Shown: one piece after another, positions 1-64,000 of the stretch | Layout of the letters: every line of letters starts with the position of its first letter | Position numbering within the stretch: position 1 is the stretch's first letter | Assembly (NCBI RefSeq): GCF_030296555.1 | Contig: NZ_AP027728.1 | Span: 1,984,001-2,048,000, forward strand | Length of the DNA stretch: 64,000 nt | DNA from: Microbacterium suwonense | GTDB lineage: Bacteria; Actinomycetota; Actinomycetes; Actinomycetales; Microbacteriaceae | Reading direction: 5' to 3' | Made by a program: the position numbers and the translations under genes | The notes under the pieces: generated by a model | What the model was told of the DNA's origin: nothing | The model's input: only the letters and a program-made list of their open reading frames with translations | The model's database searches: none

Positions 1-1934
1 GACGAGCGCGGTGTGACGTGGGCTTTCCTCGACCATGTGGCGCGCACTACGGCATCCGCCGCCGGGGAGCTGACCCGCAGCGATCCGACGGCCGACGTGC
101 TCGTGTTCGTGCCGGGAGCCCGGGAGGTGTCCGAGATCGCCCGGCGTCTGCGCGAGGCGACGGACGGGTTCGACGTGCGCGAGCTGCACGGGCAGATCCC
201 CCGGCCGAGCAGGATGCCGTGATCCGTGGCCGCCGCACCGATCAGCCTCCGCGCATCATCGTCACCACCTCGCTGGCGGAGTCCTCGCTCACCGTGCCGG
301 GCGTGCGCCTGGTGGTCGACAGTTGCCTGGCCCGGCATCCGCAGCGCGATGCGTCCCGTGGCATGAGCGGACTGGTGACCTCCGCGGCATCCCGCTCCTC
401 CTGCGTGCAGCGGGCCGGGCGTGCCACCCGCCAGGGCTCGGGCACGGTGATCCGCTGCGTCGACGAGCGCACCTACGCGGCCGCTCCCGCACGTCCCGCA
501 CCCGAGATCGCCACCACCGACCTCACCGATGCGGCGCTGCTGCTGGCCTGCTGGGGTGCACCGCAAGGCACCGGGCTGCGGCTGATCGACCCGCTTCCCG
601 CCGACAGCCTGGCCGACGCCGTCACCGTGCTGAAGAGCCTGGGGGCCGTCGACGACGACGGGCGGGCGACCGACGACGGGCGGGCTCTGGCACGCATCCC
701 CACCGATCCCCGCCTGGCACGCGCCCTGCGCGATGGCGGCCCGCTGGTCGGCTCACGTCTCGCCGCCGAGGTGGTGGCGCTGCTGGGCGGCGACCTGCGG
801 CTCACGGATGCCGACGTCGCCGGCGCCATCGTCGCGCTGCGGAATGGGCGCAGGCCGGATGCCGGGCGCTGGGCTCGCGATGTCACCCGGCTCCAGCGGC
901 TTGTCCCCTCCGCTCCGGGCATCGGCGCCGGCACCGACGCGGTCGGCCTGGTCATCGCCCTGGCCTACCCGGAGCGGATCGCGCGCCGCATGGAGCGCTC
1001 GGCAGACGGGGCGAGGTTCCTCCTGGCATCCGGCACTCGTGCGGGAGTGCGCGGATCCCTGGCGGATGCCGGGTGGCTGGCCGTCGCCGATGTCGCACGA
1101 GCATCCGGACGCGCAGCGGCGGGCTCCGGGGCGATCATCCGTGCTGCGGCGGTGATCTCCGAGGAGCACCTGGAGCAGGTGGCCGGACCGTTGATGACGG
1201 ATCGTGTGGAAGCGCAGTTCACCGATGGTCGCGTGCAGGCGCGCCGCGAACGCCGCGTCGGCGCGATCGTACGATCATCGGGGCCGGTGCGCGCGACAGC
1301 CGATGAGGGGCGGGATGCCGTGCGTCGCGCTCTGCGGACGCACGGACTCGACGTCTTCACCTGGTCGGATGCGGCGGATCAGCTGCGCCGCCGGCTGGCG
1401 CTGCTGCACCGCGAGCTGGGTGCGCCGTGGCCGGAGGTGTCGGATGCTGCGCTGCTCGCGGACCTGGACGGCTGGCTGTCCCCCGAGCTCGATGCCCTCG
1501 CCGGTGGCACACCGGCCGGACGGGTCGACCTGGCATCCGCTCTGCGTCGACTGCTGCCGTGGCCGGCGGCAGCACAATTCGACGCACTGGCACCGGAGCG
1601 GCTCGAGGTGCCCAGCGGCAGTCGCATCCGCATCGCCTACCCGCCGGTCGACGACCCGGGTGCGCGTCCCGTCGTCGCTGTGAAGCTGCAGGAGTGCTTC
1701 GGCTGGGCGCAGACGCCACGCCTCGCGGACGGCCGGGTTCCCGTGCTGTTCCATCTGCTCTCGCCGGCTGGTCGCCCACTCGCGGTCACCGATGATCTCG
1801 CCTCGTTCTGGTCGGGGCCCTATGCGCAGGTGCGCGCCGAGATGCGCGGGCGCTATCCGAAGCATCCGTGGCCCGAGGATCCGTGGCAGGCCGCTCCCAC
1901 GCGCCACACGAAGAACCGTGCCGCCCGGGGCTGA
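1..1934 (+). CDS. hrpB: ATP-dependent RNA helicase HrpB, 3' part, one frameshift
   Basis: The window opens inside the second RecA-like domain of a DEAH-box helicase of the HrpB family. From base 1 the frame reads through DVLVFVPGAREVSEIARRL. It then shifts at a run of five C at 198-202; one more C would give HGQIPPAEQDAVIRG and join the long frame that ends at 1934. After the junction come the TSLAESSLTVPGV and QRAGRATRQG helicase motifs (V and VI), a helicase-associated domain, and the HrpB-specific C-terminal domain ending in RYPKHPWPEDPW followed by PTRHTK. The N-terminal ATP-binding domain lies outside the window. HrpB is a predicted 3'-5' RNA helicase of poorly known role. The break is a single-base homopolymer change, so it may be a sequencing error rather than a real lesion. 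Confidence 0.85.
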   Translation, partial: RARCDVGFPRPCGAHYGIRRRGADPQRSDGRRARVRAGSPGGVRDRPASARGDGRVRRARAARADPPAEQDAVIRGRRTDQPPRIIVTTSLAESSLTVPGVRLVVDSCLARHPQRDASRGMSGLVTSAASRSSCVQRAGRATRQGSGTVIRCVDERTYAAAPARPAPEIATTDLTDAALLLACWGAPQGTGLRLIDPLPADSLADAVTVLKSLGAVDDDGRATDDGRALARIPTDPRLARALRDGGPLVGSRLAAEVVALLGGDLRLTDADVAGAIVALRNGRRPDAGRWARDVTRLQRLVPSAPGIGAGTDAVGLVIALAYPERIARRMERSADGARFLLASGTRAGVRGSLADAGWLAVADVARASGRAAAGSGAIIRAAAVISEEHLEQVAGPLMTDRVEAQFTDGRVQARRERRVGAIVRSSGPVRATADEGRDAVRRALRTHGLDVFTWSDAADQLRRRLALLHRELGAPWPEVSDAALLADLDGWLSPELDALAGGTPAGRVDLASALRRLLPWPAAAQFDALAPERLEVPSGSRIRIAYPPVDDPGARPVVAVKLQECFGWAQTPRLADGRVPVLFHLLSPAGRPLAVTDDLASFWSGPYAQVRAEMRGRYPKHPWPEDPWQAAPTRHTKNRAARG

Positions 1935-1967
1935 GCCGCACGCACTCCCCACCTGCCACGCCTTGCC

Positions 1968-2022
1968 CAGGTGGCGCATATGGTCGCATCCGCTCGCGGG
2001 AAGCGACCAGATGCGCCACCTG
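1968..2022. repeat. Palindromic intergenic repeat, copy 1
   Basis: A 55-bp inverted repeat just after hrpB. The left arm starts CAGGTGGCGCAT and continues to GGTCGC; the right arm is GCGACC to ATGCGCCACCTG, so about 18 of 20 positions pair. It shares the GTGGCGCA-(A/T)-GGTCGC-(C/A)TCC layout with copies at 2092, 2236, 3869 and 3963. No coding capacity is seen. It could form a stem-loop in mRNA on either strand. The 1935-2324 gap holds three of these repeats and nothing else I recognise. Confidence 0.7.
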
Positions 2023-2091
2023 AAAGGGAAGTTTGGTGCCAGACAGGAAGTTCCACGAGCGGGGAGTGCGCGCGGCATCCGACTCCATTCC

Positions 2092-2150
2092 CTCAGGTGG
2101 CGCAACACGCCGCATCCGTGCTGCCGAGGCAGCCATACATGACACCTGAG
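2092..2150. repeat. Palindromic intergenic repeat, copy 2
   Basis: An imperfect palindrome with outer arms CTCAGGTG and CACCTGAG. The left arm continues GGCGCAACACGCCGCATCC, which matches the left arm of the 2236 copy. The right half is more diverged than in the other copies. Confidence 0.55.
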
Positions 2151-2235
2151 TGAGAATGTCGGAGGTCCAAGATCCCACGGCGGGCGCTGGGTGCGTCCCT
2201 CTTCCCGCCCGCCTGCGTCACCCCTCCCATTCGCT

Positions 2236-2291
2236 CGCGTGGCGCAACACGCGGCATCCCCACGGGTCGTTGCGGCGTGTTGCGACCCGCG
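2236..2291. repeat. Palindromic intergenic repeat, copy 3
   Basis: A 56-bp inverted repeat: left arm CGCGTGGCGCAACACGC, right arm GCGTGTTGCGACCCGCG. It lies downstream of the ABC-2 permease, 34 bp from its stop codon, and could act as that gene's transcription end or mRNA 3' stabiliser. That role is inferred. Confidence 0.6.
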
Positions 2292-2324
2292 AAGCCAGGG
2301 GGCGCGCGACCCGAGGACCCACAC

Positions 2325-3053
2325 CTACGGTGTGCGACGGCGCAGAGTGAGCGGAGCGAGCACCAGGAAGGCGACGGCGAACGCCGCCACGATCAGCAGC
2401 GGCGCACCGACGTCCCACCCCTCGTCCCCGGCTGCGACCGCCTGGATCGCGTCGATCGCGTGGCTCAGCGGCAGCCAGTCCGAGATGGCGTAGAGCACGT
2501 CGGGCATCTGATCGCGAGGCATGAACAGTCCGCCCAGGATGATCTGCGGGAACACCAGGAGAGGCATGAACTGCACGGCCTGGAACTCGGTCTGGGCGAA
2601 GGCGCTCGCCAGCAGTCCCAGCGCGGTGCCGAGCACCGCATCCACCACGGCCACCGAGCCGAGCTGCCACAGCGGGCCGTCGACGGTCAGCCCGCACACG
2701 TAGACGGCGAACACCACCGTGATCACTGCCTGCAGGATGGCCATGAGCCCGAAGGCGAGCGCGTAGCCGAGGATGAAGTCCGCCTTGCTCAGCGGGGTGG
2801 TCATGAGCCGCTCGAGGGTGCCGGATCGGCGCTCGCGCAGGGTCGTGATCGACGTCACCAGGAACATCACGATGAAAGGGAACAGCGCGAGGATCGGTCC
2901 GCCGAAGGTGTCGAACACGCCGTCCTGATCGGCGAACAGCCAGGCGAACAGGCCCACCAGCAGGCTCGGCGCCACCAGCATCAGAGCGATCGAGCGCGGA
3001 TCGTGGCGCAGCTGCCGCAGCACGCGCGTGGTCGTGGCGAATATGCGGTTCAT
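2325..3053 (-). CDS. ABC-2 type transporter permease
   Basis: A 242-residue integral membrane protein of the ABC-2 (DrrB/NodJ-like) exporter permease family. It has a short cytoplasmic N-terminus, a first membrane segment near residues 22-41, an ERRSGTLERLMTTPLSKADF stretch typical of the family between the second and third segments, and about six hydrophobic segments overall. Its start codon overlaps the stop of the upstream ATPase gene (ATGA, 3050-3053), so the two are translationally coupled and form one exporter. The substrate cannot be read from sequence; relatives export drugs, antibiotics or lipids. Palindromic repeats flank the pair on both sides. Confidence 0.85.
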   Translation of the reverse strand: MNRIFATTTRVLRQLRHDPRSIALMLVAPSLLVGLFAWLFADQDGVFDTFGGPILALFPFIVMFLVTSITTLRERRSGTLERLMTTPLSKADFILGYALAFGLMAILQAVITVVFAVYVCGLTVDGPLWQLGSVAVVDAVLGTALGLLASAFAQTEFQAVQFMPLLVFPQIILGGLFMPRDQMPDVLYAISDWLPLSHAIDAIQAVAAGDEGWDVGAPLLIVAAFAVAFLVLAPLTLRRRTP

Positions 3054-3808
3054 CGCTCCTCCCCTCTCCGGGAGCGCCGTGTGTCATGGCCGACATCGCG
3101 CTGGATCAACGTGAGGAAAGCAGACTCGGCATCCGTCTGACCGGTGTCGTCGAGCAGCCGCTGCGGCGTGGTGTCGGCGATGATGCGGCCGTCGCGCATG
3201 AGCAGCAGCCGGTCGCAGCGCAGCGCCTCGTCCATCACGTGGCTGGAGACCAGCATCGTGGTGCCGCCGTCGGCGATGCGGCGGAACAGCGCCCACAGCT
3301 CGGCACGCAGCACCGGGTCCAGGCCCACCGTCGGCTCGTCGAGGACGACGAGTTCGGGCGAGCCCAGCAGTGCGACGGCGAGCGACACGCGATTCAGCTG
3401 TCCCCCGCTGAGCGCGTCGACCGACTGATTCGCATGGGTGGTCAGCCCGACTTCGGCGATCACCCGATCGACGTCGCCGCGCGGGGCGCCGAGGACGGAT
3501 GCGAAGTAGCGCAGGTTCTCGCGCACGGTCAGGTCGTCGTACACCGCCGACCCCTGCGTGCCGTAGGAGACCCGGCGACGCAGGGCAGGTGCCCCGGCCG
3601 GTTCGCCGAAGACCTCGACGGTGCCGCCGTCGGTGCGCTGGACGCCGACGATGGAGCGCATCAGCGTGGTCTTGCCGCAGCCTGACGGACCGAGCAGTCC
3701 GATCACCTGGCCGCGGGGGATGCGCAGGTCGATGCCGTCGAACACCACATGGCGCCCGCGCTGCACACGCAGGCCGTCGATCACCACCGCATCCCCATTA
3801 TTCATCAT
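3050..3808 (-). CDS. ABC transporter ATP-binding protein (drug-export type)
   Basis: A 252-residue nucleotide-binding subunit that pairs with the ABC-2 permease at 2325-3053. Visible motifs in order: Walker A GPSGCGKTT near residue 39, ABC signature LSGGQLNRVSLA, Walker B LVVLDEPT, and an H-loop in SSHVMDEA. This is the DrrA/CcmA-like export group. Two ATG codons start the gene (3808 and 3805). The AT-rich leader repeats ATTATTCATC twice (3797-3806 and 3816-3825), once over the start codon itself. The neighbouring TetR gene at 4046-4633 is on the same strand upstream and may control the pair; that is inference. Confidence 0.88.
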   Translation of the reverse strand: MMNNGDAVVIDGLRVQRGRHVVFDGIDLRIPRGQVIGLLGPSGCGKTTLMRSIVGVQRTDGGTVEVFGEPAGAPALRRRVSYGTQGSAVYDDLTVRENLRYFASVLGAPRGDVDRVIAEVGLTTHANQSVDALSGGQLNRVSLAVALLGSPELVVLDEPTVGLDPVLRAELWALFRRIADGGTTMLVSSHVMDEALRCDRLLLMRDGRIIADTTPQRLLDDTGQTDAESAFLTLIQRDVGHDTRRSRRGEER

Positions 3809-3812
3809 GTGT

Positions 3813-3823
3813 TGAATTATTCA
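3813..3823. promoter_or_regulatory. AT-rich palindrome upstream of the ABC exporter
   Basis: TGAATTATTCA is an 11-bp palindrome around a central base, 5 bp upstream of the ATPase start codon. A half of it is repeated over the start codon. In a GC-rich leader this could be an operator for the TetR protein encoded next door, but the evidence is only position and symmetry. Confidence 0.3.
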
Positions 3824-3868
3824 TCGGAGCGGATGCCGCGTCAAGAGCATGCCGGACCGCTGCTGGCG

Positions 3869-3916
3869 TGGCGCAAATAGTCGCCTCCACGCACGGGATG
3901 CAGCAATACGCGCCAC
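3869..3916. repeat. Palindromic intergenic repeat, copy 4
   Basis: A 48-bp unit bounded by GTGGCGC and GCGCCAC with interior AAATAGTCGCCTCC and GGATGCAGCAA. It is nearly identical to the unit 94 bp further on (copy 5). Both are followed by (A)CACGAAGAAAG or CATGAAGAAAG. Confidence 0.65.
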
Positions 3917-3962
3917 ACGAAGAAAGACGGGCGGCCAACCTTCACCCCACCACATTCCTCAC

Positions 3963-4011
3963 GTGGCGCAAATGGTCGCCTCCGCGCACAGGATGCAGCA
4001 ACACGCGCCAC
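3963..4011. repeat. Palindromic intergenic repeat, copy 5
   Basis: A 49-bp unit bounded by GTGGCGC and GCGCCAC, in tandem with copy 4 in the gap between the ABC ATPase and the TetR gene. The two differ at only a handful of bases. It sits about 35 bp beyond the TetR stop codon. Confidence 0.65.
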
Positions 4012-4045
4012 ATGAAGAAAGCAAGAAAGGAAGCGGGAAGGGGCG

Positions 4046-4633
4046 CTACTCGAACAGGTAGCGCTGGATGGTGGGGGCGATGCGTGCCACGAGCTCATCG
4101 ACCGGCGCGTCCGCGATCCCCGGAAGCTGCACGACATAGCGGGCGATCAGCATCCCAGCGATCTGCGATGCCACCAGCGATGCCCGCAGCGCAGCATCCG
4201 GGGCATCCAGCTCCGCGGCGACGCGCGGCAGCAGCTCTCGGGAGAGGAACCCCTTCACCAGCGGAGCGGTCAGCTTGCCGCTGATGGCGGTGCGCAGCAC
4301 GATCACCCCGCGCTTGCGCACCTCGGGGCGCTCGAACGACTCCAGCACGAAGCGCACGATGCGCTCCCCTGCCTCCTCACGCGGGCCACGCAGGATGCGG
4401 GGCACCTCCAGATCCGGACGCAGCGGGAACTGGGTGACCTCCGCGAACAGATCGGGCTTGGTGCCGAAGTAGTGGTGCACGAGGGCTGCGTCCACCTCGG
4501 CCCGCGCCGCGATGCCGCGCACGGTCGCCCCGTCGTACCCGTGCTCGCCGAACTCGTGCACAGCGGCGGCGGCGATGCGGGCGCGTGCGTCGGACTCACC
4601 CGGGGGCCGCCCCCTGCCGCGTCTGGTCGCCAT
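4046..4633 (-). CDS. TetR family transcriptional regulator
   Basis: A 195-residue regulator. The N-terminal helix-turn-helix reads GYDGATVRGIAARAEVDAAL, then VHHYFGTKPDLFAEV, the standard TetR DNA-binding segment. The C-terminal half (RDLEVPRIL region onward) resembles the C-terminal domain of AcrR/RutR-like repressors that bind small hydrophobic ligands. It lies upstream of the ABC exporter on the same strand, separated by two palindromic repeats. Control of that exporter is possible but unproven. Confidence 0.85.
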   Translation of the reverse strand: MATRRGRGRPPGESDARARIAAAAVHEFGEHGYDGATVRGIAARAEVDAALVHHYFGTKPDLFAEVTQFPLRPDLEVPRILRGPREEAGERIVRFVLESFERPEVRKRGVIVLRTAISGKLTAPLVKGFLSRELLPRVAAELDAPDAALRASLVASQIAGMLIARYVVQLPGIADAPVDELVARIAPTIQRYLFE

Positions 4634-4704
4634 GCCGCCAGCCTACGACCGGTTCAGCGCCCGAAGCTCCACCATGCTCCCCAGGCTCCCCGCACGCACC
4701 TTGC

Positions 4705-6192
4705 TCAGCACTCGATGACGTTCACCGCGAGGCCGCCCTCGCTGGTCTCCTTGTACTTCGTCGACATGTCCGCACCGGTCTGCCGCATCGTCTCGACCAC
4801 GGCATCCAGCGACACATAATGCTGCCCGTCGCCGCGCAGCGCGAGCCGAGTGGCCGTGACTGCGGTGGAGGCCGCGACGGCGTTCCGCTCGATGCAGGGA
4901 ATCTGCACGAGCCCGCCGATCGGATCGCAGGTGAGCCCCAGATGGTGCTCCATCGCGATCTCGGCGGCGTTCTCGATCTGCCGGTTCGTGCCGCCCATCA
5001 CCGCGGTCAGCCCGCCTGCTGCCATCGCACAGGCCGAGCCGACCTCGGCCTGGCACCCGCCCTCGGCCCCCGAGATCGACGCGTTTGCTTTGAACAGCGA
5101 GCCCAGCGCGGTGGCCGTGAGCAGGAAGCGACGGATGCCGCGTCGCCGGTTCGCCTCGGCCATCTGCTCGTCGTCCAGCTCCTCCGGTGCGGGGGCGGAT
5201 CCGCCGAAGCCCAGCAGTGCACTGCCGACCAGCTCGCCGTGCGGGGTCACCGCGTTGCCGATACCGAGGCCGGAGTCGGCCAGGAAGCGCCACCAGTACA
5301 TCGCGACGGCGGGCAGGATGCCGGCGGCGCCGTTCGTCGGCGCCGTGACGACCCGGCCGCCCGCGGCGTTCTCCTCATTGACGGCGAGCGCGAAAGCGCC
5401 CAGCCATTCGCCGGGGAGCTCGCGGTGCCCGTCAGACTCGGCGGCTTCGAGCTGCTCACGGATGTCGGATGCCCGGCGCTTGACCTTGAGGATGCCGGGC
5501 AGCGTGCCGCCGGTATGCAGTCCGGCATCGACGCAGGCGCTCATCGCGTCCCAGATCGCATCCAGTCCGGCGGCCACCTGCTCCTCGCTGCGCACGGCGG
5601 TCTCGTTCAGGCGCGCGAGCTCGGCGATCGACAGTCCGTTCTCGTCGCACAGTGCGAGCAGCGACGCGGCGTCGGCGTAGGGATAGGGCTGCACGGATGC
5701 CGTGATGCGGGCCTGTTCGCCGTCGCGACGGATGAACCCGCCGCCGATCGAGTAGTAGATCTGCTCGGCGACCGTCTGGCCATCGGCATCCAATGCCCGC
5801 AGCGTCATCGCGTTGGGGTGGCCGGGGAGGCGGGTGCGCGGCGTGAAAGTGACGTCGTCCTTGACGAAGGGGATCGGGTGCCGGCCGGCAAGGTTCAGCT
5901 TCTTCCCCTCCGGCCAGCCCTGCCACGCCGCGCGCACGTCGTCGGGGTCGCACGTCTCGGGATGCAGATCCTGCAGGCCCGCGACCACGGCATCCGGGGT
6001 GCCGTGGCCGAGACCGGTGGCGCCCAGCGAGCCGAACAGCTCACAGGTGACCCGGGCGACCCGATCGAGCACGCGGTCCGTGTGGAGTCGGGTAGCGAAG
6101 TCGAGCCCCGCGCGCATCGGGCCGACCGTATGGGAGCTCGAGGGCCCCACTCCGATGGAGAACAGGTCGAAGGCCGAGACGTACGCAGTCAC
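4705..6192 (-). CDS. sdaA: L-serine ammonia-lyase (L-serine dehydratase)
   Basis: A 495-residue single-chain L-serine dehydratase that converts L-serine to pyruvate and ammonia with an iron-sulfur cluster. The N-terminal beta domain starts with the family hallmark GVGPSSSHTVGPMRAG. The alpha domain shows EGGCQAEVGSACAMAAGGL and LTCDPIGGLVQIPCIERNA, which contain the cysteines expected to hold the [4Fe-4S] cluster. Length matches the fused SdaA type. The gene is single, with a perfect 16-bp palindrome about 22 bp before its start codon. The last codons end in IEC; the C-terminal cysteine tail is a known feature of this family. Confidence 0.93.
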   Translation of the reverse strand: MTAYVSAFDLFSIGVGPSSSHTVGPMRAGLDFATRLHTDRVLDRVARVTCELFGSLGATGLGHGTPDAVVAGLQDLHPETCDPDDVRAAWQGWPEGKKLNLAGRHPIPFVKDDVTFTPRTRLPGHPNAMTLRALDADGQTVAEQIYYSIGGGFIRRDGEQARITASVQPYPYADAASLLALCDENGLSIAELARLNETAVRSEEQVAAGLDAIWDAMSACVDAGLHTGGTLPGILKVKRRASDIREQLEAAESDGHRELPGEWLGAFALAVNEENAAGGRVVTAPTNGAAGILPAVAMYWWRFLADSGLGIGNAVTPHGELVGSALLGFGGSAPAPEELDDEQMAEANRRRGIRRFLLTATALGSLFKANASISGAEGGCQAEVGSACAMAAGGLTAVMGGTNRQIENAAEIAMEHHLGLTCDPIGGLVQIPCIERNAVAASTAVTATRLALRGDGQHYVSLDAVVETMRQTGADMSTKYKETSEGGLAVNVIEC

Positions 6193-6213
6193 GCCCCCAG
6201 CCTACGTGCGCGG

Positions 6214-6229
6214 CCGACCGATCGGTCGG
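6214..6229. promoter_or_regulatory. Perfect 16-bp palindrome upstream of sdaA
   Basis: CCGACCGATCGGTCGG lies in the 61-bp gap between irtB and sdaA, 22 bp before the sdaA start. The form (ACCGATCGGT core) resembles TetR-family operators of high-GC bacteria. A small stem-loop role is also possible. No other copy was noticed in the window. Confidence 0.4.
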
Positions 6230-6253
6230 TATTCGAGAACCCGAAGACCCCGG

Positions 6254-8017
6254 TCAGGTTGTCTGTCCCTGGCCGATCCGCCATCCGCTCGCGGCGTCCT
6301 GCTGTCGCCAGAATGCGGCGAACCGTCCCTCTGCGGCGAGCAGTTCCGGGATCGTGCCCTGCTCGACGATGCGTCCGTCTTCGAGGAAGACGACGCGGTC
6401 GGCGGTGCGGATGCTGCTGAGCCGGTGGGCGACGATGACCCGGGTGCGCAGGGTCGGATCGTCGACGAGGGCGGCAGTGACAGCCGACTCGTTCTCGGTG
6501 TCCAGGGCGCTCGTGGCCTCATCGACGAGCAGCACCGGGGCGGGCTTGAGGAGCGCACGGGCGATGGAGACGCGCTGACGCTCGCCGCCGGAGAGGGTGG
6601 TGCCGGCCTCGCCGACGCGGCTGGCCCAGCCGTCGGGCAGACGAGCGATGAGAGTGTCGACGCGCGCCAGGCCCGCGGCGCGCTCCAGGAGCTCGTCGTC
6701 GGCCGCGGGGTGTCCGGCGAGCACGTTCTCGCGGATGCTGCCGTCGAACAGGTACGGATGCTGGAACACGACGCTGACGAGCGCACGGCGGGACGGGGCA
6801 TCCAGGGTGGTCACGTCGACTCCGCCGATGCGGATGCTGCCGGCGGTGGGCCGGTGCAGCCCGGCCAGGAGCGCCAGGACGGTGCTCTTGCCGGATCCGG
6901 AGGGGCCGACGATCGCGGTCGTCGTGCCCGGTTCGATCACGAGGTCGAAGCCGTCGAGCACGGCGGGTTGGTCATCCGCGCCGTAGCGGAAGCCGACGCC
7001 GCGCAGCTCGATCCTGGGGGCATCGGTCTCTGCGGTGCGCTCAGGTGTGGCGGCCTCCTCCCCCACGGGCTCGGTGGGGGCCTCCAGCACTTCGCGGATG
7101 CGGCGCAGCGTGCCCAACGCGGTCTCGACGCCGGGCGAGAGCTCGGCGAGCATGGTGAACGGGTCGAGGTAGCGAACGATGACGACGATGAGCGCGATCG
7201 CCTCGGGCACGCTCAGCGCTCCGCCCACCGCGAGGACGACAGTGGTGCCGGCGAGCAGGATCAGCGTGATCTGGCTGGCGATCCCGAAGATCACCTGCCC
7301 CGGAACCTGCAGCAGCAGCATCCGCATCGTCGCCCCGTGCTGGGCGGCCAGTGCCGCACCGACATGGCTGCGCTCGGGCTCGACGCGACGGGCCGCGCGC
7401 AGCGCCTGCTGCGTGCGGGCGAACTCCACGATCCGCTCGGTCAGGGTGCTGTTGGCGTCGGCGACGGCGTGGTCGGCGCTGCGGCTGAACCGCCCGGCCG
7501 CCCAGAAGGCGCCGAGCAGCACCGGCACCCCGGCCAGCGCGGCGACTCCGAGAGGCCAGGCGACCGGGAGGAGCGCGACGGCGATCGCGAGCGGAAGCAG
7601 CACCGCACCGATCATCGGCGTGACGAGGTAGATGATCAGCCCGACCAGGTCCGGGCCCGTCGCCGCGACGGCCTGTCTGGTCGTGGCCGTGTTCGCGGAG
7701 GTGAACCACGTCAGACGGATCTCGGTGATGCGGTCGGCGACGGCCTGCTGTCCGGTGTCGAGCAGCCCGAAACCGAGGTCGAATCCCCGCTTGGCGGCTG
7801 CCGCATCAATCGCCCAGCCCGCCGCGGTGACGAACGCGAGCGCCCCCAGCCACGGCCACGCCGTCGCCGGATCGGCGCTGAACAGCGCGGCCACGAGAGG
7901 CACGAGCAGTACCGCGCCCGCGGCGCGCAGGATGACCCCGAGGATGGTCAGCACGAGGTGACCGCCCACCTTGGCGCGGCTGTCGGCCGGGAGCAGTGCC
8001 AGGAGCGTGCGGATCAT
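6254..8017 (-). CDS. irtB: Siderophore ABC importer, IrtB-like half transporter
   Basis: A 587-residue fused membrane-plus-ATPase protein of the exporter-fold ABC family. The N-terminal part carries six hydrophobic segments (residues about 20-290). The C-terminal ATPase has Walker [11 protein letters not shown], the signature [15 protein letters not shown], Walker [13 protein letters not shown] and an H-loop in [14 protein letters not shown]. Order, size and partner match mycobacterial IrtB, which forms a heterodimer with IrtA to import Fe(III)-siderophores. Its start overlaps the irtA stop by ATGA (8014-8017). An iron box upstream of irtA should control both. Confidence 0.85.
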
Positions 8018-10651
8018 CGGTTCGCCTCCATTCGGCGGTGCTCGGCCGACACGGCATCCGCCGAATGCTCTCCCGCTTCCCAGAGCTGTCGATACCGGCC
8101 TTCGCGGGCGAACAGCTCGGCGTGCGTGCCGGTCTCTGCGATCCGGCCGTGGTCGAGCACGACGATGCGATCGACGCCGGTGATGGTGTGCAGCCGGTGG
8201 GCGATGACGAGCACGGTGCGTCCGGTGGTGAGTCGGTTCAGTGCCTGTTGCACGAGGTACTCGGACTCCGGGTCGGCGAAAGCGGTGGCCTCGTCGAGGA
8301 CGAGCACCGGGGTGTCGGCGAGGATGGCGCGGACGATGGTCAGCCGCTGCCGCTCGCCGCCGGAGAGCGCGGCGTCGGGTCCGAGCACGGTGTCGTACCC
8401 GTCGGGCAGGCGAAGGATGCGTTCGTGGATCTGCGCGGCGCGGGCCGCGGCGTGGATCTGCGCGTCGTCCGCAGCGGGGACGGCCAGGGCGATGTTCTCC
8501 CGCACGGTGCCCTGCACGAGCTGGGTGTGTTGGAACACGAACCCGACGCGCGCGTAGAGTTCGTCGGCGGTGAGCTCACGCAGGTCTCGTCCGCCGATCC
8601 TGATCCCACCGCTCTCGACGTCGTGGAACCGGGCCAGCAGCGCCGCGAGGGTCGACTTGCCCGATCCGGAGGGACCGACCAGGGCCGTCACGGTGCCCGG
8701 TTCGAGGGCGAGGGCGATGTTCTGCAGCACCGGGACGCCGGGACGGTACGAGAACCCGACATCGTCGAACTCGACCCGTCCTGCGGGGACGGCGGATGCC
8801 GTGTCTCCCGCCGCCGTGGTCTCGAGCTCAGGCTCGTCGAGCGCGACCTGGATGCGGCGCGCCGCCAGCAGCCCGGTGCGCAGGCCCGACAGCCCGTAGC
8901 CGATGCCCATCAGGCGGGCGCCGAACGTCGTGCCCAGCAGCAGGAACGGCAGCAGCGCGACCGGATCCATGCTTCCCGTGGCGATGAGCAGGGTTCCGAG
9001 GGCGCAGATGAGCAGCAGGAACGTCGCGGGTCGCGTCGCCAGGTCGATGAATGCCTTCTGCCCGGAGAGGGCGCTGCCAGGAGTTGATGAAGGCGATGTA
9101 CTCGCCGAGCCGACGGCGGAAGGTGGAGGCGGCGGCACCGCCGAACACCCGGATCACCGGCTGACCGTCGAGGTACGCGCCGGCTTCGACGTTCATCCGC
9201 TCAGCCCAGCGCATCGCCTCTGCGGTGCGGGGACCGGACTGCACGAGCATGATCGCCATTCCGACGATGTAGACGAGCACGGGAAGGAACAGCAGCAGCG
9301 CGATGCGCCAGTCGACGAGGAACAGGTACACGAGGACGGCGACAGGCGCGACGACCGCCGCGACGGCATCGGGGACCGCGTGGGTGACGAGGTAGTGCAG
9401 TGAGAGCGTGTCGTCCTGCACGAGCTGCTTGATCCGCCCGGATCCTCGGGCGTCGAACCAGCCCAGCGGCATGCGGGCGAGCTTGGTCAGCAGCCGCTGC
9501 CGCAGATCTCGGGCGAAGCGCGCGTCGACGCTGTGCAGCCACAGCAGCAGCGCGGAGCTCAGCAGCACCCCGACGCCCATGAGTGCGACCGCCCAGAGTC
9601 CGATCGCCCACAGCCGTGAGGTGTCGGCACCGGTCAGCAGAAGGCGGGAGAGCTCGACCAGCAGCACGAAAGGCGCCAGCTGCACGAGCACGATGAGCAG
9701 CTGCGCGATGCCGGCGACGATCATCGTGGTGCGCAGCGGGGCGATGAGCCGGCCACCGGCCTGTGCCCGCCAGGCGCCGCGTGGCGAGGACTCGACCGAC
9801 TCCACGACTCCGGCAGACGTCGGCTCCGGCACGGCGTCCGCAGCGCTCTCGACGACCTCTCCCGTCTCGGCCGTCTCGGCGACCTCGGGCTCCGGCACGG
9901 CCTTCGAGCGATTCGTGCCGAACGCGCGCCCGTGGTACCAGTACGCCTGTGCATGGATCTCCGACCTGGGGAAGCCGAACTCGTCTCGCAGTCGTACCCG
10001 CAGGTGCTTGAGAGACCCTGATTCCGCGGCCGTCCACGCATACCAGTCCGACCAGTCCCGCGCCTCGATCGAGGCCGCCAGCGACGTCTCACCCCGGCGG
10101 GGAATCCAGTGCACCTGCGCACGCGGGTGCGCTGTGAGCGGGATCAGTCGGTCGGCCTCCTGATGCTCTTCCAGGTACAGTTCCACCGGTATCTCGGCGG
10201 GCAGCTCACCGAGAATGGCGTTGATCGCCGGAATCGATGCCGAGTCGCCGATCAGCAGATAGCCGGCCGGCAGCTCCTCGGGCAGGTCGAACCGTGTGGA
10301 ACCCAGTGACGTGACCTGCACGGTCGCGCCCGGCTCGGCCTTCTGCGCCCAGGCGGAGGCGGGCCCCGCGGGCTCGTGCAGCACGAAGTCCACCGCGAAC
10401 GCGCCGGTCGCCTCGTCGGCCTCCGAAAGGGTGTACCCGCGCTGGAACTCGAACTCTCCCCGGTCGGGATCGGGGAACCAGAACCGCAGATAGGCTGTCG
10501 GCGCCACCACCGCGTTCTGCAGCAGCGTCGGCGAGGTCATGCGCACGCGCAGGAAGTTCGGTGCGAGCAGCTCTGTACCCGTCACGGTCGCCTCGTGATC
10601 GCGCGCCCCGTACGCACGCGTGATCGCTCCGTGGAACCCGCGCTTGGCCAT
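8014..10651 (-). CDS. irtA: IrtA-like siderophore importer with N-terminal siderophore-interacting domain, frameshifted
   Basis: One gene read in two frames. The N-terminal 270 residues form a siderophore-interacting protein (FAD-binding ferric reductase) domain, followed by an exporter-type six-helix membrane domain and an ABC ATPase (Walker [11 protein letters not shown], signature [15 protein letters not shown], Walker [13 protein letters not shown]). This is the IrtA architecture, where the SIP domain reduces iron from the imported siderophore on the cytoplasmic side. The frame breaks at 9063-9069. Restoring one CT dinucleotide gives [21 protein letters not shown], the sequence expected by homology to IrtA. 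Start chosen at 10651 (MAKRGFHG) because GGAAGGA sits 5 bp upstream; longer starts lack this. Either a real slippage mutation or a sequence error. Confidence 0.82.
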
Positions 10652-10721
10652 CACGTTCCTTCCCCGGCCCTGCCCGGCGACGACTTCCGCCCGGCGTGGA
10701 TGATGCCACCCCAATGAAAAC

Positions 10722-10740
10722 TAAGGTGAGCCTAACCAAA
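10722..10740 (-). promoter_or_regulatory. DtxR/IdeR-type iron box upstream of irtAB
   Basis: TAAGGTGAGCCTAACCAAA matches the DtxR/IdeR consensus TTAGGTTAGGCTAACCTAA at 15 of 19 positions and keeps the GGT/CTAACC core. It lies about 70 bp upstream of the irtA start. By established actinobacterial biology, Fe(II)-loaded DtxR/IdeR would bind here and repress irtA-irtB when iron is ample. Confidence 0.8.
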
Positions 10741-10801
10741 TACACGGCGGCTGTCGACCTCCATTCGGGGTACCGGTGAACGGCTTCTCGCGTCACCGCC
10801 G

Positions 10802-11149
10802 CTATTCGACCAGCTTTCCCACCGAGTCGACATCGCGCATCAGCTCTGCGACCTCGTCGGGGATCGCAGCGATCGGCTCACGGACGACTCCGGTGCTCGG
10901 CGACCAGACGAGGTTCACCTGCAGCGTGGGGTCGGTGTCGGGAAAGTCACTGCGGTTGTGGCATCCGCGGGTCTCGCGCCGCTCCCGCAGCCCCTCGAGA
11001 AGCCCGTCCTCATCTCGCACCACGCCGGCACTCGCACGGTGAGCCTGGCGCACCGCTCCGACGTCACGCCAGGCGTGGCAGTCGCGGCGATGCGGGACGT
11101 GCTCGTAGTCACCGCCGAGCATTTCACGGACCGCGACCCGGCTCTGCAC
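10802..11149 (-). pseudogene. 3' fragment of an L-aspartate oxidase-like flavoprotein gene
   Basis: The reading frame ends with RRETRGCHNRSDFPDTDP followed by LQVNLVWSPSTGVVREPI. This resembles the C-terminal helical domain of L-aspartate oxidase (NadB)/fumarate reductase flavoproteins, which carry an R-x-S/T-R-G-x-H-x-R-x-D-x-P motif. The FAD-binding domain and most of the protein are absent; the 115-codon frame is far below the usual 500 or more. The upstream part (HVPHRRDCHAWRDVGAVRQ) is weakly similar at best. I read it as a leftover 3' end. It lies just upstream of the irtA iron box and downstream of tRNA-Arg. Confidence 0.5.
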
Positions 11150-11189
11150 AGTGTCGGGTTATAGGCCACAGTGTCAGGACGAGGAACGC

Positions 11190-11219
11190 AGAAACGGCCC
11201 CCACCGAAGTGGAAGCCGT
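11190..11219 (-). terminator. Terminator after tRNA-Arg
   Basis: On the minus strand ACGGC-TTCCACTTCGGTGGGG-GCCGT forms a strong stem-loop, followed by TTTCT. It is 24 bp beyond the 3' end of the tRNA gene. Confidence 0.65.
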
Positions 11220-11242
11220 CTCGTCACTGTCTCAACACAGTG

Positions 11243-11315
11243 TGCGCCACGAGGGATTCGAACCCCCAACCTTCTGATCCGTAGTCAGATGCTCTATCCG
11301 TTGAGCTAGTGGCGC
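11243..11315 (-). tRNA. tRNA-Arg (anticodon ACG)
   Basis: A 73-nt cloverleaf on the minus strand. Acceptor arms GCGCCAC/GTGGCGC pair fully. The anticodon stem-loop is TCTGA-CTACGGA-TCAGA with anticodon ACG. The T-arm is GGGGG-TTCGAAT-CCCTC. No CCA is encoded. ACG (read as inosine) decodes CGN arginine codons. Confidence 0.95.
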
Positions 11316-11384
11316 CCGGCCCGCTCAGCAGGCCAGGGAACAGCCTACAGCACCGCAGACCGCTAAGTGAAATCACCGGGAACG

Positions 11385-12026
11385 TCAGGTGTCGCCCACC
11401 TGTCGGGCCTCGCGCCGGGTGCTGCGCTCGCTCTTCGCCGCGTCCTTCTCCGCAGCCTTCTCCGCCGCCTTGGCTCGTTTCCGGCGTGCGCGCTGCTCGG
11501 ATGAGAGCGCCTGCAGATCGACGAGTTTGAGTGCCTGCATCCGTGCATCGCGCATGCGGTCATAGTCGGGATCCTGGTCGGGGCGCATGCCTTCGACCCG
11601 CAACCGCCGGTCGAGGTTGCCACGCACGTCGCTCCAGGCGGCAGCCCGCGCTTCTTCGACGAGCTCGCCGAGCGCCTCGGGCTCCTCGGTCATCTTCCGC
11701 AGCCGCTCGGCCACGCCAGCGGACTGCTTCGCTCGACGTCGCAGGTTCCGCACGTCGCGGTCGCGGTAGTCATGAGTGCCGTGCGGGTCGGAGTGACGCC
11801 CCTTGGCCCGTTTGCGCAGCCGCGTGAGCAGATCCGCCGCGTCGTCGGACTCCTTCGCCATGGACAGCAGCGCGGCGCGCGCGACATCCATGTAGTGGTC
11901 GATCTCGAAGGCGCCGCCGCGCGCGATCGTCCCGACCAGGATCTGGTTCTTCACGGCCAGCTTCGCAGCCGCCGTGGCGATCGCGACACCCTCGCCGATG
12001 GCATCCGCCGTACGTCCCACGAGCAC
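11385..12026 (-). CDS. Conserved hypothetical protein, helical and highly charged
   Basis: A 213-residue protein I do not recognise. The N-terminal 40 residues (GEGVAIATAAAKLAVKNQIL) are mildly hydrophobic and helical. The middle is rich in Arg/Asp with a DYRDRDVRNLRRRAKQSAGV stretch. The last 45 residues are an Ala/Lys/Arg-rich helix (RARRKRAKAAEKAAEKDAAK) that looks like a coiled coil or basic nucleic-acid-binding tail. No signal peptide or clear membrane span. It stands alone between tRNA-Arg and the GntR gene. Codon style fits the host, so it is likely a true gene. Confidence 0.65.
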   Translation of the reverse strand: MLVGRTADAIGEGVAIATAAAKLAVKNQILVGTIARGGAFEIDHYMDVARAALLSMAKESDDAADLLTRLRKRAKGRHSDPHGTHDYRDRDVRNLRRRAKQSAGVAERLRKMTEEPEALGELVEEARAAAWSDVRGNLDRRLRVEGMRPDQDPDYDRMRDARMQALKLVDLQALSSEQRARRKRAKAAEKAAEKDAAKSERSTRREARQVGDT

Positions 12027-12072
12027 CTCCCGAATCGAGCGTACCGGCAGCCGCCGACGGCGGCGAGAGATG

Positions 12073-12744
12073 TCAGTCCGCTGCGCCCTCCCGCGCTCGA
12101 AGGCGTCGCTCCGCGGCCAGCTGCCCGTCGATCAGATGGGTGGGGATGATGCGCCCGATGGCATCGACATCACGCGCGTGCATCGCGGTGAGGATCTCCC
12201 GATGAGCACCGGCCGTCTCGGACAGTTCGTCGTACTGGCCGAACAGCCAGCGCAGTCGCGTGATCATCGACTCGGCCAGCTCGACGAGCATGGCGTTTCC
12301 CGACAGTTGCACGGCGGTGAAGTGGAACTTCGCGGATGCCGTGCGCGAGGTCTCCACGTCGTTGGACGCCGCAGCGGTCTCCTCCTCGTCGACGATGGAC
12401 TCCAGCAGCGCCAGCCCGTTCTCGTCGATGCGCTCGGTCGCCAGCACGAATGCGAGGGTCTCGATCGCGGTGCGCACTTCGGCGAAGTCCTGCAGGTCCT
12501 GCACCGAGAACTCCCGCACCACCGCCCAGGTACGGGGCTTGGCCACGACGATGCCGTCGGCGACGAGCATTCTGATCGCCTCGCGCACCGGAAGCCGTGA
12601 GACGTGCAGCTCCGCCGCTATGTCGCGCTCGACCAGCCGCGAGCCCGGCTCACGTCGCCCGAGCATGATGTCATCGCGCAGCACATCCGCCACACGCTCC
12701 GATTCCAGTCGGCTGATCCGATCCCGCACCATGTGGGGATTCAA
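12073..12744 (-). CDS. GntR family regulator, FadR/FCD subfamily
   Basis: A 223-residue regulator. The winged helix-turn-helix occupies residues about 10-75 with GSRLVERDIAAELHVSRLPV then REAIRMLVADGIV, typical GntR. The C-terminal all-helical FCD domain (residues about 90-215) has the conserved Asp/His residues that in relatives bind a metal and small carboxylates. It is divergent from the esterase gene at 12801 with a 56-bp gap, so it may control that gene and itself. Ligand unknown. Confidence 0.85.
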   Translation of the reverse strand: MNPHMVRDRISRLESERVADVLRDDIMLGRREPGSRLVERDIAAELHVSRLPVREAIRMLVADGIVVAKPRTWAVVREFSVQDLQDFAEVRTAIETLAFVLATERIDENGLALLESIVDEEETAAASNDVETSRTASAKFHFTAVQLSGNAMLVELAESMITRLRWLFGQYDELSETAGAHREILTAMHARDVDAIGRIIPTHLIDGQLAAERRLRAREGAAD

Positions 12745-12800
12745 CCACCCGCGTCGTCATTCGGCCAGCAGGTGCATCGCGCCGATGTCATTCTGGGATC

Positions 12801-13619
12801 ATGACGCTTCCCTCTTCGGCCCTCGCCGGCCTCGTGCGCGTATACCCCGGCGACGACGGCCCCCTGCGCGGCACGGCATTGCTCTGGGCGCATGGCGGCG
12901 GGTTCGTGCACGGCGATCTCGACATGCCCGAGGCGGATGCCGTGGCACGGGCCTTCGCGGCCCGTGGCGCAACGGTCGCCTCGGTGGACTACCGCCTCGT
13001 CGCAGCGGACGGCACCCGGACGTTCCCCGCGGGCTCGGACGACGTCCTCACCGCCTGGTCGTGGCTGGTCGCCCACGCCACCGAGCTCGGTGCCGACCCG
13101 GGCCGGCTGTTCGTCGGCGGTGCGAGCGCGGGCGGGAACCTCATCGCCGGGGCCGTGCTGCGGATGCTGGGGAATGAGCCGGCCACGGCATCCGTCCCGC
13201 TCCCCGCTGGCGTGTTCCTCGCCTACCCGACCCTGCTCGCCGTGCAGCCGGCGCCGTCCGCCGCACTGCGCGCCGCGCTGGACGCGGATCCGGATGCCGA
13301 TGTCTTCACCCCGCCTGCCGTGCGCGCCATGTACGAGACGTATCTGGGTGGCGACGTCGGGGACGCACCTCTGACTGCCGTCCCCGGCCGGGCGACGCCC
13401 GCCGACGTGGTGGGGTTCCCGCCGACGATCATGGTCAACAGCGACACCGACGAGCTGCGCGTGTCGGGCGAGCTGTTCGCCGCGACGCTGACGGATGCCG
13501 GGGTGCCGACCGACGTGTCATTCGAGCCGGGCACGAGACATGGGCACCTGAACCGCCCCGAGGAACCCGGTTTCGGGCGCACCATCGAACGCGTGGCCGC
13601 GTGGGTCGCGGCGCGGTGA
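12801..13619 (+). CDS. Alpha/beta hydrolase, hormone-sensitive-lipase-like esterase
   Basis: A 272-residue esterase of bacterial family IV. The oxyanion-hole motif HGGGF lies near residue 32. The nucleophile elbow is GGASAGGN near residue 115. The acid is in NSDTDELR near residue 215 and the catalytic His in GTRHGHLN near residue 243. No signal peptide, so cytoplasmic. It likely hydrolyses short-chain acyl esters. Its last 100 bp overlap, on the opposite strand, the reading frame of MetS. Confidence 0.85.
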   Translation: MTLPSSALAGLVRVYPGDDGPLRGTALLWAHGGGFVHGDLDMPEADAVARAFAARGATVASVDYRLVAADGTRTFPAGSDDVLTAWSWLVAHATELGADPGRLFVGGASAGGNLIAGAVLRMLGNEPATASVPLPAGVFLAYPTLLAVQPAPSAALRAALDADPDADVFTPPAVRAMYETYLGGDVGDAPLTAVPGRATPADVVGFPPTIMVNSDTDELRVSGELFAATLTDAGVPTDVSFEPGTRHGHLNRPEEPGFGRTIERVAAWVAAR

Positions 13620-13760
13620 CCCCCAGAGCTCCGTCGGCGGAACGTCGGGCTCGGTCTCGGCGACTTCGGGGTGACGGGCGAGGTTGATGATCCCGGCGAT
13701 GAGTCCGCCCCACACCGTGACCATCGCGATGACCATCATGACGACGGCGACAGGAGTCAT
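13518..13760 (-). CDS. metS: MetS-like small subunit of NSS amino-acid transporter
   Basis: An 80-codon frame whose start overlaps the stop of the big transporter gene (ATGA, 13757-13760). It opens with a single membrane segment (MTPVAVVMMVIAMVTVWGGL continuing to IINLARHPE), the pattern of MetS, the small protein needed with MetP for methionine/alanine uptake in Corynebacterium. Related small subunits are shorter (about 40-60 residues). Here the frame runs on past ELWG for about 31 residues, overlapping the 3' end of the convergent esterase gene. The tail may be a read-on after loss of a stop codon. Confidence 0.75.
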   Translation of the reverse strand: MTPVAVVMMVIAMVTVWGGLIAGIINLARHPEVAETEPDVPPTELWGSPRRDPRGHAFDGAPETGFLGAVQVPMSRARLE

Positions 13761-15373
13761 GGCCGTTCTCCCTTCGACACCGCGTCCGGCAATCGGACGG
13801 CTCCCGTCTCGGCATCCGGTTCGTAGCTCTCCTCGACGAGGAACTCGTCGTACTCGGGGTCGTCCTTCGCGTGCGAACGTCCGCTCCACGGCAGCAGCGA
13901 GAGCAGGATCGCGAGGACGACCAGCGAGATGACCATGCCCCAGCCGAACACCCACAGGAACCAGATCGGATAGTCCCCGTACGGGGTGTTCACCTTGGCG
14001 ATGATCTCGCTCACGAACAGGTAGCCGAGCACGACGGGCGCGAGCGCGCCGACCAGCAGCATCCAGATCCAGCCGACGTGGAAGCTCGAGCGGCGGTTGA
14101 GGTGATCCCTGAGGGCCGGAAGCCGGCCCAGCAGCCAGGCGACGACGATGACCGCGACGAACGCGACGGCCATGATGCCGAAGGCGTTGATGAAGGCATC
14201 CGCGGTGTCGAGCACCGCGAGAGCGGTGGTCGTCGAGAACAGTGCCAGCGAGATCAGCGCCACCGGGATCGACACCGTCATCGTGGTGCGGATCCGGCCC
14301 CAGCCGAGCTTGTCCTGCAGCGCGGCGACGATCACCTCGAGGATGCTGATCAGCGACGTGACGCCGGCGAACACCAGTGCGCCGAAGAAGAGCACGCCGA
14401 TGATCGACCCGCCGGTGGCCTGCGACACGATCGTCGGGAAGGCCACGAATGCCAGGCCGATGCCCGAGGTCGCGACTCCGGCGACATCCGTTCCCTGCGC
14501 CTGCGCCATGAAACCGAGCGCCGCGAACACGCCGATCCCCGCGAGGATCTCGAAGCCGGAGTTCGCGAACGCGACCACCAGACCCGAACCGGTCAGGTCG
14601 GTCTTGCGCTTCAGATACGACGAGTAGGTGACCATGATGCCGAACGCCACCGACAGCGAGAAGAAGATGTGCCCGTAGGCCGCCGCCCACACGCCCGGGT
14701 CGGCGAGCGCCGCCCAGTTCGGGGCGAAGAACGCGTTCAGGCCCTCCATCGCCCCGGGCAGGAACAGCGACTGCACGACGAGGATGACGAACATCACCGT
14801 CAGCAGCGGCATGAGCACCATGTTCGCCCGGCCGATGCCGCGCTTGACGCCCAGAGCCATGATGACGATGACGACGAGCCAGACCAGGATCAGCGGGATG
14901 CCGGCCTGCGGCACGAACTGCGCCGACAGCCCGGTCTTCCCGACGTCGCCCATCTGCAGGAACTCCGTGAAGAAGAAGCCCTCCTCGTTGCCGACGCCCC
15001 AGCTCAGCTGCGCCGAGAACCAGGTGTACATCGCCGCCCACGCGATGATCACCGCATAGTAGGCGGCGATCACGACGCAGATGAGCACCTGCCACCAGCC
15101 CAGCGGCTCCGCCGCCCGGTGCATCCTGCGGAACGCGAGCGGTGCCGACCCGCGGAAGCGATGCCCGATCGCGTAGTCGAAGAAAAGCAGCGGGATGCCG
15201 GCCGTCAGCAGCGCGCACAGGTACGGGATCAGGAACGCCCCGCCGCCGCCCTCGTAGGCGACATACGGGAAGCGCCAGATGTTGCCGAGGCCGACGGCCG
15301 AGCCGATCGCCGACAGGATGAAGACATTGCGAGACCCGAAGGCCTCGCGCCGGGGTGCCTGCGTCGTCGTCAT
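13757..15373 (-). CDS. metP: Sodium-dependent neurotransmitter-symporter family transporter (MetP-like)
   Basis: A 538-residue multi-pass membrane protein. The family signature GSAVGLGNIWRFPYVAYEGG is near residue 25, in helix 1 where Na+ and substrate bind. Eleven or twelve hydrophobic segments follow. The cytoplasmic tail is acidic. It is coupled by ATGA overlap to the small subunit MetS, as in the MetPS Na+-dependent methionine/alanine importer of Corynebacterium glutamicum. Substrate is inferred from that pairing. Confidence 0.85.
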   Translation of the reverse strand: MTTTQAPRREAFGSRNVFILSAIGSAVGLGNIWRFPYVAYEGGGGAFLIPYLCALLTAGIPLLFFDYAIGHRFRGSAPLAFRRMHRAAEPLGWWQVLICVVIAAYYAVIIAWAAMYTWFSAQLSWGVGNEEGFFFTEFLQMGDVGKTGLSAQFVPQAGIPLILVWLVVIVIMALGVKRGIGRANMVLMPLLTVMFVILVVQSLFLPGAMEGLNAFFAPNWAALADPGVWAAAYGHIFFSLSVAFGIMVTYSSYLKRKTDLTGSGLVVAFANSGFEILAGIGVFAALGFMAQAQGTDVAGVATSGIGLAFVAFPTIVSQATGGSIIGVLFFGALVFAGVTSLISILEVIVAALQDKLGWGRIRTTMTVSIPVALISLALFSTTTALAVLDTADAFINAFGIMAVAFVAVIVVAWLLGRLPALRDHLNRRSSFHVGWIWMLLVGALAPVVLGYLFVSEIIAKVNTPYGDYPIWFLWVFGWGMVISLVVLAILLSLLPWSGRSHAKDDPEYDEFLVEESYEPDAETGAVRLPDAVSKGERP

Positions 15374-15407
15374 GGTGACGAGGGTACCCGAGGGGCGCTG
15401 TCCAGGC

Positions 15408-16049
15408 TCAGGGCAGACGGTTCGCGATGGCGAGATTGGCCGCCAGCTCCTCGGCGTTCTGGCGCACGACGTACGCGGGGCGGTCGCGCTCGACGCGCCA
15501 CGATTCGCTCAGCGGCCCGATGTTGACGGTGTCGAACCCGATCTCGTCATAGAACCGGGTGACGAACTCGACGGCATCCGCATGGTCGCTCGCCGTCGCG
15601 AGCGCTCGACGATCCGGGGTGCCGGCCGGTACGCCGTCGGTGGTGATCTCGTCCGAGCGGATGTGGTTGAACGCCTTGACGACACGTGAGGTCGGCAGGT
15701 GCTCCTGCAGCAGCTGCGAGGTGGTCGTCTCGCCCCTGTCGAGAGCGTCGATGTGCCCGTCCCGCTCGAAGTAGTAGTTGTTCGTGTCGAGCACGATCTT
15801 GCCTGCGAGCGGCTCGACGGGGATCTGATCGAGCGCCTTCAGCGGCACCGTCACGACGACGACGTCTCCGGCCGCACCGGCGTCGGCGGCCGTGGCCGCC
15901 CGCGCCTTCGGCCCGAGGTCTGCGACGAGGTCGCCCAGGGTCTCCGGTTCACGCGAGTTCGCGATCACCACGTCGTACCCTGCCGCGATGGCCGCCCGTG
16001 CGACCTGACTGCCGATGTGTCCTGCGCCGATGATTCCGAGAGTTGTCAT
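15408..16049 (-). CDS. NADPH-dependent F420 reductase family oxidoreductase
   Basis: A 213-residue Rossmann protein. GIIGAGHIGSQVARAA at residues 4-19 is the dinucleotide-binding loop, with NSRE after strand 2, as in NADP-binding members. The body matches the NpdG/F420-dependent NADP oxidoreductase-like family (VVVTVPLKALDQIP; VLDTNNYYFERDG; VVKAFNHI). Members may use F420 or only NADP; many are of unknown substrate. It stands alone, 35 bp upstream of metP on the same strand. Confidence 0.78.
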   Translation of the reverse strand: MTTLGIIGAGHIGSQVARAAIAAGYDVVIANSREPETLGDLVADLGPKARAATAADAGAAGDVVVVTVPLKALDQIPVEPLAGKIVLDTNNYYFERDGHIDALDRGETTTSQLLQEHLPTSRVVKAFNHIRSDEITTDGVPAGTPDRRALATASDHADAVEFVTRFYDEIGFDTVNIGPLSESWRVERDRPAYVVRQNAEELAANLAIANRLP

Positions 16050-16110
16050 GCTCGGGGGAACGCGGCTGCGGGTTCCGTATTCCCCGGGACCGCCATCATG
16101 ACGTTCGGCG

Positions 16111-17096
16111 TTACCAGCGCGGGTGGATGGCGTCGCGGATCCGGTGATCGTAGAGTTCGCGCACGGATGCTGTGAACTCGTCCCCGAGATCCGGGACGGA
16201 GCCCGCTGCGGCGTTCGACTCGGCCTGCGTCACATTGCGGGCACCGGGGATCACCGAGGAGACCCCGGGAGCTGGGAGACCCAGGCCAGAGCCGCCGTGG
16301 CCGGCGCGAGACCGGCGTTCTCGGCGAGCACGGAGAATTCGCGAGCGGCCTCGACGCCCTCGTCGAAATCGATGCCTGAGAACGTCTCTCCCTGATCGAA
16401 CGCCTCACCGTGCCGGTTGAAGGTGCGGTGGTCGTTCGCGGCGAACACCGTGTCGTGCGTGTAGCGTCCCGTGAGCAGTCCGCTCGCGAGCGGCACCCGG
16501 GCGATGATCCCGACACCGGCCTTACGTGCAGCCGGGAGAACGTCGTCGAGCGGCTTCAGCCGGAAGGCGTTGAGGATGATCTGCACCGTCGCCACTCCAG
16601 GTCGCGCGATCGCGGCGAGAGCCTCGGCGACCGTCTCGACGCTCACTCCGTAGGCGGCGATCGCCTTCTCTTCGACGAGGGTGTCCAGCGCATTGAAGAC
16701 GGCATCGTCGGAATACACCGCGGTCGGCGGGCAGTGCAGCTGCACGAGGTCGAGCGTGTCGACACCGAGGTTGCGCCGGCTGCGGTCGGTCCACGCGCGG
16801 AAGTTCTGCAGCACATAGTTGCCCGGGATCTGCTCCACCCGGCGCCCCATCTTGGTGGCGACGGTCAGCTCGGCATCCGGGTTGTCGCGTCGCCATGCCC
16901 CGATGAGCGACTCGCTGCGCCCGTCGCCGTAGACGTCGGCGGTGTCGAAGAAGGTGACCCCGGCTGCCGCGCTCGCGTCGAGCACCGCCCGCGCATCAGC
17001 CTCGCTCACCTCACCCCAGTCGGCGCCGAGCTGCCAGGTTCCGAGGCCGATGAGTGAAACGTCGCGGCCGGTGCGGCCCAGAATACGATGCTGCAT
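16111..17096 (-). CDS. Aldo/keto reductase, one frameshift
   Basis: A (beta/alpha)8 aldo/keto reductase. Residues 1-280 are in one frame: GLGTWQLGADWG at the N-terminus, catalytic Asp/Tyr in FFDTADVYGDGRSE, Lys in VATKMGR and His in VQLHCPP. The frame then breaks at four C on the plus strand (16263-16266). One more base continues as LPGVSSVIPGARNVTQAES, the cofactor-binding end of the family, and stops at 16111. It reduces aldehydes or ketones with NADPH; substrate unknown. The single-base homopolymer break may be an error in the sequence. Confidence 0.82.
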
Positions 17097-17148
17097 GCTT
17101 CCAGACTATGGCTCCGGGGCAGGCGGCGTCCGCGCCGGAGCAGGGTGC

Positions 17149-17703
17149 TCAGGCGGCCTGAAGGACTTCGAGGAACGCCTTCATCCAGGTGCCGTTGTCG
17201 GGCCACGCCCGCGCCGTGACGAGATTTCCGTCGACGACCGCACCGCCGTTCTCGAAGACACCGCCGGCAGTGGTGACATCCACCGCGAGCTCCGGGTATG
17301 CCGACGAGGTGCGGCCTTCGAGCACTCCGGATGCCGCCAGGAGCAGCGGCCCGTGGCAGGTGGCTGCCACGGGCGCGTTCTTCTCGAAGAAGTGTCGCAC
17401 GAGGCGCTGCGCGTCGGCATTGTTGCGCAGATACTCCGGGGCGCGACCGCCCGGCACCACGACCGCGACGTAGTCGTCGGGGTCGACGTCGGCGAGTGCG
17501 ACATCCGCGTCGCAGGTGTGCCCAGGTTTCTCGGTGTAGGTGTCGAATCCGTCGACGAAGTCGTGCACGACGAACTGCAGCTTGCGCTTCTCGGGCGCTC
17601 CGATGTGCACCTCGTATCCGGCCTCCTGCAGCCGGTGATACGGGTAGTACACCTCGAGGGTCTCGGCGGCGTCGCCGGTGATGATCAGGATCTTGTCGGC
17701 CAT
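17149..17703 (-). CDS. DJ-1/PfpI family protein
   Basis: A 184-residue cytoplasmic protein of the DJ-1/PfpI superfamily. The nucleophile elbow is VAATCHGPLLL with the Cys near residue 114 followed by His. VVPGGRAPEYLRN precedes it, the usual glutamate/glycine turn. Members act as glyoxalases, deglycases or peptidases, or are of unknown function. RBS GAGGAG stands 5 bp from the ATG. Confidence 0.82.
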   Translation of the reverse strand: MADKILIITGDAAETLEVYYPYHRLQEAGYEVHIGAPEKRKLQFVVHDFVDGFDTYTEKPGHTCDADVALADVDPDDYVAVVVPGGRAPEYLRNNADAQRLVRHFFEKNAPVAATCHGPLLLAASGVLEGRTSSAYPELAVDVTTAGGVFENGGAVVDGNLVTARAWPDNGTWMKAFLEVLQAA

Positions 17704-17829
17704 GATGGCTCCTCTCGTCTGATCTCAGCATCCGCGCGAACGGACGCGGTCGCCAGCGTCGTTCTCACCGTGTGCGAATCAGCCCCGAACAACCCGTCCC
17801 ACCCGCTCCGAACCTGCCTACCATGAAGC

Positions 17830-18603
17830 ATGACCAACCTCGGCGCGGAGGAGAGCGGGCTGATCCGCTCGGCCGACCGTGCGCTGCGGCTGCTGGATGC
17901 CGTCGGCTCATCGCCCGACGGACTGACCGCCGCTGAACTCGCTGAGCGGCTCGCACTGTCGACTGCGACGGTCTACCGACTGCTGGGCACCCTCGCCGAG
18001 CGCGACTACCTGGTCAGAACCGGCAGCGCCCGGTACATCCTCGGCCGGGCGGTCGACGATCTCGGTCGGGCGGTGCGCGCGCAGCTGATCGTGACTCCTG
18101 AGGTGCGCGCGATTCTCACCGGCATCCACGACGACGCCCGTGCACCCGCCTACCTGACCGTCTTCCGCGGCGATGACATCGCCGTGGCGCACGTCGCGGA
18201 CTCTCCCCAGCATCCGCGCATCGGACAGCTGCACGTCGGATTCACCGAAGCCGCCCACGTCACCGCGTTCGGCAAGATCATGCTCGCCGAGCGCGACGAC
18301 GCCGCGCTGAGAGGCTACCTCGAGCGGCACGGCGCCGCGCGCGTCGGACCGAAGTCCGTGACCAGCGAGGAGGGCCTACGCGCCCAGCTCGACGAGGTGC
18401 GCGCGCAGCAGGTGGCCATCGAGGTCGACGAGTACATGCCGCACCTGGCCTGCATCGCCGCCCCGGTGCGCTCCCGGTCCGGCCGCACCGTCGGGGCGGT
18501 GTCGCTGTCGACGACGACGGACGACTTCACCTCACGAGCGCACGAGTTCGAGAAGATCGTGCGCCGCGGCGCCTGGCACGTCTCCAGCAGCATGCCGGTG
18601 TGA
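17830..18603 (+). CDS. IclR family transcriptional regulator
   Basis: A 257-residue regulator. The N-terminal winged helix covers residues 10-70 (LTAAELAERLALSTATVYRL). The C-terminal IclR effector domain follows (HVTAFGKIMLAERDD; VDEYMPHLACIAAPVRSRSG; GAVSLSTTTDDF), similar to KdgR/PcaR-type ligand domains. It is divergent from the PfpI gene (gap about 126 bp) and convergent with the LacI gene. Target and ligand are not evident. Confidence 0.85.
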   Translation: MTNLGAEESGLIRSADRALRLLDAVGSSPDGLTAAELAERLALSTATVYRLLGTLAERDYLVRTGSARYILGRAVDDLGRAVRAQLIVTPEVRAILTGIHDDARAPAYLTVFRGDDIAVAHVADSPQHPRIGQLHVGFTEAAHVTAFGKIMLAERDDAALRGYLERHGAARVGPKSVTSEEGLRAQLDEVRAQQVAIEVDEYMPHLACIAAPVRSRSGRTVGAVSLSTTTDDFTSRAHEFEKIVRRGAWHVSSSMPV

Positions 18604-18614
18604 GGCGGGCGAGC

Positions 18615-19661
18615 TCACCCCGGCGACGGCCCGGTCGAGTTGCGCACGAGAAGCGTCGTGTGGAGGCGCTGATGATGGTCCCGCGTGGAGTCGGAACCAG
18701 CGATCGCCTCAACGAGATACTCGGCTGCCAGCCGCCCCTTGGCTTCGATCGGCTGGCGGATCGTGGTGAGCGATGGAGAGGACCAGCTCGCCTCGGCGAG
18801 ATCGTCGAACCCGGTCACGGAGACCTCTCCGGGAACGGAGACATCTGCCTCCCGCGCAGCGTCGAGGATGCCCAGAGCGATGATGTCGCTGAATGCGACG
18901 ATCGCTGTCGGGCATTCGGACTGCACCCAGAGCTTGTTGAACGCGGAGGCTCCCCCAGCACGTGTGCACGGCACCTCAAGTACCGTGATTCCGGCGCTCT
19001 CAGGAGTCAGACCATGCGATGCGAGTGCCGAGATCGCTCCCTGCATTCGGCGGAGAACAGGGCCACGCCAGTGCGTGTATCCACCCTCGGTCCCCGTCTC
19101 GATCGCGACGATGGCGATCCGGCGGTGTCCGAGGTCCAGTAGATGGGTGAGGAGCGCTTCGATGCCCTCGCTGTCGTCGATCTCGACCGACGGCACGTCG
19201 TCATGCAGTTCGCTGTCGACGAGGACGAAGGGGATTCCCCGCTGGCGGAGCGCGTTCACCTCACCTCGATCATGCTCCAGGCCGCTGACGATGAAACCGT
19301 CGACCGCAGCGTATGGGATCGTCTTCAGCATCGAACCGCGCAGGGGCGGCGCGAGAAGGAGGGTGAACCCTTCGCGCTGACAGGTCTGTCCGATGCCCTG
19401 GAGGAACTGCGTGTAATAGGGGTTCTCAAGCACCTTGTCGAGCTGCTGTGGAAGGAGAAGCCCGAGGCTGTCTGTCCGTCGGGTGCGAAGCATGCGCGCA
19501 GCCGGATCCTGCGAATAGCCGAGCTCTGTGGCCGCCTCGAGGATGTTCTTCACCGTCGCCTCAGAGAGCCGATTCGAGTTGTTGAACGCGAGGGAGACGG
19601 CCGTCTTCGAGACGTTCGCGCGCTCCGCCACGTCCTGCATGGTCACTCTGCGGTTCTTCAT
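18615..19661 (-). CDS. LacI family regulator of the maltodextrin locus
   Basis: A 348-residue LacI/GalR regulator. Start set at 19661 because ATGA overlaps the stop of the upstream GH13 gene. The helix-turn-helix is VTMQDVAERANVSKTAVSLA; the sugar-binding periplasmic-like domain follows (SLGLLLPQQ, VDGFIVSGLEHDRGEV, VTGFDDLAEASWSSPSLTTI). As the last gene of a leftward maltodextrin operon, it most likely represses that operon until maltose-type sugars bind. The operator is expected upstream of the first gene, near 25.9-26.2 kb. Confidence 0.88.
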   Translation of the reverse strand: MKNRRVTMQDVAERANVSKTAVSLAFNNSNRLSEATVKNILEAATELGYSQDPAARMLRTRRTDSLGLLLPQQLDKVLENPYYTQFLQGIGQTCQREGFTLLLAPPLRGSMLKTIPYAAVDGFIVSGLEHDRGEVNALRQRGIPFVLVDSELHDDVPSVEIDDSEGIEALLTHLLDLGHRRIAIVAIETGTEGGYTHWRGPVLRRMQGAISALASHGLTPESAGITVLEVPCTRAGGASAFNKLWVQSECPTAIVAFSDIIALGILDAAREADVSVPGEVSVTGFDDLAEASWSSPSLTTIRQPIEAKGRLAAEYLVEAIAGSDSTRDHHQRLHTTLLVRNSTGPSPG

Positions 19662-21049
19662 GGTCGTGTCTCGTTCGTGAAGGTTGTGAGGTAGGTGACG
19701 CCGCCGGCGGCGAGGCGAATGCATCCGTCCTTGTCGAACGCTGCATCTCCGAGAAGGACTCGCCAGGCATGACCCTCCACGAGGCCGGGCAGCGCGCGGA
19801 CGGGGATGCGTGTGCCGCTGCCGCGATGCACGATGGCGACGACGACCGCGCCATCGTCTGCGCGACGGATTACCAGAACAGTATCGTCATCGAAAGCGCT
19901 CACTTCCTGGGCTCCCCGTCGAAGGGCGGCGCACTCAGCGCGTGCCCGACTGAGGGAGCGGATGCCGTCAAGGAGTTCATGGGACCAGTCCGACTCATCC
20001 CATGGCATCGTCCCACGGCATCCAGGATCATTCTCACCAGTCAGCCCGACCTCGTCGCCGTAGTAGAGCATCGGCGCCCCTTCGGCTGCGAAGAGCAGCG
20101 AGTAGGCGCGGAGGGCAGCGCGCACATCACCGCCGTGGCGCGTGAGCACGCGCTCCGTGTCATGGCTGCCGAGGAGGTTCAGCATCCCGGAGCGAAACCC
20201 GTCGGGGATACGAGCGCGGAGCATGTTCATCCCGCTCACCAGCGCCCCGGCATCGACCGATCCGTCCGCAGTGAACCCCAGGATGAGATCGCGCAGCGTG
20301 TAGTTCATCGTGCCGTCTGCGAGGTCGCCTTGAAGCCACTCCTCCGGGTCACGCCATTCCTCGGCAACTATGTACAAGTCTTCACCGAGACCTTTCACCA
20401 CGTCGCGGAAGCCTCGCCAGAAGCTGTGGTTGATGAAGTACGGCACGTCGAGTCGCCAGCCGTCGATGCCCTGCTCTATCCAGTGTCGAGCGACGTCGTA
20501 GTGGTGCGCACGCACCTCCGGATTGTATGCGTTCCACTTCGGCAGGTAATAGCAGCCGGAACAGGTGCGGTAGTTCGGCACCGGGTGAGACGTCACGGGA
20601 AAGCCCTCTACCGAGAACCAGTTGACATACTCCGATGCGGCCTCGTTCTCGATGACGTCGCGGAACGCCCAGTGGCCATCTCCGCAGTGGTTGAAGACGG
20701 CATCCAGTACAACCCGTATCCCGCGCTGGTGAGCAGCATCGAGGAACCGTCGGAAGGCGTTGAGGTCCCCGAGCCTGTGATCGATCGTGAAGTAGTCCTT
20801 CGCGTCATATCGATGATTCGTGTCGGCCTCGAAGATGGGAGTGAGATAGATCGCATTCGCCCCAACGGAGACGATGTGATCGAGCCGCGCGGTGATGCCG
20901 GCGAAGTCACCGCCGAAGAAGTTCTCGCGGGTCGGTGCCGCGCCCCATGGCTCGACACCGGGTGGGTCGAGCGTGGGGTCGCCGTTGGCGAACCGCTCGG
21001 GGAAGATCTGGTAAAAGGTGGCATCGGCGAGCCAGTCAGGGGTCGACAT
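19658..21049 (-). CDS. GH13 neopullulanase/cyclomaltodextrinase-like enzyme
   Basis: A 463-residue cytoplasmic alpha-amylase-family enzyme. The catalytic triad is visible: Asp in GIDGWRLDVPYF (near residue 206), Glu in VAEEWRDPE, Asp in LLGSHDTERV. The NHCGDGHWAF loop and GCYYLPKWNAYNP match intracellular maltodextrin hydrolases. There is no N-terminal starch-binding N-domain, so it is shorter than true neopullulanases (about 580). It likely cuts imported maltodextrins or cyclodextrins. Start at 21049 overlaps the permease stop by one base (TGATG). Confidence 0.86.
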   Translation of the reverse strand: MSTPDWLADATFYQIFPERFANGDPTLDPPGVEPWGAAPTRENFFGGDFAGITARLDHIVSVGANAIYLTPIFEADTNHRYDAKDYFTIDHRLGDLNAFRRFLDAAHQRGIRVVLDAVFNHCGDGHWAFRDVIENEAASEYVNWFSVEGFPVTSHPVPNYRTCSGCYYLPKWNAYNPEVRAHHYDVARHWIEQGIDGWRLDVPYFINHSFWRGFRDVVKGLGEDLYIVAEEWRDPEEWLQGDLADGTMNYTLRDLILGFTADGSVDAGALVSGMNMLRARIPDGFRSGMLNLLGSHDTERVLTRHGGDVRAALRAYSLLFAAEGAPMLYYGDEVGLTGENDPGCRGTMPWDESDWSHELLDGIRSLSRARAECAALRRGAQEVSAFDDDTVLVIRRADDGAVVVAIVHRGSGTRIPVRALPGLVEGHAWRVLLGDAAFDKDGCIRLAAGGVTYLTTFTNETRP

Positions 21050-21870
21050 CAGTCCTTCAATCCGGTCGAGGCGATTCCACGCACGAGCGCGCGTTGGAAG
21101 AAGAGGAAGACCACGATGCTGGGGATGGTCGCAGTGAGGGTACCGGCCATCAGGTAGTTCCAGCTTGTGCCGTAGCGCCCCACAAAAGCAGAGAGTCCGA
21201 TCTGGATGGTGCGCACGTCATCGGTATTGGTGACCAGCAGCGGCCAGAGGAAGTCGTTCCAGGCGAAGAGGAAGCTGAAGATGGCAAGTGTGGCGAACGC
21301 CGGAGTCGACAAGGGAACGATGATCCGGAAGAACGTGCCGGCACGGCTGCATCCGTCGATGCGCGCCGCTTCTTCCAGTTCCATCGGGATGGATGCGAAA
21401 TACTGCCGAAGCAGGATGATCCCGAAGACATCTGCCAGGCGCGGCACGATGAGCCCCGAGTAGGTGTCGATCCAGCCGAGATCGGCGACGATCGCATACG
21501 CGGGAATGATGGTCACGAACATCGGAATCATCAGTGCGGCGAGCAGGATCATGAAGATCGCGTTCTTGAACGGGAAATCGAGCCGGGCGAACGCGTACGC
21601 GGCCAGGGCATCCAGAACGAGATGTCCCGAGACGATTCCGACGGCCATGATGATGCTGTTGAGGTAATACTGTCCGAACGGCGCGGCCTCCCAGGCATGG
21701 ACGTAGTTCTCCCAGTGCCAGGAGGTCGGCAGGATCGACGTGTTCGTGTACGTCTCGGCCCGCGTCTGAAGCGATGTCGTGAACATCCACAGGAACGGGA
21801 TGACGACAAAGGCCGCGCCAAGGATGAGGACCAGATGCCGGCCGAGTGCGAGTCGCAGACGTGGGTTCAT
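21049..21870 (-). CDS. Sugar ABC transporter permease, MalG-like
   Basis: A 273-residue inner-membrane permease. Start set at 21870 (MNPRLRLALG) from the ATGA overlap with the upstream permease. Six hydrophobic segments and the EAA loop (ELEEAARIDGCSRAGTF) typical of the MalG/UgpE (CUT1) family are seen. It forms the channel with the partner at 21867-22724. No ATPase gene is in the operon; actinobacterial CUT1 systems often share one ATPase (MsiK) made elsewhere. Confidence 0.9.
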   Translation of the reverse strand: MNPRLRLALGRHLVLILGAAFVVIPFLWMFTTSLQTRAETYTNTSILPTSWHWENYVHAWEAAPFGQYYLNSIIMAVGIVSGHLVLDALAAYAFARLDFPFKNAIFMILLAALMIPMFVTIIPAYAIVADLGWIDTYSGLIVPRLADVFGIILLRQYFASIPMELEEAARIDGCSRAGTFFRIIVPLSTPAFATLAIFSFLFAWNDFLWPLLVTNTDDVRTIQIGLSAFVGRYGTSWNYLMAGTLTATIPSIVVFLFFQRALVRGIASTGLKD

Positions 21871-22724
21871 CGGAGTGATGACCTTCCCGATCCCGAGGCT
21901 CGCCATTGCACGAGCGTGACTCCGAGGATGAGCAGGAGTGTCACGAATGCGATGGCCGTTCCGTAGCCGAAGTCGCCGAGCCGGAAAGCCTCGCGATACA
22001 TGAGCATGCCGAGCACCTCCGTGCCGCCTTGAGGTCCTCCACCGGTCAGGATGTAGACGAGGTCGAAGGCCTGGAAGCTGGTGATGAGCGCCTGGACGAC
22101 GACGAAGAACGTCATCGGTGCGAGCAGGGGAATCGTGAGGAAGCGGAGCCTTTGTGCCAGGTTCGCGCCATCGAGCTGCGCCGCCTCGAAAACGCCTTGA
22201 GGCAGTGCTTGGAGCGCGGTCAGATAGAGCACCGCGTTGAATCCGAGGTTCTTCCATACCGTGAGCAAAGTGAGCGCACCGAGGGCCAGCCAGCGATCCT
22301 GCAGCCAGTTCGGACCATCGATTCCAACTTGAGCGAGCACAGAGTTGACGAAGCCGGCAGGGTCGAGCATGTACTTCCACACGATCGCGGCGGCGACAGA
22401 CGATGTCACAGCGGGCAGGAAGTAGACGCCGCGATAGAAGCCACGGCCACGCAACGGTGCGTCGAGAAGCAGTGCGATGGCGAGTCCGGATGCGACGGAG
22501 AGGACCGACACGCCTGCTGCGTAGATGCACGTGACGAGGACGCTGTTCCAGAACTCCGGGTCCCGGGCGAGGCGCACGTAATTGTCGAGGCCGATGAATT
22601 CCTTGATCGGATCGAATCCGTTCCAGGAGGTCACGCTGATATAGCCGGCGGAAACGATCGGGTAGAGCACGAAGACGCCGATCACAGCCAATGCGGGGAG
22701 GAGGAACAGCGCAGCCGTGAGCAC
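21867..22724 (-). CDS. Sugar ABC transporter permease, MalF-like
   Basis: A 285-residue CUT1 permease: six membrane segments, the EAA loop FEAAQLDGANLAQRLRFLT, and the family end GYGTAIAFVTLLLI. The frame starts with GTG at 22724; about 16 in-frame codons upstream (RRPPRRYEREQ) could be part of the protein, so the true start is uncertain. A stem-loop lies between it and the binding-protein gene. Confidence 0.87.
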   Translation of the reverse strand: MLTAALFLLPALAVIGVFVLYPIVSAGYISVTSWNGFDPIKEFIGLDNYVRLARDPEFWNSVLVTCIYAAGVSVLSVASGLAIALLLDAPLRGRGFYRGVYFLPAVTSSVAAAIVWKYMLDPAGFVNSVLAQVGIDGPNWLQDRWLALGALTLLTVWKNLGFNAVLYLTALQALPQGVFEAAQLDGANLAQRLRFLTIPLLAPMTFFVVVQALITSFQAFDLVYILTGGGPQGGTEVLGMLMYREAFRLGDFGYGTAIAFVTLLLILGVTLVQWRASGSGRSSLR

Positions 22725-22784
22725 CTGCTCACGCTCGTAGCGCCGCGGCGGGCGCCGTGCGGAGTTCAGGTCGCTGCGAGGGTC

Positions 22785-22813
22785 CCGTCCGGGCGCTTGC
22801 GCGCCCCGGACGG
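22785..22813 (-). terminator. Stem-loop between binding-protein and permease genes
   Basis: CCGTCCGGG-CGCTTGCGCGC-CCCGGACGG-type hairpin with a 9-bp stem and a GC-rich top. There is no U-tract on the minus strand. It is in the right place to stabilise the upstream binding-protein mRNA and lower expression of the permeases, a known arrangement in CUT1 operons. Confidence 0.55.
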
Positions 22814-22841
22814 CTGGTGCTGGACAGTGCCACGGAGTCGA

Positions 22842-24110
22842 TCAGCCTTCCGCGATGACCGCGTTGACCGCGGTCTCGGCGCTCTCGAGGGCGTCTTCGA
22901 CGCTCGCCTGTCCGCTCAATGCGGTCTCGATCTTCTGCGCGAAGGCGAGGGAGATCTTCGGGTAGAGCGGGGTGTTCGGGCGGGCGTGTGCGTCGGCCAT
23001 CTGCTCGACGTATGGCAGCAGACGTGGCTCGGTGCTGTTGACCCAATCGAGGTAGTCGCTGCTCGTCGCAACGGAGTTCGTTACCGGGAGCATGCCCGTC
23101 GTCTCGCTCCAGCTCTCGACCTGGTCGGGCTCCAGGAACCAGGCGAGGAAGTCCGCGGCAGCCTTCGTGGTCTCGTCGGAGTTATCGAAGACCATCGCCT
23201 GCTCGCCGCCGAGGTTCGTCGCGGGCACCCCGTCACTGGGGTACGGCGCCTTACCGACTCCGAAGTCGAACGGCGGGTCGGATGCCCAGATGCCGACCAT
23301 CCACGATCCTTCCTGCGCTGAGCCGCCCTGGCCCTTCTCGAACTCGCCCCAACGGGCATAGGGGCTCACGCCGGACTCGATCAGATCCACCCAGAACTGC
23401 AATGCCTTTCTGCCTTCCGGGGTATTGAATGCGGCTGCCGAGTTGTCATCCGTGAGGAACTCACCTCCGGCCTGCCAGAGGTTGACTTGGAAGTTCCAGG
23501 TCAACCCTTCGCCATTGTCGCCCGCCTGCGTGAAGAGGTCGTAGCCGGGTTTGCCTGTCTTGTCGAGCACGGCCTTGCCCGCTGACATGAGCTCTTCCCA
23601 CGTCGTCGGCGGCTGGTCGGGATCGAGACCGGCTTCTTCGAACAGCGTCTTGTTGTACATGAACGCGAGGTTGTTCGCCGACACGGGCACCGAGACCTGC
23701 TTGCCCCCGATCGTCCCGAAGGAGGTCAGCGCCGGGTTGATGTCGGCGATCGTCTCTTCCGGGAGGAAGCCCGAAAGGTCGGCGAGTGAGCCGATCTGTT
23801 CGATCTGCGGAACCCACACCAGGTCGCCGATGGCGATGTCGGGGAGGGTTTTCGATGTCGCTGAGGCCCGCAGCTTCGTGAGGAAATCGGCGTTCGGCAC
23901 GTTCGAGGTGCTGATCTTCACCTCTGGATGGGCGGCGTTGTACTCATCTGCCATCGCATCGAAGGCATCGGCGTTGGTGCCGTCCCAGTAGTGCCATACG
24001 GTGACTTCGGTCACGCCGTCTGCGTCGTCTGCAGCCGAGGTGCAGCCCGAGAGGGCGAGCAACCCGGCGGTTGCGCCGATCGCGGCGATCATGAGTGTTC
24101 TGCGGTGCAT
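22842..24110 (-). CDS. Sugar-binding lipoprotein, maltodextrin type
   Basis: A 422-residue extracellular solute-binding protein. The signal peptide MHRRTLMIAAIGATAGLLAL ends at lipobox LSGC, so it is anchored as a lipoprotein. The mature start VTVWHYWDGTNADAFDAM and later TTWEELMSAGKAVLDKTG match family 1 (MalE/UgpB). Two adjacent ATG codons exist (24113 and 24110). AGGAG is 5 bp from the second, so 24110 is preferred. Both overlap the stop of the GH13 gene before it. Confidence 0.9.
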   Translation of the reverse strand: MHRRTLMIAAIGATAGLLALSGCTSAADDADGVTEVTVWHYWDGTNADAFDAMADEYNAAHPEVKISTSNVPNADFLTKLRASATSKTLPDIAIGDLVWVPQIEQIGSLADLSGFLPEETIADINPALTSFGTIGGKQVSVPVSANNLAFMYNKTLFEEAGLDPDQPPTTWEELMSAGKAVLDKTGKPGYDLFTQAGDNGEGLTWNFQVNLWQAGGEFLTDDNSAAAFNTPEGRKALQFWVDLIESGVSPYARWGEFEKGQGGSAQEGSWMVGIWASDPPFDFGVGKAPYPSDGVPATNLGGEQAMVFDNSDETTKAAADFLAWFLEPDQVESWSETTGMLPVTNSVATSSDYLDWVNSTEPRLLPYVEQMADAHARPNTPLYPKISLAFAQKIETALSGQASVEDALESAETAVNAVIAEG

Positions 24111-25885
24111 CATTGCTCCTTTGGGATGAATCGGCGCTGCGGCGCCGCGGTGTGCAGGTGTGGTGCTGGTGAGTCGAAGCCGACTCGGGGGCCCGTATGC
24201 GCAGCCGCATCTGCGCGTGCGGGTGTGAACGCGAACCAGGCCGCGCTGTCGACCGGGACGACATTGCCGTCGACCACGGAAGTCGCAGTGGAGATGATGC
24301 TCGGGCCGAGCCCCCACTCTGATGGAATCGATGCCGGCTCATCGCCGAGGTTGATCACGCACGCTCCTGCACCTCGGGTGAATGCGAGAAGCTGCGGGTC
24401 GCCGGTGTCCAGCCAAGAGATCGATCCGGATCCCCTGAACAGGTGCCGGCGCTCCTGAATGAGGCGACTGTAGAGGCGGAGCATCGACCCGGCGTCCTTG
24501 CGCTGACTATCGGCGGCAAAGTCACCGAACCATTCCGGCTGGGGGAGCCACGGCGCACTGGACGCTGAGGGTGTGAAGCCGAAGTTCGGCTCTTCGGCCG
24601 ACCAGGGAAGGGGGACGCGGCACCCGTCGCGTCCGAGCTCCATCCCGCCGGAGCGCAGCCAGATCGGATCCTGCCGCGCATGATCGGGCAGGTCAAAGAC
24701 CTCGGGGAGCCCGAGCTCCTCCCCTTGATACAGGTACACCGTGCCGGGGAGCGCCAGCAGAAGCGCAGCCGCGGCACGAGCTCGGCGGGTCCCGAGCTCG
24801 AGATCCGCAGTTCCCTGCCTGCGTGCCGCAGCGATCATATCCGTGGGCTCGGGGGCGTCGAGTTCCTGCTCCTGCCCATACCGCGTCACAGTCCGGTGCA
24901 CGTCATGATTCGACAGCGTCCATGCCTGTGGCCCACCCACGGATGCCGTGTGCAGTCCGGATTCGATGGCGGCGCGCAGTCGCGGTCCATCCCAAGGCTG
25001 CACGAGGAGTTCGAAGTTGAATGCCTGGTGCAGTTCGTCGGAGCGGAGGTACGCACTCAGTCGTTCGACAGATGGAACCCAGATCTCGCCGACGAAGTAC
25101 TTCGGTTCGGACTGCCGCTCACCGATGGCTCTCCAGGACCGATAGATGTCGTGCACTTCCGGCTGGTCCCACATGTCGTGGTTGTGTCCGCCTGTGCCGT
25201 CGTCCGCGCCGGGCCAGTCGGCGAGTTCGGCCGACTTGACGTGGCCGTGTGCCACATCGATCCGGAATCCATCCACCCCGAGGTCGAACCAGAATGTGAG
25301 AACCTGATCGAAATAGGCAGCCACCTCCGGGTTCCGCCAGTTGAAATCCGGCTGCGCACGATCGAAAGAGTGAAGATACCACTGTCCAGGACGACCATCA
25401 GCGTCGAAGACGCGTGTCCATGCTGACCCGCCGAATACGCTCTGCCAGTTGTTCGGAGGCTGCTTACCGTCAACACCACGGCCATCCCGGAAGATGAACC
25501 GCTCACGCTCGGCGCTCCCCGGTTCCGCAGCCAAGGCCTGCCGGAACCAGGCATGTTCATCGGAACAGTGGTTCGCGACCATGTCCATCAGAACCCGGAT
25601 GCCACGGGCATGCGCATCCTCGACGAGGTGAGCGAGGTCGTCGATCGTGCCATAAGCGGGATCGATCTCGAAGTAGTCGGCGATGTCGTAACCGTGGTCG
25701 CGTTGCGGCGATGTGTAGCAGGGATTCAGCCAGATCGCATCGATGCCGAGAGAGGAGAGCTCCGGGAGGGCAGCCCGGATGCCGGGGAGATCACCGATTC
25801 CGTCGCCGTTGCTGTCCCGGAAGGAGCGTACATATACCTGATATGCGACGGCGTCTTCCCACCACGGTCTCGGGGGTATCGGCAT
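24110..25885 (-). CDS. GH13 alpha-glucosidase (oligo-1,6-glucosidase type)
   Basis: A 591-residue cytoplasmic GH13 enzyme, first gene of the maltodextrin operon. The start at 25885 (MPIPPRPWWEDAVAYQVYVR) has GGAG 7 bp upstream and matches the usual N-terminus; a longer frame to 25960 looks non-coding. Catalytic Asp in DGFRIDVAHG, Glu in FVGEIWVPS, Asp in LSNHDVHR. DSNGDGIGDLPGI and YQGEELGLPE are hallmark loops. It releases glucose from imported malto- or isomalto-oligosaccharides. Confidence 0.9.
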   Translation of the reverse strand: MPIPPRPWWEDAVAYQVYVRSFRDSNGDGIGDLPGIRAALPELSSLGIDAIWLNPCYTSPQRDHGYDIADYFEIDPAYGTIDDLAHLVEDAHARGIRVLMDMVANHCSDEHAWFRQALAAEPGSAERERFIFRDGRGVDGKQPPNNWQSVFGGSAWTRVFDADGRPGQWYLHSFDRAQPDFNWRNPEVAAYFDQVLTFWFDLGVDGFRIDVAHGHVKSAELADWPGADDGTGGHNHDMWDQPEVHDIYRSWRAIGERQSEPKYFVGEIWVPSVERLSAYLRSDELHQAFNFELLVQPWDGPRLRAAIESGLHTASVGGPQAWTLSNHDVHRTVTRYGQEQELDAPEPTDMIAAARRQGTADLELGTRRARAAAALLLALPGTVYLYQGEELGLPEVFDLPDHARQDPIWLRSGGMELGRDGCRVPLPWSAEEPNFGFTPSASSAPWLPQPEWFGDFAADSQRKDAGSMLRLYSRLIQERRHLFRGSGSISWLDTGDPQLLAFTRGAGACVINLGDEPASIPSEWGLGPSIISTATSVVDGNVVPVDSAAWFAFTPARADAAAHTGPRVGFDSPAPHLHTAAPQRRFIPKEQ

Positions 25886-26115
25886 GTGTCGCTCCGAGGG
25901 GACGTTATCAGCGGACGCACCCAGAAGGCCTGTTGTGTCTGGTGAAGAGGTTCGCAACATCGAATTGTCCTGGTTCTGTGAGGCCGTGCGGGCGGCGTCG
26001 GGTGCGGCCGCACCACCCGCACGGGGTCGATGGGAGCTAAAGCGTCAGTGGATATCGATCACGTCCCCACTGGGGTAGCCACCTCGTCCGCTATGCATCC
26101 CGACGCTAGGTACAC

Positions 26116-26135
26116 GTTTAGTAAATCGATAAAAC
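26116..26135. promoter_or_regulatory. AT-rich element upstream of maltodextrin operon
   Basis: GTTTAGTAAATCGATAAAAC stands out in the GC-rich leader 231 bp upstream of the first GH13 gene. It has imperfect dyad symmetry (GTTTA/TAAAAC) and a smaller TTTAGTAAA palindrome. It may hold the promoter or the operator of the LacI regulator of this operon. The rest of the 25886-26257 gap shows nothing else I can name. Confidence 0.3.
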
Positions 26136-26257
26136 ACCAAAGGTGCACCTCTCGTCAACCCCCAAACCTGCTCAAGGTGGTAGGACTGCGTCAGACCCCA
26201 GACACCTACTCAGAGTTCAGGCGCCGCTGCGGTGAGATCTCTCGATCGAGCGCAGAG

Positions 26258-26605
26258 TCACTCCGCGTGCGGACGGAGCGCGTCATCGAGCAGCGGGAGA
26301 TGATTCTCAACGACGTCGCGCGCAGTCTCGGCGTCAACTCCGAAGTACTGCTGGACGAGGATGTTCCGAAAACCTCGGATCTGCGGCCAGGCAATCTCCG
26401 GATGAGCGTCGGTCAGTTCTGCGGGCAGATGCGTAACAGCCTCTCCGATGATCCGCAGGTTCCGCTCAACCGCATCCTCAGCCGTGTCTGCGATATCGTG
26501 CACGTCGCTGCTCAGCGTCGGCAAGTAACGTCGACACCTGCAATCGCGGTCAGAGCATCGGCCACGCGGCTTTCGGCGTTGCGAGTCGCAGTGCGACCGC
26601 GTCGT
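26258..26605 (-). pseudogene. HepT-like toxin (DUF86, HEPN fold), frameshifted
   Basis: Two frames together give a DUF86/HepT protein: NAESRVADALTAIAG, then after a frame change near 26530 RRYLPTLSSDVHDIADTAED and ERNLRIIGEAVTHLPAEL to WPQIRGFRNILVQQYFGVD. HepT is the RNase toxin of the MntA-HepT toxin-antitoxin pair. The catalytic HEPN motif R-x4-6-H is normally RNxLVHxYF; here the His is Gln (RNILVQQYF). With the frame break and the lost His, it should be inactive. The antitoxin gene beside it is cut off by an IS. Confidence 0.65.
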
Positions 26606-26704
26606 GCTTCGCCGACTCCCAAACCGTACGCCAGAGCAATTGCGCAGGGAAAATGTCGATGTCCTCCCTGCCGTACAGTTCCCGGGTCTCTTCCATGAGA
26701 CCAC
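26550..26704 (-). pseudogene. 3' fragment of a probable MntA-type nucleotidyltransferase antitoxin
   Basis: The frame LMEETRELYGREDIDIFPAQ followed by LLWRTVWESAKHDAVALR looks like the end of a small nucleotidyltransferase (MNT domain), where REIDIV-S---R---SAKRDAVAL-type ends are common. It lies directly upstream of hepT, where mntA is expected. The 5' part with the GSxARG active site is replaced by the IS481-type sequence that begins near 26705. Assignment rests on position and a short stretch, so it is tentative. Confidence 0.4.
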
Positions 26705-27447
26705 TCGCTTCTGACATCACCCACTGGTACCTCGCTGACGGCACCCGCGTCGAGATCCTCGACTTCCTCGACGACCACGCCCGCTACCTACTCGAGATCC
26801 GCCCCGCCGCCGCGTTCACCGGCCCGATGGTCGTCACCGCCATGACCGAACTGATCACCCGCTGCGGCCCGCCGTACTCAACTCTCACCGACAACGGACT
26901 GGTGTTCACCACTCGCTTGGCCCGCTTCAAAGGTGCCCGCGGTGGGTTCGAGAAACTGCTCGCCGCACACCGCATCACCCAGAAGAACGGCCGCCCCGGA
27001 CACCCTCAAACCCAGGGAAAGATCGAACGCTTCCACCAGACCCTCAAACGCTGGCTCAAAGCTCGCCCCCTGCCGAACACGATCCAGGAACTCGCCACCC
27101 TGCTCACCGAATTCCAGACCTGGTACAACACCCGCCGACCCCACCGCTCCCTCGGCCGCCGCACCCCCGAACAGGCCTACACCGCCCTCCCCAAAGCGAC
27201 CCCAACCAGCACCGCCGACACCACCGAATGGCGCTCCTGCACCGACACCGTCGACAAGAACGGGAAAGTCACCCTCCGCTACGCCGGCAAACTCCGCCAC
27301 CTCGGCATCGGCCGCTCCCATGTCGGCACACCCGTGCTCCTGCTCATCCACGACCGCGACGTCACCGTCAGCAACATGAACACCAGCCAAATCATCGCCG
27401 AGTTCACCATCGACCCCACCAAGAACTACCAACCCAAGAAACCTTGA
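26705..27447 (+). mobile_element. 5'-truncated IS481-family transposase
   Basis: About 247 residues of a DDE transposase. SDITHWYLADGTRVEILDFL holds the first catalytic Asp, LTDNGLVFTTR the second and GKIERFHQTLKRW the Glu, followed by TWYNTRRPHRSLGRRTPEQA. The N-terminal helix-turn-helix is missing; the sequence starts abruptly at the first D and abuts the mntA fragment. The C-terminus is complete. With no left end, the element cannot move by itself. Confidence 0.85.
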
Positions 27448-27515
27448 CCCGCCCCGGTCAACGATCACCCGACTCACCGACCCCGCGTCAGCCGTCAACA
27501 CCCCAGACAACAAAA

Positions 27516-27560
27516 GTCCTGAGCCGCGACAAGTTCGTAAACTATGTCGCGACTCAGGAC
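27516..27560. repeat. Inverted repeat at the right end of the IS481-type element
   Basis: GTCCTGAGCCGCGACA and TGTCGCGACTCAGGAC form 16-bp arms with one mismatch around a 13-bp loop. It ends 2 bp from the tRNA-Ser-derived repeat at 27563. The outer arm is probably the terminal inverted repeat of the IS. The hairpin could also end transcription of the transposase. Confidence 0.6.
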
Positions 27561-27562
27561 AG

Positions 27563-27627
27563 TGGCGGAGACGGAGGGATTTGAACCCTCGGTCCCCGTG
27601 AGGGGACTCCACCTTAGCAGGGTGGTG
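27563..27627 (-). repeat. Left attachment site: tRNA-Ser 3' fragment
   Basis: These 65 bp are identical to 62746-62810, the 3' part of tRNA-Ser(GCT): anticodon loop, 3' anticodon stem, variable arm, T-arm, acceptor 3' strand and CCA. The D-arm and 5' acceptor strand are absent; the next bases (TGCGCGGTCTAGC) do not match. It cannot give a tRNA. It is best explained as attL of the island. Confidence 0.8.
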
Positions 27628-27879
27628 TGCGCGGTCTAGCTATTCGATCGCCTTGGTGCGCCCATGTCCTTGAGACGACTGAGAACCCCGTAAGTCTGCG
27701 GATTCTCGGCACTATGGCCTCCCGCTCGCCACACACGGGAGATACCGAAAGCACGTCAGAATCGGCCGCCTCGGGATGCTCGGGACACTTTTCGGACACT
27801 TGTCGACACGATGGGGGAGGCGATTCGATCGTTTCGCTTCTGCAGTCGCCGTTCGAGATCGGGTGACGTCCCGCTGAGT

Positions 27880-28116
27880 GGTGGAGTCTCTCGACACCGT
27901 GCGGGTCAGCTGGTTTGAATATGCCGCGTTCAGTTCCGGGATCGCCACCTCCTCGTCGGTCGCGGTGAGGAGCTTCCTGGAGTGCTCGCTGAAGTAGCGG
28001 CGGTCTGCGCCGTCCCACTCATCGTGCTGCTCGATCAGAACGTGCCCTGCCAGGCGCAGGAGCGCGGCCGGGTTCGGGAACGTGCCGACGACATCGGTGC
28101 GGCGTTTGAAGCTCTC
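27880..28116 (-). pseudogene. IS256-family transposase fragment
   Basis: Minus-strand reading gives [20 protein letters not shown], then [20 protein letters not shown] and [10 protein letters not shown] ending near VAIPELNAA, the C-terminal part of a Mutator/IS256-type transposase. The N-terminal two thirds, with the DDE residues, are missing. It is cut at 28116 exactly where the IS110-type sequence begins. Between 27628 and about 27880 I see nothing recognisable. Confidence 0.7.
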
Positions 28117-29195
28117 ATGTCAAGAGTTCGTGTTGAATCGCGTCGCGGATCATGGTGCGGTGGATCGTGTTCGATAGGTGCCTTTTGAGGATGCGCATGG
28201 CTTCACGGCGCGTGTGTCCGCGGGTGATCGCGGCCTGGTAGAGCTCGCGGGCGCGCGGTTCGCAGCGAAGCTGGGTGACTGCGGTTCGGTGGATCGCGGC
28301 GTTCAGTCGGCGGTTCCCGCCGCGGCTGAGCCGGTGCCGCCGGGGCCGGCCTCCGTCCTCTCCGGAGCTCGCTGGGATCGGTGCCGTTCCGTTGAATCTC
28401 GCGAAGCCGGCCTCCGTGAACGGCGCGGGTCGCCGACCTCGAGGAGAATCTCCGCGGCAGTGCGCACGGCGATCCCTATGATTGACGGCAGGGCTGATCC
28501 GCTTGCGTCAACGAGCTTGCAGAGCTCCGCTCCAGCGACTTTGTCTTGGGCGAGCACGTCTTTGAGTATATTGCTCCGGCTGCGGATCAGCTTGAGCCGC
28601 AGGCGCCGAACCGGATCGGTGCCCGCACGCGTCCGAGCGCGGCGACCGCGGTGAACCGAGCCCGCGCGGTCGTGCGCTCAGGCAGCCTCGTCCGGATGTG
28701 TTCGGGGAGCTCCTGGATGAGTGCGTCGAGCTCGCCGATGAGCTGGACGCGGATCTTTCGCAGTGAGGTCCTGACGTTGTGCCAGAGCGCGATCTGGTCT
28801 CTGACCGGGTCAGGGGCGGCGGTCGCCGAGTGCTTGAAGGCGTGGGCGAGTCGGTCGTTGGTTTGCGTTTCCGCAGCCACGCGGTGCGCGTCGAGAGGAT
28901 CGGACTTTCCCTCGTACCGACCCCGTTGACGCTGTGCGGTCTTGTGAGGCGGCACGTCCCTGACGTCCAGTCCGTGATCGACGAGGAACTCGGCCAGCGG
29001 GCGGCCGAGCCCGCTGGCTCCTTCAATCCCGATCTTGTGGATCGACCCAATCGATTGCGCCCAACCGAGCGCATCCGCGTGCCCCTTTCCTGTGTTCGCG
29101 AAGTGCTGATGGTCGAGGTCGCGTCCGCTCTCGTCGAGCACGGACGCGGTGAACACCTTCCTGTGGGGATCAACGCCGACGATGATGCTGCCCAA
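28115..29195 (-). pseudogene. IS110-family transposase, frameshifted
   Basis: The first 170 residues are intact: MGSIIVGVDPHRKVFTASVL with the first Asp of the DEDD RuvC-like site, IEGASGLGRPLAEFLVDHG and KSDPLDAHRVAAE. The frame then breaks near 28640. The C-terminal transposase domain with its catalytic Ser region continues in other frames (PSIIGIAVRTAAEILLEVGD; NRRLNAAIHRTAVTQLRCEP) and ends [20 protein letters not shown] at 28115. At least two frame changes make it non-functional. It interrupts or abuts the IS256 fragment. Confidence 0.78.
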
Positions 29196-29279
29196 GGTGG
29201 CTCCCTTGCTGCTTGCCTAATCTGGATGGCGGGAGCCAACGCGACAACATCCCAGTCGAGTGATCGACGCTCTCATCAA

Positions 29280-30887
29280 GTCAGCGTGGGTTCCCTGTGA
29301 CCGCGGCGGGACGACACTTCAAACGGAAGGCAGGCCGCGCGGTAGCGGTCGAGATAGGCGATGAAGCCGGCGACGTCGACGGGGTCGGCGGTGGTGAGGA
29401 TGCGGCGGCGAAGACGCTGTCCTCGAGGTACTCCCCCAGCGACTCGCTGCGTCCGAGATACGAGGCGAGCACAGCGATGCCGTAGGCGCCGCCCTCGGAG
29501 GCCAGCTCGCCCACGGCCACGGGTGCGCCGAGCGCACTGACGAAGAAGCGCTGTGCGACGCCGGCCGTGCGGAACATGCCGCCGTGCGCGAACATGCGGT
29601 CGAGCTCGACGCCCTCGGCGGTCAGCACTTGCATGCCGAGGGCGAGGGTGCCGAACACCCCGTACAGCTGCGCGCGCATGAAGTCCGCCAGGGTGAAGGT
29701 GCTGTCAGGGGTGCGGACGAAGAGCGGGCGCCCCTCGGCGAGTCCGGCGATGGGCTCTCCGGCGAGGTGGTTGTAGGCGAGCAGGCCGCCGGCATCCGCC
29801 TCTCCGGCGAGCGCCTTGCGGAAGAGCGCCTCGAAGGCCGCGTCGTCGCTCACCGGCTGCCCCGCCACGGTCGAAAACCGGGTGTACATGCCCGCCCAGG
29901 CGGCGCGCTCGCTGGCGCCATTGTTGCAGTGCACCATCGCTACCGCATCGCCTGCGGGGGTGGTGACGAGGTCGAGCTCGTGGTGCACGCCTGCGAGCGG
30001 ACGCTCGAGGACGACCAGCGTGTAGATGCTCGTGCCGGCCGACACGTTGCCGGTGCGCGGGGCGACCGAGTTGGTCGCGACCGTGCAGGTGCCGGCGTCG
30101 CCCTCTGAAGGGCACAGCAGGGACGCCGGCCGGGTCGCGCCGGTGGGATCGAGCAGCAGGGCTCCGTCGGCGGTCAGGGCGCTGGCGGCGGCGCCGGCCG
30201 GGAGCACGGCGGGCAGTAGCGAGCTCAGCGGCGCCGGGAGGCGGTCGGCGACCAGAGCATCGTAGGCCTGCAGCATCCGCTCGTCGTACCCGCCGGTTGC
30301 GGAGTCGATCGGGAACATGCCCGAGGCGTCGCCGACGACGAGCACGCGCGTGCCCGTGAGCTTCCAGTGCACGTCGGCGGCGAGGGTGGTCACGAAGTCC
30401 AGCTGGGGCACGTGCGCCTCGGCGTCACGACGGCCTGGTGCAGGTTCGCGATCGACCAGCGCAGCGGGATGTTCACCCCCAAGAGCTCGGTGAGCTCGGA
30501 TGCCGCGGTTCCCGTGTTCGTGTTGCGCCAGGTGCGGGAGGTCACGAGCAGCTCGCCTTGCGCGCCAAAGGACAGGTAGCCGTGCGTCATGGCCGAGATC
30601 CCGATCGCCCCGAAGGTCGTCGGGTGCACGCCGTAGCGGTCGTGCGCGTTGTCGGTGAGATCGGCAAACGCCGACTGCAGTCCCTGCTAGACCTCGTCGA
30701 GGCGGTAGGTCCACAGACCGTCCTCGAGCCGGTTCTCCCAGGAGAACGCGCCGGTGGCGAGCACCTCGGTGGCGTCGGAGCCGATCAGGCAGGCCTTGAT
30801 GCGGGCCGAGCCGAACTCGATGCCGAGGCTGGTGCGGCCGGCCAGGTTGTCCGCTCGCTGGGTCCCTGAGCTGTGTCGAAGGGTCAT
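29280..30887 (-). pseudogene. araB: L-ribulokinase-like FGGY kinase, decayed
   Basis: The N-terminus is good ([20 protein letters not shown]) but TAG at 30687-30689 replaces the Trp expected in LDEVWQGLQ. After it the frame resumes (GVHPTTFGAIGISAMTHGYL), shifts near 30430, gives the kinase core (LTGTRVLVVGDASGMFPIDS; VATNSVAPRTGNVSAGTSIY), and shifts again near 29395 to TTADPVDVAGFIAYLDRYRA. The last residues are replaced by sequence next to the IS110 remnant. Three lesions of two kinds mark true decay. The family phosphorylates L-ribulose, or D-xylulose in some relatives. Start overlaps the araD stop by ATGA. Confidence 0.78.
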
Positions 30888-31588
30888 CGGCGGGCGTCCG
30901 CGCTCTGACCGTACACGTTCTGGTACCGATCCCGCAGGAGGCTATCGATAGCCTCCTGCGGGATCGGGATCAGCGGCCCCGCCTCGCGGGCGAGGTGCAC
31001 GGTGCGCGCGACGTCCTCGCCCATGACGGCGGCCTTGACCGCGTCCTTCGCCTTCACGCCGATCGTGAACGGTCCGTGGTTCTGCATGAGCACCGCACGG
31101 CTGCAGTGCCCACGCAGGGTATCGCCGATCCCCCGACCGATCGAGTCGTCGCCGACGATGGCGAACCGGCTGATCGGGATGGGCTCGCCGAACTCGTCCG
31201 CCATGGCGGTGATCATGCAGAGGATTTCCTCCACGCGCGGCCCAGGCCACCGCGTCGTCGGAATGGGTGTGCACGACGCCGCCACCTCGGGCATGTGGCG
31301 GTGAACGTAGGCGTGCGCGGCCGTGTCGCTGGACGGGCTGCGCTCGCTGCCGGCGGTGCCGTCGAGGTCGCACAGGATCATGTTCCCCGGGGCGAGGTCC
31401 TCGTACGAGATGCCCGAAGGCTTGATCACGAAGAGGTCGGTGCCGGGAACGCGGCCCGAGACGTTGCCGCCGGCCCAGACGACTCAGTTGTACCGGACCA
31501 GCTCGCCGTGCAGGCAGGCGACGTCCTCTCGGACGGTCTGAATGGCGGCTTCGACCTCGGGGGTGAAGGCGGGGGCTTCGCTGCTCAC
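30884..31588 (-). pseudogene. araD: L-ribulose-5-phosphate 4-epimerase, decayed
   Basis: A class II aldolase-family epimerase. Starting from GTG at 31588 (GAGG upstream), the frame hits TGA in RYN*VVWAGGNVSGRVPG. Downstream it runs on as VIKPSGISYEDLAPG. Between about 31229 and 31288 the zinc-binding HTHS segment is read in another frame (GGVVHTHSDDAVAWAARG), so there are two compensating shifts. The end GDDSIGRGIGDTLRGHCSRA and LMQNHGPFTIGVKAKDAVKA is intact. It would convert L-ribulose-5-P to D-xylulose-5-P. araA (isomerase) is absent, perhaps lost with the IS110 event. Confidence 0.8.
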
Positions 31589-31677
31589 GGGTACCTCATC
31601 GTGTGGTGTCTACGATCTCTGTGATCGGTCACCGAGCCGGTGTGACCCGCGTCACGACACCCGTCAACCGGCACGGG

Positions 31678-33810
31678 TCAGGCATCGGCGGGCGGGTCGC
31701 GGCGGATGATTCCCAGTGCGCTGGGTCGAGCGTCGGCTCGGACGAACACCGGTATCTGCTCGATCGGCGCCGGCACTGTCACCCACTGGGCTCCTGCGTA
31801 CTCGTCACCGGTCGCGCTGTGGAGCCACACCGCACCGTCGGGCAGATACACCCTGCGCTGCCGCGCTCCCGGCTCCACCACGGGCGCTACAAGCAGATCG
31901 GGACCCAGCAGGTACTGGTGCTTCACGTCCCATACGGCGGCATCGTCGGGGAACTCGAGGAACATGGCGCGCATCGCGGGGAGGCCCGATTGAGAAGCTT
32001 CCGCCATCACTTCCCGCAGGTAGTCGCGCAGCGTCTCACGCAGCAGGATGTGCTCGCGCATGATCCGGTATGCCGCGTCCCCGTAGCTCCACACCTCGTT
32101 CGGCGCGCCGCTGGGCAGCCGACGCGACCCGTCGGCTGCGGCGACCTGCTCAGCAGGCTGACGGTCGCCGTGCATCCGCATGACCGGGCTGAAAGTGCCG
32201 AATTGGAACCACCGGAGCAGCAGTTCGATGAAGGCCGGGTCTTCGATGTCGCCGCTGTGGAAGCCGCCGATGTCAGTCGTGAACCAGGCGATCCCGGCGA
32301 GACCAATGTGGGTACCCGCCGTGATCTGCTGCTGAAGCGCGGTCCAGGTCGACCCGATGTCGCCCGACCAGACCAGAGCACCATATCGCTGACTGCCCGA
32401 CCACGCCGCTCGGACGAGGCTCAGCGTTTCCTGTCCTCCGGCAGTGGAACCATCATGGATGGACCTGAGGAACAGCTGCGGATAGAGAGCTCCGACCTGC
32501 TGTCCTGAGCCGAGCGCGTACCGATAGCTGTCATAGTCGTAGACGCCGTACTCGGGCTCGGCCTCATCGAGCCAGAACAGGCGGATGCCATGGACGCCAT
32601 AGTTCGCGGACAGCTTCCGCCAGAGGTAGTCGCGCCCCTCTTGGGCGGTGACATCGATGAACGCGCTCGGTCCTTCGAAAGACATCTGCACATCTATCCC
32701 GCGCTCGGCTCGCACCAGGAGGTTGTGCTTCTTCATCTCGGCGAAGTTCTCCGAGTTCAGTGATACCTGGGGCCAGACCGACACCATCAGCTCGATGCCG
32801 AGTTCACGCAGCTCCTCGACCATCGCGGTCGGGTCCGGCCAGAATTCCTCATCGAAGCGGTAGTCGCCCATGTGCGGCCAATGAAAGAAATCTGCGACGA
32901 TGACGTCCATCGGCAGTCCGCGGGCGACGTGCTCGCGCGCAACGCTCAGAAGCTGCTCCTGGTTCCAGTAGCGCAGTTTGGACTGCCAGTAACCAAGGCC
33001 ATACTCCGGCATGGCGGGTGGGTGGCCGGTGGCATCCGCATAGGAGCTCACGATGTCACGGGGGCGGACCCCGGCGGTGACCCAATAGTCCAGCTGTCTT
33101 GTCGACTCGGCCGACCACTGAGTGACATTATCGGCGAAGGTCGCCTGACCCACAGCGGGATTGTGCCATAGCATCCCGTACCCACGACTGGAGATCACGA
33201 ACGGTATCGATATCTGCGAGTTGCGGTGCGCCAACTCGAACGTGCAGCCCTTGATGTCGAGCACGTCCTGCTGGTACTGGCCCATGCCGTAGAGCTTCTC
33301 ATCGGGATGAGCCGTGAACGAGGCACGCACGGCGAAGTCTCCTCCGAGATGAGGGTGCCAGTCGCGGGCCCTGCGGTGCAGTGCCCCGCCTTCGCTGAGT
33401 TCCTCGAGGAGCAGCGTTCCATCGGCATCGTGGAACGATAGCCGGCAGCGATTCTCCTCATAACCAGTCTGATATCCGTAGCCGCTCCACGAGGTGAGCC
33501 GCACGACCAGGCGCCCGTTACGGAGCTCTGCAGTGTTGCCGTCGACCGTGACGACTGCTCGCGTCTGCGCAGCGTCGAGCAGGGAGTAGCGAGTGTCCTC
33601 CAGTTGCCCCTTGATCGTCGCCCGCACTCGCACACTGTCGACTCCCCACGGATCCACCCGGAGGACCTCACCGTCGCCCCGCCACACGATCGAGGCTCCG
33701 TCTACCTCGAAGTGCTCGATGGGAGTGCGACCGGAACCGTCAGGAGACGGCGAAGGCTCCATCACGGCATCGCCGCCGTCGCCGAATTCATCCTGGGAAT
33801 CGAATATCAT
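31678..33810 (-). CDS. GH31 alpha-xylosidase/alpha-glucosidase
   Basis: A 710-residue GH31 enzyme. The N-terminal beta domain (residues about 30-245) is followed by the barrel. The nucleophile is Asp415 in FWLDEAEPE and the acid/base Asp484 in WSGDIGSTW. Distal beta domains follow. The Leu-Asp-Glu-Ala-Glu-Pro-Glu context is closer to alpha-xylosidases than to the KxDFGE group. No signal peptide, so it acts on imported oligosaccharides, perhaps removing alpha-xylose from xyloglucan fragments. It follows GH35 in the operon. AAAGG lies 10 bp before the ATG. Confidence 0.85.
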   Translation of the reverse strand: MIFDSQDEFGDGGDAVMEPSPSPDGSGRTPIEHFEVDGASIVWRGDGEVLRVDPWGVDSVRVRATIKGQLEDTRYSLLDAAQTRAVVTVDGNTAELRNGRLVVRLTSWSGYGYQTGYEENRCRLSFHDADGTLLLEELSEGGALHRRARDWHPHLGGDFAVRASFTAHPDEKLYGMGQYQQDVLDIKGCTFELAHRNSQISIPFVISSRGYGMLWHNPAVGQATFADNVTQWSAESTRQLDYWVTAGVRPRDIVSSYADATGHPPAMPEYGLGYWQSKLRYWNQEQLLSVAREHVARGLPMDVIVADFFHWPHMGDYRFDEEFWPDPTAMVEELRELGIELMVSVWPQVSLNSENFAEMKKHNLLVRAERGIDVQMSFEGPSAFIDVTAQEGRDYLWRKLSANYGVHGIRLFWLDEAEPEYGVYDYDSYRYALGSGQQVGALYPQLFLRSIHDGSTAGGQETLSLVRAAWSGSQRYGALVWSGDIGSTWTALQQQITAGTHIGLAGIAWFTTDIGGFHSGDIEDPAFIELLLRWFQFGTFSPVMRMHGDRQPAEQVAAADGSRRLPSGAPNEVWSYGDAAYRIMREHILLRETLRDYLREVMAEASQSGLPAMRAMFLEFPDDAAVWDVKHQYLLGPDLLVAPVVEPGARQRRVYLPDGAVWLHSATGDEYAGAQWVTVPAPIEQIPVFVRADARPSALGIIRRDPPADA

Positions 33811-33951
33811 CGGTTCTCACACCTTTCATTGCGTCAGAAGCATCCCGCTTGACCATCCCTTTACCGTCACGAGAACCGACGCGCGCAGAGCTCACCGCAG
33901 CGCCCTGAATTCGTCGCCCACGAACTTCGCCCGTGCGCCGGCTGCCACTCA

Positions 33952-35685
33952 TCATTCCTCCTCCGGTCCCAGCGATGGCCGCGGGAGAAAACGGGCGATT
34001 GTGTCCACTCCGGTCTCCAACTCGACCACTGCCAGCTCATTGATCCCGGAGCGCAGTACAGGCGCCGGCACGTACAGGGTGCGCTGCGGGCCGCTGCGCC
34101 AATATCGACCGAGCAGGAATCCATTCACGAGCGCGAAGCCCTTGCCCCATGACGAAGAGTCCAGGAAGAGATCCCCGGGCACCGCGAGCTCAAACGTTCC
34201 GTACAGCACTATCGGGCTATCGAGGGCATCGCCGACCGGCGCCAGTGCGGCCGCCGCAGCGAGTTCGTGCAGGTCGACCGGAGCGGCGGACCATCCGGTC
34301 AGAACGACGTCGTCGAGCGTGACCGCTCCGATCAGGCCCTTCGGCTCGCCCAGACGCTGGTCGTAGTTGACGCGACCCTGCTCCTCGACGAACACACGCA
34401 GTCGTGAGCCGCTCGGGATCCGCAGGGCTCTCTCCTGACGAGTGCGTGACAGGGTGCCCACCCTTTTCCCATCCACCGAGATCCACGCCTGATCGCGGAT
34501 CTCGCCGAACCGCAGTGTGCCGCCGCGTCCGCCCAGATCGACCTCATAGGCGACCAGGGCGCCGAGATGCCCGATTCCGTCGAAGGTTGGCGGTTCGCTG
34601 TACCGCGTCTCGTCGGGGCCGGGGAGCGGAACGGCAACCGGCGCAAGCGCGACTTCGAACGTCGGCGCATCCGCCGAAGCCTGCACCGTCTCTTTCGGCA
34701 CGGACGCGTATTTCGCGATCACATCCCGGAAGGCGAAGAACTTCTCTGTCGGGTCGCCGGCCTCGTCGAGCGGCGCGTCGTAGTCGTACGACGTCACGAT
34801 CGGCAGGTAGCGACCCTTGTCGTTCGCACCGTTGGTGAGTCCGTAGTTCGTGCCACCGTGGAACATGTAGAAGTTCACGGAGGCACCCGCGGCGAGCAGT
34901 GCGTCCAGCTCAGCGGCTGAGTCCGCGGGTGCCGTGGTGTGGTGCACGGTGCCCCACCAGTCGAACCAGCCGTCCCAGAACTCCGCGCACATCAGCGGTC
35001 CAGTCGGCTGGTGACGGCGCAGTGTCTGCAACCGCTCTCCAGCCCGCGAGCCGAAGGAGCCGGTCTTGTGCAGCTCGGGCAGGCTGCCGTCGGAGAGCAT
35101 ACGATCGGTCGGCTGGTCGATGGTGGTCAGCGGCACCTCGATCCCCGCGTCGCGGGTGACGCTCACCAGATGCCGCAAGTAGGTCTTGTCCGCTCCATAG
35201 GCGCCATATTCATTCTCGATCTGCACGAGCACGACGGGTCCGCCGCGGTCGATCTGCCGCGGCTCGACGATCTCGTACACCCGTCGCAGATAGTCGGAGA
35301 CGGCATCGAGGTACTGCGGCTCGGAACGGCGCAGTCCGATGCCCTCGCTGCCGGTGAGCCACACCGGCAGCCCACCGTTGTGCCACTCCGCGCAGATATA
35401 CGGACCGGGCCGCACGATCGCGTGCATGCCCTCGGCAGCGATCAGGTCGAGGAAGGCTCCGAGATCGTTCCAGCCGGTGGCATCCCACTCGCCGCGCCGC
35501 GGCTCATGCGCATTCCACGCCACATACGTCTCGATGGTGTTCAACCCCATCAGCCGCGCCTTGCGGATGCGGTCGGCCCACTGCTCCGGGTGCACGCGGA
35601 AGTAGTGAACGGCACCGGAGAGGATACGGTGCGGCTGTCCGTCGAGCAGGAAATCATCCTGTCCAATCCGGAATCGAGATGTCAT
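33952..35685 (-). CDS. GH35 beta-galactosidase
   Basis: A 577-residue GH35 enzyme. SGAVHYFRVHPEQWADRIRK opens the barrel; YVAWNAHEPRRGEWDATG and RPGPYICAEWHNGGLPVWLT are family hallmarks. The acid/base is Glu159 in IENEYGAYG and the nucleophile Glu235 in CAEFWDGW. C-terminal beta-sandwich domains end with LFLDSSSWGKGFALVNGFLL. No secretion signal. It would remove terminal beta-galactose from imported plant oligosaccharides such as xyloglucan or galactan side chains. Its 5' end overlaps the extended frame of the upstream GH27 gene. Confidence 0.9.
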   Translation of the reverse strand: MTSRFRIGQDDFLLDGQPHRILSGAVHYFRVHPEQWADRIRKARLMGLNTIETYVAWNAHEPRRGEWDATGWNDLGAFLDLIAAEGMHAIVRPGPYICAEWHNGGLPVWLTGSEGIGLRRSEPQYLDAVSDYLRRVYEIVEPRQIDRGGPVVLVQIENEYGAYGADKTYLRHLVSVTRDAGIEVPLTTIDQPTDRMLSDGSLPELHKTGSFGSRAGERLQTLRRHQPTGPLMCAEFWDGWFDWWGTVHHTTAPADSAAELDALLAAGASVNFYMFHGGTNYGLTNGANDKGRYLPIVTSYDYDAPLDEAGDPTEKFFAFRDVIAKYASVPKETVQASADAPTFEVALAPVAVPLPGPDETRYSEPPTFDGIGHLGALVAYEVDLGGRGGTLRFGEIRDQAWISVDGKRVGTLSRTRQERALRIPSGSRLRVFVEEQGRVNYDQRLGEPKGLIGAVTLDDVVLTGWSAAPVDLHELAAAAALAPVGDALDSPIVLYGTFELAVPGDLFLDSSSWGKGFALVNGFLLGRYWRSGPQRTLYVPAPVLRSGINELAVVELETGVDTIARFLPRPSLGPEEE

Positions 35686-37077
35686 GGGATGTTCTCCACG
35701 GGGTCGTGCGGGGTGACAGGGTCGTGCGAAATGACAGCGCCGTGCGAGACTGGGTCGCGAGGGGGCTCGGTTCGCAGCGGATGAGCGCAGCGCCGTGCGC
35801 GGGGAGGTTCAGCCGCAGCGCACGGCCGCCCGGGGCGACACCGCGGGCGGCATCCGACTGCACGCGAACAGCCTCGGACGGGATGTCGTCCCCGGTCCAC
35901 AGCTCGGTCAGCCTGCTGCTGTCGGGGGAAATGCCAGCGAGCGCACGTCAAGCACCACCTCGCGCGCTGTCTCGGCGAGATTGAAGACGGCGGCATAGCG
36001 GACGCCATCGGAGCCGTCGGCACCCCAGATGACGGTGTCGCCCTCGCGGAAGAGCTCACGGCTGCCTGTGCCATCGCGCAACACGGCGAGCACGTCGGCA
36101 TTGCGGAACAGTGCGATGACCTCCGGATCGCTCGTGGGCAGATCACCGCCGATCATCAGCGGCGATCGGGCGATGATCCACAGCGTCAGCAATGAGATCC
36201 GCTCGGGAGCCGTGAAGCGATCCTGCCGGGGCTCGCCTCGCTCGGCGCGGATGCCGATGCGTCCCAGAGGAAGCATGTCTCCATCGGGCCAGCCATGCTC
36301 TGATGCGTACGGCGCCCAGCGGGCGAAGCGGGCGAAGTTCGCTTCGACGTCGTCCCAGCGGTCCCAGAGGTCATCGCAGATGCGCCACATGGTCGAGTGC
36401 TCCCGCAGGTGATCCAGATTCGCAAGAGACAGATCGCGGCCTGGTGAAAGGCTCAGCTCGATGGACCGGCCACTGCGCTCGATCGCACGTGCGTAGGCCT
36501 CGATATCGGCGGCCTGATACGGCCACAGCATGTCATCCGCCTTTATGAAGTCCACGCCCCACTGCGCATACAGCGCCAAGGTGCTGTCGTAATATGCCTG
36601 CGCGGCGCGGTGCGCATGATTCAGACCGACCATATCGGGGTTCCACTCGCAGGTATTGGACGGATCCGCGATGTCGGATGCGCGCACGTCCGAGCCGAGC
36701 ACGGGAGTGTCGGCCGTGAGCGCCCGCCGCGGGATTCCGCGCATGGTGTGGATGCCGAACCTCAACCCCAGTGCGTGGATCTTGCCTGCGAGCGGGGCGA
36801 AACCGCGTCCCCCGGCGGAACTCGGAAACCGCTCTGGATCCGGCACCAAACGCCCGTGATCGTCCATGCACAACGGCGCCGCGGGATTGTAGCCGTGACT
36901 CCGGGCGGTCGGATCGGACCAGTCGATATCGACCACGATCGTGTCCCAGCCGTACTCGAGCAGGTGCTCCGCCATGAACCGCGCGTTGGCGAGCACCTCG
37001 TCTTCGGTCACGGTGGTGCCGTAGCAGTCCCAGCTGTTCCAGCCCATCGGGGGGCGAGTCGAGATCGGAGTGGGCAT
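35654..37077 (-). CDS. GH27 alpha-galactosidase or beta-L-arabinopyranosidase, frameshifted
   Basis: The barrel is intact: RPPMGWNSWDCYGTTVTEDE at the start, nucleophile Asp in DFIKADDMLWPY, acid/base in MWRICDDLWDRW, then SPLMIGGDLPTSDPEVIAL. The C-terminal beta domain breaks at five G on the plus strand (35924-35928). One more base gives FPPDSSRLTELWTGDD, then RALRLNLPAHGAALIRCEPS. The restored frame stays open to 35654 and may carry an extra tail. Start at 37077 (MPTPISTRPPMGW) has GGAAGGA nearby. GH27 also contains beta-L-arabinopyranosidases; with araBD remnants and GH51 in the operon, that activity is plausible. Confidence 0.82.
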
Positions 37078-37114
37078 GAGATCCTTCCCTCGGATGTTCG
37101 GTGTGCCGGGCGGA

Positions 37115-38125
37115 TCAGAGCGCCGTGGATTCACGCTCGATGAGACGCACGGAGCCGACGACGGTGCGATAGTCGTCGGCCGCGCGCTTGCCCTCGATGC
37201 GATCGATAAGCATCGCTATCACGGCATCCGCCATCGCCGGATGGTCGGCGGCGATCGTGGTGAGCGACGGTGTGAGGAAGGACGCCAGTGGCACGTCATC
37301 GAAACCAACGACCTTGACGTCGTCCGGAACCCGACGACCCGCATCCGTCAGCGCTCGAGTCGCGCCGATCGCGACGACATCCGTCGAGCAGAACACGCCG
37401 TCGAGGTCCGGTACATCGGCGAGGAGGTCCGTCATCGCTGACTTCCCGCCTTCGAAGCTGAAGGGTGTCGAGCGTACCCTGTTCGCGGGAAGATCGGCAC
37501 CGCTTGCTCTCAGCGCCTCCTCGAACCCGCGCAGACGAGAGGTGGAGACGTCGACGGCTCCGCTTCGACTGCGGTACCCGCCGAGCATGGCAATGATGCG
37601 GCAGCCCTGATCGAGCAGATGCCCAGCCGCCAGCGCCGCCCCGTCCTCATTGGCCATCACGACGTGGTCGAGCGGACCGCTGAAAGCCCGCTCGCCGAGT
37701 ACGACTATGGGGAAGTCGCCGCGGAGCAGCACCGCGTCGTCGTCGTGCAGTTCGACGGCGCTGAGGATGAGCCCGTCGTAATTGCGCAGACGGGAGCGGG
37801 ATATCGCATCGAACTCCCGGTCCCGACTCGCCGCGGTCTGCTCCACTACGAGCTCGAATCCCCGTGCTGCGGCCCTGTCGATGAGCATGCTGGCAAGCAT
37901 GCCGAAGTAGGGTCTATCGATCTCGGGCACGGCGAGCGCGATCACACCGGTGCGCCCCTGCCGCAGGTTCCGTGCCGTGGTGTTGACGTGGTAGCCGAGC
38001 TCGGAGATCGATGCAAGCACCTTTCGGCGCGTCGAATCACGCACGTGCGCATGGCCGTTGATCACGTTGGACACGGTCATCGCCGAGACTCCGGCATGTG
38101 CCGCCACGTCCTGCATGGTCGTCAT
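37115..38125 (-). CDS. LacI family regulator of the plant-sugar operon
   Basis: A 336-residue LacI/GalR repressor. HTH MQDVAAHAGVSAMTVSNVIN, hinge NTTARNLRQGRTGVIAL, then the sugar-binding core (YDGLILSAVELHDDDAVLL; GVFCSTDVVAIGATRAL; VVGFDDVPLASFLTPSLTTI). GGGGAG precedes the ATG. It is second in the leftward operon, after GH51, so it is probably autoregulated. The two motif copies at 39653 and 49561 are candidate operators. Ligand likely an arabinose-, xylose- or galactose-type sugar. Confidence 0.88.
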   Translation of the reverse strand: MTTMQDVAAHAGVSAMTVSNVINGHAHVRDSTRRKVLASISELGYHVNTTARNLRQGRTGVIALAVPEIDRPYFGMLASMLIDRAAARGFELVVEQTAASRDREFDAISRSRLRNYDGLILSAVELHDDDAVLLRGDFPIVVLGERAFSGPLDHVVMANEDGAALAAGHLLDQGCRIIAMLGGYRSRSGAVDVSTSRLRGFEEALRASGADLPANRVRSTPFSFEGGKSAMTDLLADVPDLDGVFCSTDVVAIGATRALTDAGRRVPDDVKVVGFDDVPLASFLTPSLTTIAADHPAMADAVIAMLIDRIEGKRAADDYRTVVGSVRLIERESTAL

Positions 38126-38161
38126 GACAACTCCCCTCGAACACCGCAGATCCGCCGCCGC

Positions 38162-39607
38162 TCACTCGGCGACGGCGACGCGAACGGTGGCGACAGAGTG
38201 CGGTGGGAGCGTCAGCGTCACTTCGTCGCCGGAAACGGACACGGCGATATCGGACAGCACCACGGCATCAGGCGTGTCGAACGTGTTGTGAGCGGTCGCA
38301 GATGTCCCACCGAGCACTTGTGCGCGCAGCACATCCGTCACAGCCGCCGGCAGAGCGAACCCCGCCTTCGCCTCCCGATCCAGCGCAGTGTTCGTCAGGC
38401 TCACCGTGTAGGCGCCGTCCTTGTAAGACGCGGTCGCGTCGACATCCGCTCCCAACGCGCCGATCGGGACGTCTACATACTCGGCGTCCTGGTGGTCGGT
38501 GTACAGGTCGAACACGTGATAGGTCGGCGTGGTCAGCATCCGCCCGCCGTCGGTGAGGATCATCGCCTGCAGCACGTTCACCATCTGGGCGATATTCGCC
38601 ATCCGCACCCGATCGGCGTGACGGTGGAAGATGTTCAGGGTAATGGCCGCCACCGCAGCGTCCCGCAGCGTGTTCTGCTGATACAAGAAACCGGGATCGG
38701 TGCCCTCGTCCACGTCATACCAGGTCCCCCACTCGTCGACGATCAGGCCGACACGGCCGGTCGGGTCGTGCCTGTCCATGATCCGGCTGTGCCGGGTCAC
38801 CATCTCGTCCATCCGACGCGCCTGGCGCAGGGTCTCGTGCCATTCGAAGTCGCTGAAATCGAGGGCGGAACCCTTCCGGTCCCAGTCTGCGGTGGGCAGC
38901 GTGTAGTAGTGCAGGCTCAGGCCATCCATGTGTTCGACGGCTCGCGCCATCAGCGTCTCAGTCCACTCGTAATCATCGGCGTTCGCTCCGCAGGCGATCT
39001 TCGAGATCGGATGCTCGCCGTATCTGCGCACGTAGGTCTGGAACTGCCGGTACTGGTTCGCGTAGTGCAGCGGGAGCATGTTGCCCCCACACCCCCAGCT
39101 CTCATTCCCTACTCCGAAGAATTCCAGCTTCCACGGCTGTTCACGACCGTGCCGCTTTCGCAGCTCGGCCATCGGCGAGGTGGAATCAAGGGTCATGTAC
39201 TCGATCCAATCCTGCATCTCCGCCACCGTGCCGCTGCCGACGTTTCCGTTGATATACGCCTCTGCATCGAGCTGGTTCAGCAGTTCGAAGTACTCGTGCG
39301 TGCCAAACTCGTTCGATTCGACCACCCCGCCCCAGTGCGTGTTTACCATCGGCTGACGATCGGGTCCGACTCCCTTGAGCCAGTGGTATTCGTCCGCGAA
39401 GCACCCGCCCGGCCAGCGCACCAGCGGCACCCGGATCTGCCGCAGCGCATCGATCACATCGGTGCGGAGACCGTTGCGGTGCGGAATGTCGCTGCTCTCT
39501 CCGACCCAGACACCCTCGTAGATGCACCGGCCGAGGTGCTCCGCGAACTGGCCGTAGATCCGTCGATCAATCGTGGGAGCACCCAAAGTACGGGAGAGCG
39601 TGATCAT
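38162..39607 (-). CDS. abfA: GH51 alpha-L-arabinofuranosidase
   Basis: A 481-residue intracellular GH51 enzyme. [20 protein letters not shown] is the family start; [19 protein letters not shown] follows. Acid/base Glu169 in [11 protein letters not shown] and nucleophile Glu292 in IVDEWGTW. Length fits family enzymes (about 500). It frees L-arabinose from arabinan, arabinoxylan or arabinogalactan oligosaccharides. First gene of the operon, with AAGGAAA 5 bp before the ATG. Divergent from the ABC exporter at 39755. Confidence 0.92.
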
Positions 39608-39652
39608 ACGTTTCCTTCACTGTACTCATCCGCCGTGGGCGGAGCGCGGTAA

Positions 39653-39665
39653 GTTTAACGATACA
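39653..39665. promoter_or_regulatory. Candidate operator upstream of GH51 operon
   Basis: GTTTAACGATACA matches GTGTAGCGATACA at 49561-49573 in 11 of 13 bases. It lies 46 bp upstream of the GH51 start, a good place for repressor binding over the promoter, and also upstream of the divergent ABC gene. The likely binder is the LacI protein of this operon or the ROK regulator. Confidence 0.45.
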
Positions 39666-39754
39666 TGGTTTGCTGGCATCTTCACCCCTTGAAAGGCTTC
39701 CGCGTGAAATTCCTCTCCTTGAGCGGGCCCGCACGATCCCGAATGGGAGCGGTG

Positions 39755-41518
39755 ATGACATCTGCGCGATCCTCCGCCACTCAGCTCGATGCCGATCATC
39801 CGCTCCGCTCGGTGTTCCGCCTGCTGCGCCCGCACCGCCGCAGGCTGATCGCCGCTGCAGCGCTCTTTCCACTGAAGGACACGCCGCAATGGCTCATGCC
39901 CGTGGTCACCGCCAGCGTCATCGACGTCGTGGTCGCAGGCGGGCCGCCGGAGGCGCTGGCGATGTGGGCGGGCATCGCGTTCCTCGCAGTCGCGCAAAAC
40001 TACCCGACGCATGTCGCCTACACGAAACTGTTCATGCGCTCGGTGCGCCGTCTAGGCGCGGATCTGCGCAACGCGTTGACCGCGCGGCTGCAGAGCCTCT
40101 CGATCGGCTTTCACTCGCGCACATCTTCGTCGATCGTGCAGACAAAGGTCGTGCGCGACGTCGAGAACATCGAGTTGATGCTGCAGCAGGTCACTCATCC
40201 CGTACTCGCGCAGACGATGGTCATCTCGGGTGCGATCGTGATGACCGCGCTGACCATGCCCACGTTCCTGCCGGTGTACGCTCTGACCATCCCGATCGCC
40301 GTGCTCCTGCGCTATCTGCTGGCCAGGCGCTCGCGTCAGCGCAACGAGGCATTCCGGCAGAACGTCGAGGTATTCGCCGGACGCGTGGGGGAGATGGCGA
40401 CGCTCATCCCGATCACGCGCGCGCACGGCATTGAGGCGACGGCGCAGGAGCGCGTCGCCGAGGGCGCGGAAGGCGTCAAGGCATCGGGCTACGCTCTAGA
40501 TCTGCTCAACGGCAGATTCCAGTCTCTGTCGTGGGTCGTGCTGCAACTGCTCAGCGTCATCTGCCTGATGTCGGCAGCCTGGACCGCCATCACCGGTTGG
40601 GGGCAGATCACACCAGGGCAGGTCGTGCAGCTGTCGGCCTACTTCGGGCTGATCACGGGCGGCGTCACTCAAGTGCTGATGGTGATCCCCGTGGGTGCAC
40701 GTGGCCTGGAGTCGGTACGGTCGATCGCGGAGGTGCTGACCGAACCGGATCTGGAGGAGAACGAGGGCAGAGCCGTCGTCGAAGAGGTTCGCGGCAGACT
40801 GCGGTTCGAGCAGGTGAGTCTGCGATACGGCGAGGCTGAAGCCGAGGCCGTATCCGACGTCGATCTGGACATCGCACCAGGCGAGACGGTCGCATTCGTC
40901 GGCCCCTCCGGGTCCGGCAAGTCGACCCTGCTGAATCTGGCGCTCGGGTTCCTGCGTCCGACGAGCGGGCGACTGCTGCTCGATGAAGCGGATGCCGCGA
41001 CTCTCGATCTGCGCACGTACCGTCGGCATTTGTCGGTCGTGCCACAGGAGTCCGTGCTGTTCGAAGGATCGATCCGCGACAACGTCGCGTACGGACTCGG
41101 CGACGTGCCGGACGAGCGCATCCGCGCAGCCCTGCAGGATGCCAACGCCGCGGAGATCGTGGATGCACTGCCCGAAGGGTGGAACACCCTGGTGGGCGAG
41201 CGCGGAGCGAGACTCTCGGGCGGACAGCGTCAACGGATCGCGATCGCCCGCGCGTTGGTGCGCGACCCGAAGGTGCTCCTGCTCGATGAAGCGACCAGTG
41301 CGCTGGACAACGAGTCCGAGATGCTCGTCCAGCAGGCGCTGTCGCGGCTCATGGCCGGTCGCACGACGCTAGTGGTAGCCCACAGGCTCTCCACAATCCG
41401 CGATGCGAACCGCATCGTCGTGCTCGATCGCGGACGCATCGTCGAGATCGGCGACCACGACGAACTCATGAGCATCGGTGGCCGGTACGCCGCGCTGCAG
41501 AGGCTTCAGCAGCGCTGA
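39755..41518 (+). CDS. ABC exporter, fused membrane and ATPase domains
   Basis: A 587-residue half-size exporter. Start chosen at 39755 (MTSARSS) with GGGAG 5 bp upstream. Six hydrophobic segments to about residue 310. ATPase: Walker [11 protein letters not shown], signature LSGGQRQRIAIARAL, Walker [14 protein letters not shown]-loop VVAHRLSTIRDANR. It would act as a homodimer. It sits between two sugar operons and is convergent with the ROK gene; a link to sugar use is not evident from sequence. Confidence 0.87.
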   Translation: MTSARSSATQLDADHPLRSVFRLLRPHRRRLIAAAALFPLKDTPQWLMPVVTASVIDVVVAGGPPEALAMWAGIAFLAVAQNYPTHVAYTKLFMRSVRRLGADLRNALTARLQSLSIGFHSRTSSSIVQTKVVRDVENIELMLQQVTHPVLAQTMVISGAIVMTALTMPTFLPVYALTIPIAVLLRYLLARRSRQRNEAFRQNVEVFAGRVGEMATLIPITRAHGIEATAQERVAEGAEGVKASGYALDLLNGRFQSLSWVVLQLLSVICLMSAAWTAITGWGQITPGQVVQLSAYFGLITGGVTQVLMVIPVGARGLESVRSIAEVLTEPDLEENEGRAVVEEVRGRLRFEQVSLRYGEAEAEAVSDVDLDIAPGETVAFVGPSGSGKSTLLNLALGFLRPTSGRLLLDEADAATLDLRTYRRHLSVVPQESVLFEGSIRDNVAYGLGDVPDERIRAALQDANAAEIVDALPEGWNTLVGERGARLSGGQRQRIAIARALVRDPKVLLLDEATSALDNESEMLVQQALSRLMAGRTTLVVAHRLSTIRDANRIVVLDRGRIVEIGDHDELMSIGGRYAALQRLQQR

Positions 41519-41582
41519 TAGACGACTACTCGACCGACGAGTTCCAACCGCGGGTCGATCCCTCCCCTATGAACAGCGACGT

Positions 41583-42821
41583 TCAGAGCACCACTGGGAT
41601 GCGAGTGGTCAGCAGCCCGGCATCCACCAGCGACCGCTCCAGTGCGATCATGGCAATGCCGGTGACGACAGGATTGCCACGCACAGCAGAGATCTCCAGC
41701 TCCACAGCGGCACCCGCTCGCCCAGGCGACTGCGACCGCATCCGTTCGCGGGCAGGCGAGAGCAGCTGGCCACCCAGTGCCCACGTGGTCCAGCCAGTCA
41801 GTGTCACGACATCCGGATTCACCACCGCAACGAGATCCGCAAGCGCTGAACCGAGGTAATAAGCCGTCCGCGCGACCGTCTCTCGCGCGGCATCGTCCGG
41901 AGTCGAGCTCTCGGCCGCATGAGCGAGCAGCGAGATGAAGTCGCTCTGCAGCTCGACATCGGCGAGCGGATGCGAAGGAGCCAGCTCGCGCAGTGTGTGC
42001 TGGATTCCCGGAACGCCGATGTATGCTTCCACGCAGCCGCGCCGACCGCACCGGCACAGTCTGCCATCGAGCATGAGCAGCGAATGCCCCCACTCGCCGG
42101 CCGAGTTGGTCGCGCCGCGCAGCACCTCGCCTTCGAGGACAATACCGGCGCCGACCCCGGTCCCCAGGTTGACCGTGGCCAGACTCGCCGCCGACCGCCC
42201 CCGGCCCAGCCAACGCTCCGCATTGACCATCGCCTTCAGTGGATTGTCGATCACGAGGGGCAGGCCCACTCGCTCGCGCAGCCGGTCCAGCTCCACACTG
42301 CGCCATTCCCAGTTGGGGACCACCACAGCCATGCCCGATGGCTCCTGGATCAACCCGGGCAGCGAGATCCCCGCTCCGAGCACACCCTCACGGCACACTC
42401 CCTCGCTCTGAAGCAGTTCGTCCACCACGAGGCCGATGGTCTCGACGATCGATCCCGGCTCAAGCACATGCTCGTCGCGCGCGCTCTCGGTGTAGCTGAC
42501 CTGGTTCAGCGCGGTGTCGAACATCGTTGCGCGCACATAGGTCTCGGCGACGTCGATGCCGAGAATCCGACCGCGAGCGGCGTTCATCCCGAAGATCGAC
42601 GTCGGGCGACCTACCCGCCCAGCGGAGACCTTCGTCTCAGCGAGTACATCGGCCTCGATGAGCTCGTTCACGATCGTGACCACCGTCGCGGGGCTCAGCC
42701 CGGTGGAGCGCATGAGATCGTTGCGGGTTGTCTCGCCCGCTGACAGCACCGCATGCAGCACGTCGATCATGGAATCGCTACGGATGTCGCGCGAGGTCCG
42801 GCGCGGCACGACACCCCTCAT
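41583..42821 (-). CDS. ROK family transcriptional regulator (NagC/XylR type)
   Basis: A 412-residue repressor. Start at 42821 fixed by ATGA overlap with the GH2 stop. N-terminal winged helix (TTRNDLMRSTGLSPATVVTI), then a ROK sugar-kinase-like fold: ILGIDVAETYVRATMFD, LATVNLGTGVGAGIVLEG and the zinc site CRCGRRGCVEAYIG. It is the last gene of the LplB-LplC-SBP-YesL-GH2 operon and likely controls it in response to a sugar. Confidence 0.88.
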   Translation of the reverse strand: MRGVVPRRTSRDIRSDSMIDVLHAVLSAGETTRNDLMRSTGLSPATVVTIVNELIEADVLAETKVSAGRVGRPTSIFGMNAARGRILGIDVAETYVRATMFDTALNQVSYTESARDEHVLEPGSIVETIGLVVDELLQSEGVCREGVLGAGISLPGLIQEPSGMAVVVPNWEWRSVELDRLRERVGLPLVIDNPLKAMVNAERWLGRGRSAASLATVNLGTGVGAGIVLEGEVLRGATNSAGEWGHSLLMLDGRLCRCGRRGCVEAYIGVPGIQHTLRELAPSHPLADVELQSDFISLLAHAAESSTPDDAARETVARTAYYLGSALADLVAVVNPDVVTLTGWTTWALGGQLLSPARERMRSQSPGRAGAAVELEISAVRGNPVVTGIAMIALERSLVDAGLLTTRIPVVL

Positions 42822-45179
42822 AGTTGAACCGTAACAGGAGGGAGGCCCTCTGCGCACACCTGCACTGTGCCCGCATCCTCGGCGCGGACGAACACCGCGA
42901 GCCGCCCGTCGAACGTGCGGCGCATCGTGCTGGTATACGGCGTGATATCGGCGAGATCGCCGTTCTCGATGCTGACCCGCGCTCCATCCGTCACGACCGT
43001 TACCGGCAGCTCTCCGGCGGCGAGGCGGCCCTGCGCATCCAGCAGGCGGCACTCGATCTGGATGACACTGTCGATCGCGATCCCGGCATCCCGGCATCGC
43101 CGTGCCGCGTCGGCCGGCGGATGCCAGACATCGGCCGCAAACACGACGGGCCTACCAGCGTGCGCGAGCTCGTCGCGAGCGACGACGACGTCGCCGTCGC
43201 GCACCTCCAGCACGAACATTGCAGTGGATGCCGGAACCGTGGCGGACCAGAACCCGCCCTCTTCGTCGAACGACAGGGGCACCGGCGAACCGTCGCAGGT
43301 GAGATGCGGTGCACCACCACCGGCGAAGCAAAGTACCTCGATCGGCTCTTCAGCACCGTCCCAGTTCCGGGACACCGGGTGAGTCCAGAACGACTTCCGG
43401 TCGAGGCCGGCCGGCTGGGCGCGCACGGCGAGGTGAGCGGTCGGCGCTTGCGTCCACCAGCTGCGTCGCAGGTGCCACTCGGACTTGGTGAAACCGGCCA
43501 AGGTCAGCATCCCCGCATCGGATCCGTGCACCGGCCAGCCGCGCGCTTCTCCGAGGTAGTCGATCCCAGTCCAGAGAAACTGGCCGGCTACGAAGTCGTT
43601 CTCGGCCACCGCACGCCACTGCGCATAACCGTGGCCGTTCTCGCTTCCGATCAGCGGCTGATCGGGGAAGCGTCGATGATCGTCCGGGTACAGACGCTCC
43701 TTGTAGTTGTATCCGATCAGATCCAGGTCGTCGAGCAGTCCGGTGCGGCTGGACAGCTCCGGGAACGCCGCGGCGAGTGTCACGGGTCGGGTCGGATCGG
43801 CCTCTCGCACGATCGCGCTCAGCCGGCGGGCGATGGTCGTCAGCCGCCGCACATCCGGGCGGGTCGGATCGTACATGCGCTCCTGTGCCGGTTTGTCGGC
43901 GTCGTTGTTCCCGGTCATCTGCTCGAACAGCACACTGGCGTATGGATCGTTGGGGTAGTCGACCTCGTTGCCGATGCTCCATGCGATGATCGACGGATGG
44001 TTGCGGTGCGCGGCGATCTGGTCGCGCAGGTCGCGCTCATGCCATGCCGGGAAGTGCGTTGCATAACCCTCGTGCCGGGGCGGATACACGTTGTGCCCCT
44101 GCCACCACTTGTTCTTGGGATTCTCCCATTCGTCGAAGGCCTCGTCGATCACGAACAGGCCCAGCGCATCGCAGAGTGCGTACAACGCCCGATCGTGGGG
44201 ATTGTGCGCCATGCGGACCGCATTCGCCCCCATCTCCTTCAGAGTCAGCAGCCGTCGCAGCCAGACCGACGGCGGCACGGCGACGCCGAAGCAACCGGCG
44301 TCCTCGTGCAGGCAGACGCCCTTCAGCGTGCGCTCCTCGCCGTTGATCGAGAACCCGTGATCGGGATCGAATGCAAAGGTGCGGATGCCGACGATCTCGT
44401 CGTACTCGGCCGAAGCGCCGTTCCAGTTGAGCGTAGTGGTGAGCTGGTACAGGTGCGGATCGGCATCCGACCACAGCTGCGGCTCCGGAATCCGCAATTC
44501 GGTCCCGATTCCGGCGGTGCCGCCTGCGGGTACTTCGAAGACGGCATCGACAATGTGCGTCCGGCCGGATGCCGGCGAGCGCAACTCGTGCCGGACCCGC
44601 CCCCGACTGCTTCTGCCGCACTGCTGGCAATGGTCTGATCGATGTGCACGACGGCCTCGTCGGCATGAGCCGACACAGTCGTGAATGCGGTCTGCAGCAC
44701 GCGCACCGGAGCGTGCACCCGCAAGGACACCGCCCGGACGATCCCGGCGCCGTTGTACCATCGCGAGTCCGAGATCTCGGTGCGATCCACACGTACGGCG
44801 ATCACCAGCTCGTCGTCGGACGCGTAGGAGGCGATCTCGGTCAGATCGAACGAGAACGGAACATGTCCGTTGGGCCGCCCCCCAGGTGGTACCCGTTGAC
44901 CCAGACCTGCGCGTTCTTGTACGCGCCCGCGAAGGCGAGCTCGATCTGCGCGTCGTCAGCGAGGTCCAGCCCGCCCAGCGCGACGCGTGTCCGATACCAG
45001 CCGATGCCGCCTGCCAGATAGCCCGTGCCGCTGGAGTGCTCGGACGAGAAGTCCTGCTCGACGCTCCAATCGTGGGGCACGCGAACTGCGCGCCATGCGG
45101 AGTCGTCGAAGCCCTTCGCGGAGGCGCCCGGGAGATCGGCGAGTATGAAGCGCCAGTCATCGATGGTGAACGTCTGCAT
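42818..45179 (-). CDS. GH2 beta-galactosidase-like enzyme, two frameshifts
   Basis: Three frames join into one GH2 protein of about 787 residues. The jelly-roll start is MQTFTIDDWRFILADLPG and YKNAQVWVNGYHLGG. It breaks at six C (44878-44883) and continues as RPNGHVPFSFDLTEI. A second break at five C (44600-44604) leads into RVRHELRSPASGRTHIVDAV. Both are mended by one added base. The barrel has acid/base Glu in SIGNEVDYPND and the nucleophile in LIGSENGHGY. C-terminal beta domains follow. Likely cuts beta-galactosides or related links in imported oligosaccharides. Start 45179 is 5 bp after the YesL stop. Confidence 0.83.
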
Positions 45180-45183
45180 GGGC

Positions 45184-45825
45184 TCAGCTTTCCTCGGGCG
45201 TGTCGATGTACCTGTTGAAGACATGCGCGAGAAGCGCACCGTTGACGACCGCGATGCCTGCGAAGCCGATCAGCAGCCAGAGCAGTCCGTAGCCGGTGGC
45301 TTGCGGATAGAACACTGTGATCACCGCGCACAGCGCGATCACGACGAGCGCCAGCAGCGTGGTGAACGGGTGCCTCCACGACAGCAGCCGGGCGTTGCGG
45401 ATGGTCTCCCGAATGGTGCCCTCGAACTTCGCCAGATAGGGGAACAGCCACAGCACTGTCACGAGTGCCAGGAAGACCAGCACATACCAGACAGCGAACA
45501 GCGCCAACTGCAGGATCACAACCGTCACGAGTTCCGAGACCACGATGTGCCAGGCTGCGAAGACTGCCGATGCGCCGAACAGCAGTCCCCAGATCGCCGT
45601 TCCCTGGCGGAAGTTACTCCGGAAGGAGCGGAGATAGTCGCCGGTGATCGTCTGGTCGGTACCGGTCGCGATGCGCATCGCCGTGAAGTTCAGTGCGGTC
45701 AGCGACGCCCCGAGCGTGAAGAGAGGAAGCGACGTCACGATGAACAGAATGTTCAGGATCATGATGTCGGCGATGCGCGTGAGGGTCCTCATCAGCGCTG
45801 AGTCGGCCGCGAAGATGCTTGCCAT
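45184..45825 (-). CDS. YesL family (DUF624) membrane protein
   Basis: A 213-residue protein with five or six hydrophobic segments and the DUF624 signature (NILFIVTSLPLFTLGASLTA near residue 25). YesL-type proteins occur in Lpl/Yes-type polysaccharide uptake operons of Firmicutes and actinobacteria; their role is not settled. It sits between the binding protein and GH2, which fits this pattern. Confidence 0.85.
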   Translation of the reverse strand: MASIFAADSALMRTLTRIADIMILNILFIVTSLPLFTLGASLTALNFTAMRIATGTDQTITGDYLRSFRSNFRQGTAIWGLLFGASAVFAAWHIVVSELVTVVILQLALFAVWYVLVFLALVTVLWLFPYLAKFEGTIRETIRNARLLSWRHPFTTLLALVVIALCAVITVFYPQATGYGLLWLLIGFAGIAVVNGALLAHVFNRYIDTPEES

Positions 45826-45888
45826 TCCTCATCCTCTCGTAGGGCCGGGCGGGCCCGCACAGCGGTCCCGCCCGGCATTCTTGCAGTC

Positions 45889-47448
45889 CTACTTCAGCGG
45901 GTGATCCTTCGCCCACTCGTCGATGTCGGCCTGCAGAGATTCCCGCACTTCGTCGTAGCCCGCGTCCTTGAGCTTCTGGCGCATCTCCGCGATGGCCTTG
46001 GCCGGGTCGTCGAACTTGCCGTAGTTGAGCTGCGGGATGTACTCCGAGAGCACGGCGCCCATCGCTGCCAGCGTCGGATCGATCGAGCTCTTGTCGATGA
46101 TCAGTGTGGAGTACGGGTAGTCACGAGCGACCTTGTCGAGATCGGCATACACGTCCTTCAGATTCGGCGCGTCGCTGACTTTCAGCGGCTCGTACTCGTC
46201 CATGCGACCGCCCCAGAAGTTCGAGCCCAGCGCGTCTTTCGAGGGGTCGTAGCCCTCGGGGAAGCCGAGCTTTCCGTCCTGCATGACGTAGTCCGTGCCC
46301 TCGATCCCGAAGTTCAGCAGGTCGTAGTCGGTCTTGTCGTTGCGGATCAGGTCGTACACCTGCAGCGCCTTCTCAGGGTGCTTGGAATTGGCGCTCACAG
46401 CCATGGCACCGTGGGTCTTGATGTCCTTATAGAGATTGCCGTTCTCCTCGCCCCAGTAGAACATCTTCGGGTTGGAGCCGGGCTGCTTTTTATTCATGTT
46501 GTCGACGATCTGGGTGAGGAAGGTCTGAGTGTGGTGCTGGTCGGCACCCGACAGGCCGGAGTAGAACTCCTCACGGGTGTCGCCGTCGTAGTTCAGCGAG
46601 TCCTCGCGCCAGACGCCGATCTTGTTCCACTCCTTGGCGAGTTCGGCGGCCCCCAGCAGTTCATCGCCTTCCATGAGCCAGGAGGTGACGGTGCCCGGGT
46701 CGGACTCCGACGTCGTGTACGGGAAATAGTTTCCCGCGCTCACGCCCTGGAGCGTCATCTGGTCGGTGTGCCCCTGCAGGTAGCCGGTGAGCACGGCGTC
46801 GTTGGACGCGCCCGACGCAGCATCCCACGGATACGCATCCGGCTTGTTGTCCTTGACCCACTGGAAGTACTTCGTGAAGTCCTCGAACTTGGTGATCTCG
46901 CCGCCCGGGAAGCCGGCCTCCTCCGCCCAGTCACCGCGGTAGAAGAAGCCGTGGTTGGTGTACTGGGTGTAGTTGTCCTCGGGGATGAACTGGATCTCGC
47001 CGTCGAGCTTCGTGAGCTCCCAATCGCCCGCGGCATCCACCTGCGCCCAGGTCTTCGGCGCGTTCTCCTTGAGCATGTCCTCCGAAAGCGGCAGGAATGC
47101 CCCCTTCTGGGCGTTCTCCCATCCGAACAGCCAGTCCGTGGCCGTGGTGATCAGGTCGACGTTGTCATCGCCGGACAGCAGCTGAACGTTGTACTGCGTC
47201 TGCCAGTCGGCCCACTCCACGTAATACAAGTCGAGGGTGGCGTTGACCTGCTTCTTCAGGTTCGCGTTGAGCTTGTCGAGCATCGCCTCCAGACGCCCGT
47301 TGCTGGGCTTGTCGCCGAGCACGAGCATCGTGATGGCAGTGGGCTTGCTCGGATCGTCCTCGCTGGCGGCGGTGCACGCCGCCAGCATCGTCACTCCCAT
47401 GCCGAGGGTCGCGATGACCGCCCCGGTCCTGAGGATCCTTCTCTTCAT
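45889..47448 (-). CDS. Oligosaccharide-binding lipoprotein (LplA/LipO-like)
   Basis: A 519-residue solute-binding protein, longer than MalE-like proteins and typical of the LplA/YtcQ group. Signal peptide RILRTGAVIATLGMGVTMLA with lipobox LAAC. The mature part begins AITMLVLGDKPSNGRLEAM; NAQKGAFLPLSEDMLKENAP and a C-terminal DUF3502-like region (TLIIDKSSIDPTLAAMGAV) follow. AAGGAG 7 bp before the ATG. Last of the transport genes: permeases come first in this operon. Confidence 0.88.
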   Translation of the reverse strand: MKRRILRTGAVIATLGMGVTMLAACTAASEDDPSKPTAITMLVLGDKPSNGRLEAMLDKLNANLKKQVNATLDLYYVEWADWQTQYNVQLLSGDDNVDLITTATDWLFGWENAQKGAFLPLSEDMLKENAPKTWAQVDAAGDWELTKLDGEIQFIPEDNYTQYTNHGFFYRGDWAEEAGFPGGEITKFEDFTKYFQWVKDNKPDAYPWDAASGASNDAVLTGYLQGHTDQMTLQGVSAGNYFPYTTSESDPGTVTSWLMEGDELLGAAELAKEWNKIGVWREDSLNYDGDTREEFYSGLSGADQHHTQTFLTQIVDNMNKKQPGSNPKMFYWGEENGNLYKDIKTHGAMAVSANSKHPEKALQVYDLIRNDKTDYDLLNFGIEGTDYVMQDGKLGFPEGYDPSKDALGSNFWGGRMDEYEPLKVSDAPNLKDVYADLDKVARDYPYSTLIIDKSSIDPTLAAMGAVLSEYIPQLNYGKFDDPAKAIAEMRQKLKDAGYDEVRESLQADIDEWAKDHPLK

Positions 47449-47528
47449 TGTGAGTCTCCTTGAGATTCTCGTTGCGTGATTGCGGTGGGTGGCGCCCCTG
47501 GTGGGGGCAGGATGCCAGCGAGGACGGG

Positions 47529-48530
47529 TCAGCCTTTGACCGCGCCGATGGTGATGCCGCTGACGAAGTATTTCTGAACGAACGGGTAGAACAGCAGGAT
47601 CGGTCCGGTCGCGACCACCGCGCTCGCCATCTTCAGGGTGTTGCTGGGCAGGCTCGCGATGCTCACGTTGGCTCCGGCCACCGAGTTGCGCAGCGCATTG
47701 GCCGTGTTGATGACGTTGTACAGGTAGTACTGCAGCGGCTTGAACTCAACCGTGCTGCCCAGGTAGAGGGACGACAGGTACCACTCGTTCCAGTACGCCA
47801 GGGCGAGGAAGAGGCCGATGGTGGCCAGCGCCGGCTTCATCATGGGCAGCGTCAGCTGCGCGAAGATCCTAAAATCGCCAGCACCGTCGATCTTCCCCGA
47901 CTCGACGATCTCGTACGGAACGGTGCGCATGAAGTTCTTCATCAGGATGATCAGCCAGGGAGTCATCAGCAGCTGCAGGAAGACTGCAAGATAGCTCCCG
48001 CGCAGTCCAAGGCCGTTGGAGACCCAGAGGAAGGTCGGTGCAAGACCCGCCGAGAACAGAGTCGTGAAGTAGATGAAGAACGAGATGTGGTTCCGGAACG
48101 GGAAGTCCTGACGGTACAGGGCGAATCCGGTCATCGCGATGATGAACAATCCGATCGCCGTGCCGAAGACGGTCATCGTGATCGTGACGGTGTAGGCGCC
48201 GATGATCTGCTTCGGAGCCTGGAAGATCAGGTCGTAAGCGGCGAGGCTGAAATCCTTCGGAATCAGTCCGAAGCCATCCGTACGGATCGCAGCCTCGCTG
48301 GAGATCGACGCCGAGACGATCATCACGAACGGCAGCAAGCAGAACAGAGTGAACAGCGTGATCCACACGTACGAGATGCCGCGCAGCCAGCGGTCGCTCG
48401 CTGAGAGCCTGATGGCTCTGGTCTGAGACTTGTCGAAAAGGCTTCTGTTCCGCCGTGGCAACAGAATGGCCTTCGTGGCGCCGGTCGCCTCCGTGGCTGG
48501 GGCGGTCATGGTCACATCAGAAGAGGGCAT
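47529..48530 (-). CDS. Sugar ABC transporter permease, LplC/YtcP-like
   Basis: A 333-residue CUT1 permease with a 55-residue cytoplasmic lead (SLFDKSQTRAIRLSASDRWL), six membrane segments and an EAA-type loop (EIVESGKIDGAGDFRIFAQL). It ends SGITIGAVKG, a common end of this group. Its start overlaps the lplB-like gene by 14 bp, so the two are coupled. Confidence 0.88.
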   Translation of the reverse strand: MPSSDVTMTAPATEATGATKAILLPRRNRSLFDKSQTRAIRLSASDRWLRGISYVWITLFTLFCLLPFVMIVSASISSEAAIRTDGFGLIPKDFSLAAYDLIFQAPKQIIGAYTVTITMTVFGTAIGLFIIAMTGFALYRQDFPFRNHISFFIYFTTLFSAGLAPTFLWVSNGLGLRGSYLAVFLQLLMTPWLIILMKNFMRTVPYEIVESGKIDGAGDFRIFAQLTLPMMKPALATIGLFLALAYWNEWYLSSLYLGSTVEFKPLQYYLYNVINTANALRNSVAGANVSIASLPSNTLKMASAVVATGPILLFYPFVQKYFVSGITIGAVKG

Positions 48531-49458
48531 AGTCCTTGTTCATCCTTCGAACGAGCCAGTTCGCCGTCATGACGATGGCGAAGCCAAACAGCGACTGGTA
48601 GAGGCCGACAGCCGTGGAGGTGGTGAAGTTGTTCTGCGACATGACCATGCGGTACACGGAGGTCTCGATGATGTCGGTGGTCGAGAACAGCGTGGCGTTG
48701 TTGCCGATCAGGTTCCAGAACAGCCCGAAGTTGCCGCTCATGATCCCGCCCAGCGAGAACAGGAAGAGGATGATGAACGTCGGCTTCAGGCTCGGCAGGA
48801 TAACGAATCGGATGCGCTGCCATGCGGATGCTCCGTCGATCTCAGCTGCTTCGAACAGCCCCTTGTCGATGCCCATGATCGCCGCGAAGTAGACGATCGA
48901 TCCGTAGCCGGTGCTCTGCCAGAGGTGGATGATGATGATGATCAGCGGCCACAGCCCGGCCATGCTGTATATCTTCAGCGGGTCGCCGCCCGTCTGCTTG
49001 ATGAGGGTGTTCAGCGCGCCTGTGTCGTAGTTGAGCAGGTTGAAGGCGATAACGCCGATGAGCACGACCGAGATGAAGTACGGCAGGAACATGATGCCCT
49101 GCGTGATCTTCTTGAAGAACTTCAGGCGGACCTCGTTGAACATGATCGCGATCGCGATCTGCAGGATGTTGCCCAGGACGATGAACGCGATGTTGTACAG
49201 GATCGTGTTGCGGGTGAGGTCCCAGAGCATTCCAGACTTGATCAGGAACTGGAAGTTCTTGAGTCCGACGAAGGGGCTGCCGAAGATACCGTCACGGTAA
49301 TTGAAGTCCGTGAAGGCGATCCAGATGCCCGGCAGCGGCGCGTAGTTGAAGACGATGAAGAACGCCAGTGCGGGCACGCACATGAGGATCAGCATCCTGC
49401 TGCTCTTCACCTGCCCCCACACCGACTTGCGTCGTCGTGGTGTCTGCGTCAGGGACAT
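48517..49458 (-). CDS. Sugar ABC transporter permease, LplB-like
   Basis: A 313-residue CUT1 permease: six membrane segments, DFNYRDGIFGSPFVGLKNFQ after the first, and EAA loop LFEAAEIDGASAWQRIRFVI. First gene of the second sugar operon. GAGG precedes the ATG. No ATPase gene is present in the operon. Confidence 0.9.
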   Translation of the reverse strand: MSLTQTPRRRKSVWGQVKSSRMLILMCVPALAFFIVFNYAPLPGIWIAFTDFNYRDGIFGSPFVGLKNFQFLIKSGMLWDLTRNTILYNIAFIVLGNILQIAIAIMFNEVRLKFFKKITQGIMFLPYFISVVLIGVIAFNLLNYDTGALNTLIKQTGGDPLKIYSMAGLWPLIIIIIHLWQSTGYGSIVYFAAIMGIDKGLFEAAEIDGASAWQRIRFVILPSLKPTFIILFLFSLGGIMSGNFGLFWNLIGNNATLFSTTDIIETSVYRMVMSQNNFTTSTAVGLYQSLFGFAIVMTANWLVRRMNKDYALF

Positions 49459-49560
49459 CCTCCGCCTCTCTGCGTTTGCCCGTATCGCCTGCGAGCGAGC
49501 CTGAATATCAGGGATAAAACTAACCCCTGATGAAACTATCGGTAAAGCTACCAGATGGAT

Positions 49561-49573
49561 GTGTAGCGATACA
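49561..49573. promoter_or_regulatory. Candidate operator upstream of LplB operon
   Basis: GTGTAGCGATACA, 103 bp upstream of the lplB-like start. The TGTA/TACA ends are symmetric. Eleven of 13 bases match the element before GH51 (39653). A second AT-rich stretch (GATGAAACTATCGGTAAAGC, 49529-49548) lies between it and the gene and may hold the promoter. Confidence 0.45.
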
Positions 49574-49639
49574 AGACCTTTTTGAGAGTCGGGTCTGGCA
49601 TTCAGGACGAGCTGTACGAGTGCAGGGAAACTCAGGATT

Positions 49640-49745
49640 CACGCGAGCATCTCGATCCAGGTGAGCACATCGACGTAGCGTATGTCGCGGATATTCATCT
49701 GGAGGACGTGTCGCATGCGACCGAGGTGCTGGTGCAAGTCGAGTG
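49640..49745 (-). pseudogene. Fragment of a flavin monooxygenase gene (diverged copy)
   Basis: About 105 bp align base by base with 50775-50880, the 3' part of the intact LLM oxidoreductase gene (GTGAGCACATCG, ATATTCATCTGGA, GTGTCGCATG, GTGCTGGTGCA). The copy has frame-breaking differences and no 5' part. The rest of the gap (49746-50100) shows no gene I recognise. Confidence 0.6.
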
Positions 49746-50100
49746 CGAAACGCACCTGCCGGCGAAAGCCGCCGAGAGTCCCGGAGGGAGTCAGGCTTGG
49801 TTGCACCCTCAAGCGCGGCGAGCGCTGACTCCGGGTTCAGCGACTTGATGTAGAGCCCGTGTGCGAAGCTGAGCACGCACGTCTCGAACAGCGAGGCATT
49901 GACACGCTCTCAGATCACTTTGATTGAGACCGCACGGGATCGATCTCTCGAACGATTGTGGTCGGCGGCCAGGAGTCTCGACCATCCTCGCGTGGTCCAG
50001 ACATTGTCCTTGGCCGCTGACGGATCGTTCTGCGGTGATCACCTGTCAGGATGCGGGAGCGTGTCGCCGAGTTGGGCCTTGGCCTGCACGATTGTCCGGG

Positions 50101-50712
50101 TCAGGCATCGCGCGCCGCGCTCAGAGCCCGCGCCCACCAGAGTAGGTGATCGAGCATCACGGTCAACCGCTGCTCGAGGGCGTCGAAGACCGCCGCCGCC
50201 GCCGCGCCGCCCTCGCGCACGGCTGGGAACTGGGCACCGAAGATGTGCACCGTTTCGCGCACGGAGACCATGTTCAGCTCGGCGACGACTTGGCGCAGCT
50301 GCTCGATCGCACGGGATCCACCGACGTTGCCGTACCCGAAGAACGCGGCGGGCTTGTGTTCGAACTCGGCGAAATAGTGGTCGAGCACGTTCTTCAGTGC
50401 GCCTCCGTAGCCGTGGTTGTACTCGTTGACGAGGAAGAGGAATGCGTCAGCGTTGTCGAGGCGTTCGCCGAGCGCGCGCTCTGCCCTGCTTGAGTATTCA
50501 CGTTGGGCGTGCGCTGGCGCTTTGGGCAGGTTGTAGTCGGGCAGTGCGACGTCGCGGACGTCGATCACGGACACCTCGAGATCGTCCCGTGTGCCGAGAC
50601 GTTCCAGCAGCCAGGTGAGTGGGTAGTCGGCGAAGCGCGGCTCGCGGGTGCTGCCCACGACGAGCGCGACGCGGGGGACGACCTCGCTCATGCGGGGGAC
50701 GACCCCGCTCAT
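50101..50712 (-). CDS. NADPH-dependent FMN reductase
   Basis: A 203-residue flavodoxin-fold reductase. VVGSTREPRFADYPLTWLLE binds the FMN phosphate; VNEYNHGYGGALKNVLDHYF is the family's flavin loop. It would supply reduced FMN to the adjacent flavin monooxygenase, whose stop it overlaps (ATGA, 50709-50712). A 21-bp tandem duplication creates two possible starts, 50712 (MSGVVPR) and 50691 (MSEVVPR). Confidence 0.87.
   Translation of the reverse strand: MSGVVPRMSEVVPRVALVVGSTREPRFADYPLTWLLERLGTRDDLEVSVIDVRDVALPDYNLPKAPAHAQREYSSRAERALGERLDNADAFLFLVNEYNHGYGGALKNVLDHYFAEFEHKPAAFFGYGNVGGSRAIEQLRQVVAELNMVSVRETVHIFGAQFPAVREGGAAAAAVFDALEQRLTVMLDHLLWWARALSAARDA
50671..50712. repeat. 21-bp tandem duplication at the start of the FMN reductase gene
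   Basis: Units 50671-50691 and 50692-50712 are identical in 20 of 21 bases. Each encodes MS(E/G)VVPR and each offers an ATG, so the duplication adds seven residues while keeping overlap with the upstream gene. Confidence 0.8.
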
Positions 50713-51749
50713 GCGGCGGACTGCCCGTTGTCGAGTTCGGCCCGTACGCGGGGAGCGACCTCGGTTCCGAGCAGCTCGATCGAGGTGAGCACATCGGCCT
50801 GTGGCATTCCGCCGATATCCATCTGGAAGAAGTGTCGCGTGTGGCCGAGATGCTGGTGCAGGTCGATGATGCGGTCGGCAACTTCGGACGCATCACCCGC
50901 GAAGACCATGCCGCCGGGCGAGTAGTTGGGCTTGGCCTCTTCCCATGAGCGCGGGCCGAAGCGACCTGCCGCAGCATACGCGGCCGATTCGTGTCGGAAG
51001 AACATCTGCTTCGCGGATCTGCCGTCGCGGGCGACGAAGCCGTGGCCGGCGACCGAGATCGCAAGCTGCGCGGTATTCACGGCAGCCTGCTCCGCGGCCT
51101 GGCGATACAGGGCGCCCATCTGGCCCCACCGTTGCGGTGTTCCCGACAGGATGCCGTAGGAGACCGGCAGGCCCGCCTGCGCCGCACGCACTGTGGAGCC
51201 AGGGTTCCCGCCTGTCCCGAGCCAGATCGGGACTGGCTGCTCCGGGCGCGGCACGATCAACGCGTCGTGCAATGGCGGCCGGAACGGGGACTCCCAGTTC
51301 GTGCGTTCGTTCGTAGCGACTGCCAGCAGGAGCCCGAGTTTGTCGGTGTAGAGCCGGTCGTAGTCGTCGAGTTCATACCCGAACAGGGGGAACGAGTCAG
51401 TGGAGGAGCCGCGGCCGGCGATGATCTCCACCCGGCCGTTCGAGACGATCTGGGCGGTCGCCATCTGCTGATACAGCCGGATCGGGTCATCCGTCGACAG
51501 GACGCTCACGGCCGTCGACAGGGTGATCCGGCTTGTCATCGCTGCAGCGGCGTTGATGACGGAGGCAGGAGAACTGACGGGCATCGTCGCGGTGTGATGC
51601 TCGCCGACCCCGTAGAAGTCGAGGCCGACCTGTTCGGCGAGTTGGATCTGCTCGAGCATGTTCCGCACCGCCTGGGCGGTGCTCACCGTATCGCCCTCGA
51701 GGTTTCTGCCGGCCACGCCGAAGCTATAGGCACCGAGTTCGAACGTCAT
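50709..51749 (-). CDS. LLM class flavin-dependent oxidoreductase
   Basis: A 346-residue bacterial luciferase-like monooxygenase. FYGVGEHHTATMPVSSPASV is the hallmark near residue 45; GRVEIIAGRGSSTDSFPLFG and VPIWLGTGGNPGSTVRAAQA follow. It uses reduced flavin and oxygen to oxidise an unknown organic substrate. It is in one leftward operon: TetR, this gene, FMN reductase, each joined by ATGA overlap. A partial diverged copy lies at 49640. Confidence 0.88.
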   Translation of the reverse strand: MTFELGAYSFGVAGRNLEGDTVSTAQAVRNMLEQIQLAEQVGLDFYGVGEHHTATMPVSSPASVINAAAAMTSRITLSTAVSVLSTDDPIRLYQQMATAQIVSNGRVEIIAGRGSSTDSFPLFGYELDDYDRLYTDKLGLLLAVATNERTNWESPFRPPLHDALIVPRPEQPVPIWLGTGGNPGSTVRAAQAGLPVSYGILSGTPQRWGQMGALYRQAAEQAAVNTAQLAISVAGHGFVARDGRSAKQMFFRHESAAYAAAGRFGPRSWEEAKPNYSPGGMVFAGDASEVADRIIDLHQHLGHTRHFFQMDIGGMPQADVLTSIELLGTEVAPRVRAELDNGQSAA

Positions 51750-52390
51750 CTGCTCGATCCTTTCGTCGTTCTTCCTGAGTCCGCGCCCTCCGCGACGGTC
51801 GCTCGCACGGCATCGAGGAACAGCTCGGTCATACGCTGCGCGGCGGCCTGCGGCATGATCGGGCCGGGCTCGGAGACGAGGGCTGCGGTCGCCGTCGCGA
51901 GCAGGTACAGGTCGGTCTCTCGGAGATCCGCGCGGACGGCGCCGGCCTTGCGCACGCGCGAGAGCAGCAGCCGTGTGGCGCGCATCGACCGCGCATGCTC
52001 GTCAGCGAAGAGATCCGATCCCTGCGCTGGTCGTAACAGCACCGTGCCGAACGCCGGATCCGCTGCCTGCATGGCGGCGATGTCCCGGATATAGTCCGCG
52101 AATGCTTCCCACGGGTCGTCGGCCGCAGAGGCGAGCGCCGCCTCGGCGCGGTCGGCGTAGGCGCCCATCTTCGCCTCGAACACCGCTTCGACGAGGCAGT
52201 CGCGGGTAGGGAATCGTCGGTACAGGGTCGCGATTCCGACTGCCGCCTCCTTTGCGACGTTCTCCAGCGGCGCATCGAGCCCGTCTCGAAGGAACACGGA
52301 CGCTGCGGCGCACAGCAGCGTCCGTCGCCGCTGCTCGGCGTCTACGCGCAGCGGCTTCGCTTGCTGTACAGGCGGGTCGGTCGGGGCCAT
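51746..52390 (-). CDS. TetR family regulator of the flavin monooxygenase operon
   Basis: A 214-residue repressor. HTH ENVAKEAAVGIATLYRRFPT near residue 45. The C-terminus is like the SACE_7040/AcrR group. First gene of the operon with LLM oxidoreductase and FMN reductase, so autoregulated. A near-perfect palindrome 18 bp upstream of its start, shared with the divergent DoxX gene, is the obvious operator. Confidence 0.87.
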   Translation of the reverse strand: MAPTDPPVQQAKPLRVDAEQRRRTLLCAAASVFLRDGLDAPLENVAKEAAVGIATLYRRFPTRDCLVEAVFEAKMGAYADRAEAALASAADDPWEAFADYIRDIAAMQAADPAFGTVLLRPAQGSDLFADEHARSMRATRLLLSRVRKAGAVRADLRETDLYLLATATAALVSEPGPIMPQAAAQRMTELFLDAVRATVAEGADSGRTTKGSSR

Positions 52391-52407
52391 GTACGCAGCC
52401 TATCGCA

Positions 52408-52433
52408 ACAAGTGGAGGCGCATCTCCACTTGT
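52408..52433. promoter_or_regulatory. TetR operator between tetR and doxX
   Basis: ACAAGTGGAG-GCGCAT-CTCCACTTGT: perfect 10-bp arms around 6 bp, centred in the 60-bp gap between the divergent genes. Size and place fit a TetR dimer site that controls both directions. Confidence 0.75.
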
Positions 52434-52450
52434 CTGTTAGGGTATGCCGC

Positions 52451-52816
52451 ATGAACGTCGCCCTTTGGATCGTCACCGGGATCCTCGCCGCCATGTACCT
52501 CTTCGCCGGCCTCACGAAATCCTTCACGCCGAAGGATAAGCTCGCGGCGAACATGCCCTGGGTTGAGGATTTCTCGCCGGGGATCGTGACGTTCATCGGC
52601 GTCGCCGAGTTCGCGGGCGCCGTGGGGCTCGTGCTGCCGTGGCTCACAGGGATCGCACCGGTGCTCACTCCGCTCGCGGCGACGGGACTCGTGATCGTGC
52701 AGATCCTCGCCATCGTCGTGCACGTCCGCAGGGGTGAGCAGAAGAGCCTCCCGTTCAACGTTGTGCTGCTGCTCGCGGCGCTGTTCGTCGCGATCTTCCG
52801 CTTCGTTCAGCTCTGA
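52451..52816 (+). CDS. DoxX family membrane protein
   Basis: A 121-residue protein with four hydrophobic segments and the DoxX-type start MNVALWIVTGILAAMYLFAG. Start set at 52451; the longer frame reads through the operator. Some DoxX-like proteins take part in redox stress complexes; the role here is unknown. It shares the TetR operator with the flavin monooxygenase operon, so it is probably induced with it. Confidence 0.82.
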   Translation: MNVALWIVTGILAAMYLFAGLTKSFTPKDKLAANMPWVEDFSPGIVTFIGVAEFAGAVGLVLPWLTGIAPVLTPLAATGLVIVQILAIVVHVRRGEQKSLPFNVVLLLAALFVAIFRFVQL

Positions 52817-52842
52817 GGCCAGCCATCTCGGCTGGTTCCCGC

Positions 52843-53739
52843 TCATCTGCGAGGACTGGCCCCGGTAGGTTCGTGACGGCGGAGATCGGTGATCAGCGAT
52901 ACCAGATCGTCACGCCTGCTGAGGATGTCGGTGTGCCCAGCCCCTGAAAGTTGCACGAGGGTCGCATTCGGGAGGAGGCGGGCCGCCGCGAGAGCGCCGC
53001 GCACACCAACGCGATCCTCGTCACCCGTCACCAGGAGCGCGGGGCTAGCGGTGTCGATGAGGCGCTGATCGGGAATGCCAGGGTCGGTGTCGATCACATC
53101 GAGGAGGGCAAGGAGCACCGCGGGATCGTTGTGCGACAGCGCCAGCGTGGTCGGCGCGTCGATGTCAGGTCGGGCCGCGCGCCATCGGGCGGTAAAACCG
53201 GCCATCCCCTCGTGTTCGATCGTGTCGCGGTAACCGGGATAGAAGATCTCTTCCGCATCGCCGGCGCGCAGCCGGTGCGCGCCGGCGAGGGAGACGAACG
53301 CGTGCATGCGATTGGGGTGGCGGTCGAGGAGGCTGAACCCAATGCGTGCGCCGAGTGAATACCCGACGTAGGTGACGGCCTCCAGGCCGACTTCGTCGAG
53401 CACGGCCGCGACGTCATCGGCGAGCTGTGCCATGTCGTAGCGGTGGGGGCCGTCAGGCTTGCCGCTGCGTCCATGTCCACGGAGATCGACCGTGATCACG
53501 CGGTGGTCGTTCAGCGCGCGTACATAGCCGAGCCCCTGCCAGATCGAGCTGGAGAGCCCCAGCCCGTGCACGAGGACGAGGGGGTCTGCTTCCCGGGTGC
53601 CGGTGTCGGAGTACGCGATCTTCACCCCATCGCTCGCTATCGCCCACCTGACGTCCACCCCACTACTGTAGGCACCGTCCGTCACTGCGCTGACTCCGCG
53701 GATCCGTCCAGTGGCGCCAGCTGCGACGGCGGGCTGCAC
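52843..53739 (-). CDS. Alpha/beta hydrolase
   Basis: A 298-residue hydrolase of the 3-oxoadipate enol-lactonase/haloperoxidase-like group. Oxyanion motif VLVHGLGLSSSIWQGLG, nucleophile elbow YVGYSLGARIG, Asp in LLVTGDEDRVGV, His in LSGAGHTDIL. The true start may be the GTG of VDVRWAIASDG about 27 codons in, because the first part looks non-conserved. Last of a leftward row after the MarR and alarmone-synthetase genes. Confidence 0.83.
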   Translation of the reverse strand: MQPAVAAGATGRIRGVSAVTDGAYSSGVDVRWAIASDGVKIAYSDTGTREADPLVLVHGLGLSSSIWQGLGYVRALNDHRVITVDLRGHGRSGKPDGPHRYDMAQLADDVAAVLDEVGLEAVTYVGYSLGARIGFSLLDRHPNRMHAFVSLAGAHRLRAGDAEEIFYPGYRDTIEHEGMAGFTARWRAARPDIDAPTTLALSHNDPAVLLALLDVIDTDPGIPDQRLIDTASPALLVTGDEDRVGVRGALAAARLLPNATLVQLSGAGHTDILSRRDDLVSLITDLRRHEPTGASPRR

Positions 53740-53783
53740 GGACGACGTTGTTCAGCTACATGCCCGTATCCCGGCATGGCAGC

Positions 53784-54572
53784 CTAGTCGTTCTGTGGCA
53801 TCTCGGGCCCGTGCTCGTTCGGGAACAGGACGCTGAGGAGGAGTGCTTCGGGGTGAGTCGCTGCGGTCTTCGGGCTGTCGCCATCCGGCTCCGAGGACGG
53901 GTGCAGCGCGTGGACTTCGCGGTGGATGCGTTCCATTTTCTGGTCGAGGTCGTTCGCGAGTTGCGCGGCTTCGACCAGTTCGTCGAGAAGCTCGGCGGGG
54001 ATCTCCTGGTCGAACTTGTAGTAGATCTTGTGCTCGAGGCTGGCCCAGAAGTCCATGGCGATCGTTCGGATCTGGATTTCGACGCGCGCTTCGGTCATCG
54101 AGGAGGACAGGAACACCGGTACCTTCACGATGAGGTGGAGGCTCTTGTAGCCGTTCGGTTTCGGGTGCTCGATGTAGTCCTTGGTCTCGATGACTGTGAG
54201 GTCGGGCTGGGCGGCGAGCATCTCGGCGATGAGGTAGACGTCCGCGATGAAACTGCACACGATGCGGATCCCGGCGATGTCCTGGATCTGGTCTTGGATC
54301 GCGTCGATGGAGAGTGGCAGTTCGCGACGCTGGACTTTCTCGAGGATGCTCTCAGGGGTCTTGAGGCGGGAGGAGACGTGCTCGATCGGGCTGTGGTCGT
54401 GCAGGTGCTCGAACTCGGTTCGCAGGATGTTGATCTTGGTCATGACCTCGTTGATCCCGAACTGGTAGTTCAGCATGAAGCGGGCGAGGCTGGCTCTGAA
54501 GCTCGCGAGGCGCGCGATCCGGTCGTTGTCGAGCGGGTCTGGGCGAGCGTGTCGCGGTCTCTTGCTGCTCAT
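53784..54572 (-). CDS. RelA/SpoT-domain GTP pyrophosphokinase (small alarmone synthetase-like)
   Basis: A 262-residue single-domain synthetase. IQDIAGIRIVCSFIADVY, the nucleotide site HPKPNGYKSLHLIVKVPVF and VEIQIRTIAMDFWASLEHKI with the E-x-Q-x-R catalytic pattern are the RelQ/YjbM hallmarks. There is no hydrolase, TGS or ACT domain. It would make (p)ppGpp from ATP and GTP or GDP. It is next to a MarR gene and an RND pump in the island. Confidence 0.88.
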   Translation of the reverse strand: MSSKRPRHARPDPLDNDRIARLASFRASLARFMLNYQFGINEVMTKINILRTEFEHLHDHSPIEHVSSRLKTPESILEKVQRRELPLSIDAIQDQIQDIAGIRIVCSFIADVYLIAEMLAAQPDLTVIETKDYIEHPKPNGYKSLHLIVKVPVFLSSSMTEARVEIQIRTIAMDFWASLEHKIYYKFDQEIPAELLDELVEAAQLANDLDQKMERIHREVHALHPSSEPDGDSPKTAATHPEALLLSVLFPNEHGPEMPQND

Positions 54573-54640
54573 CGGTGGGCCTCCCGTCTGAATCTCGTCC
54601 GGTCTTCACCCTGTGCCGCGTCGGGCGACCGGCTGAAGCG

Positions 54641-55120
54641 TTACTCGTCGGTTGTCGGCACGTTGGCGGCGCTCTGCACCGCGCGGAGGAGGGCGCGGAC
54701 GCCCTGGGTGAGCGCTCGGAGGTCGTCGATTGCGAGGAGCCCGAGCGGGCTGCTGCTGAGCTCTGGGCGGGCTGCCATCAGGCGCTGCACGGTCTGAAGC
54801 CCGAGCGGGGTCGCGGTGACCCGGCGCACCCGCTGATCGTTCGGATCGAGGCTGCGCTCCACCATGTGCTGCGCCTCGAGGCGATCAACGATCCCGGACA
54901 TAGTCGCCAGCGACACACCGACCGTCTTGGAGACGGCCTGCATCGTGCTCCCGTCTGGATGGGCGACGAGGATCATCAACACCTTGAGCTGCTGCATCGT
55001 GAGCCGCAACGACAGCATCGGCTCGATGTGCTCGGGCACGAACGATGACTCCAAGGCGGCCTGCAGGCTGAGCAGCTCGGCGAGGAGCGTCTCGCGTTCT
55101 ACTTCTTCATGTGTACTCAC
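54641..55120 (-). CDS. MarR family regulator, divergent from RND pump
   Basis: A 159-residue winged-helix regulator: LTMQQLKVLMILVAHPDGST, recognition helix GVSLATMSGIVDRLEAQHMV, wing DQRVRRVTATPLG. Divergent from the RND gene with a palindromic site between, so a likely repressor of both. Helices at both ends give the dimer. Confidence 0.86.
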   Translation of the reverse strand: MSTHEEVERETLLAELLSLQAALESSFVPEHIEPMLSLRLTMQQLKVLMILVAHPDGSTMQAVSKTVGVSLATMSGIVDRLEAQHMVERSLDPNDQRVRRVTATPLGLQTVQRLMAARPELSSSPLGLLAIDDLRALTQGVRALLRAVQSAANVPTTDE

Positions 55121-55165
55121 GCCTCAAAACTACCTTTCGCTCTCAGGCGCAACTCAGCGCGGGTT

Positions 55166-55184
55166 GCTTAGTCCTATACTAAGC
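55166..55184. promoter_or_regulatory. MarR operator over the RND promoter
   Basis: GCTTAGT-CCTAT-ACTAAGC, 7-bp arms with a 5-bp spacer. TATACT at 55175-55180 is a very good -10 box on the plus strand, inside the palindrome. A repressor here would block RNA polymerase directly. The start point predicted from this -10 is at or just before the GTG at 55190. Confidence 0.65.
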
Positions 55185-55189
55185 TTTGC

Positions 55190-58100
55190 GTGGCGCTAAC
55201 CATATTCGGCGATGCCCGCACTCTCTTGTCCTCCAACCGTTCGGTGGTATCTCTTTTGTTCCGACTCGCTCGCTTCAGCCTGGCCAACCGGACGTTGGTC
55301 GCGCTCATCACCATCCTGATCGCCGGGTTCGGCGTGTTCTCGATGACGCAGCTCAAGCAGGAGCTCATCCCCTCGCTCTCGCTCCCCCAGACCACGGTGG
55401 TGACCATGGTTCCGGGCGCCAGCCCCGAGGTGATGGATGAGCAGGTGAGCGTGCCGATCTCACGCGCGATCACCGATCTCGACAACGTCGAGCAGGTCGT
55501 CGCCACCTCCTCGTCGAGCATGTCGATGGTCTCGATCGCGTACACCTACGGCACCGACGCGAACGAGTTCCGGGCCTCGGTCGAGCAGGCACTGAACTCC
55601 ATCTCTGCGACGCTCCCGAGCGACGCAGACCCGCAACTGATCTCGGGCAGCACCTCCGACATCCCGGTGATCTTCATGACCGCTTCGGGGTCGGAAGATG
55701 ACATCACGGCCCTGTCCAACACGCTCACGGACACCGTGGTCCCCAAACTCGAGTCGATCTCGGGTGTGCGCTCTGCCGCAGTTTCGGGCGGCGCGGTCGA
55801 GCGGGTCGTGATCACGCCGGATCAGGCGGCGCTCGCGACGAACGGTCTGGGCCCGCAGGCGCTCAGCGAGGCGCTCAAGGCGAACGGGGTGACGCTGCCG
55901 CTCGGCAGCGTCACCGAGGACGGGGCGTCGCTGCCGGTGCAGGGCGGTACTGCGGTCGAATCCCTCGACGCCATCACGGGGCTGCCGCTCGCCAGCCAGA
56001 CGCAGCCCGGCACGGTGATCACCATTGGCGACGTCGCAACCGTCGAGCTCGTCACCGAGCCGCAGACCTCGCTCACCCGGATGGACGGCGAGGAGGCGCT
56101 GTCGATCTCGATCACCGCGAACCAGGACGCCGACATCGTCGCGATCTCCCACGCGATCGGCGACGCGATCGCCGAGCTCGAAGACGAGGTGCCCGGCCTC
56201 TCGCTCACGATCGTGTTCGATCAGGCCCCGTTCATCGAGGAATCGATCCAGCATCTCGCGATCGAGGGCCTGCTCGGCCTGCTCTTCGCGATCGTCGTCA
56301 TCCTGATCTTCCTGCTGTCGCTGCGCTCCACGATCGTCACCGCGATCTCGATCCCGCTGTCGGTGCTGGTGACCTTCATCGGCCTGAATCTCGGCGGGCA
56401 CTCGCTGAACATGCTCACCCTCGGTGCTCTCACGATCGCGATCGGCCGCGTGGTCGACGACTCGATCGTCGTCATCGAGAACATCAAACGGCACCTCTCC
56501 TACGGGGAGGAGAAGGTGCACGCGATCCTCACCGCCGTGCGCGAGGTCGCCGGCGCGATCACGTCCTCCACACTGACGACCGTGGCCGTGTTCCTGCCGA
56601 TCGCCCTGGTCGGCGGAATGGTGGGCGAGCTGTTCGCCCCGTTCGCGCTGACGGTCACGATCGCGATGCTGTCGTCGCTGCTCGTGGCGCTCACGATCGT
56701 CCCGGTGCTGTCGTACTGGTTCCTGCGCGCGCCGAAGGACGTCACCAACGTCGAGGCGGTGCGTCTCGCAGCTGAGGAGAAGGAGCACAACAGCTGGCTG
56801 CAGCGCGGCTACAAGCCGATCCTGCGCGGCACCCAGAAGCACCCGGTCATCACGATCGTCTCCTCCGTGCTGCTGCTCGTGATCACCGTGTCGCTGGTTC
56901 CCCTGTTGAAGGTCGACTTCCTGGGGAGCACCGGGCAGAACATGATCATGGCCACCCAGACCTTCCCCGCAGGCTCCGACCTCGACACCGTCTCCGACGG
57001 CGCCCGCGACGTCGAGGATGCGCTGCTCGACATCGACGGCGTGGAAGACGTCATGCTCATGGCCGGTTCCAGCGGGGGCGGCTCGGGCGACTTCTCCGCC
57101 CTTCTCGGCGGAGGCGGCGGCACGGCCACCTTCATCGTGAACACCGACTCGAAGGCGGACCAGAGCGCACTGCAGGACAAGGTGCGCGACCGCCTCGCGG
57201 AGCTAGACGGTCCCGGCGAGGTGAGCCTCATGGACGCCGCGTCGATGGGCGGCTTCGGCGGCTCGGTCGACGTGCTCGTCACCGGCACCAACGACGCCGA
57301 TCTCGCCGAGGCGGCGGAGGCCGCCTATGCAGCGCTCGAGGACACGCCCCACACCACTGAGGTGTCGAGCGATCTCGCCCCCGCGCAACCGATCACCCAG
57401 GTCACGGTCGACCGGAAGGTCGCCCTCGAGCACGGCTTCACCGAGATCCAGCTGCTCGGCATGGTCGGCAGCATCCTCTCCCCGCAGAGCATCGGCAACG
57501 TCACCATCGACAACGAGGAGTACCGCATCTTCCTCGACGCGGCCCCGGCGCCCGAGACCATCGCGGAGCTCCAAGATCTGCAGATCCCCACGGCAACGGG
57601 CATGGTGCCGCTGACCGAGCTCGCATCGGTGGAGAAGGTCACCGTGGCGACATCGCTGACCCGTCAGGACGGCGACCTCGTCGCGACGATCTCACTCACC
57701 CCCGCAGAGGGCGAGCTGGGAGCAGTGACCACCGAGGTGCAGGAGCGAATCGACGGCCTCGACCTGCCGGCCGGCACCACCGCGACCATCGGCGGCCTGG
57801 CGCAGACCCAGCAGGAATCCTTCCAACAGCTCGGACTCGCGATGCTGATCGCGATCGCGATCGTGTTCCTGCTGCTCGTCGCCACCTTCCGCTCCCTCGC
57901 GCAACCGCTCATCCTGCTCGTGTCGATCCCGTTCGCCGCGACCGGCGCGATCGTGCTGCTGCTGCTCACAGGCAAGCCGCTGGGCATCTCGGCGCTCATC
58001 GGCATGCTCATGCTGATCGGCATCGTGGTCACGAACGCGATCGTGCTCATCGACCTCGTGAACCAGTACCGCAAGCAGGGGCAGAGCGTGCGCGACGCCG

Positions 58101-58417
58101 TGTTCAACGGCGCCCGCCAGCGCCTGCGCCCGATCCTGATGACCGCACTCGCGACGATCTTCGCCCTCATCCCAATGGCACTCGGCGTGACCGGATCGAG
58201 CGGCTTCATCAGCCAGGACCTCGCGATCGTCGTGATCGGCGGCCTCATCTCCTCGACACTGCTCACCCTGCTGCTCGTGCCGGTGCTCTACCTGCTCTTC
58301 GAGGACGGCCGGGAACGCCGCCGGGTCAAGAAGCAGCAGGCGCAGCGGCCGGTCACGGCAGGTACCGGCCTGCCGAGCGCGGGAGCATCGGGCGAGCCGA
58401 GCGCAGCGCAGTCATAG
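55190..58417 (+). CDS. RND (HAE/AcrB-like) efflux permease
   Basis: A 1075-residue inner-membrane proton-driven pump of the AcrB/SwrC superfamily. Twelve membrane segments in two halves, each with a large outside loop. The proton-relay motif GRVVDDSIVVIENI is in segment 4, GAITSSTLTTVAVFLPIALV in the next loop region, and IVVTNAIVLIDLVNQYRKQG in the second half. No adaptor or outer-membrane gene is near, as in Gram-positive SwrC. The GTG start at 55190 may be leaderless; GTG at 55241 is an alternative. Substrates probably lipophilic drugs or surfactants. Confidence 0.88.
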   Translation: MALTIFGDARTLLSSNRSVVSLLFRLARFSLANRTLVALITILIAGFGVFSMTQLKQELIPSLSLPQTTVVTMVPGASPEVMDEQVSVPISRAITDLDNVEQVVATSSSSMSMVSIAYTYGTDANEFRASVEQALNSISATLPSDADPQLISGSTSDIPVIFMTASGSEDDITALSNTLTDTVVPKLESISGVRSAAVSGGAVERVVITPDQAALATNGLGPQALSEALKANGVTLPLGSVTEDGASLPVQGGTAVESLDAITGLPLASQTQPGTVITIGDVATVELVTEPQTSLTRMDGEEALSISITANQDADIVAISHAIGDAIAELEDEVPGLSLTIVFDQAPFIEESIQHLAIEGLLGLLFAIVVILIFLLSLRSTIVTAISIPLSVLVTFIGLNLGGHSLNMLTLGALTIAIGRVVDDSIVVIENIKRHLSYGEEKVHAILTAVREVAGAITSSTLTTVAVFLPIALVGGMVGELFAPFALTVTIAMLSSLLVALTIVPVLSYWFLRAPKDVTNVEAVRLAAEEKEHNSWLQRGYKPILRGTQKHPVITIVSSVLLLVITVSLVPLLKVDFLGSTGQNMIMATQTFPAGSDLDTVSDGARDVEDALLDIDGVEDVMLMAGSSGGGSGDFSALLGGGGGTATFIVNTDSKADQSALQDKVRDRLAELDGPGEVSLMDAASMGGFGGSVDVLVTGTNDADLAEAAEAAYAALEDTPHTTEVSSDLAPAQPITQVTVDRKVALEHGFTEIQLLGMVGSILSPQSIGNVTIDNEEYRIFLDAAPAPETIAELQDLQIPTATGMVPLTELASVEKVTVATSLTRQDGDLVATISLTPAEGELGAVTTEVQERIDGLDLPAGTTATIGGLAQTQQESFQQLGLAMLIAIAIVFLLLVATFRSLAQPLILLVSIPFAATGAIVLLLLTGKPLGISALIGMLMLIGIVVTNAIVLIDLVNQYRKQGQSVRDAVFNGARQRLRPILMTALATIFALIPMALGVTGSSGFISQDLAIVVIGGLISSTLLTLLLVPVLYLLFEDGRERRRVKKQQAQRPVTAGTGLPSAGASGEPSAAQS

Positions 58418-58440
58418 GTTTCGGCACTGACCGCTGCGGT

Positions 58441-58465
58441 CGCCCTCCCGCCTGGTGGGAGGGCG
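58441..58465 (+). terminator. Terminator after the RND gene
   Basis: CGCCCTCCC-GCCTGGT-GGGAGGGCG, a 9-bp perfect stem, 24 bp after the stop. The run of T after it is weak (GTTTCTTG). Confidence 0.6.
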
Positions 58466-58537
58466 GCCGCAGACCGTTTCTTGCAGTTGTGCAAATGGTG
58501 CGCCACAGCATAGAATGCATGGGTGTAAACTTCTCCT

Positions 58538-59149
58538 CTGGGTCTCCGAGAACGACAACGCCTCGAAGTCGCGGCGGCCATCCATGACGCCGCCGCTGAG
58601 CTCCTCCTCGAGCATGGCTGGACAGCTTCCACCGTCGACATGATCGCGGCGCGGGCCGGCATCTCCACCCGGACGTTCTTCAACTATTTCCCCAGCAAGG
58701 AGGACGCCGCCCTGGGGCTGCAGCCGCTGCACGTCCCCGACCATGCGGCCGCAGCGTTCCGCGAGGGAGACGGCGACCTGTTCGAGCGCGCGGTGCGACT
58801 CACGATGGAGGTCATCCGCACCGCCGTTCCCGACGACGGTCTCGGTGAGCGGCGATCCGAGCTCATCCGCACCCTGCCTGAGCTGCGCGGGCGCCTCAAG
58901 CACTTCTCCACGACCGCCGGCGAACTCATCGAGCCTGTCCTGATCGAGGAGCTCACGAGACGAACCCTGATCGACGAAGACGTGCATGCACAGGACATCC
59001 ACGATGCCGCAACCGCGCTGCGGATGGTCGCCGGCACCGTGGTCCGTTTTGCCTTCGTCAAGAACCCCAGCGCGTGGTCCGGGACCACGACCGAGTCGCT
59101 GACATCCGCCACCGCCCTATTCCGAGAGGTCATCCAGAACCCATCATGA
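58538..59149 (+). CDS. TetR family regulator of MFS pump
   Basis: A repressor of about 203 residues. The HTH reads HGWTASTVDMIAARAGISTR then TFFNYFPSKEDAALGL, close to Mycobacterium-type TetR proteins. The start is unclear: the conserved part (LRERQRLEVAAAIHDAAAEL) begins after a CTG at 58538 with TAA in frame just before. An ATG at 58519 (MGVNFSSG) would need a one-base frame change. The TAGAAT box at 58512-58517 may be its -10. The stop overlaps the MFS start (ATGA). Confidence 0.8.
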   Translation: MGLRERQRLEVAAAIHDAAAELLLEHGWTASTVDMIAARAGISTRTFFNYFPSKEDAALGLQPLHVPDHAAAAFREGDGDLFERAVRLTMEVIRTAVPDDGLGERRSELIRTLPELRGRLKHFSTTAGELIEPVLIEELTRRTLIDEDVHAQDIHDAATALRMVAGTVVRFAFVKNPSAWSGTTTESLTSATALFREVIQNPS

Positions 59150-60819
59150 CAGACGCCAAGATCCAGCCGTCGGCGGAAGCCGCGACGGCGAAACGCAACA
59201 TCCTCCTGCTGTTCTCCACCCTGATGATCGTGATGCTGCTGGCGTCGCTGAGCCAGATGGTGCTCTCCAGCGCCCTGCCCACGATCGTCGGCGAGATGCA
59301 CGGCGTGGAGCACATGACCTGGGTGATCACGGCGTACATGCTCGCCTCCACGATCACGATGCCGGTCTACGGCAAGATCAGCGACCTCGTCGGTCGCAAG
59401 CCGATGCTGATCGCCGCGATCGTGCTCTTCGTGGCCGGCTCGGTCGTCGGCGGCCTCGCGCAGGACATGAACTCCCTCATCATCGGACGGCTCGTGCAAG
59501 GCCTCGGCGGCGGCGGCCTCATGATCCTCTCGCAGGCCGCGATCGCCGACGTCGTGCCCGCCCGCGAACGCGGCAAGTACATGGGCATCATGGGCGGCGT
59601 GTTCGCCGTCTCCTCGGTCGCGGGCCCGCTGCTCGGCGGCTGGCTCACCGAAGGGCCCGGCTGGCGGTGGGCGTTCTGGATGAACGTTCCCCTGGGTATC
59701 CTGGCCGTCGTCGCCACCATCGTCCTGCTGCGCCTGCCGAAGCTGAACCGCACCGAGCGGCCGAGGATCGACTACCTCGGTATGATGCTCCTGGCGATCG
59801 CGACCTCGACGCTGGTGCTGGTCGGCACCTGGGGCGGGTCGATGTACGAGTGGGGGTCGCCGCAGATCATCGGGCTGATCATCGCCACGGTCGTCGTCGG
59901 CGCCCTGTTCGTGCTCGTCGAGTCCCGCGCTTCTGAGCCGGTCATGCCGCTGAGCCTGTTCAAGGACCGGAACTTCAACGTGACCACGATCGCGGGCCTG
60001 CTCATCGCGGTCGCGATGTTCGGTGCCGTCGGCTACCTCCCCACCTACTTCCAGATGGCGGTCGGGGCGAGCGCGACGGCGGCGGGCCTGCTCATGATCC
60101 CGATGATGGCGGCGCTGCTGCTCACCTCCATCGTCACCGGTGCGGTGATCTCGAAGACCGGGAAGTACAAGCTGCTCCCGATCGTGGGCACGGTCATCGT
60201 CGCCCTCGGCGTCGGAATGCTCGCGACCGTGCAGGTCGACACCCCGGTCGCCCTGATCTGCGTCTACATGGCCGTGATGGGCGTCGGGCTCGGCACGAGC
60301 ATGCAGATCCTCACCCTCGTCGTGCAGAACTCCTTCCCGCACAAGATGGTCGGCACCGCGACCGCGGCGAACAACTACTTCCGTCAGGTCGGCAGCAGCC
60401 TCGGCTCCGCCGTCGTCGGTTCGATCTTCGCCACCCGGCTCACGTCGCTGATCACCGAGAAGCTGCCCAGCGGCGGGGCCGGCCCCTCCGACGGCGCGAA
60501 CTCGCTGACCCCGGAACTGATCAAGTCCCTGCCGGAACCCATCCGCAACCTCATCGTCGAGTCCTACAACGAGGCGCTCATCCCGATCTTCATCTACATG
60601 GTGCCTCTGGCCGTCATCACCGCCGTGCTGCTGTGCTTCGTGAAGGAGAAGCCGCTCGCCACCGAGATCAACGCCGAGATCATCCCGGAATCCCTCGCCG
60701 AGGGCCAGCTGATCGCAGACGAGGAACTGCTAGACGGGCTGGAAGAGTCAGTTGCGCCCGCCGGGGCGGGGACGACGCAGGTTCAGCGACCGCGCCTCCG
60801 GCAGATCGCTGAGAACTGA
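59146..60819 (+). CDS. MFS drug exporter, DHA2 (EmrB/QacA) family
   Basis: A 557-residue pump with about 14 membrane segments. SALPTIVGEMHGVEHMTWVI and YGKISDLVGRKPMLIAAIVL are motif D1 and motif A; GPLLGGWLTEGPGWRWAFWM is motif C of proton-drug antiporters. Start at 59146 (MTDAKIQ) from the ATGA overlap with the TetR stop; a longer frame is not supported. The acidic tail is in the cytoplasm. Followed by a strong terminator. Confidence 0.9.
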   Translation: MTDAKIQPSAEAATAKRNILLLFSTLMIVMLLASLSQMVLSSALPTIVGEMHGVEHMTWVITAYMLASTITMPVYGKISDLVGRKPMLIAAIVLFVAGSVVGGLAQDMNSLIIGRLVQGLGGGGLMILSQAAIADVVPARERGKYMGIMGGVFAVSSVAGPLLGGWLTEGPGWRWAFWMNVPLGILAVVATIVLLRLPKLNRTERPRIDYLGMMLLAIATSTLVLVGTWGGSMYEWGSPQIIGLIIATVVVGALFVLVESRASEPVMPLSLFKDRNFNVTTIAGLLIAVAMFGAVGYLPTYFQMAVGASATAAGLLMIPMMAALLLTSIVTGAVISKTGKYKLLPIVGTVIVALGVGMLATVQVDTPVALICVYMAVMGVGLGTSMQILTLVVQNSFPHKMVGTATAANNYFRQVGSSLGSAVVGSIFATRLTSLITEKLPSGGAGPSDGANSLTPELIKSLPEPIRNLIVESYNEALIPIFIYMVPLAVITAVLLCFVKEKPLATEINAEIIPESLAEGQLIADEELLDGLEESVAPAGAGTTQVQRPRLRQIAEN

Positions 60820-60862
60820 ACGGGGGTGGTGCACGGCAGTATCTGCCCTGCACCACCCCCGT
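60820..60862 (+). terminator. Terminator after the MFS gene
   Basis: ACGGGGGTGGTGCA and TGCACCACCCCCGT form a perfect 14-bp stem with a 15-bp loop, beginning at the stop codon. On the other strand it could also end transcription of the MarR gene, which converges from 60870. Confidence 0.75.
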
Positions 60863-60869
60863 CGCCGTA

Positions 60870-61358
60870 TCAGTGGGGCGGGGTGATCCCGCGCCTGGTG
60901 AGTGCCTGCAGCAGCTCCGCAAGATCACTGATCGACTCGGGCGAGCGATCCGAGAGCACCGCGGCGAGCTGTTGCCGGTAAGGGGCGCGGGCTGCCGTCA
61001 TCCGGGCGATACCGAGCGGGGTCATTGCAATCAGCCGGATCCGACCATCGCTCGAGTCGGCTGTACGTTCCACGAGGCCGAGCGTTTCGAGATCTCTGAC
61101 CTGCCGGCTCATCTGACCCTTGTCCGAAGCAAAGCGTTCGACCAGTGTCGACAGACTCACGGGGCCGATCCGTGAGATCGTCAACAGCAGTTTGTAGGCC
61201 GAAGGCGGGAGACCCGGAGCGACCTGTCCCGCGGCGTCTGCATACATGCGGCGCACACCTGCCACGAAGTCCGCAAGCGCGTCGTCGAGGCGCTGCGTCG
61301 CGTCGGCATGTGATCCGTGCGATTCCGGCACGAAAGTGAAATTCGCCGAGCTATCCAT
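60870..61358 (-). CDS. MarR family regulator
   Basis: A 162-residue winged-helix protein: LPPSAYKLLLTISRIGPVSL, recognition helix ERFASDKGQMSRQVRDLETL, wing TADSSDGRIRLIAMTPLG. It is divergent from a broken MFS gene, which may have been its target. Confidence 0.85.
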   Translation of the reverse strand: MDSSANFTFVPESHGSHADATQRLDDALADFVAGVRRMYADAAGQVAPGLPPSAYKLLLTISRIGPVSLSTLVERFASDKGQMSRQVRDLETLGLVERTADSSDGRIRLIAMTPLGIARMTAARAPYRQQLAAVLSDRSPESISDLAELLQALTRRGITPPH

Positions 61359-61438
61359 GCATTCCAGTATCTCCCAGCATGTAAAAGATCATGGGCTTGA
61401 CACGGGTCTGCTGCGGACTCTAGGGCAGCGCCCTCGCT

Positions 61439-62150
61439 GACACGGTCGACAGACGGATTCTGTACTTGTGCTCGTCCGCCCTGACCTGGTCCGGAACGTT
61501 CGCTCTCCTGACACAGTCTGTGCTTGGCCTCGAGTCGGTCGGGCCGATCCTGGTGGTGGTCGCTGTCCAATCCGCCGGTTTCGCGACTTCTGCCTCGGTT
61601 CGCGGCGCGATCATCCCCGCGCTCGTGCCGGTCGAGTTGATCCCGGCCGCTAAAGCGATCACGTACACTGTCAGCAAGGTTGGACAGGTTCTCGGCCCAC
61701 TGATCATGCTCCCGAACGGGTTCGTCTACGCCTACGGGATCGATGCGCTGCTGTTTACCGTCGCGCTCTATGCCGTCTTCCGGCTACTGACCCTGCCGCG
61801 AGCCGCAGCGACGGGCCGGGCCGGCATCGGCGCGGTCATGGACGGGATGCGTTTCCTCGGCGGCAAACCTGTGCTGCTGACGGCGTTCACGGTCGACATC
61901 ATCGCCATGTTGTTCGCCATCGCCGGTCTCGTGAGTGGATGGATCGGCAAGGTGCAGCGCCAGGTGTCACCCTGACGATCGCCGTGGGAATCTGGTGCGC
62001 CTCAATTGCCGCCGTCGGGCTCTCGCTCACTGTAGCCGCACTGTCCGGGGGCGTGGCACGGGTCGCCTCGTGTTCTCCTGTCCGTCGGGTTCCTATTTCC
62101 GAGAACTTTCTGGGCTCGCCGGCCAGTAGTCGCGACAGTGGGTAGATAGC
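61439..62150 (+). pseudogene. MFS exporter (EntS-like) remnant
   Basis: The frame gives TVDRRILYLCSSALTWSGTF, IPALVPVELIPAAKAITYTV and QVLGPLIMLPNGFVYAYGID, the middle of an MFS_3 (EntS/MefA-like) exporter. The N-terminal three helices are missing. After 61950 there is a deletion and frame change; TLTIAVGIWCASIAAVGLSL continues in another frame. No working transporter can result. Confidence 0.7.
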
Positions 62151-62228
62151 GCATTCGAGTCCCCTCAACATTGAGATGTGAATAGGGCCATTAACCCGGA
62201 TGATGCATATGAATGTCAATAAATGGCG

Positions 62229-62417
62229 CTAGTGCATCGGCTGTGCCTGATTGGCCTGATAAATCGGTGAGATCCACTCCGCAGCGAGCATCGCGAGCGC
62301 CGAAACCACGGCGAGTCCGCCGACCAGGGTCCACATCGCCCAGAGTGGCAACCCTGAGTCCACGAGCGCTCCAGGAAGAACTGCGGCCAACCCCGAAGCG
62401 AGACCAATCGCCACCAA
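62229..62417 (-). pseudogene. C-terminal fragment of an MFS transporter
   Basis: VAIGLASGLAAVLPGALVDS then WAMWTLVGGLAVVSALAMLA is two membrane helices, ending SPIYQANQAQPMH at a stop. This is like the end of an MFS permease. It faces the other MFS remnant, so it comes from a different gene or an inversion. Confidence 0.5.
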
Positions 62418-62442
62418 CTATCCGCGAACCTTGTTCGCAAGT

Positions 62443-62726
62443 TCCCGCTCGGGTTCCGTCGACACGCGCTTCGGCATTTCGCGGCATCGACGTGGCTGAG
62501 ATTGGGCACTCCAGTCAACGAGGTGGCCGAGTATCTCGGAGACGAGGCGCGGACGGTTCTCACGACGTACGCGCACATTCTGGGCGAGGGACAACGCCGG
62601 GATTTCGTCAACAGATCGGCCGCCGCAGAGAGCAGCTCTCAGAATCGCGTACACTCCACGTACACTTGGGACCCAAAATCGACCCAAGCGAGCGATCTGA
62701 GCGACCGGCCGGGCTTCGGAATTTAG
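62443..62726 (+). pseudogene. Tyrosine integrase, C-terminal fragment
   Basis: The reading frame gives FPLGFRRHALRHFAASTWLR, then GTPVNEVAEYLGDEARTVLT and TYAHILGEGQRRDFVN. HALRHFAAS is box II of tyrosine recombinases with catalytic His and Arg; Tyr in TTYAHI is the nucleophile. The usual LGH is LGD. The first two thirds, with the first catalytic Arg, are gone. It lies next to tRNA-Ser, where the integrase of a tRNA-targeting island belongs. Confidence 0.75.
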
Positions 62727-62745
62727 CGTCTGACCAGGATTTTTA

Positions 62746-62810
62746 TGGCGGAGACGGAGGGATTTGAACCCTCGGTCCCCGTGAGGGGACTCCACCTTAG
62801 CAGGGTGGTG
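62746..62810 (-). repeat. Right attachment site inside tRNA-Ser
   Basis: The 65 bp identical to 27563-27627. It spans the encoded CCA, acceptor 3' strand, T-arm, variable arm and the 3' half of the anticodon arm of the intact tRNA-Ser. Confidence 0.8.
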
Positions 62811-62837
62811 CACTAGGCCTGACTATGCGACGTCTCC
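62749..62837 (-). tRNA. tRNA-Ser (anticodon GCT)
   Basis: An 89-nt class II tRNA on the minus strand, with CCA encoded at 62748-62746. Acceptor GGAGACG/CGTCTCC pair; anticodon stem-loop CACCC-TGCTAAG-GTG with GCT; long variable arm GTCCCCTCACGGGGAC; T-arm GAGGG-TTCAAAT-CCCTC. Decodes AGC/AGU serine codons. It is the integration site of the island. Confidence 0.95.
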
Positions 62838-62910
62838 AGGATTCCGACTCATGAGAGCACAGATCCGTCCTGCAATCATAACGGGTGCGCGGGGCTGGAA
62901 CGAATCGGGA

Positions 62911-63911
62911 TCAGCCGCTGCTGGAGTCGCGCATGACCAGCTCTGGCCGGAAGCGCACACGGCGGTCGTGGTCCCCTCCGTCGAGCTCTTTCAGCAGCAG
63001 ATCCACACCCATCCAACCCAACAGGCGTGCCGGTTGATGCACCGAGCTGAGCGGTACGACCGTGGCCGAGGCGAAGTCGATATCGTCGTAGCCGACCAGC
63101 GCGATATCGCCGGGAACGCGGATGCCGGAGCCGAAGCTGAACGCCTGCAGCAGTCCGACCGCGAGCAGATCGTTCGCAGCGAACACGGCATCCGGTCGGT
63201 CCTCGGCGGCGCGCGCCGCCAGCTGTTCCCCCGCCGCGCGCCCCTGCAGCACGGTCAGCGACGCCCGCTCGACGACCTCGAGCGTCGCGTCCTGCACCTC
63301 GGCGACGGCCAGCTCCGCCCCCGCAGGCGCTGTGCCACCTGCCGTACCGACCGAGGTCCGCTCACAAACGCGATCCGGCGGCGTCCGGTCTTCAGCAGAT
63401 GCGCGACGGCGAGCCGCCCGCCCTCCACATCGTCGACCGACACCGAGGGGAATTCCGCTTCGGCGACCTCGTGGTCCACGAGCACGACCGGCATGCCGGC
63501 ATCCGTGAACCGCTGCAGTGACGCGAGGTCACCGGATGCCGGGGTCAGCAGCACCCCGTTCACCCGCTGCTCCTGGAACAGCGCCAGGTGCGCCTCCTGC
63601 CTGGCATCGCTCTCGTCGCTGTTGCCGAGCAGCACGGTCATCCCGGCATCCGCCGCGCGATCCTCCGCGCCCCGCGCGACCTCCGCGAAGAACGGGTTGC
63701 CGATGTCGGGAACGATCAACCCGATGCTGCGACTGCGGCCGGCGCGCAGCTGGCGGGCCGCATCGTTGCGCACGAATCCGAGATCGCGGATCGCCTTCTG
63801 CACGCGCTCGACGGTGCGCGCGGAGACGCGATCAGGCCGGTTGAGCACATTCGACACAGTGCCGACCGACACACCGGCCGCCGCCGCGACGTCCTTCACG
63901 CCCACTGCCAT
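62911..63911 (-). CDS. LacI family regulator, frameshifted
   Basis: Two frames make one regulator of about 334 residues. HTH VKDVAAAAGVSVGTVSNVLN, then LIVPDIGNPFFAEVARGAED to FVSGPRSVRQVAQRLRG. The frame breaks at five C (63318-63322). With one more base it runs GAELAVAEVQDATLEVVERA to PDAVFAANDLLAVGLLQAFS and ALVGYDDIDFASATVVPLSS. Targets lie outside the window. The same type of lesion is seen in other genes here, so a sequence error is possible. Confidence 0.85.
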
Positions 63912-63939
63912 GCAGGTTTCCTCTCCACGCTGCCTGCCC

Positions 63940-63975
63940 GGAATGAGACGGGCGCAGACTCCACCTTCTCATTCC
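63940..63975. promoter_or_regulatory. Inverted repeat upstream of the LacI gene
   Basis: GGAATGAGA and TCTCATTCC, 9-bp perfect arms 18 bp apart, 29 bp before the start codon. Could be two half-sites of an autoregulatory operator. Confidence 0.4.
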
Positions 63976-64000
63976 AATCGACGCGAGGCCCTGTCCACTC

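Follow-up and report, generated by a model that had tools for sequence, protein, structure and literature searches.

Remains of a tyrosine-integrase island in tRNA-Ser(GCT) of Microbacterium suwonense, joined to an insertion sequence of a probable tRNA-targeting IS481 subclade

In Microbacterium suwonense, 35.2 kb of DNA lies between an intact tRNA-Ser(GCT) gene and a second copy of the 3' part of that gene, and the second copy abuts a truncated insertion sequence (IS). We asked what machinery produced this arrangement, working on a stretch of 64,000 nucleotides (contig NZ_AP027728.1, positions 1,984,001 to 2,048,000; here called the window; Table 1). Genomic islands that tyrosine integrases have placed in tRNA genes are well known, among them an anticodon-loop class. 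We are confident that the 35 kb is what remains of such an island in tRNA-Ser(GCT), its far edge welded to a truncated element from an IS481 subclade that targets tRNA genes.

Table 1. Positions of the features discussed, in order along the window.
Feature	Position	Strand	Basis
Native left flank, including g01, g05, g09, g10, g12, g14, g15	219..17096	.	gene order in G091, GC 0.69-0.70
g12, SNF symporter (native left flank)	13757-15373
g15 (native left flank)	16251-17096
Extra block outside the left repeat: LacI, amylase, two ABC permeases, SBP, amylase	18615..25960	-	Pfam, GC 0.633
Transposase remnant ORF of the IS481-subclade element, within the truncated IS	26695-27447
IS481-subclade element lacking its 5' part; its right end adjoins the left repeat	26713..27562	+	similarity to G004 copies, NF033577
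65-bp 3' fragment of tRNA-Ser(GCT), the left att copy	27563..27627	-	repeat comparison, probe search
IS110 transposase remnant	28587..29156	-	PF01548
FGGY kinase, class II aldolase	29281..31429	-	Pfam, similarity search
GH31, GH35, melibiase-like, LacI, arabinofuranosidase	31678..39607	-	Pfam
ABC exporter	39665..41518	+	domain scans
ROK regulator, GH2, DUF624, SBP, two permeases	41583..49395	-	domain scans, similarity search
FMN reductase, luciferase-like monooxygenase, TetR, DoxX, alpha/beta hydrolase	50101..53625	.	domain scan
RelA/SpoT-domain protein (262 aa), MarR, RND (ACR_tran) pump, TetR, MFS, MarR	53784..61358	.
RND (ACR_tran) pump	55256-58417
MFS	59146-60819
MFS fragment, likely pseudogene	61466..61975	+	weak MFS match below cut-off
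C-terminal remnant of a tyrosine integrase, directed toward the tRNA	62358..62726	+	motifs, PF00589, homology
Intact tRNA-Ser(GCT); 62746-62810 is the right att copy	62746..62837	-	ARAGORN, repeat comparison

The two copies of the repeat are identical at 65 of 65 positions and lie on the same strand. With up to 3 mismatches allowed, a 21-nt probe taken from the repeat matched nowhere in the window except at these two sites, against 0.01 matches expected by chance. The 3' part of the intact gene forms the right copy; as the gene is on the minus strand, the island is found beyond its 3' end. Perfect identity runs through the 3' part of the tRNA and ends 3 bp past the anticodon stem; the left copy begins exactly where the IS481-type element ends (27561/27562). 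A preliminary description of this locus had claimed a perfect repeat at both ends, an intact tRNA at one of them and an att core reaching back toward the anticodon, and all three hold. In the event we propose, a tyrosine integrase would have recombined a sequence in the element with the matching 3' part of the tRNA, which runs from the anticodon stem through the encoded CCA. The tRNA is still whole and a 65-bp copy stands at the far end, as such an exchange would leave them.

The integrase itself is nearly gone. Homology in the ORF beside the tRNA starts at ~62403 and covers only residues 275-352 of full-length relatives of 373-374 residues (73-74% identity). That is, ~274 N-terminal residues are missing, and we take the integrase to be dead, as had been proposed. 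The remnant retains a HALRH box and the sequence YAH with the presumed catalytic Tyr, which we take to be tyrosine integrase motifs; the match to PF00589 is weak (20.2 bits, cut-off 27.1). With most of its integrase lost, the island would be fixed unless an integrase acts in trans. Close phage relatives of the remnant were not found among 50,697 phage records, which gave one match at less than 60%. The perfect 65-bp left copy is in mild tension with so badly decayed an integrase.

We found that tRNA-Ser(GCT) is an integration hotspot in the genus. Second copies of the gene are present in 13 of the 99 genus genomes searched. In 10 of the 99, including the present one, the second copy is on the tRNA's own contig, always on the same strand and on the 3' side (10/10), at distances from 1.8 to 235 kb. 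An integrase of the same family adjoins the tRNA or a tRNA fragment in six relatives, each of which has a second copy (6/6), and full-length members are found at the tRNA in G090 and G098. Three other genomes with a partial copy (G040, G093 and G097) had no match to the present integrase in the stretches examined, and at tRNA-Ser(GCT) of G022 the tyrosine recombinase is a different one (locus L040); the site may thus serve more than one family of integrases. Two relatives, G091 and G051, are free of the island, and their left-flank genes reach the tRNA within 1.2 kb; G091 retains a 27-bp tRNA remnant 66 bp before the tRNA. The flank found at 27562 (the IS end) joins an intact tRNA-Ser(GCT) in G004, so that the predicted empty site was recovered, and insertion by a tyrosine integrase, as first suggested, fits these relatives. 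What places the locus among tRNA-integrated genomic islands is the direct repeat with the tRNA 3' end, the intact tRNA with an adjoining integrase (here only a C-terminal remnant), the unoccupied site in G091 and G051 with the IS/tRNA junction in G004, and a composition modestly unlike that of the flanks.

The extra DNA does not start at the left repeat, contrary to the preliminary description. In G091, seven genes of the left flank (g01, g05, g09, g10, g12, g14 and g15) keep their order and lead up to the tRNA. Between this native flank and the tRNA, the window has a low-GC stretch (18.6-26.7 kb) and the IS remnant in addition to the bracketed DNA. The block of genes in this stretch has collinear matches in G095, G065 and G061 and was not found before the tRNA in G091 and G051. 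Based on these two relatives and on GC content, we infer that the extra region is ~44-45 kb, from ~17-18.6 to 62.7 kb, and that the repeats bracket only its right part. The difference in composition that had been anticipated is modest (island versus flanks: GC, 0.652 versus 0.68-0.70; GC3, 0.841 versus 0.874). We considered g12 as the sole ancestral neighbor of the tRNA and dropped this idea, as G091 reads g12-g14-g15-tRNA. The order of g11, g12 and g13 varies among relatives.

The cargo, with its foreign genes for sugar use and efflux, is a mosaic. Genes for FGGY kinase and class II aldolase have homologues in many relatives and also at 2.83 Mb in the same genome, the block that begins with the ROK regulator is collinear elsewhere in relatives, and positions 54687-58318 have a 79% match in G003. 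We searched the island as DNA in two halves, and the left flank separately; the best matches listed served to compare the larger arrangement, not to judge the absence of single genes. Among the matches listed, no genome has the whole cargo and the largest common collinear block is ~8 kb, so a single arrival is only one possibility. The earlier proposal that the cargo came in as one or more linked insertions and is now fixed stands in part: the dead integrase agrees with fixation. Pfam scans of the island ORFs found no conjugation genes and no phage structural genes, placing the region outside the definitions of an integrative conjugative element and of a prophage. The idea that the GH2 gene is broken was dropped after the full open ORFs were rescanned.

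It is possible that an old integrase event left only the left copy, and that the cargo piled up later through IS elements and homologous exchange. The mosaic, the IS110 and IS481 remnants, and the adjacent fragments of an MFS gene and the integrase would all be expected from such a history. However, the same bracket surrounds compact elements elsewhere, such as the ~14-kb element of G090, whose integrase is full length, and on balance we doubt later accumulation as the main source. The G090 element shares the integrase family, the tRNA and a copy of 62 bp with the present island, but its cargo is unrelated (sulfate permease, HSDR_N, GmrSD_N, HEPN and resolvase, among about nine other ORFs scanned). 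As a tyrosine-integrase island, the locus is itself ordinary: the tRNA 3' part is the att core, the integrase is at the intact tRNA, a repeat is at the far end, and island-free relatives exist. It differs from known islands in its dead integrase, its mosaic cargo, an extra block that exceeds the bracket, and the lack of transfer genes among the ORFs scanned. Its value is in documenting a genus-wide tRNA-Ser(GCT) hotspot with a defined integrase family.

The element at the left edge belongs to a distinct group. The window copy, with its right end adjoining the tRNA-Ser fragment and its left end missing, is 87-88% identical to complete copies in G004. Its transposase scores 123 bits against NF033577 (cut-off 224), below the cut-off because it is truncated; three complete transposases of the subclade score 249, 254 and 246 bits, placing them in the IS481 family. 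G093 has the same arrangement of IS on left copy, with a full-length transposase. D144, D203 and E248, presumably the DDE catalytic triad, are invariant in 29 aligned relatives, and a C-terminal beta domain lies outside the span of the IS481 model. The RNase-H core resembles retroviral integrases and IstA in sequence and fold, with whole-chain TM-scores of only 0.25-0.40.

We found that this subclade sits mostly at tRNA genes. The best 80 of 219 confirmed transposase loci were kept; 12 with less than 150 nt downstream were left out of the tRNA count. In 56 of the remaining 68 loci, representing 20 isotype-anticodon types, the same IS end adjoins a tRNA gene on its 3' side; in eight more, it adjoins the remnant of a tRNA or a duplicate of a tRNA end. 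L143, L146, L150 and L159 (4/68) have neither a tRNA nor a T-loop motif there. On the opposite side of the IS, a tRNA within 200 nt was found in 0 of 58. In a smaller set of 22 loci, a tRNA was called at 19; the exceptions were the window copy (L002), L078 and L094, the last a G048 copy with no tRNA at its end. The T-loop motif alone could not be separated from tRNA genes by counting.

Insertion is at one fixed position in the T-arm, just before the T-loop sequence, with a target duplication of 15-16 bp that restores the tRNA. The duplicated tRNA end was seen in 41 of 55 loci and was unrecognizable on the left in the other 14; 25 of the 80 were left out of this count (the 12 short downstream, eight tRNA or remnant loci short upstream, the four loci without a motif, and L178). 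In a separate test of 49 loci, 34 had at least 13 of 15 bases matching, and 1 of 49 reached 13 when shuffled. The five complete copies in G004 are in tRNA genes for Leu-gag, Glu-ctc, Ser-gga, Ser-gct and Ala-cgc, and all five have the 15-16-bp duplication (one lengthened by chance identity with the IS end). Because the duplication rebuilds the tRNA, insertion should be harmless.

Harmlessness alone might explain the pattern, if these elements insert anywhere and persist at tRNA 3' ends, where selection would favor them. We consider this improbable, since nearly all copies share one point and one orientation, and the choice of the exact base would not follow from selection alone. Nor is there such a bias in other transposases with the same Pfam domain: among 30 rve_3 loci taken from a longer list, ARAGORN called a tRNA at 0 of 25 outside the subclade. 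Of the five subclade members in that set (L224, L225, L226, L236 and L243), four have a tRNA within 300 bp and the fifth is the window copy at its tRNA fragment. We think it very probable that a broad IS481 subclade, present in Actinobacteria, some Chloroflexi and other MAGs, uses a transposase with an added C-terminal domain to insert beside the T-loop of almost any tRNA gene, the duplication restoring the tRNA. The transposase itself would recognize the T-arm DNA. tRNA ends would then be common ground for two unrelated machineries, and att copies could serve as IS targets. At the present locus, the IS may have been beside the tRNA before the island and been displaced with the left copy, or it may have hit the left copy later.

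Could the left copy have another origin? A decayed duplicate tRNA-Ser gene, with no att site, would account for weak similarity that continues beyond the 65 bp into the D-arm (85 bp at 91%) and has a parallel in G018, which has a near-whole second copy at 91%. We think this very unlikely, as perfect identity breaks off just after the anticodon stem, the partial copies of relatives end near the same place, and integrases of the same family adjoin the tRNA. That the IS duplicated the tRNA end is hardly credible, even with an IS ending exactly at the left copy here and in G093, since IS duplications are 15-16 bp rather than 65, no IS with duplications of ~65 bp was found, and 10 of 11 aligned partial copies have no subclade transposase around them.

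The IS carries more weight than the island. A compact DDE transposase whose target is built in, near-universal and harmless would add a new example of safe-site targeting among bacteria. Ty3 and other retrotransposons that target tRNA genes likewise combine an RNase-H-fold integrase with tRNA genes as a safe target, but these are eukaryotic elements, which enter close to the Pol III start rather than within the T-arm. The edges of tRNA-flanked 'islands' would need rereading, because an IS at a tRNA end or att remnant can pass for the end of an island. Within IS481, the member ISLxc2 is described with the target NCTAGN (PMC2516522), unlike the fixed T-arm target and extra C-terminal beta domain of the subclade. 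In the IS1202 family, the dif-targeting ISAjo2 group (PMC10132070) likewise enters next to a functional chromosomal site, at a single fixed position and in a fixed orientation; it differs in its 5-bp duplication and dif-like target, and the word 'tRNA' is not used in the main text of that paper. The tRNA-specific subclade looks new: tRNA-targeting IS481 elements are unreported in the literature searched, which was mostly outside subscription journals and included available text of PMC2516522, PMC10132070, PMC11708052, PMC12500396, PMC9569102 and PMC3751702.

One of the 25 other rve_3 loci, L250 in G013, is a distant relative of the subclade (36% over 219 aa). Its duplication, of 14 bp, is not in a tRNA; a 24-bp tRNA-Ser fragment lies ~85 nt away. 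Relatives at about this distance (~36%) seem to be outside the tRNA-targeting group.

We found that the island at tRNA-Ser(GCT) is real and of an ordinary kind, and that it is larger and more composite than the 35-kb island of the preliminary description. The perfect 65-bp direct repeat proposed for its two ends, with an intact tRNA at one of them, was confirmed, and no further repeat copies were found in the window with a 21-nt probe (up to 3 mismatches). Since the right copy lies in a minus-strand tRNA gene, of which it forms the 3' part, the island sits off the tRNA 3' end.

Features at the two edges of the island (window positions)
Feature	Position	Strand	Remark
HepT-like ORF	26258-26704		adjoins the IS remnant
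IS remnant	26713-27562		truncated; abuts the left repeat copy
Left repeat copy	27563-27627		tRNA-Ser(GCT) 3' fragment
Weak D-arm-like similarity past the repeat	27628-27647		by eye, absent from other partial copies
Tyrosine recombinase C-terminal part (ORF)	62358-62726	plus	ends 19 bases from tRNA-Ser(GCT)
Right repeat copy	62746-62810		
tRNA-Ser(GCT)	62746-62837	minus	its 3' part is the right repeat copy

The integrase fragment described beside the tRNA does come from a tyrosine recombinase, of which it is the C-terminal part. The best-matching relatives among those seen were integrases of 373 aa (genome G090) and 374 aa (G098), each adjoining tRNA-Ser(GCT). The remnant aligns to their residues 275-352 with 73 and 74% identity; that is, the window integrase is without about 274 N-terminal residues. 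Part of the remnant matched six relatives, G049, G098, G090, G060, G013 and G018 (tblastn, 45 loci, E≤1e-3), and all six have a second copy of tRNA-Ser(GCT); in G013 and G018 the match adjoins a tRNA fragment and not the intact tRNA. No close relatives of the integrase were found in phage collections. In G022, tRNA-Ser(GCT) has another tyrosine recombinase beside it, whose ORF (locus L040, 12961-14271, turned) ends 54 nt away. The 14-kb relative island in G090 (L124) encodes HSDR_N, GmrSD_N, HEPN and resolvase domains, possibly defence cargo.

Sites in relatives indicated where the extra DNA begins. As expected for an empty site, left-flank genes g01, g05, g09, g10, g12, g14 and g15 occur in G091 in window order before tRNA-Ser(GCT), with 1.2 kb between g15 and the tRNA and a 27-bp tRNA remnant 66 bp before it. 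The g15-tRNA distance is 0.8 kb in G051; for g12 (an SNF symporter gene), the distance to the tRNA is 0.08-0.83 kb in G044, G055, G002 and G021. Because left-flank genes come within 1.2 kb of the tRNA in these relatives, the extra DNA most likely spans 17.1-18.6 kb to 62.7 kb, rather than starting at 27563. At 12801-16049 in the window, g11 and g12 lie between g10 and g13; g10 and g13 stand close together in G002, G044 and G055, where g12 adjoins the tRNA.

GC and codon use inside and outside were compared. To the left of the window (20 kb) GC is 0.677, and to its right 0.684; inside the window it is 0.700 at 1-15.4 kb, 0.687 at 15.4-18.6 kb, 0.633 at 18.6-26.7 kb and 0.652 in the bracketed island. 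GC3 (genes >400 bp) is 0.874 at 1-18.6 kb, 0.787 at 18.6-26.7 kb and 0.841 in the island. For the sugar block that starts at 18.7 kb, left of the bracketed island, collinear matches were found in G095, G065 and G061.

By Pfam, the cargo comprises carbohydrate enzymes and transporters, a monooxygenase group, a RelA/SpoT-domain protein, an RND pump and an MFS transporter with regulators; the scans found no conjugation or phage structural families in it. Parts of the cargo have relatives at differing places. Homologues of FGGY/aldolase occur in many relatives and also, in the same genome, at 2.83 Mb. The ROK-GH2-ABC block (about 8 kb) is also in G049, G043 and G080, and its portion from GH2 onward is in G053 and G060; for G090 and G014, the matches listed cover the ABC part alone. 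The RND part has a relative in G003. Among the matches listed, no genome has the whole cargo.

tRNA-Ser(GCT) is used repeatedly in the genus. The query matched in 94 of 99 genomes (E≤1e-15), and 13 of the 99, including that of the window, have a second copy. In ten, this copy is on the tRNA's own contig, and in all ten it also shares the tRNA's strand and lies to its 3' side, between 1.8 kb (G040) and 235 kb (G097) away; in G011, G066 and G102 it is on a different contig. Second copies are 58-72 bp long, except for a nearly whole one in G018 (93 bp, 91%). The 11 partial copies aligned from other genomes end at, or a few bases from, the anticodon stem. Some integrases use the anticodon stem-loop as core, and copies with such ends are what these integrases would leave.

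The IS remnant at the left edge shares 87-88% identity with a roughly 1.41-kb IS, placed by sequence in IS481, which has five complete copies in G004. These occupy the genes for tRNA-Leu(gag), Glu(ctc), Ser(gga), Ser(gct) and Ala(cgc), with 15-16 bp of the tRNA end repeated at the opposite IS end; the copy at tRNA-Ser(gct) borders on one end of an older copy. In the genome that holds the window, tRNA-Ser(CGA) also has an end of this IS, 48 bp long, directly at its 3' end (L007; G000:C1:2981592-2981672).

We surveyed this subclade with four aligned transposases as query, one genome per species, taking the best 80 of 219 confirmed loci. Among these, 68 had at least 150 nt downstream, and in 56 of the 68 the transposase match was followed, 56-124 nt beyond its end, by a tRNA on the opposite strand whose 3' end faced the IS. 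Twenty isotype-anticodon types were used, and no tRNA was within 200 nt on the other IS side (0/58). In the 12 other loci, the IS end had beside it a remnant of a tRNA that includes the T-loop motif in L147, L173, L180, L195 and L220 and, by eye, in L181 and L186; L178 has, by eye, a tRNA end and then another IS end. L143, L146, L150 and L159 have neither remnant nor motif there.

Insertion is immediately ahead of the T-loop consensus GATTCGAAC, presumably about 61/62 in standard tRNA numbering. Of 55 loci examined, 41 carry a duplicate of the tRNA end to the left of the transposase (modal length 15-16 bp). The duplicate was anchored by script to the insertion point, and the independent part is the IS terminus directly after it, TG in 40 of 41; in L179 the TG is part of a further tRNA-end copy. 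We found no report of tRNA targeting by an IS481 element in the literature searched.

The IS may have been beside the tRNA before the island arrived, as in G004 today, or it may have hit the left repeat copy after arrival. The window's arrangement is also seen in G093, where a full-length subclade transposase (47%; L130, 867-2157) is directly left of the partial tRNA-Ser(GCT) copy; none was around the ten other partial copies of the aligned set. Taken with L147, L173, L180, L195 and L220, this makes tRNA remnants with an adjoining IS copy a recurrent finding.

As a control, we examined rve_3 transposases of 28 related genomes (30 loci of a longer list). Five were subclade members, four with a tRNA within 300 bp and the fifth the window copy beside its fragment; none of the 25 others had a called tRNA. 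A distant IS481 relative (36%; L250 in G013) has a duplication of 14 bp that lies outside a tRNA, with a 24-bp tRNA-Ser fragment about 85 nt away. Three complete subclade transposases passed the IS481 cut-off. The G004 transposase is predicted (mean pLDDT 83.6) to have N-terminal helices, a core of RNase-H-like fold and, at 317-375, a C-terminal beta domain. The folds nearest to the model are those of IstA, TnsB, Mu transposase and retroviral integrases; TM-scores over the whole chain are modest.
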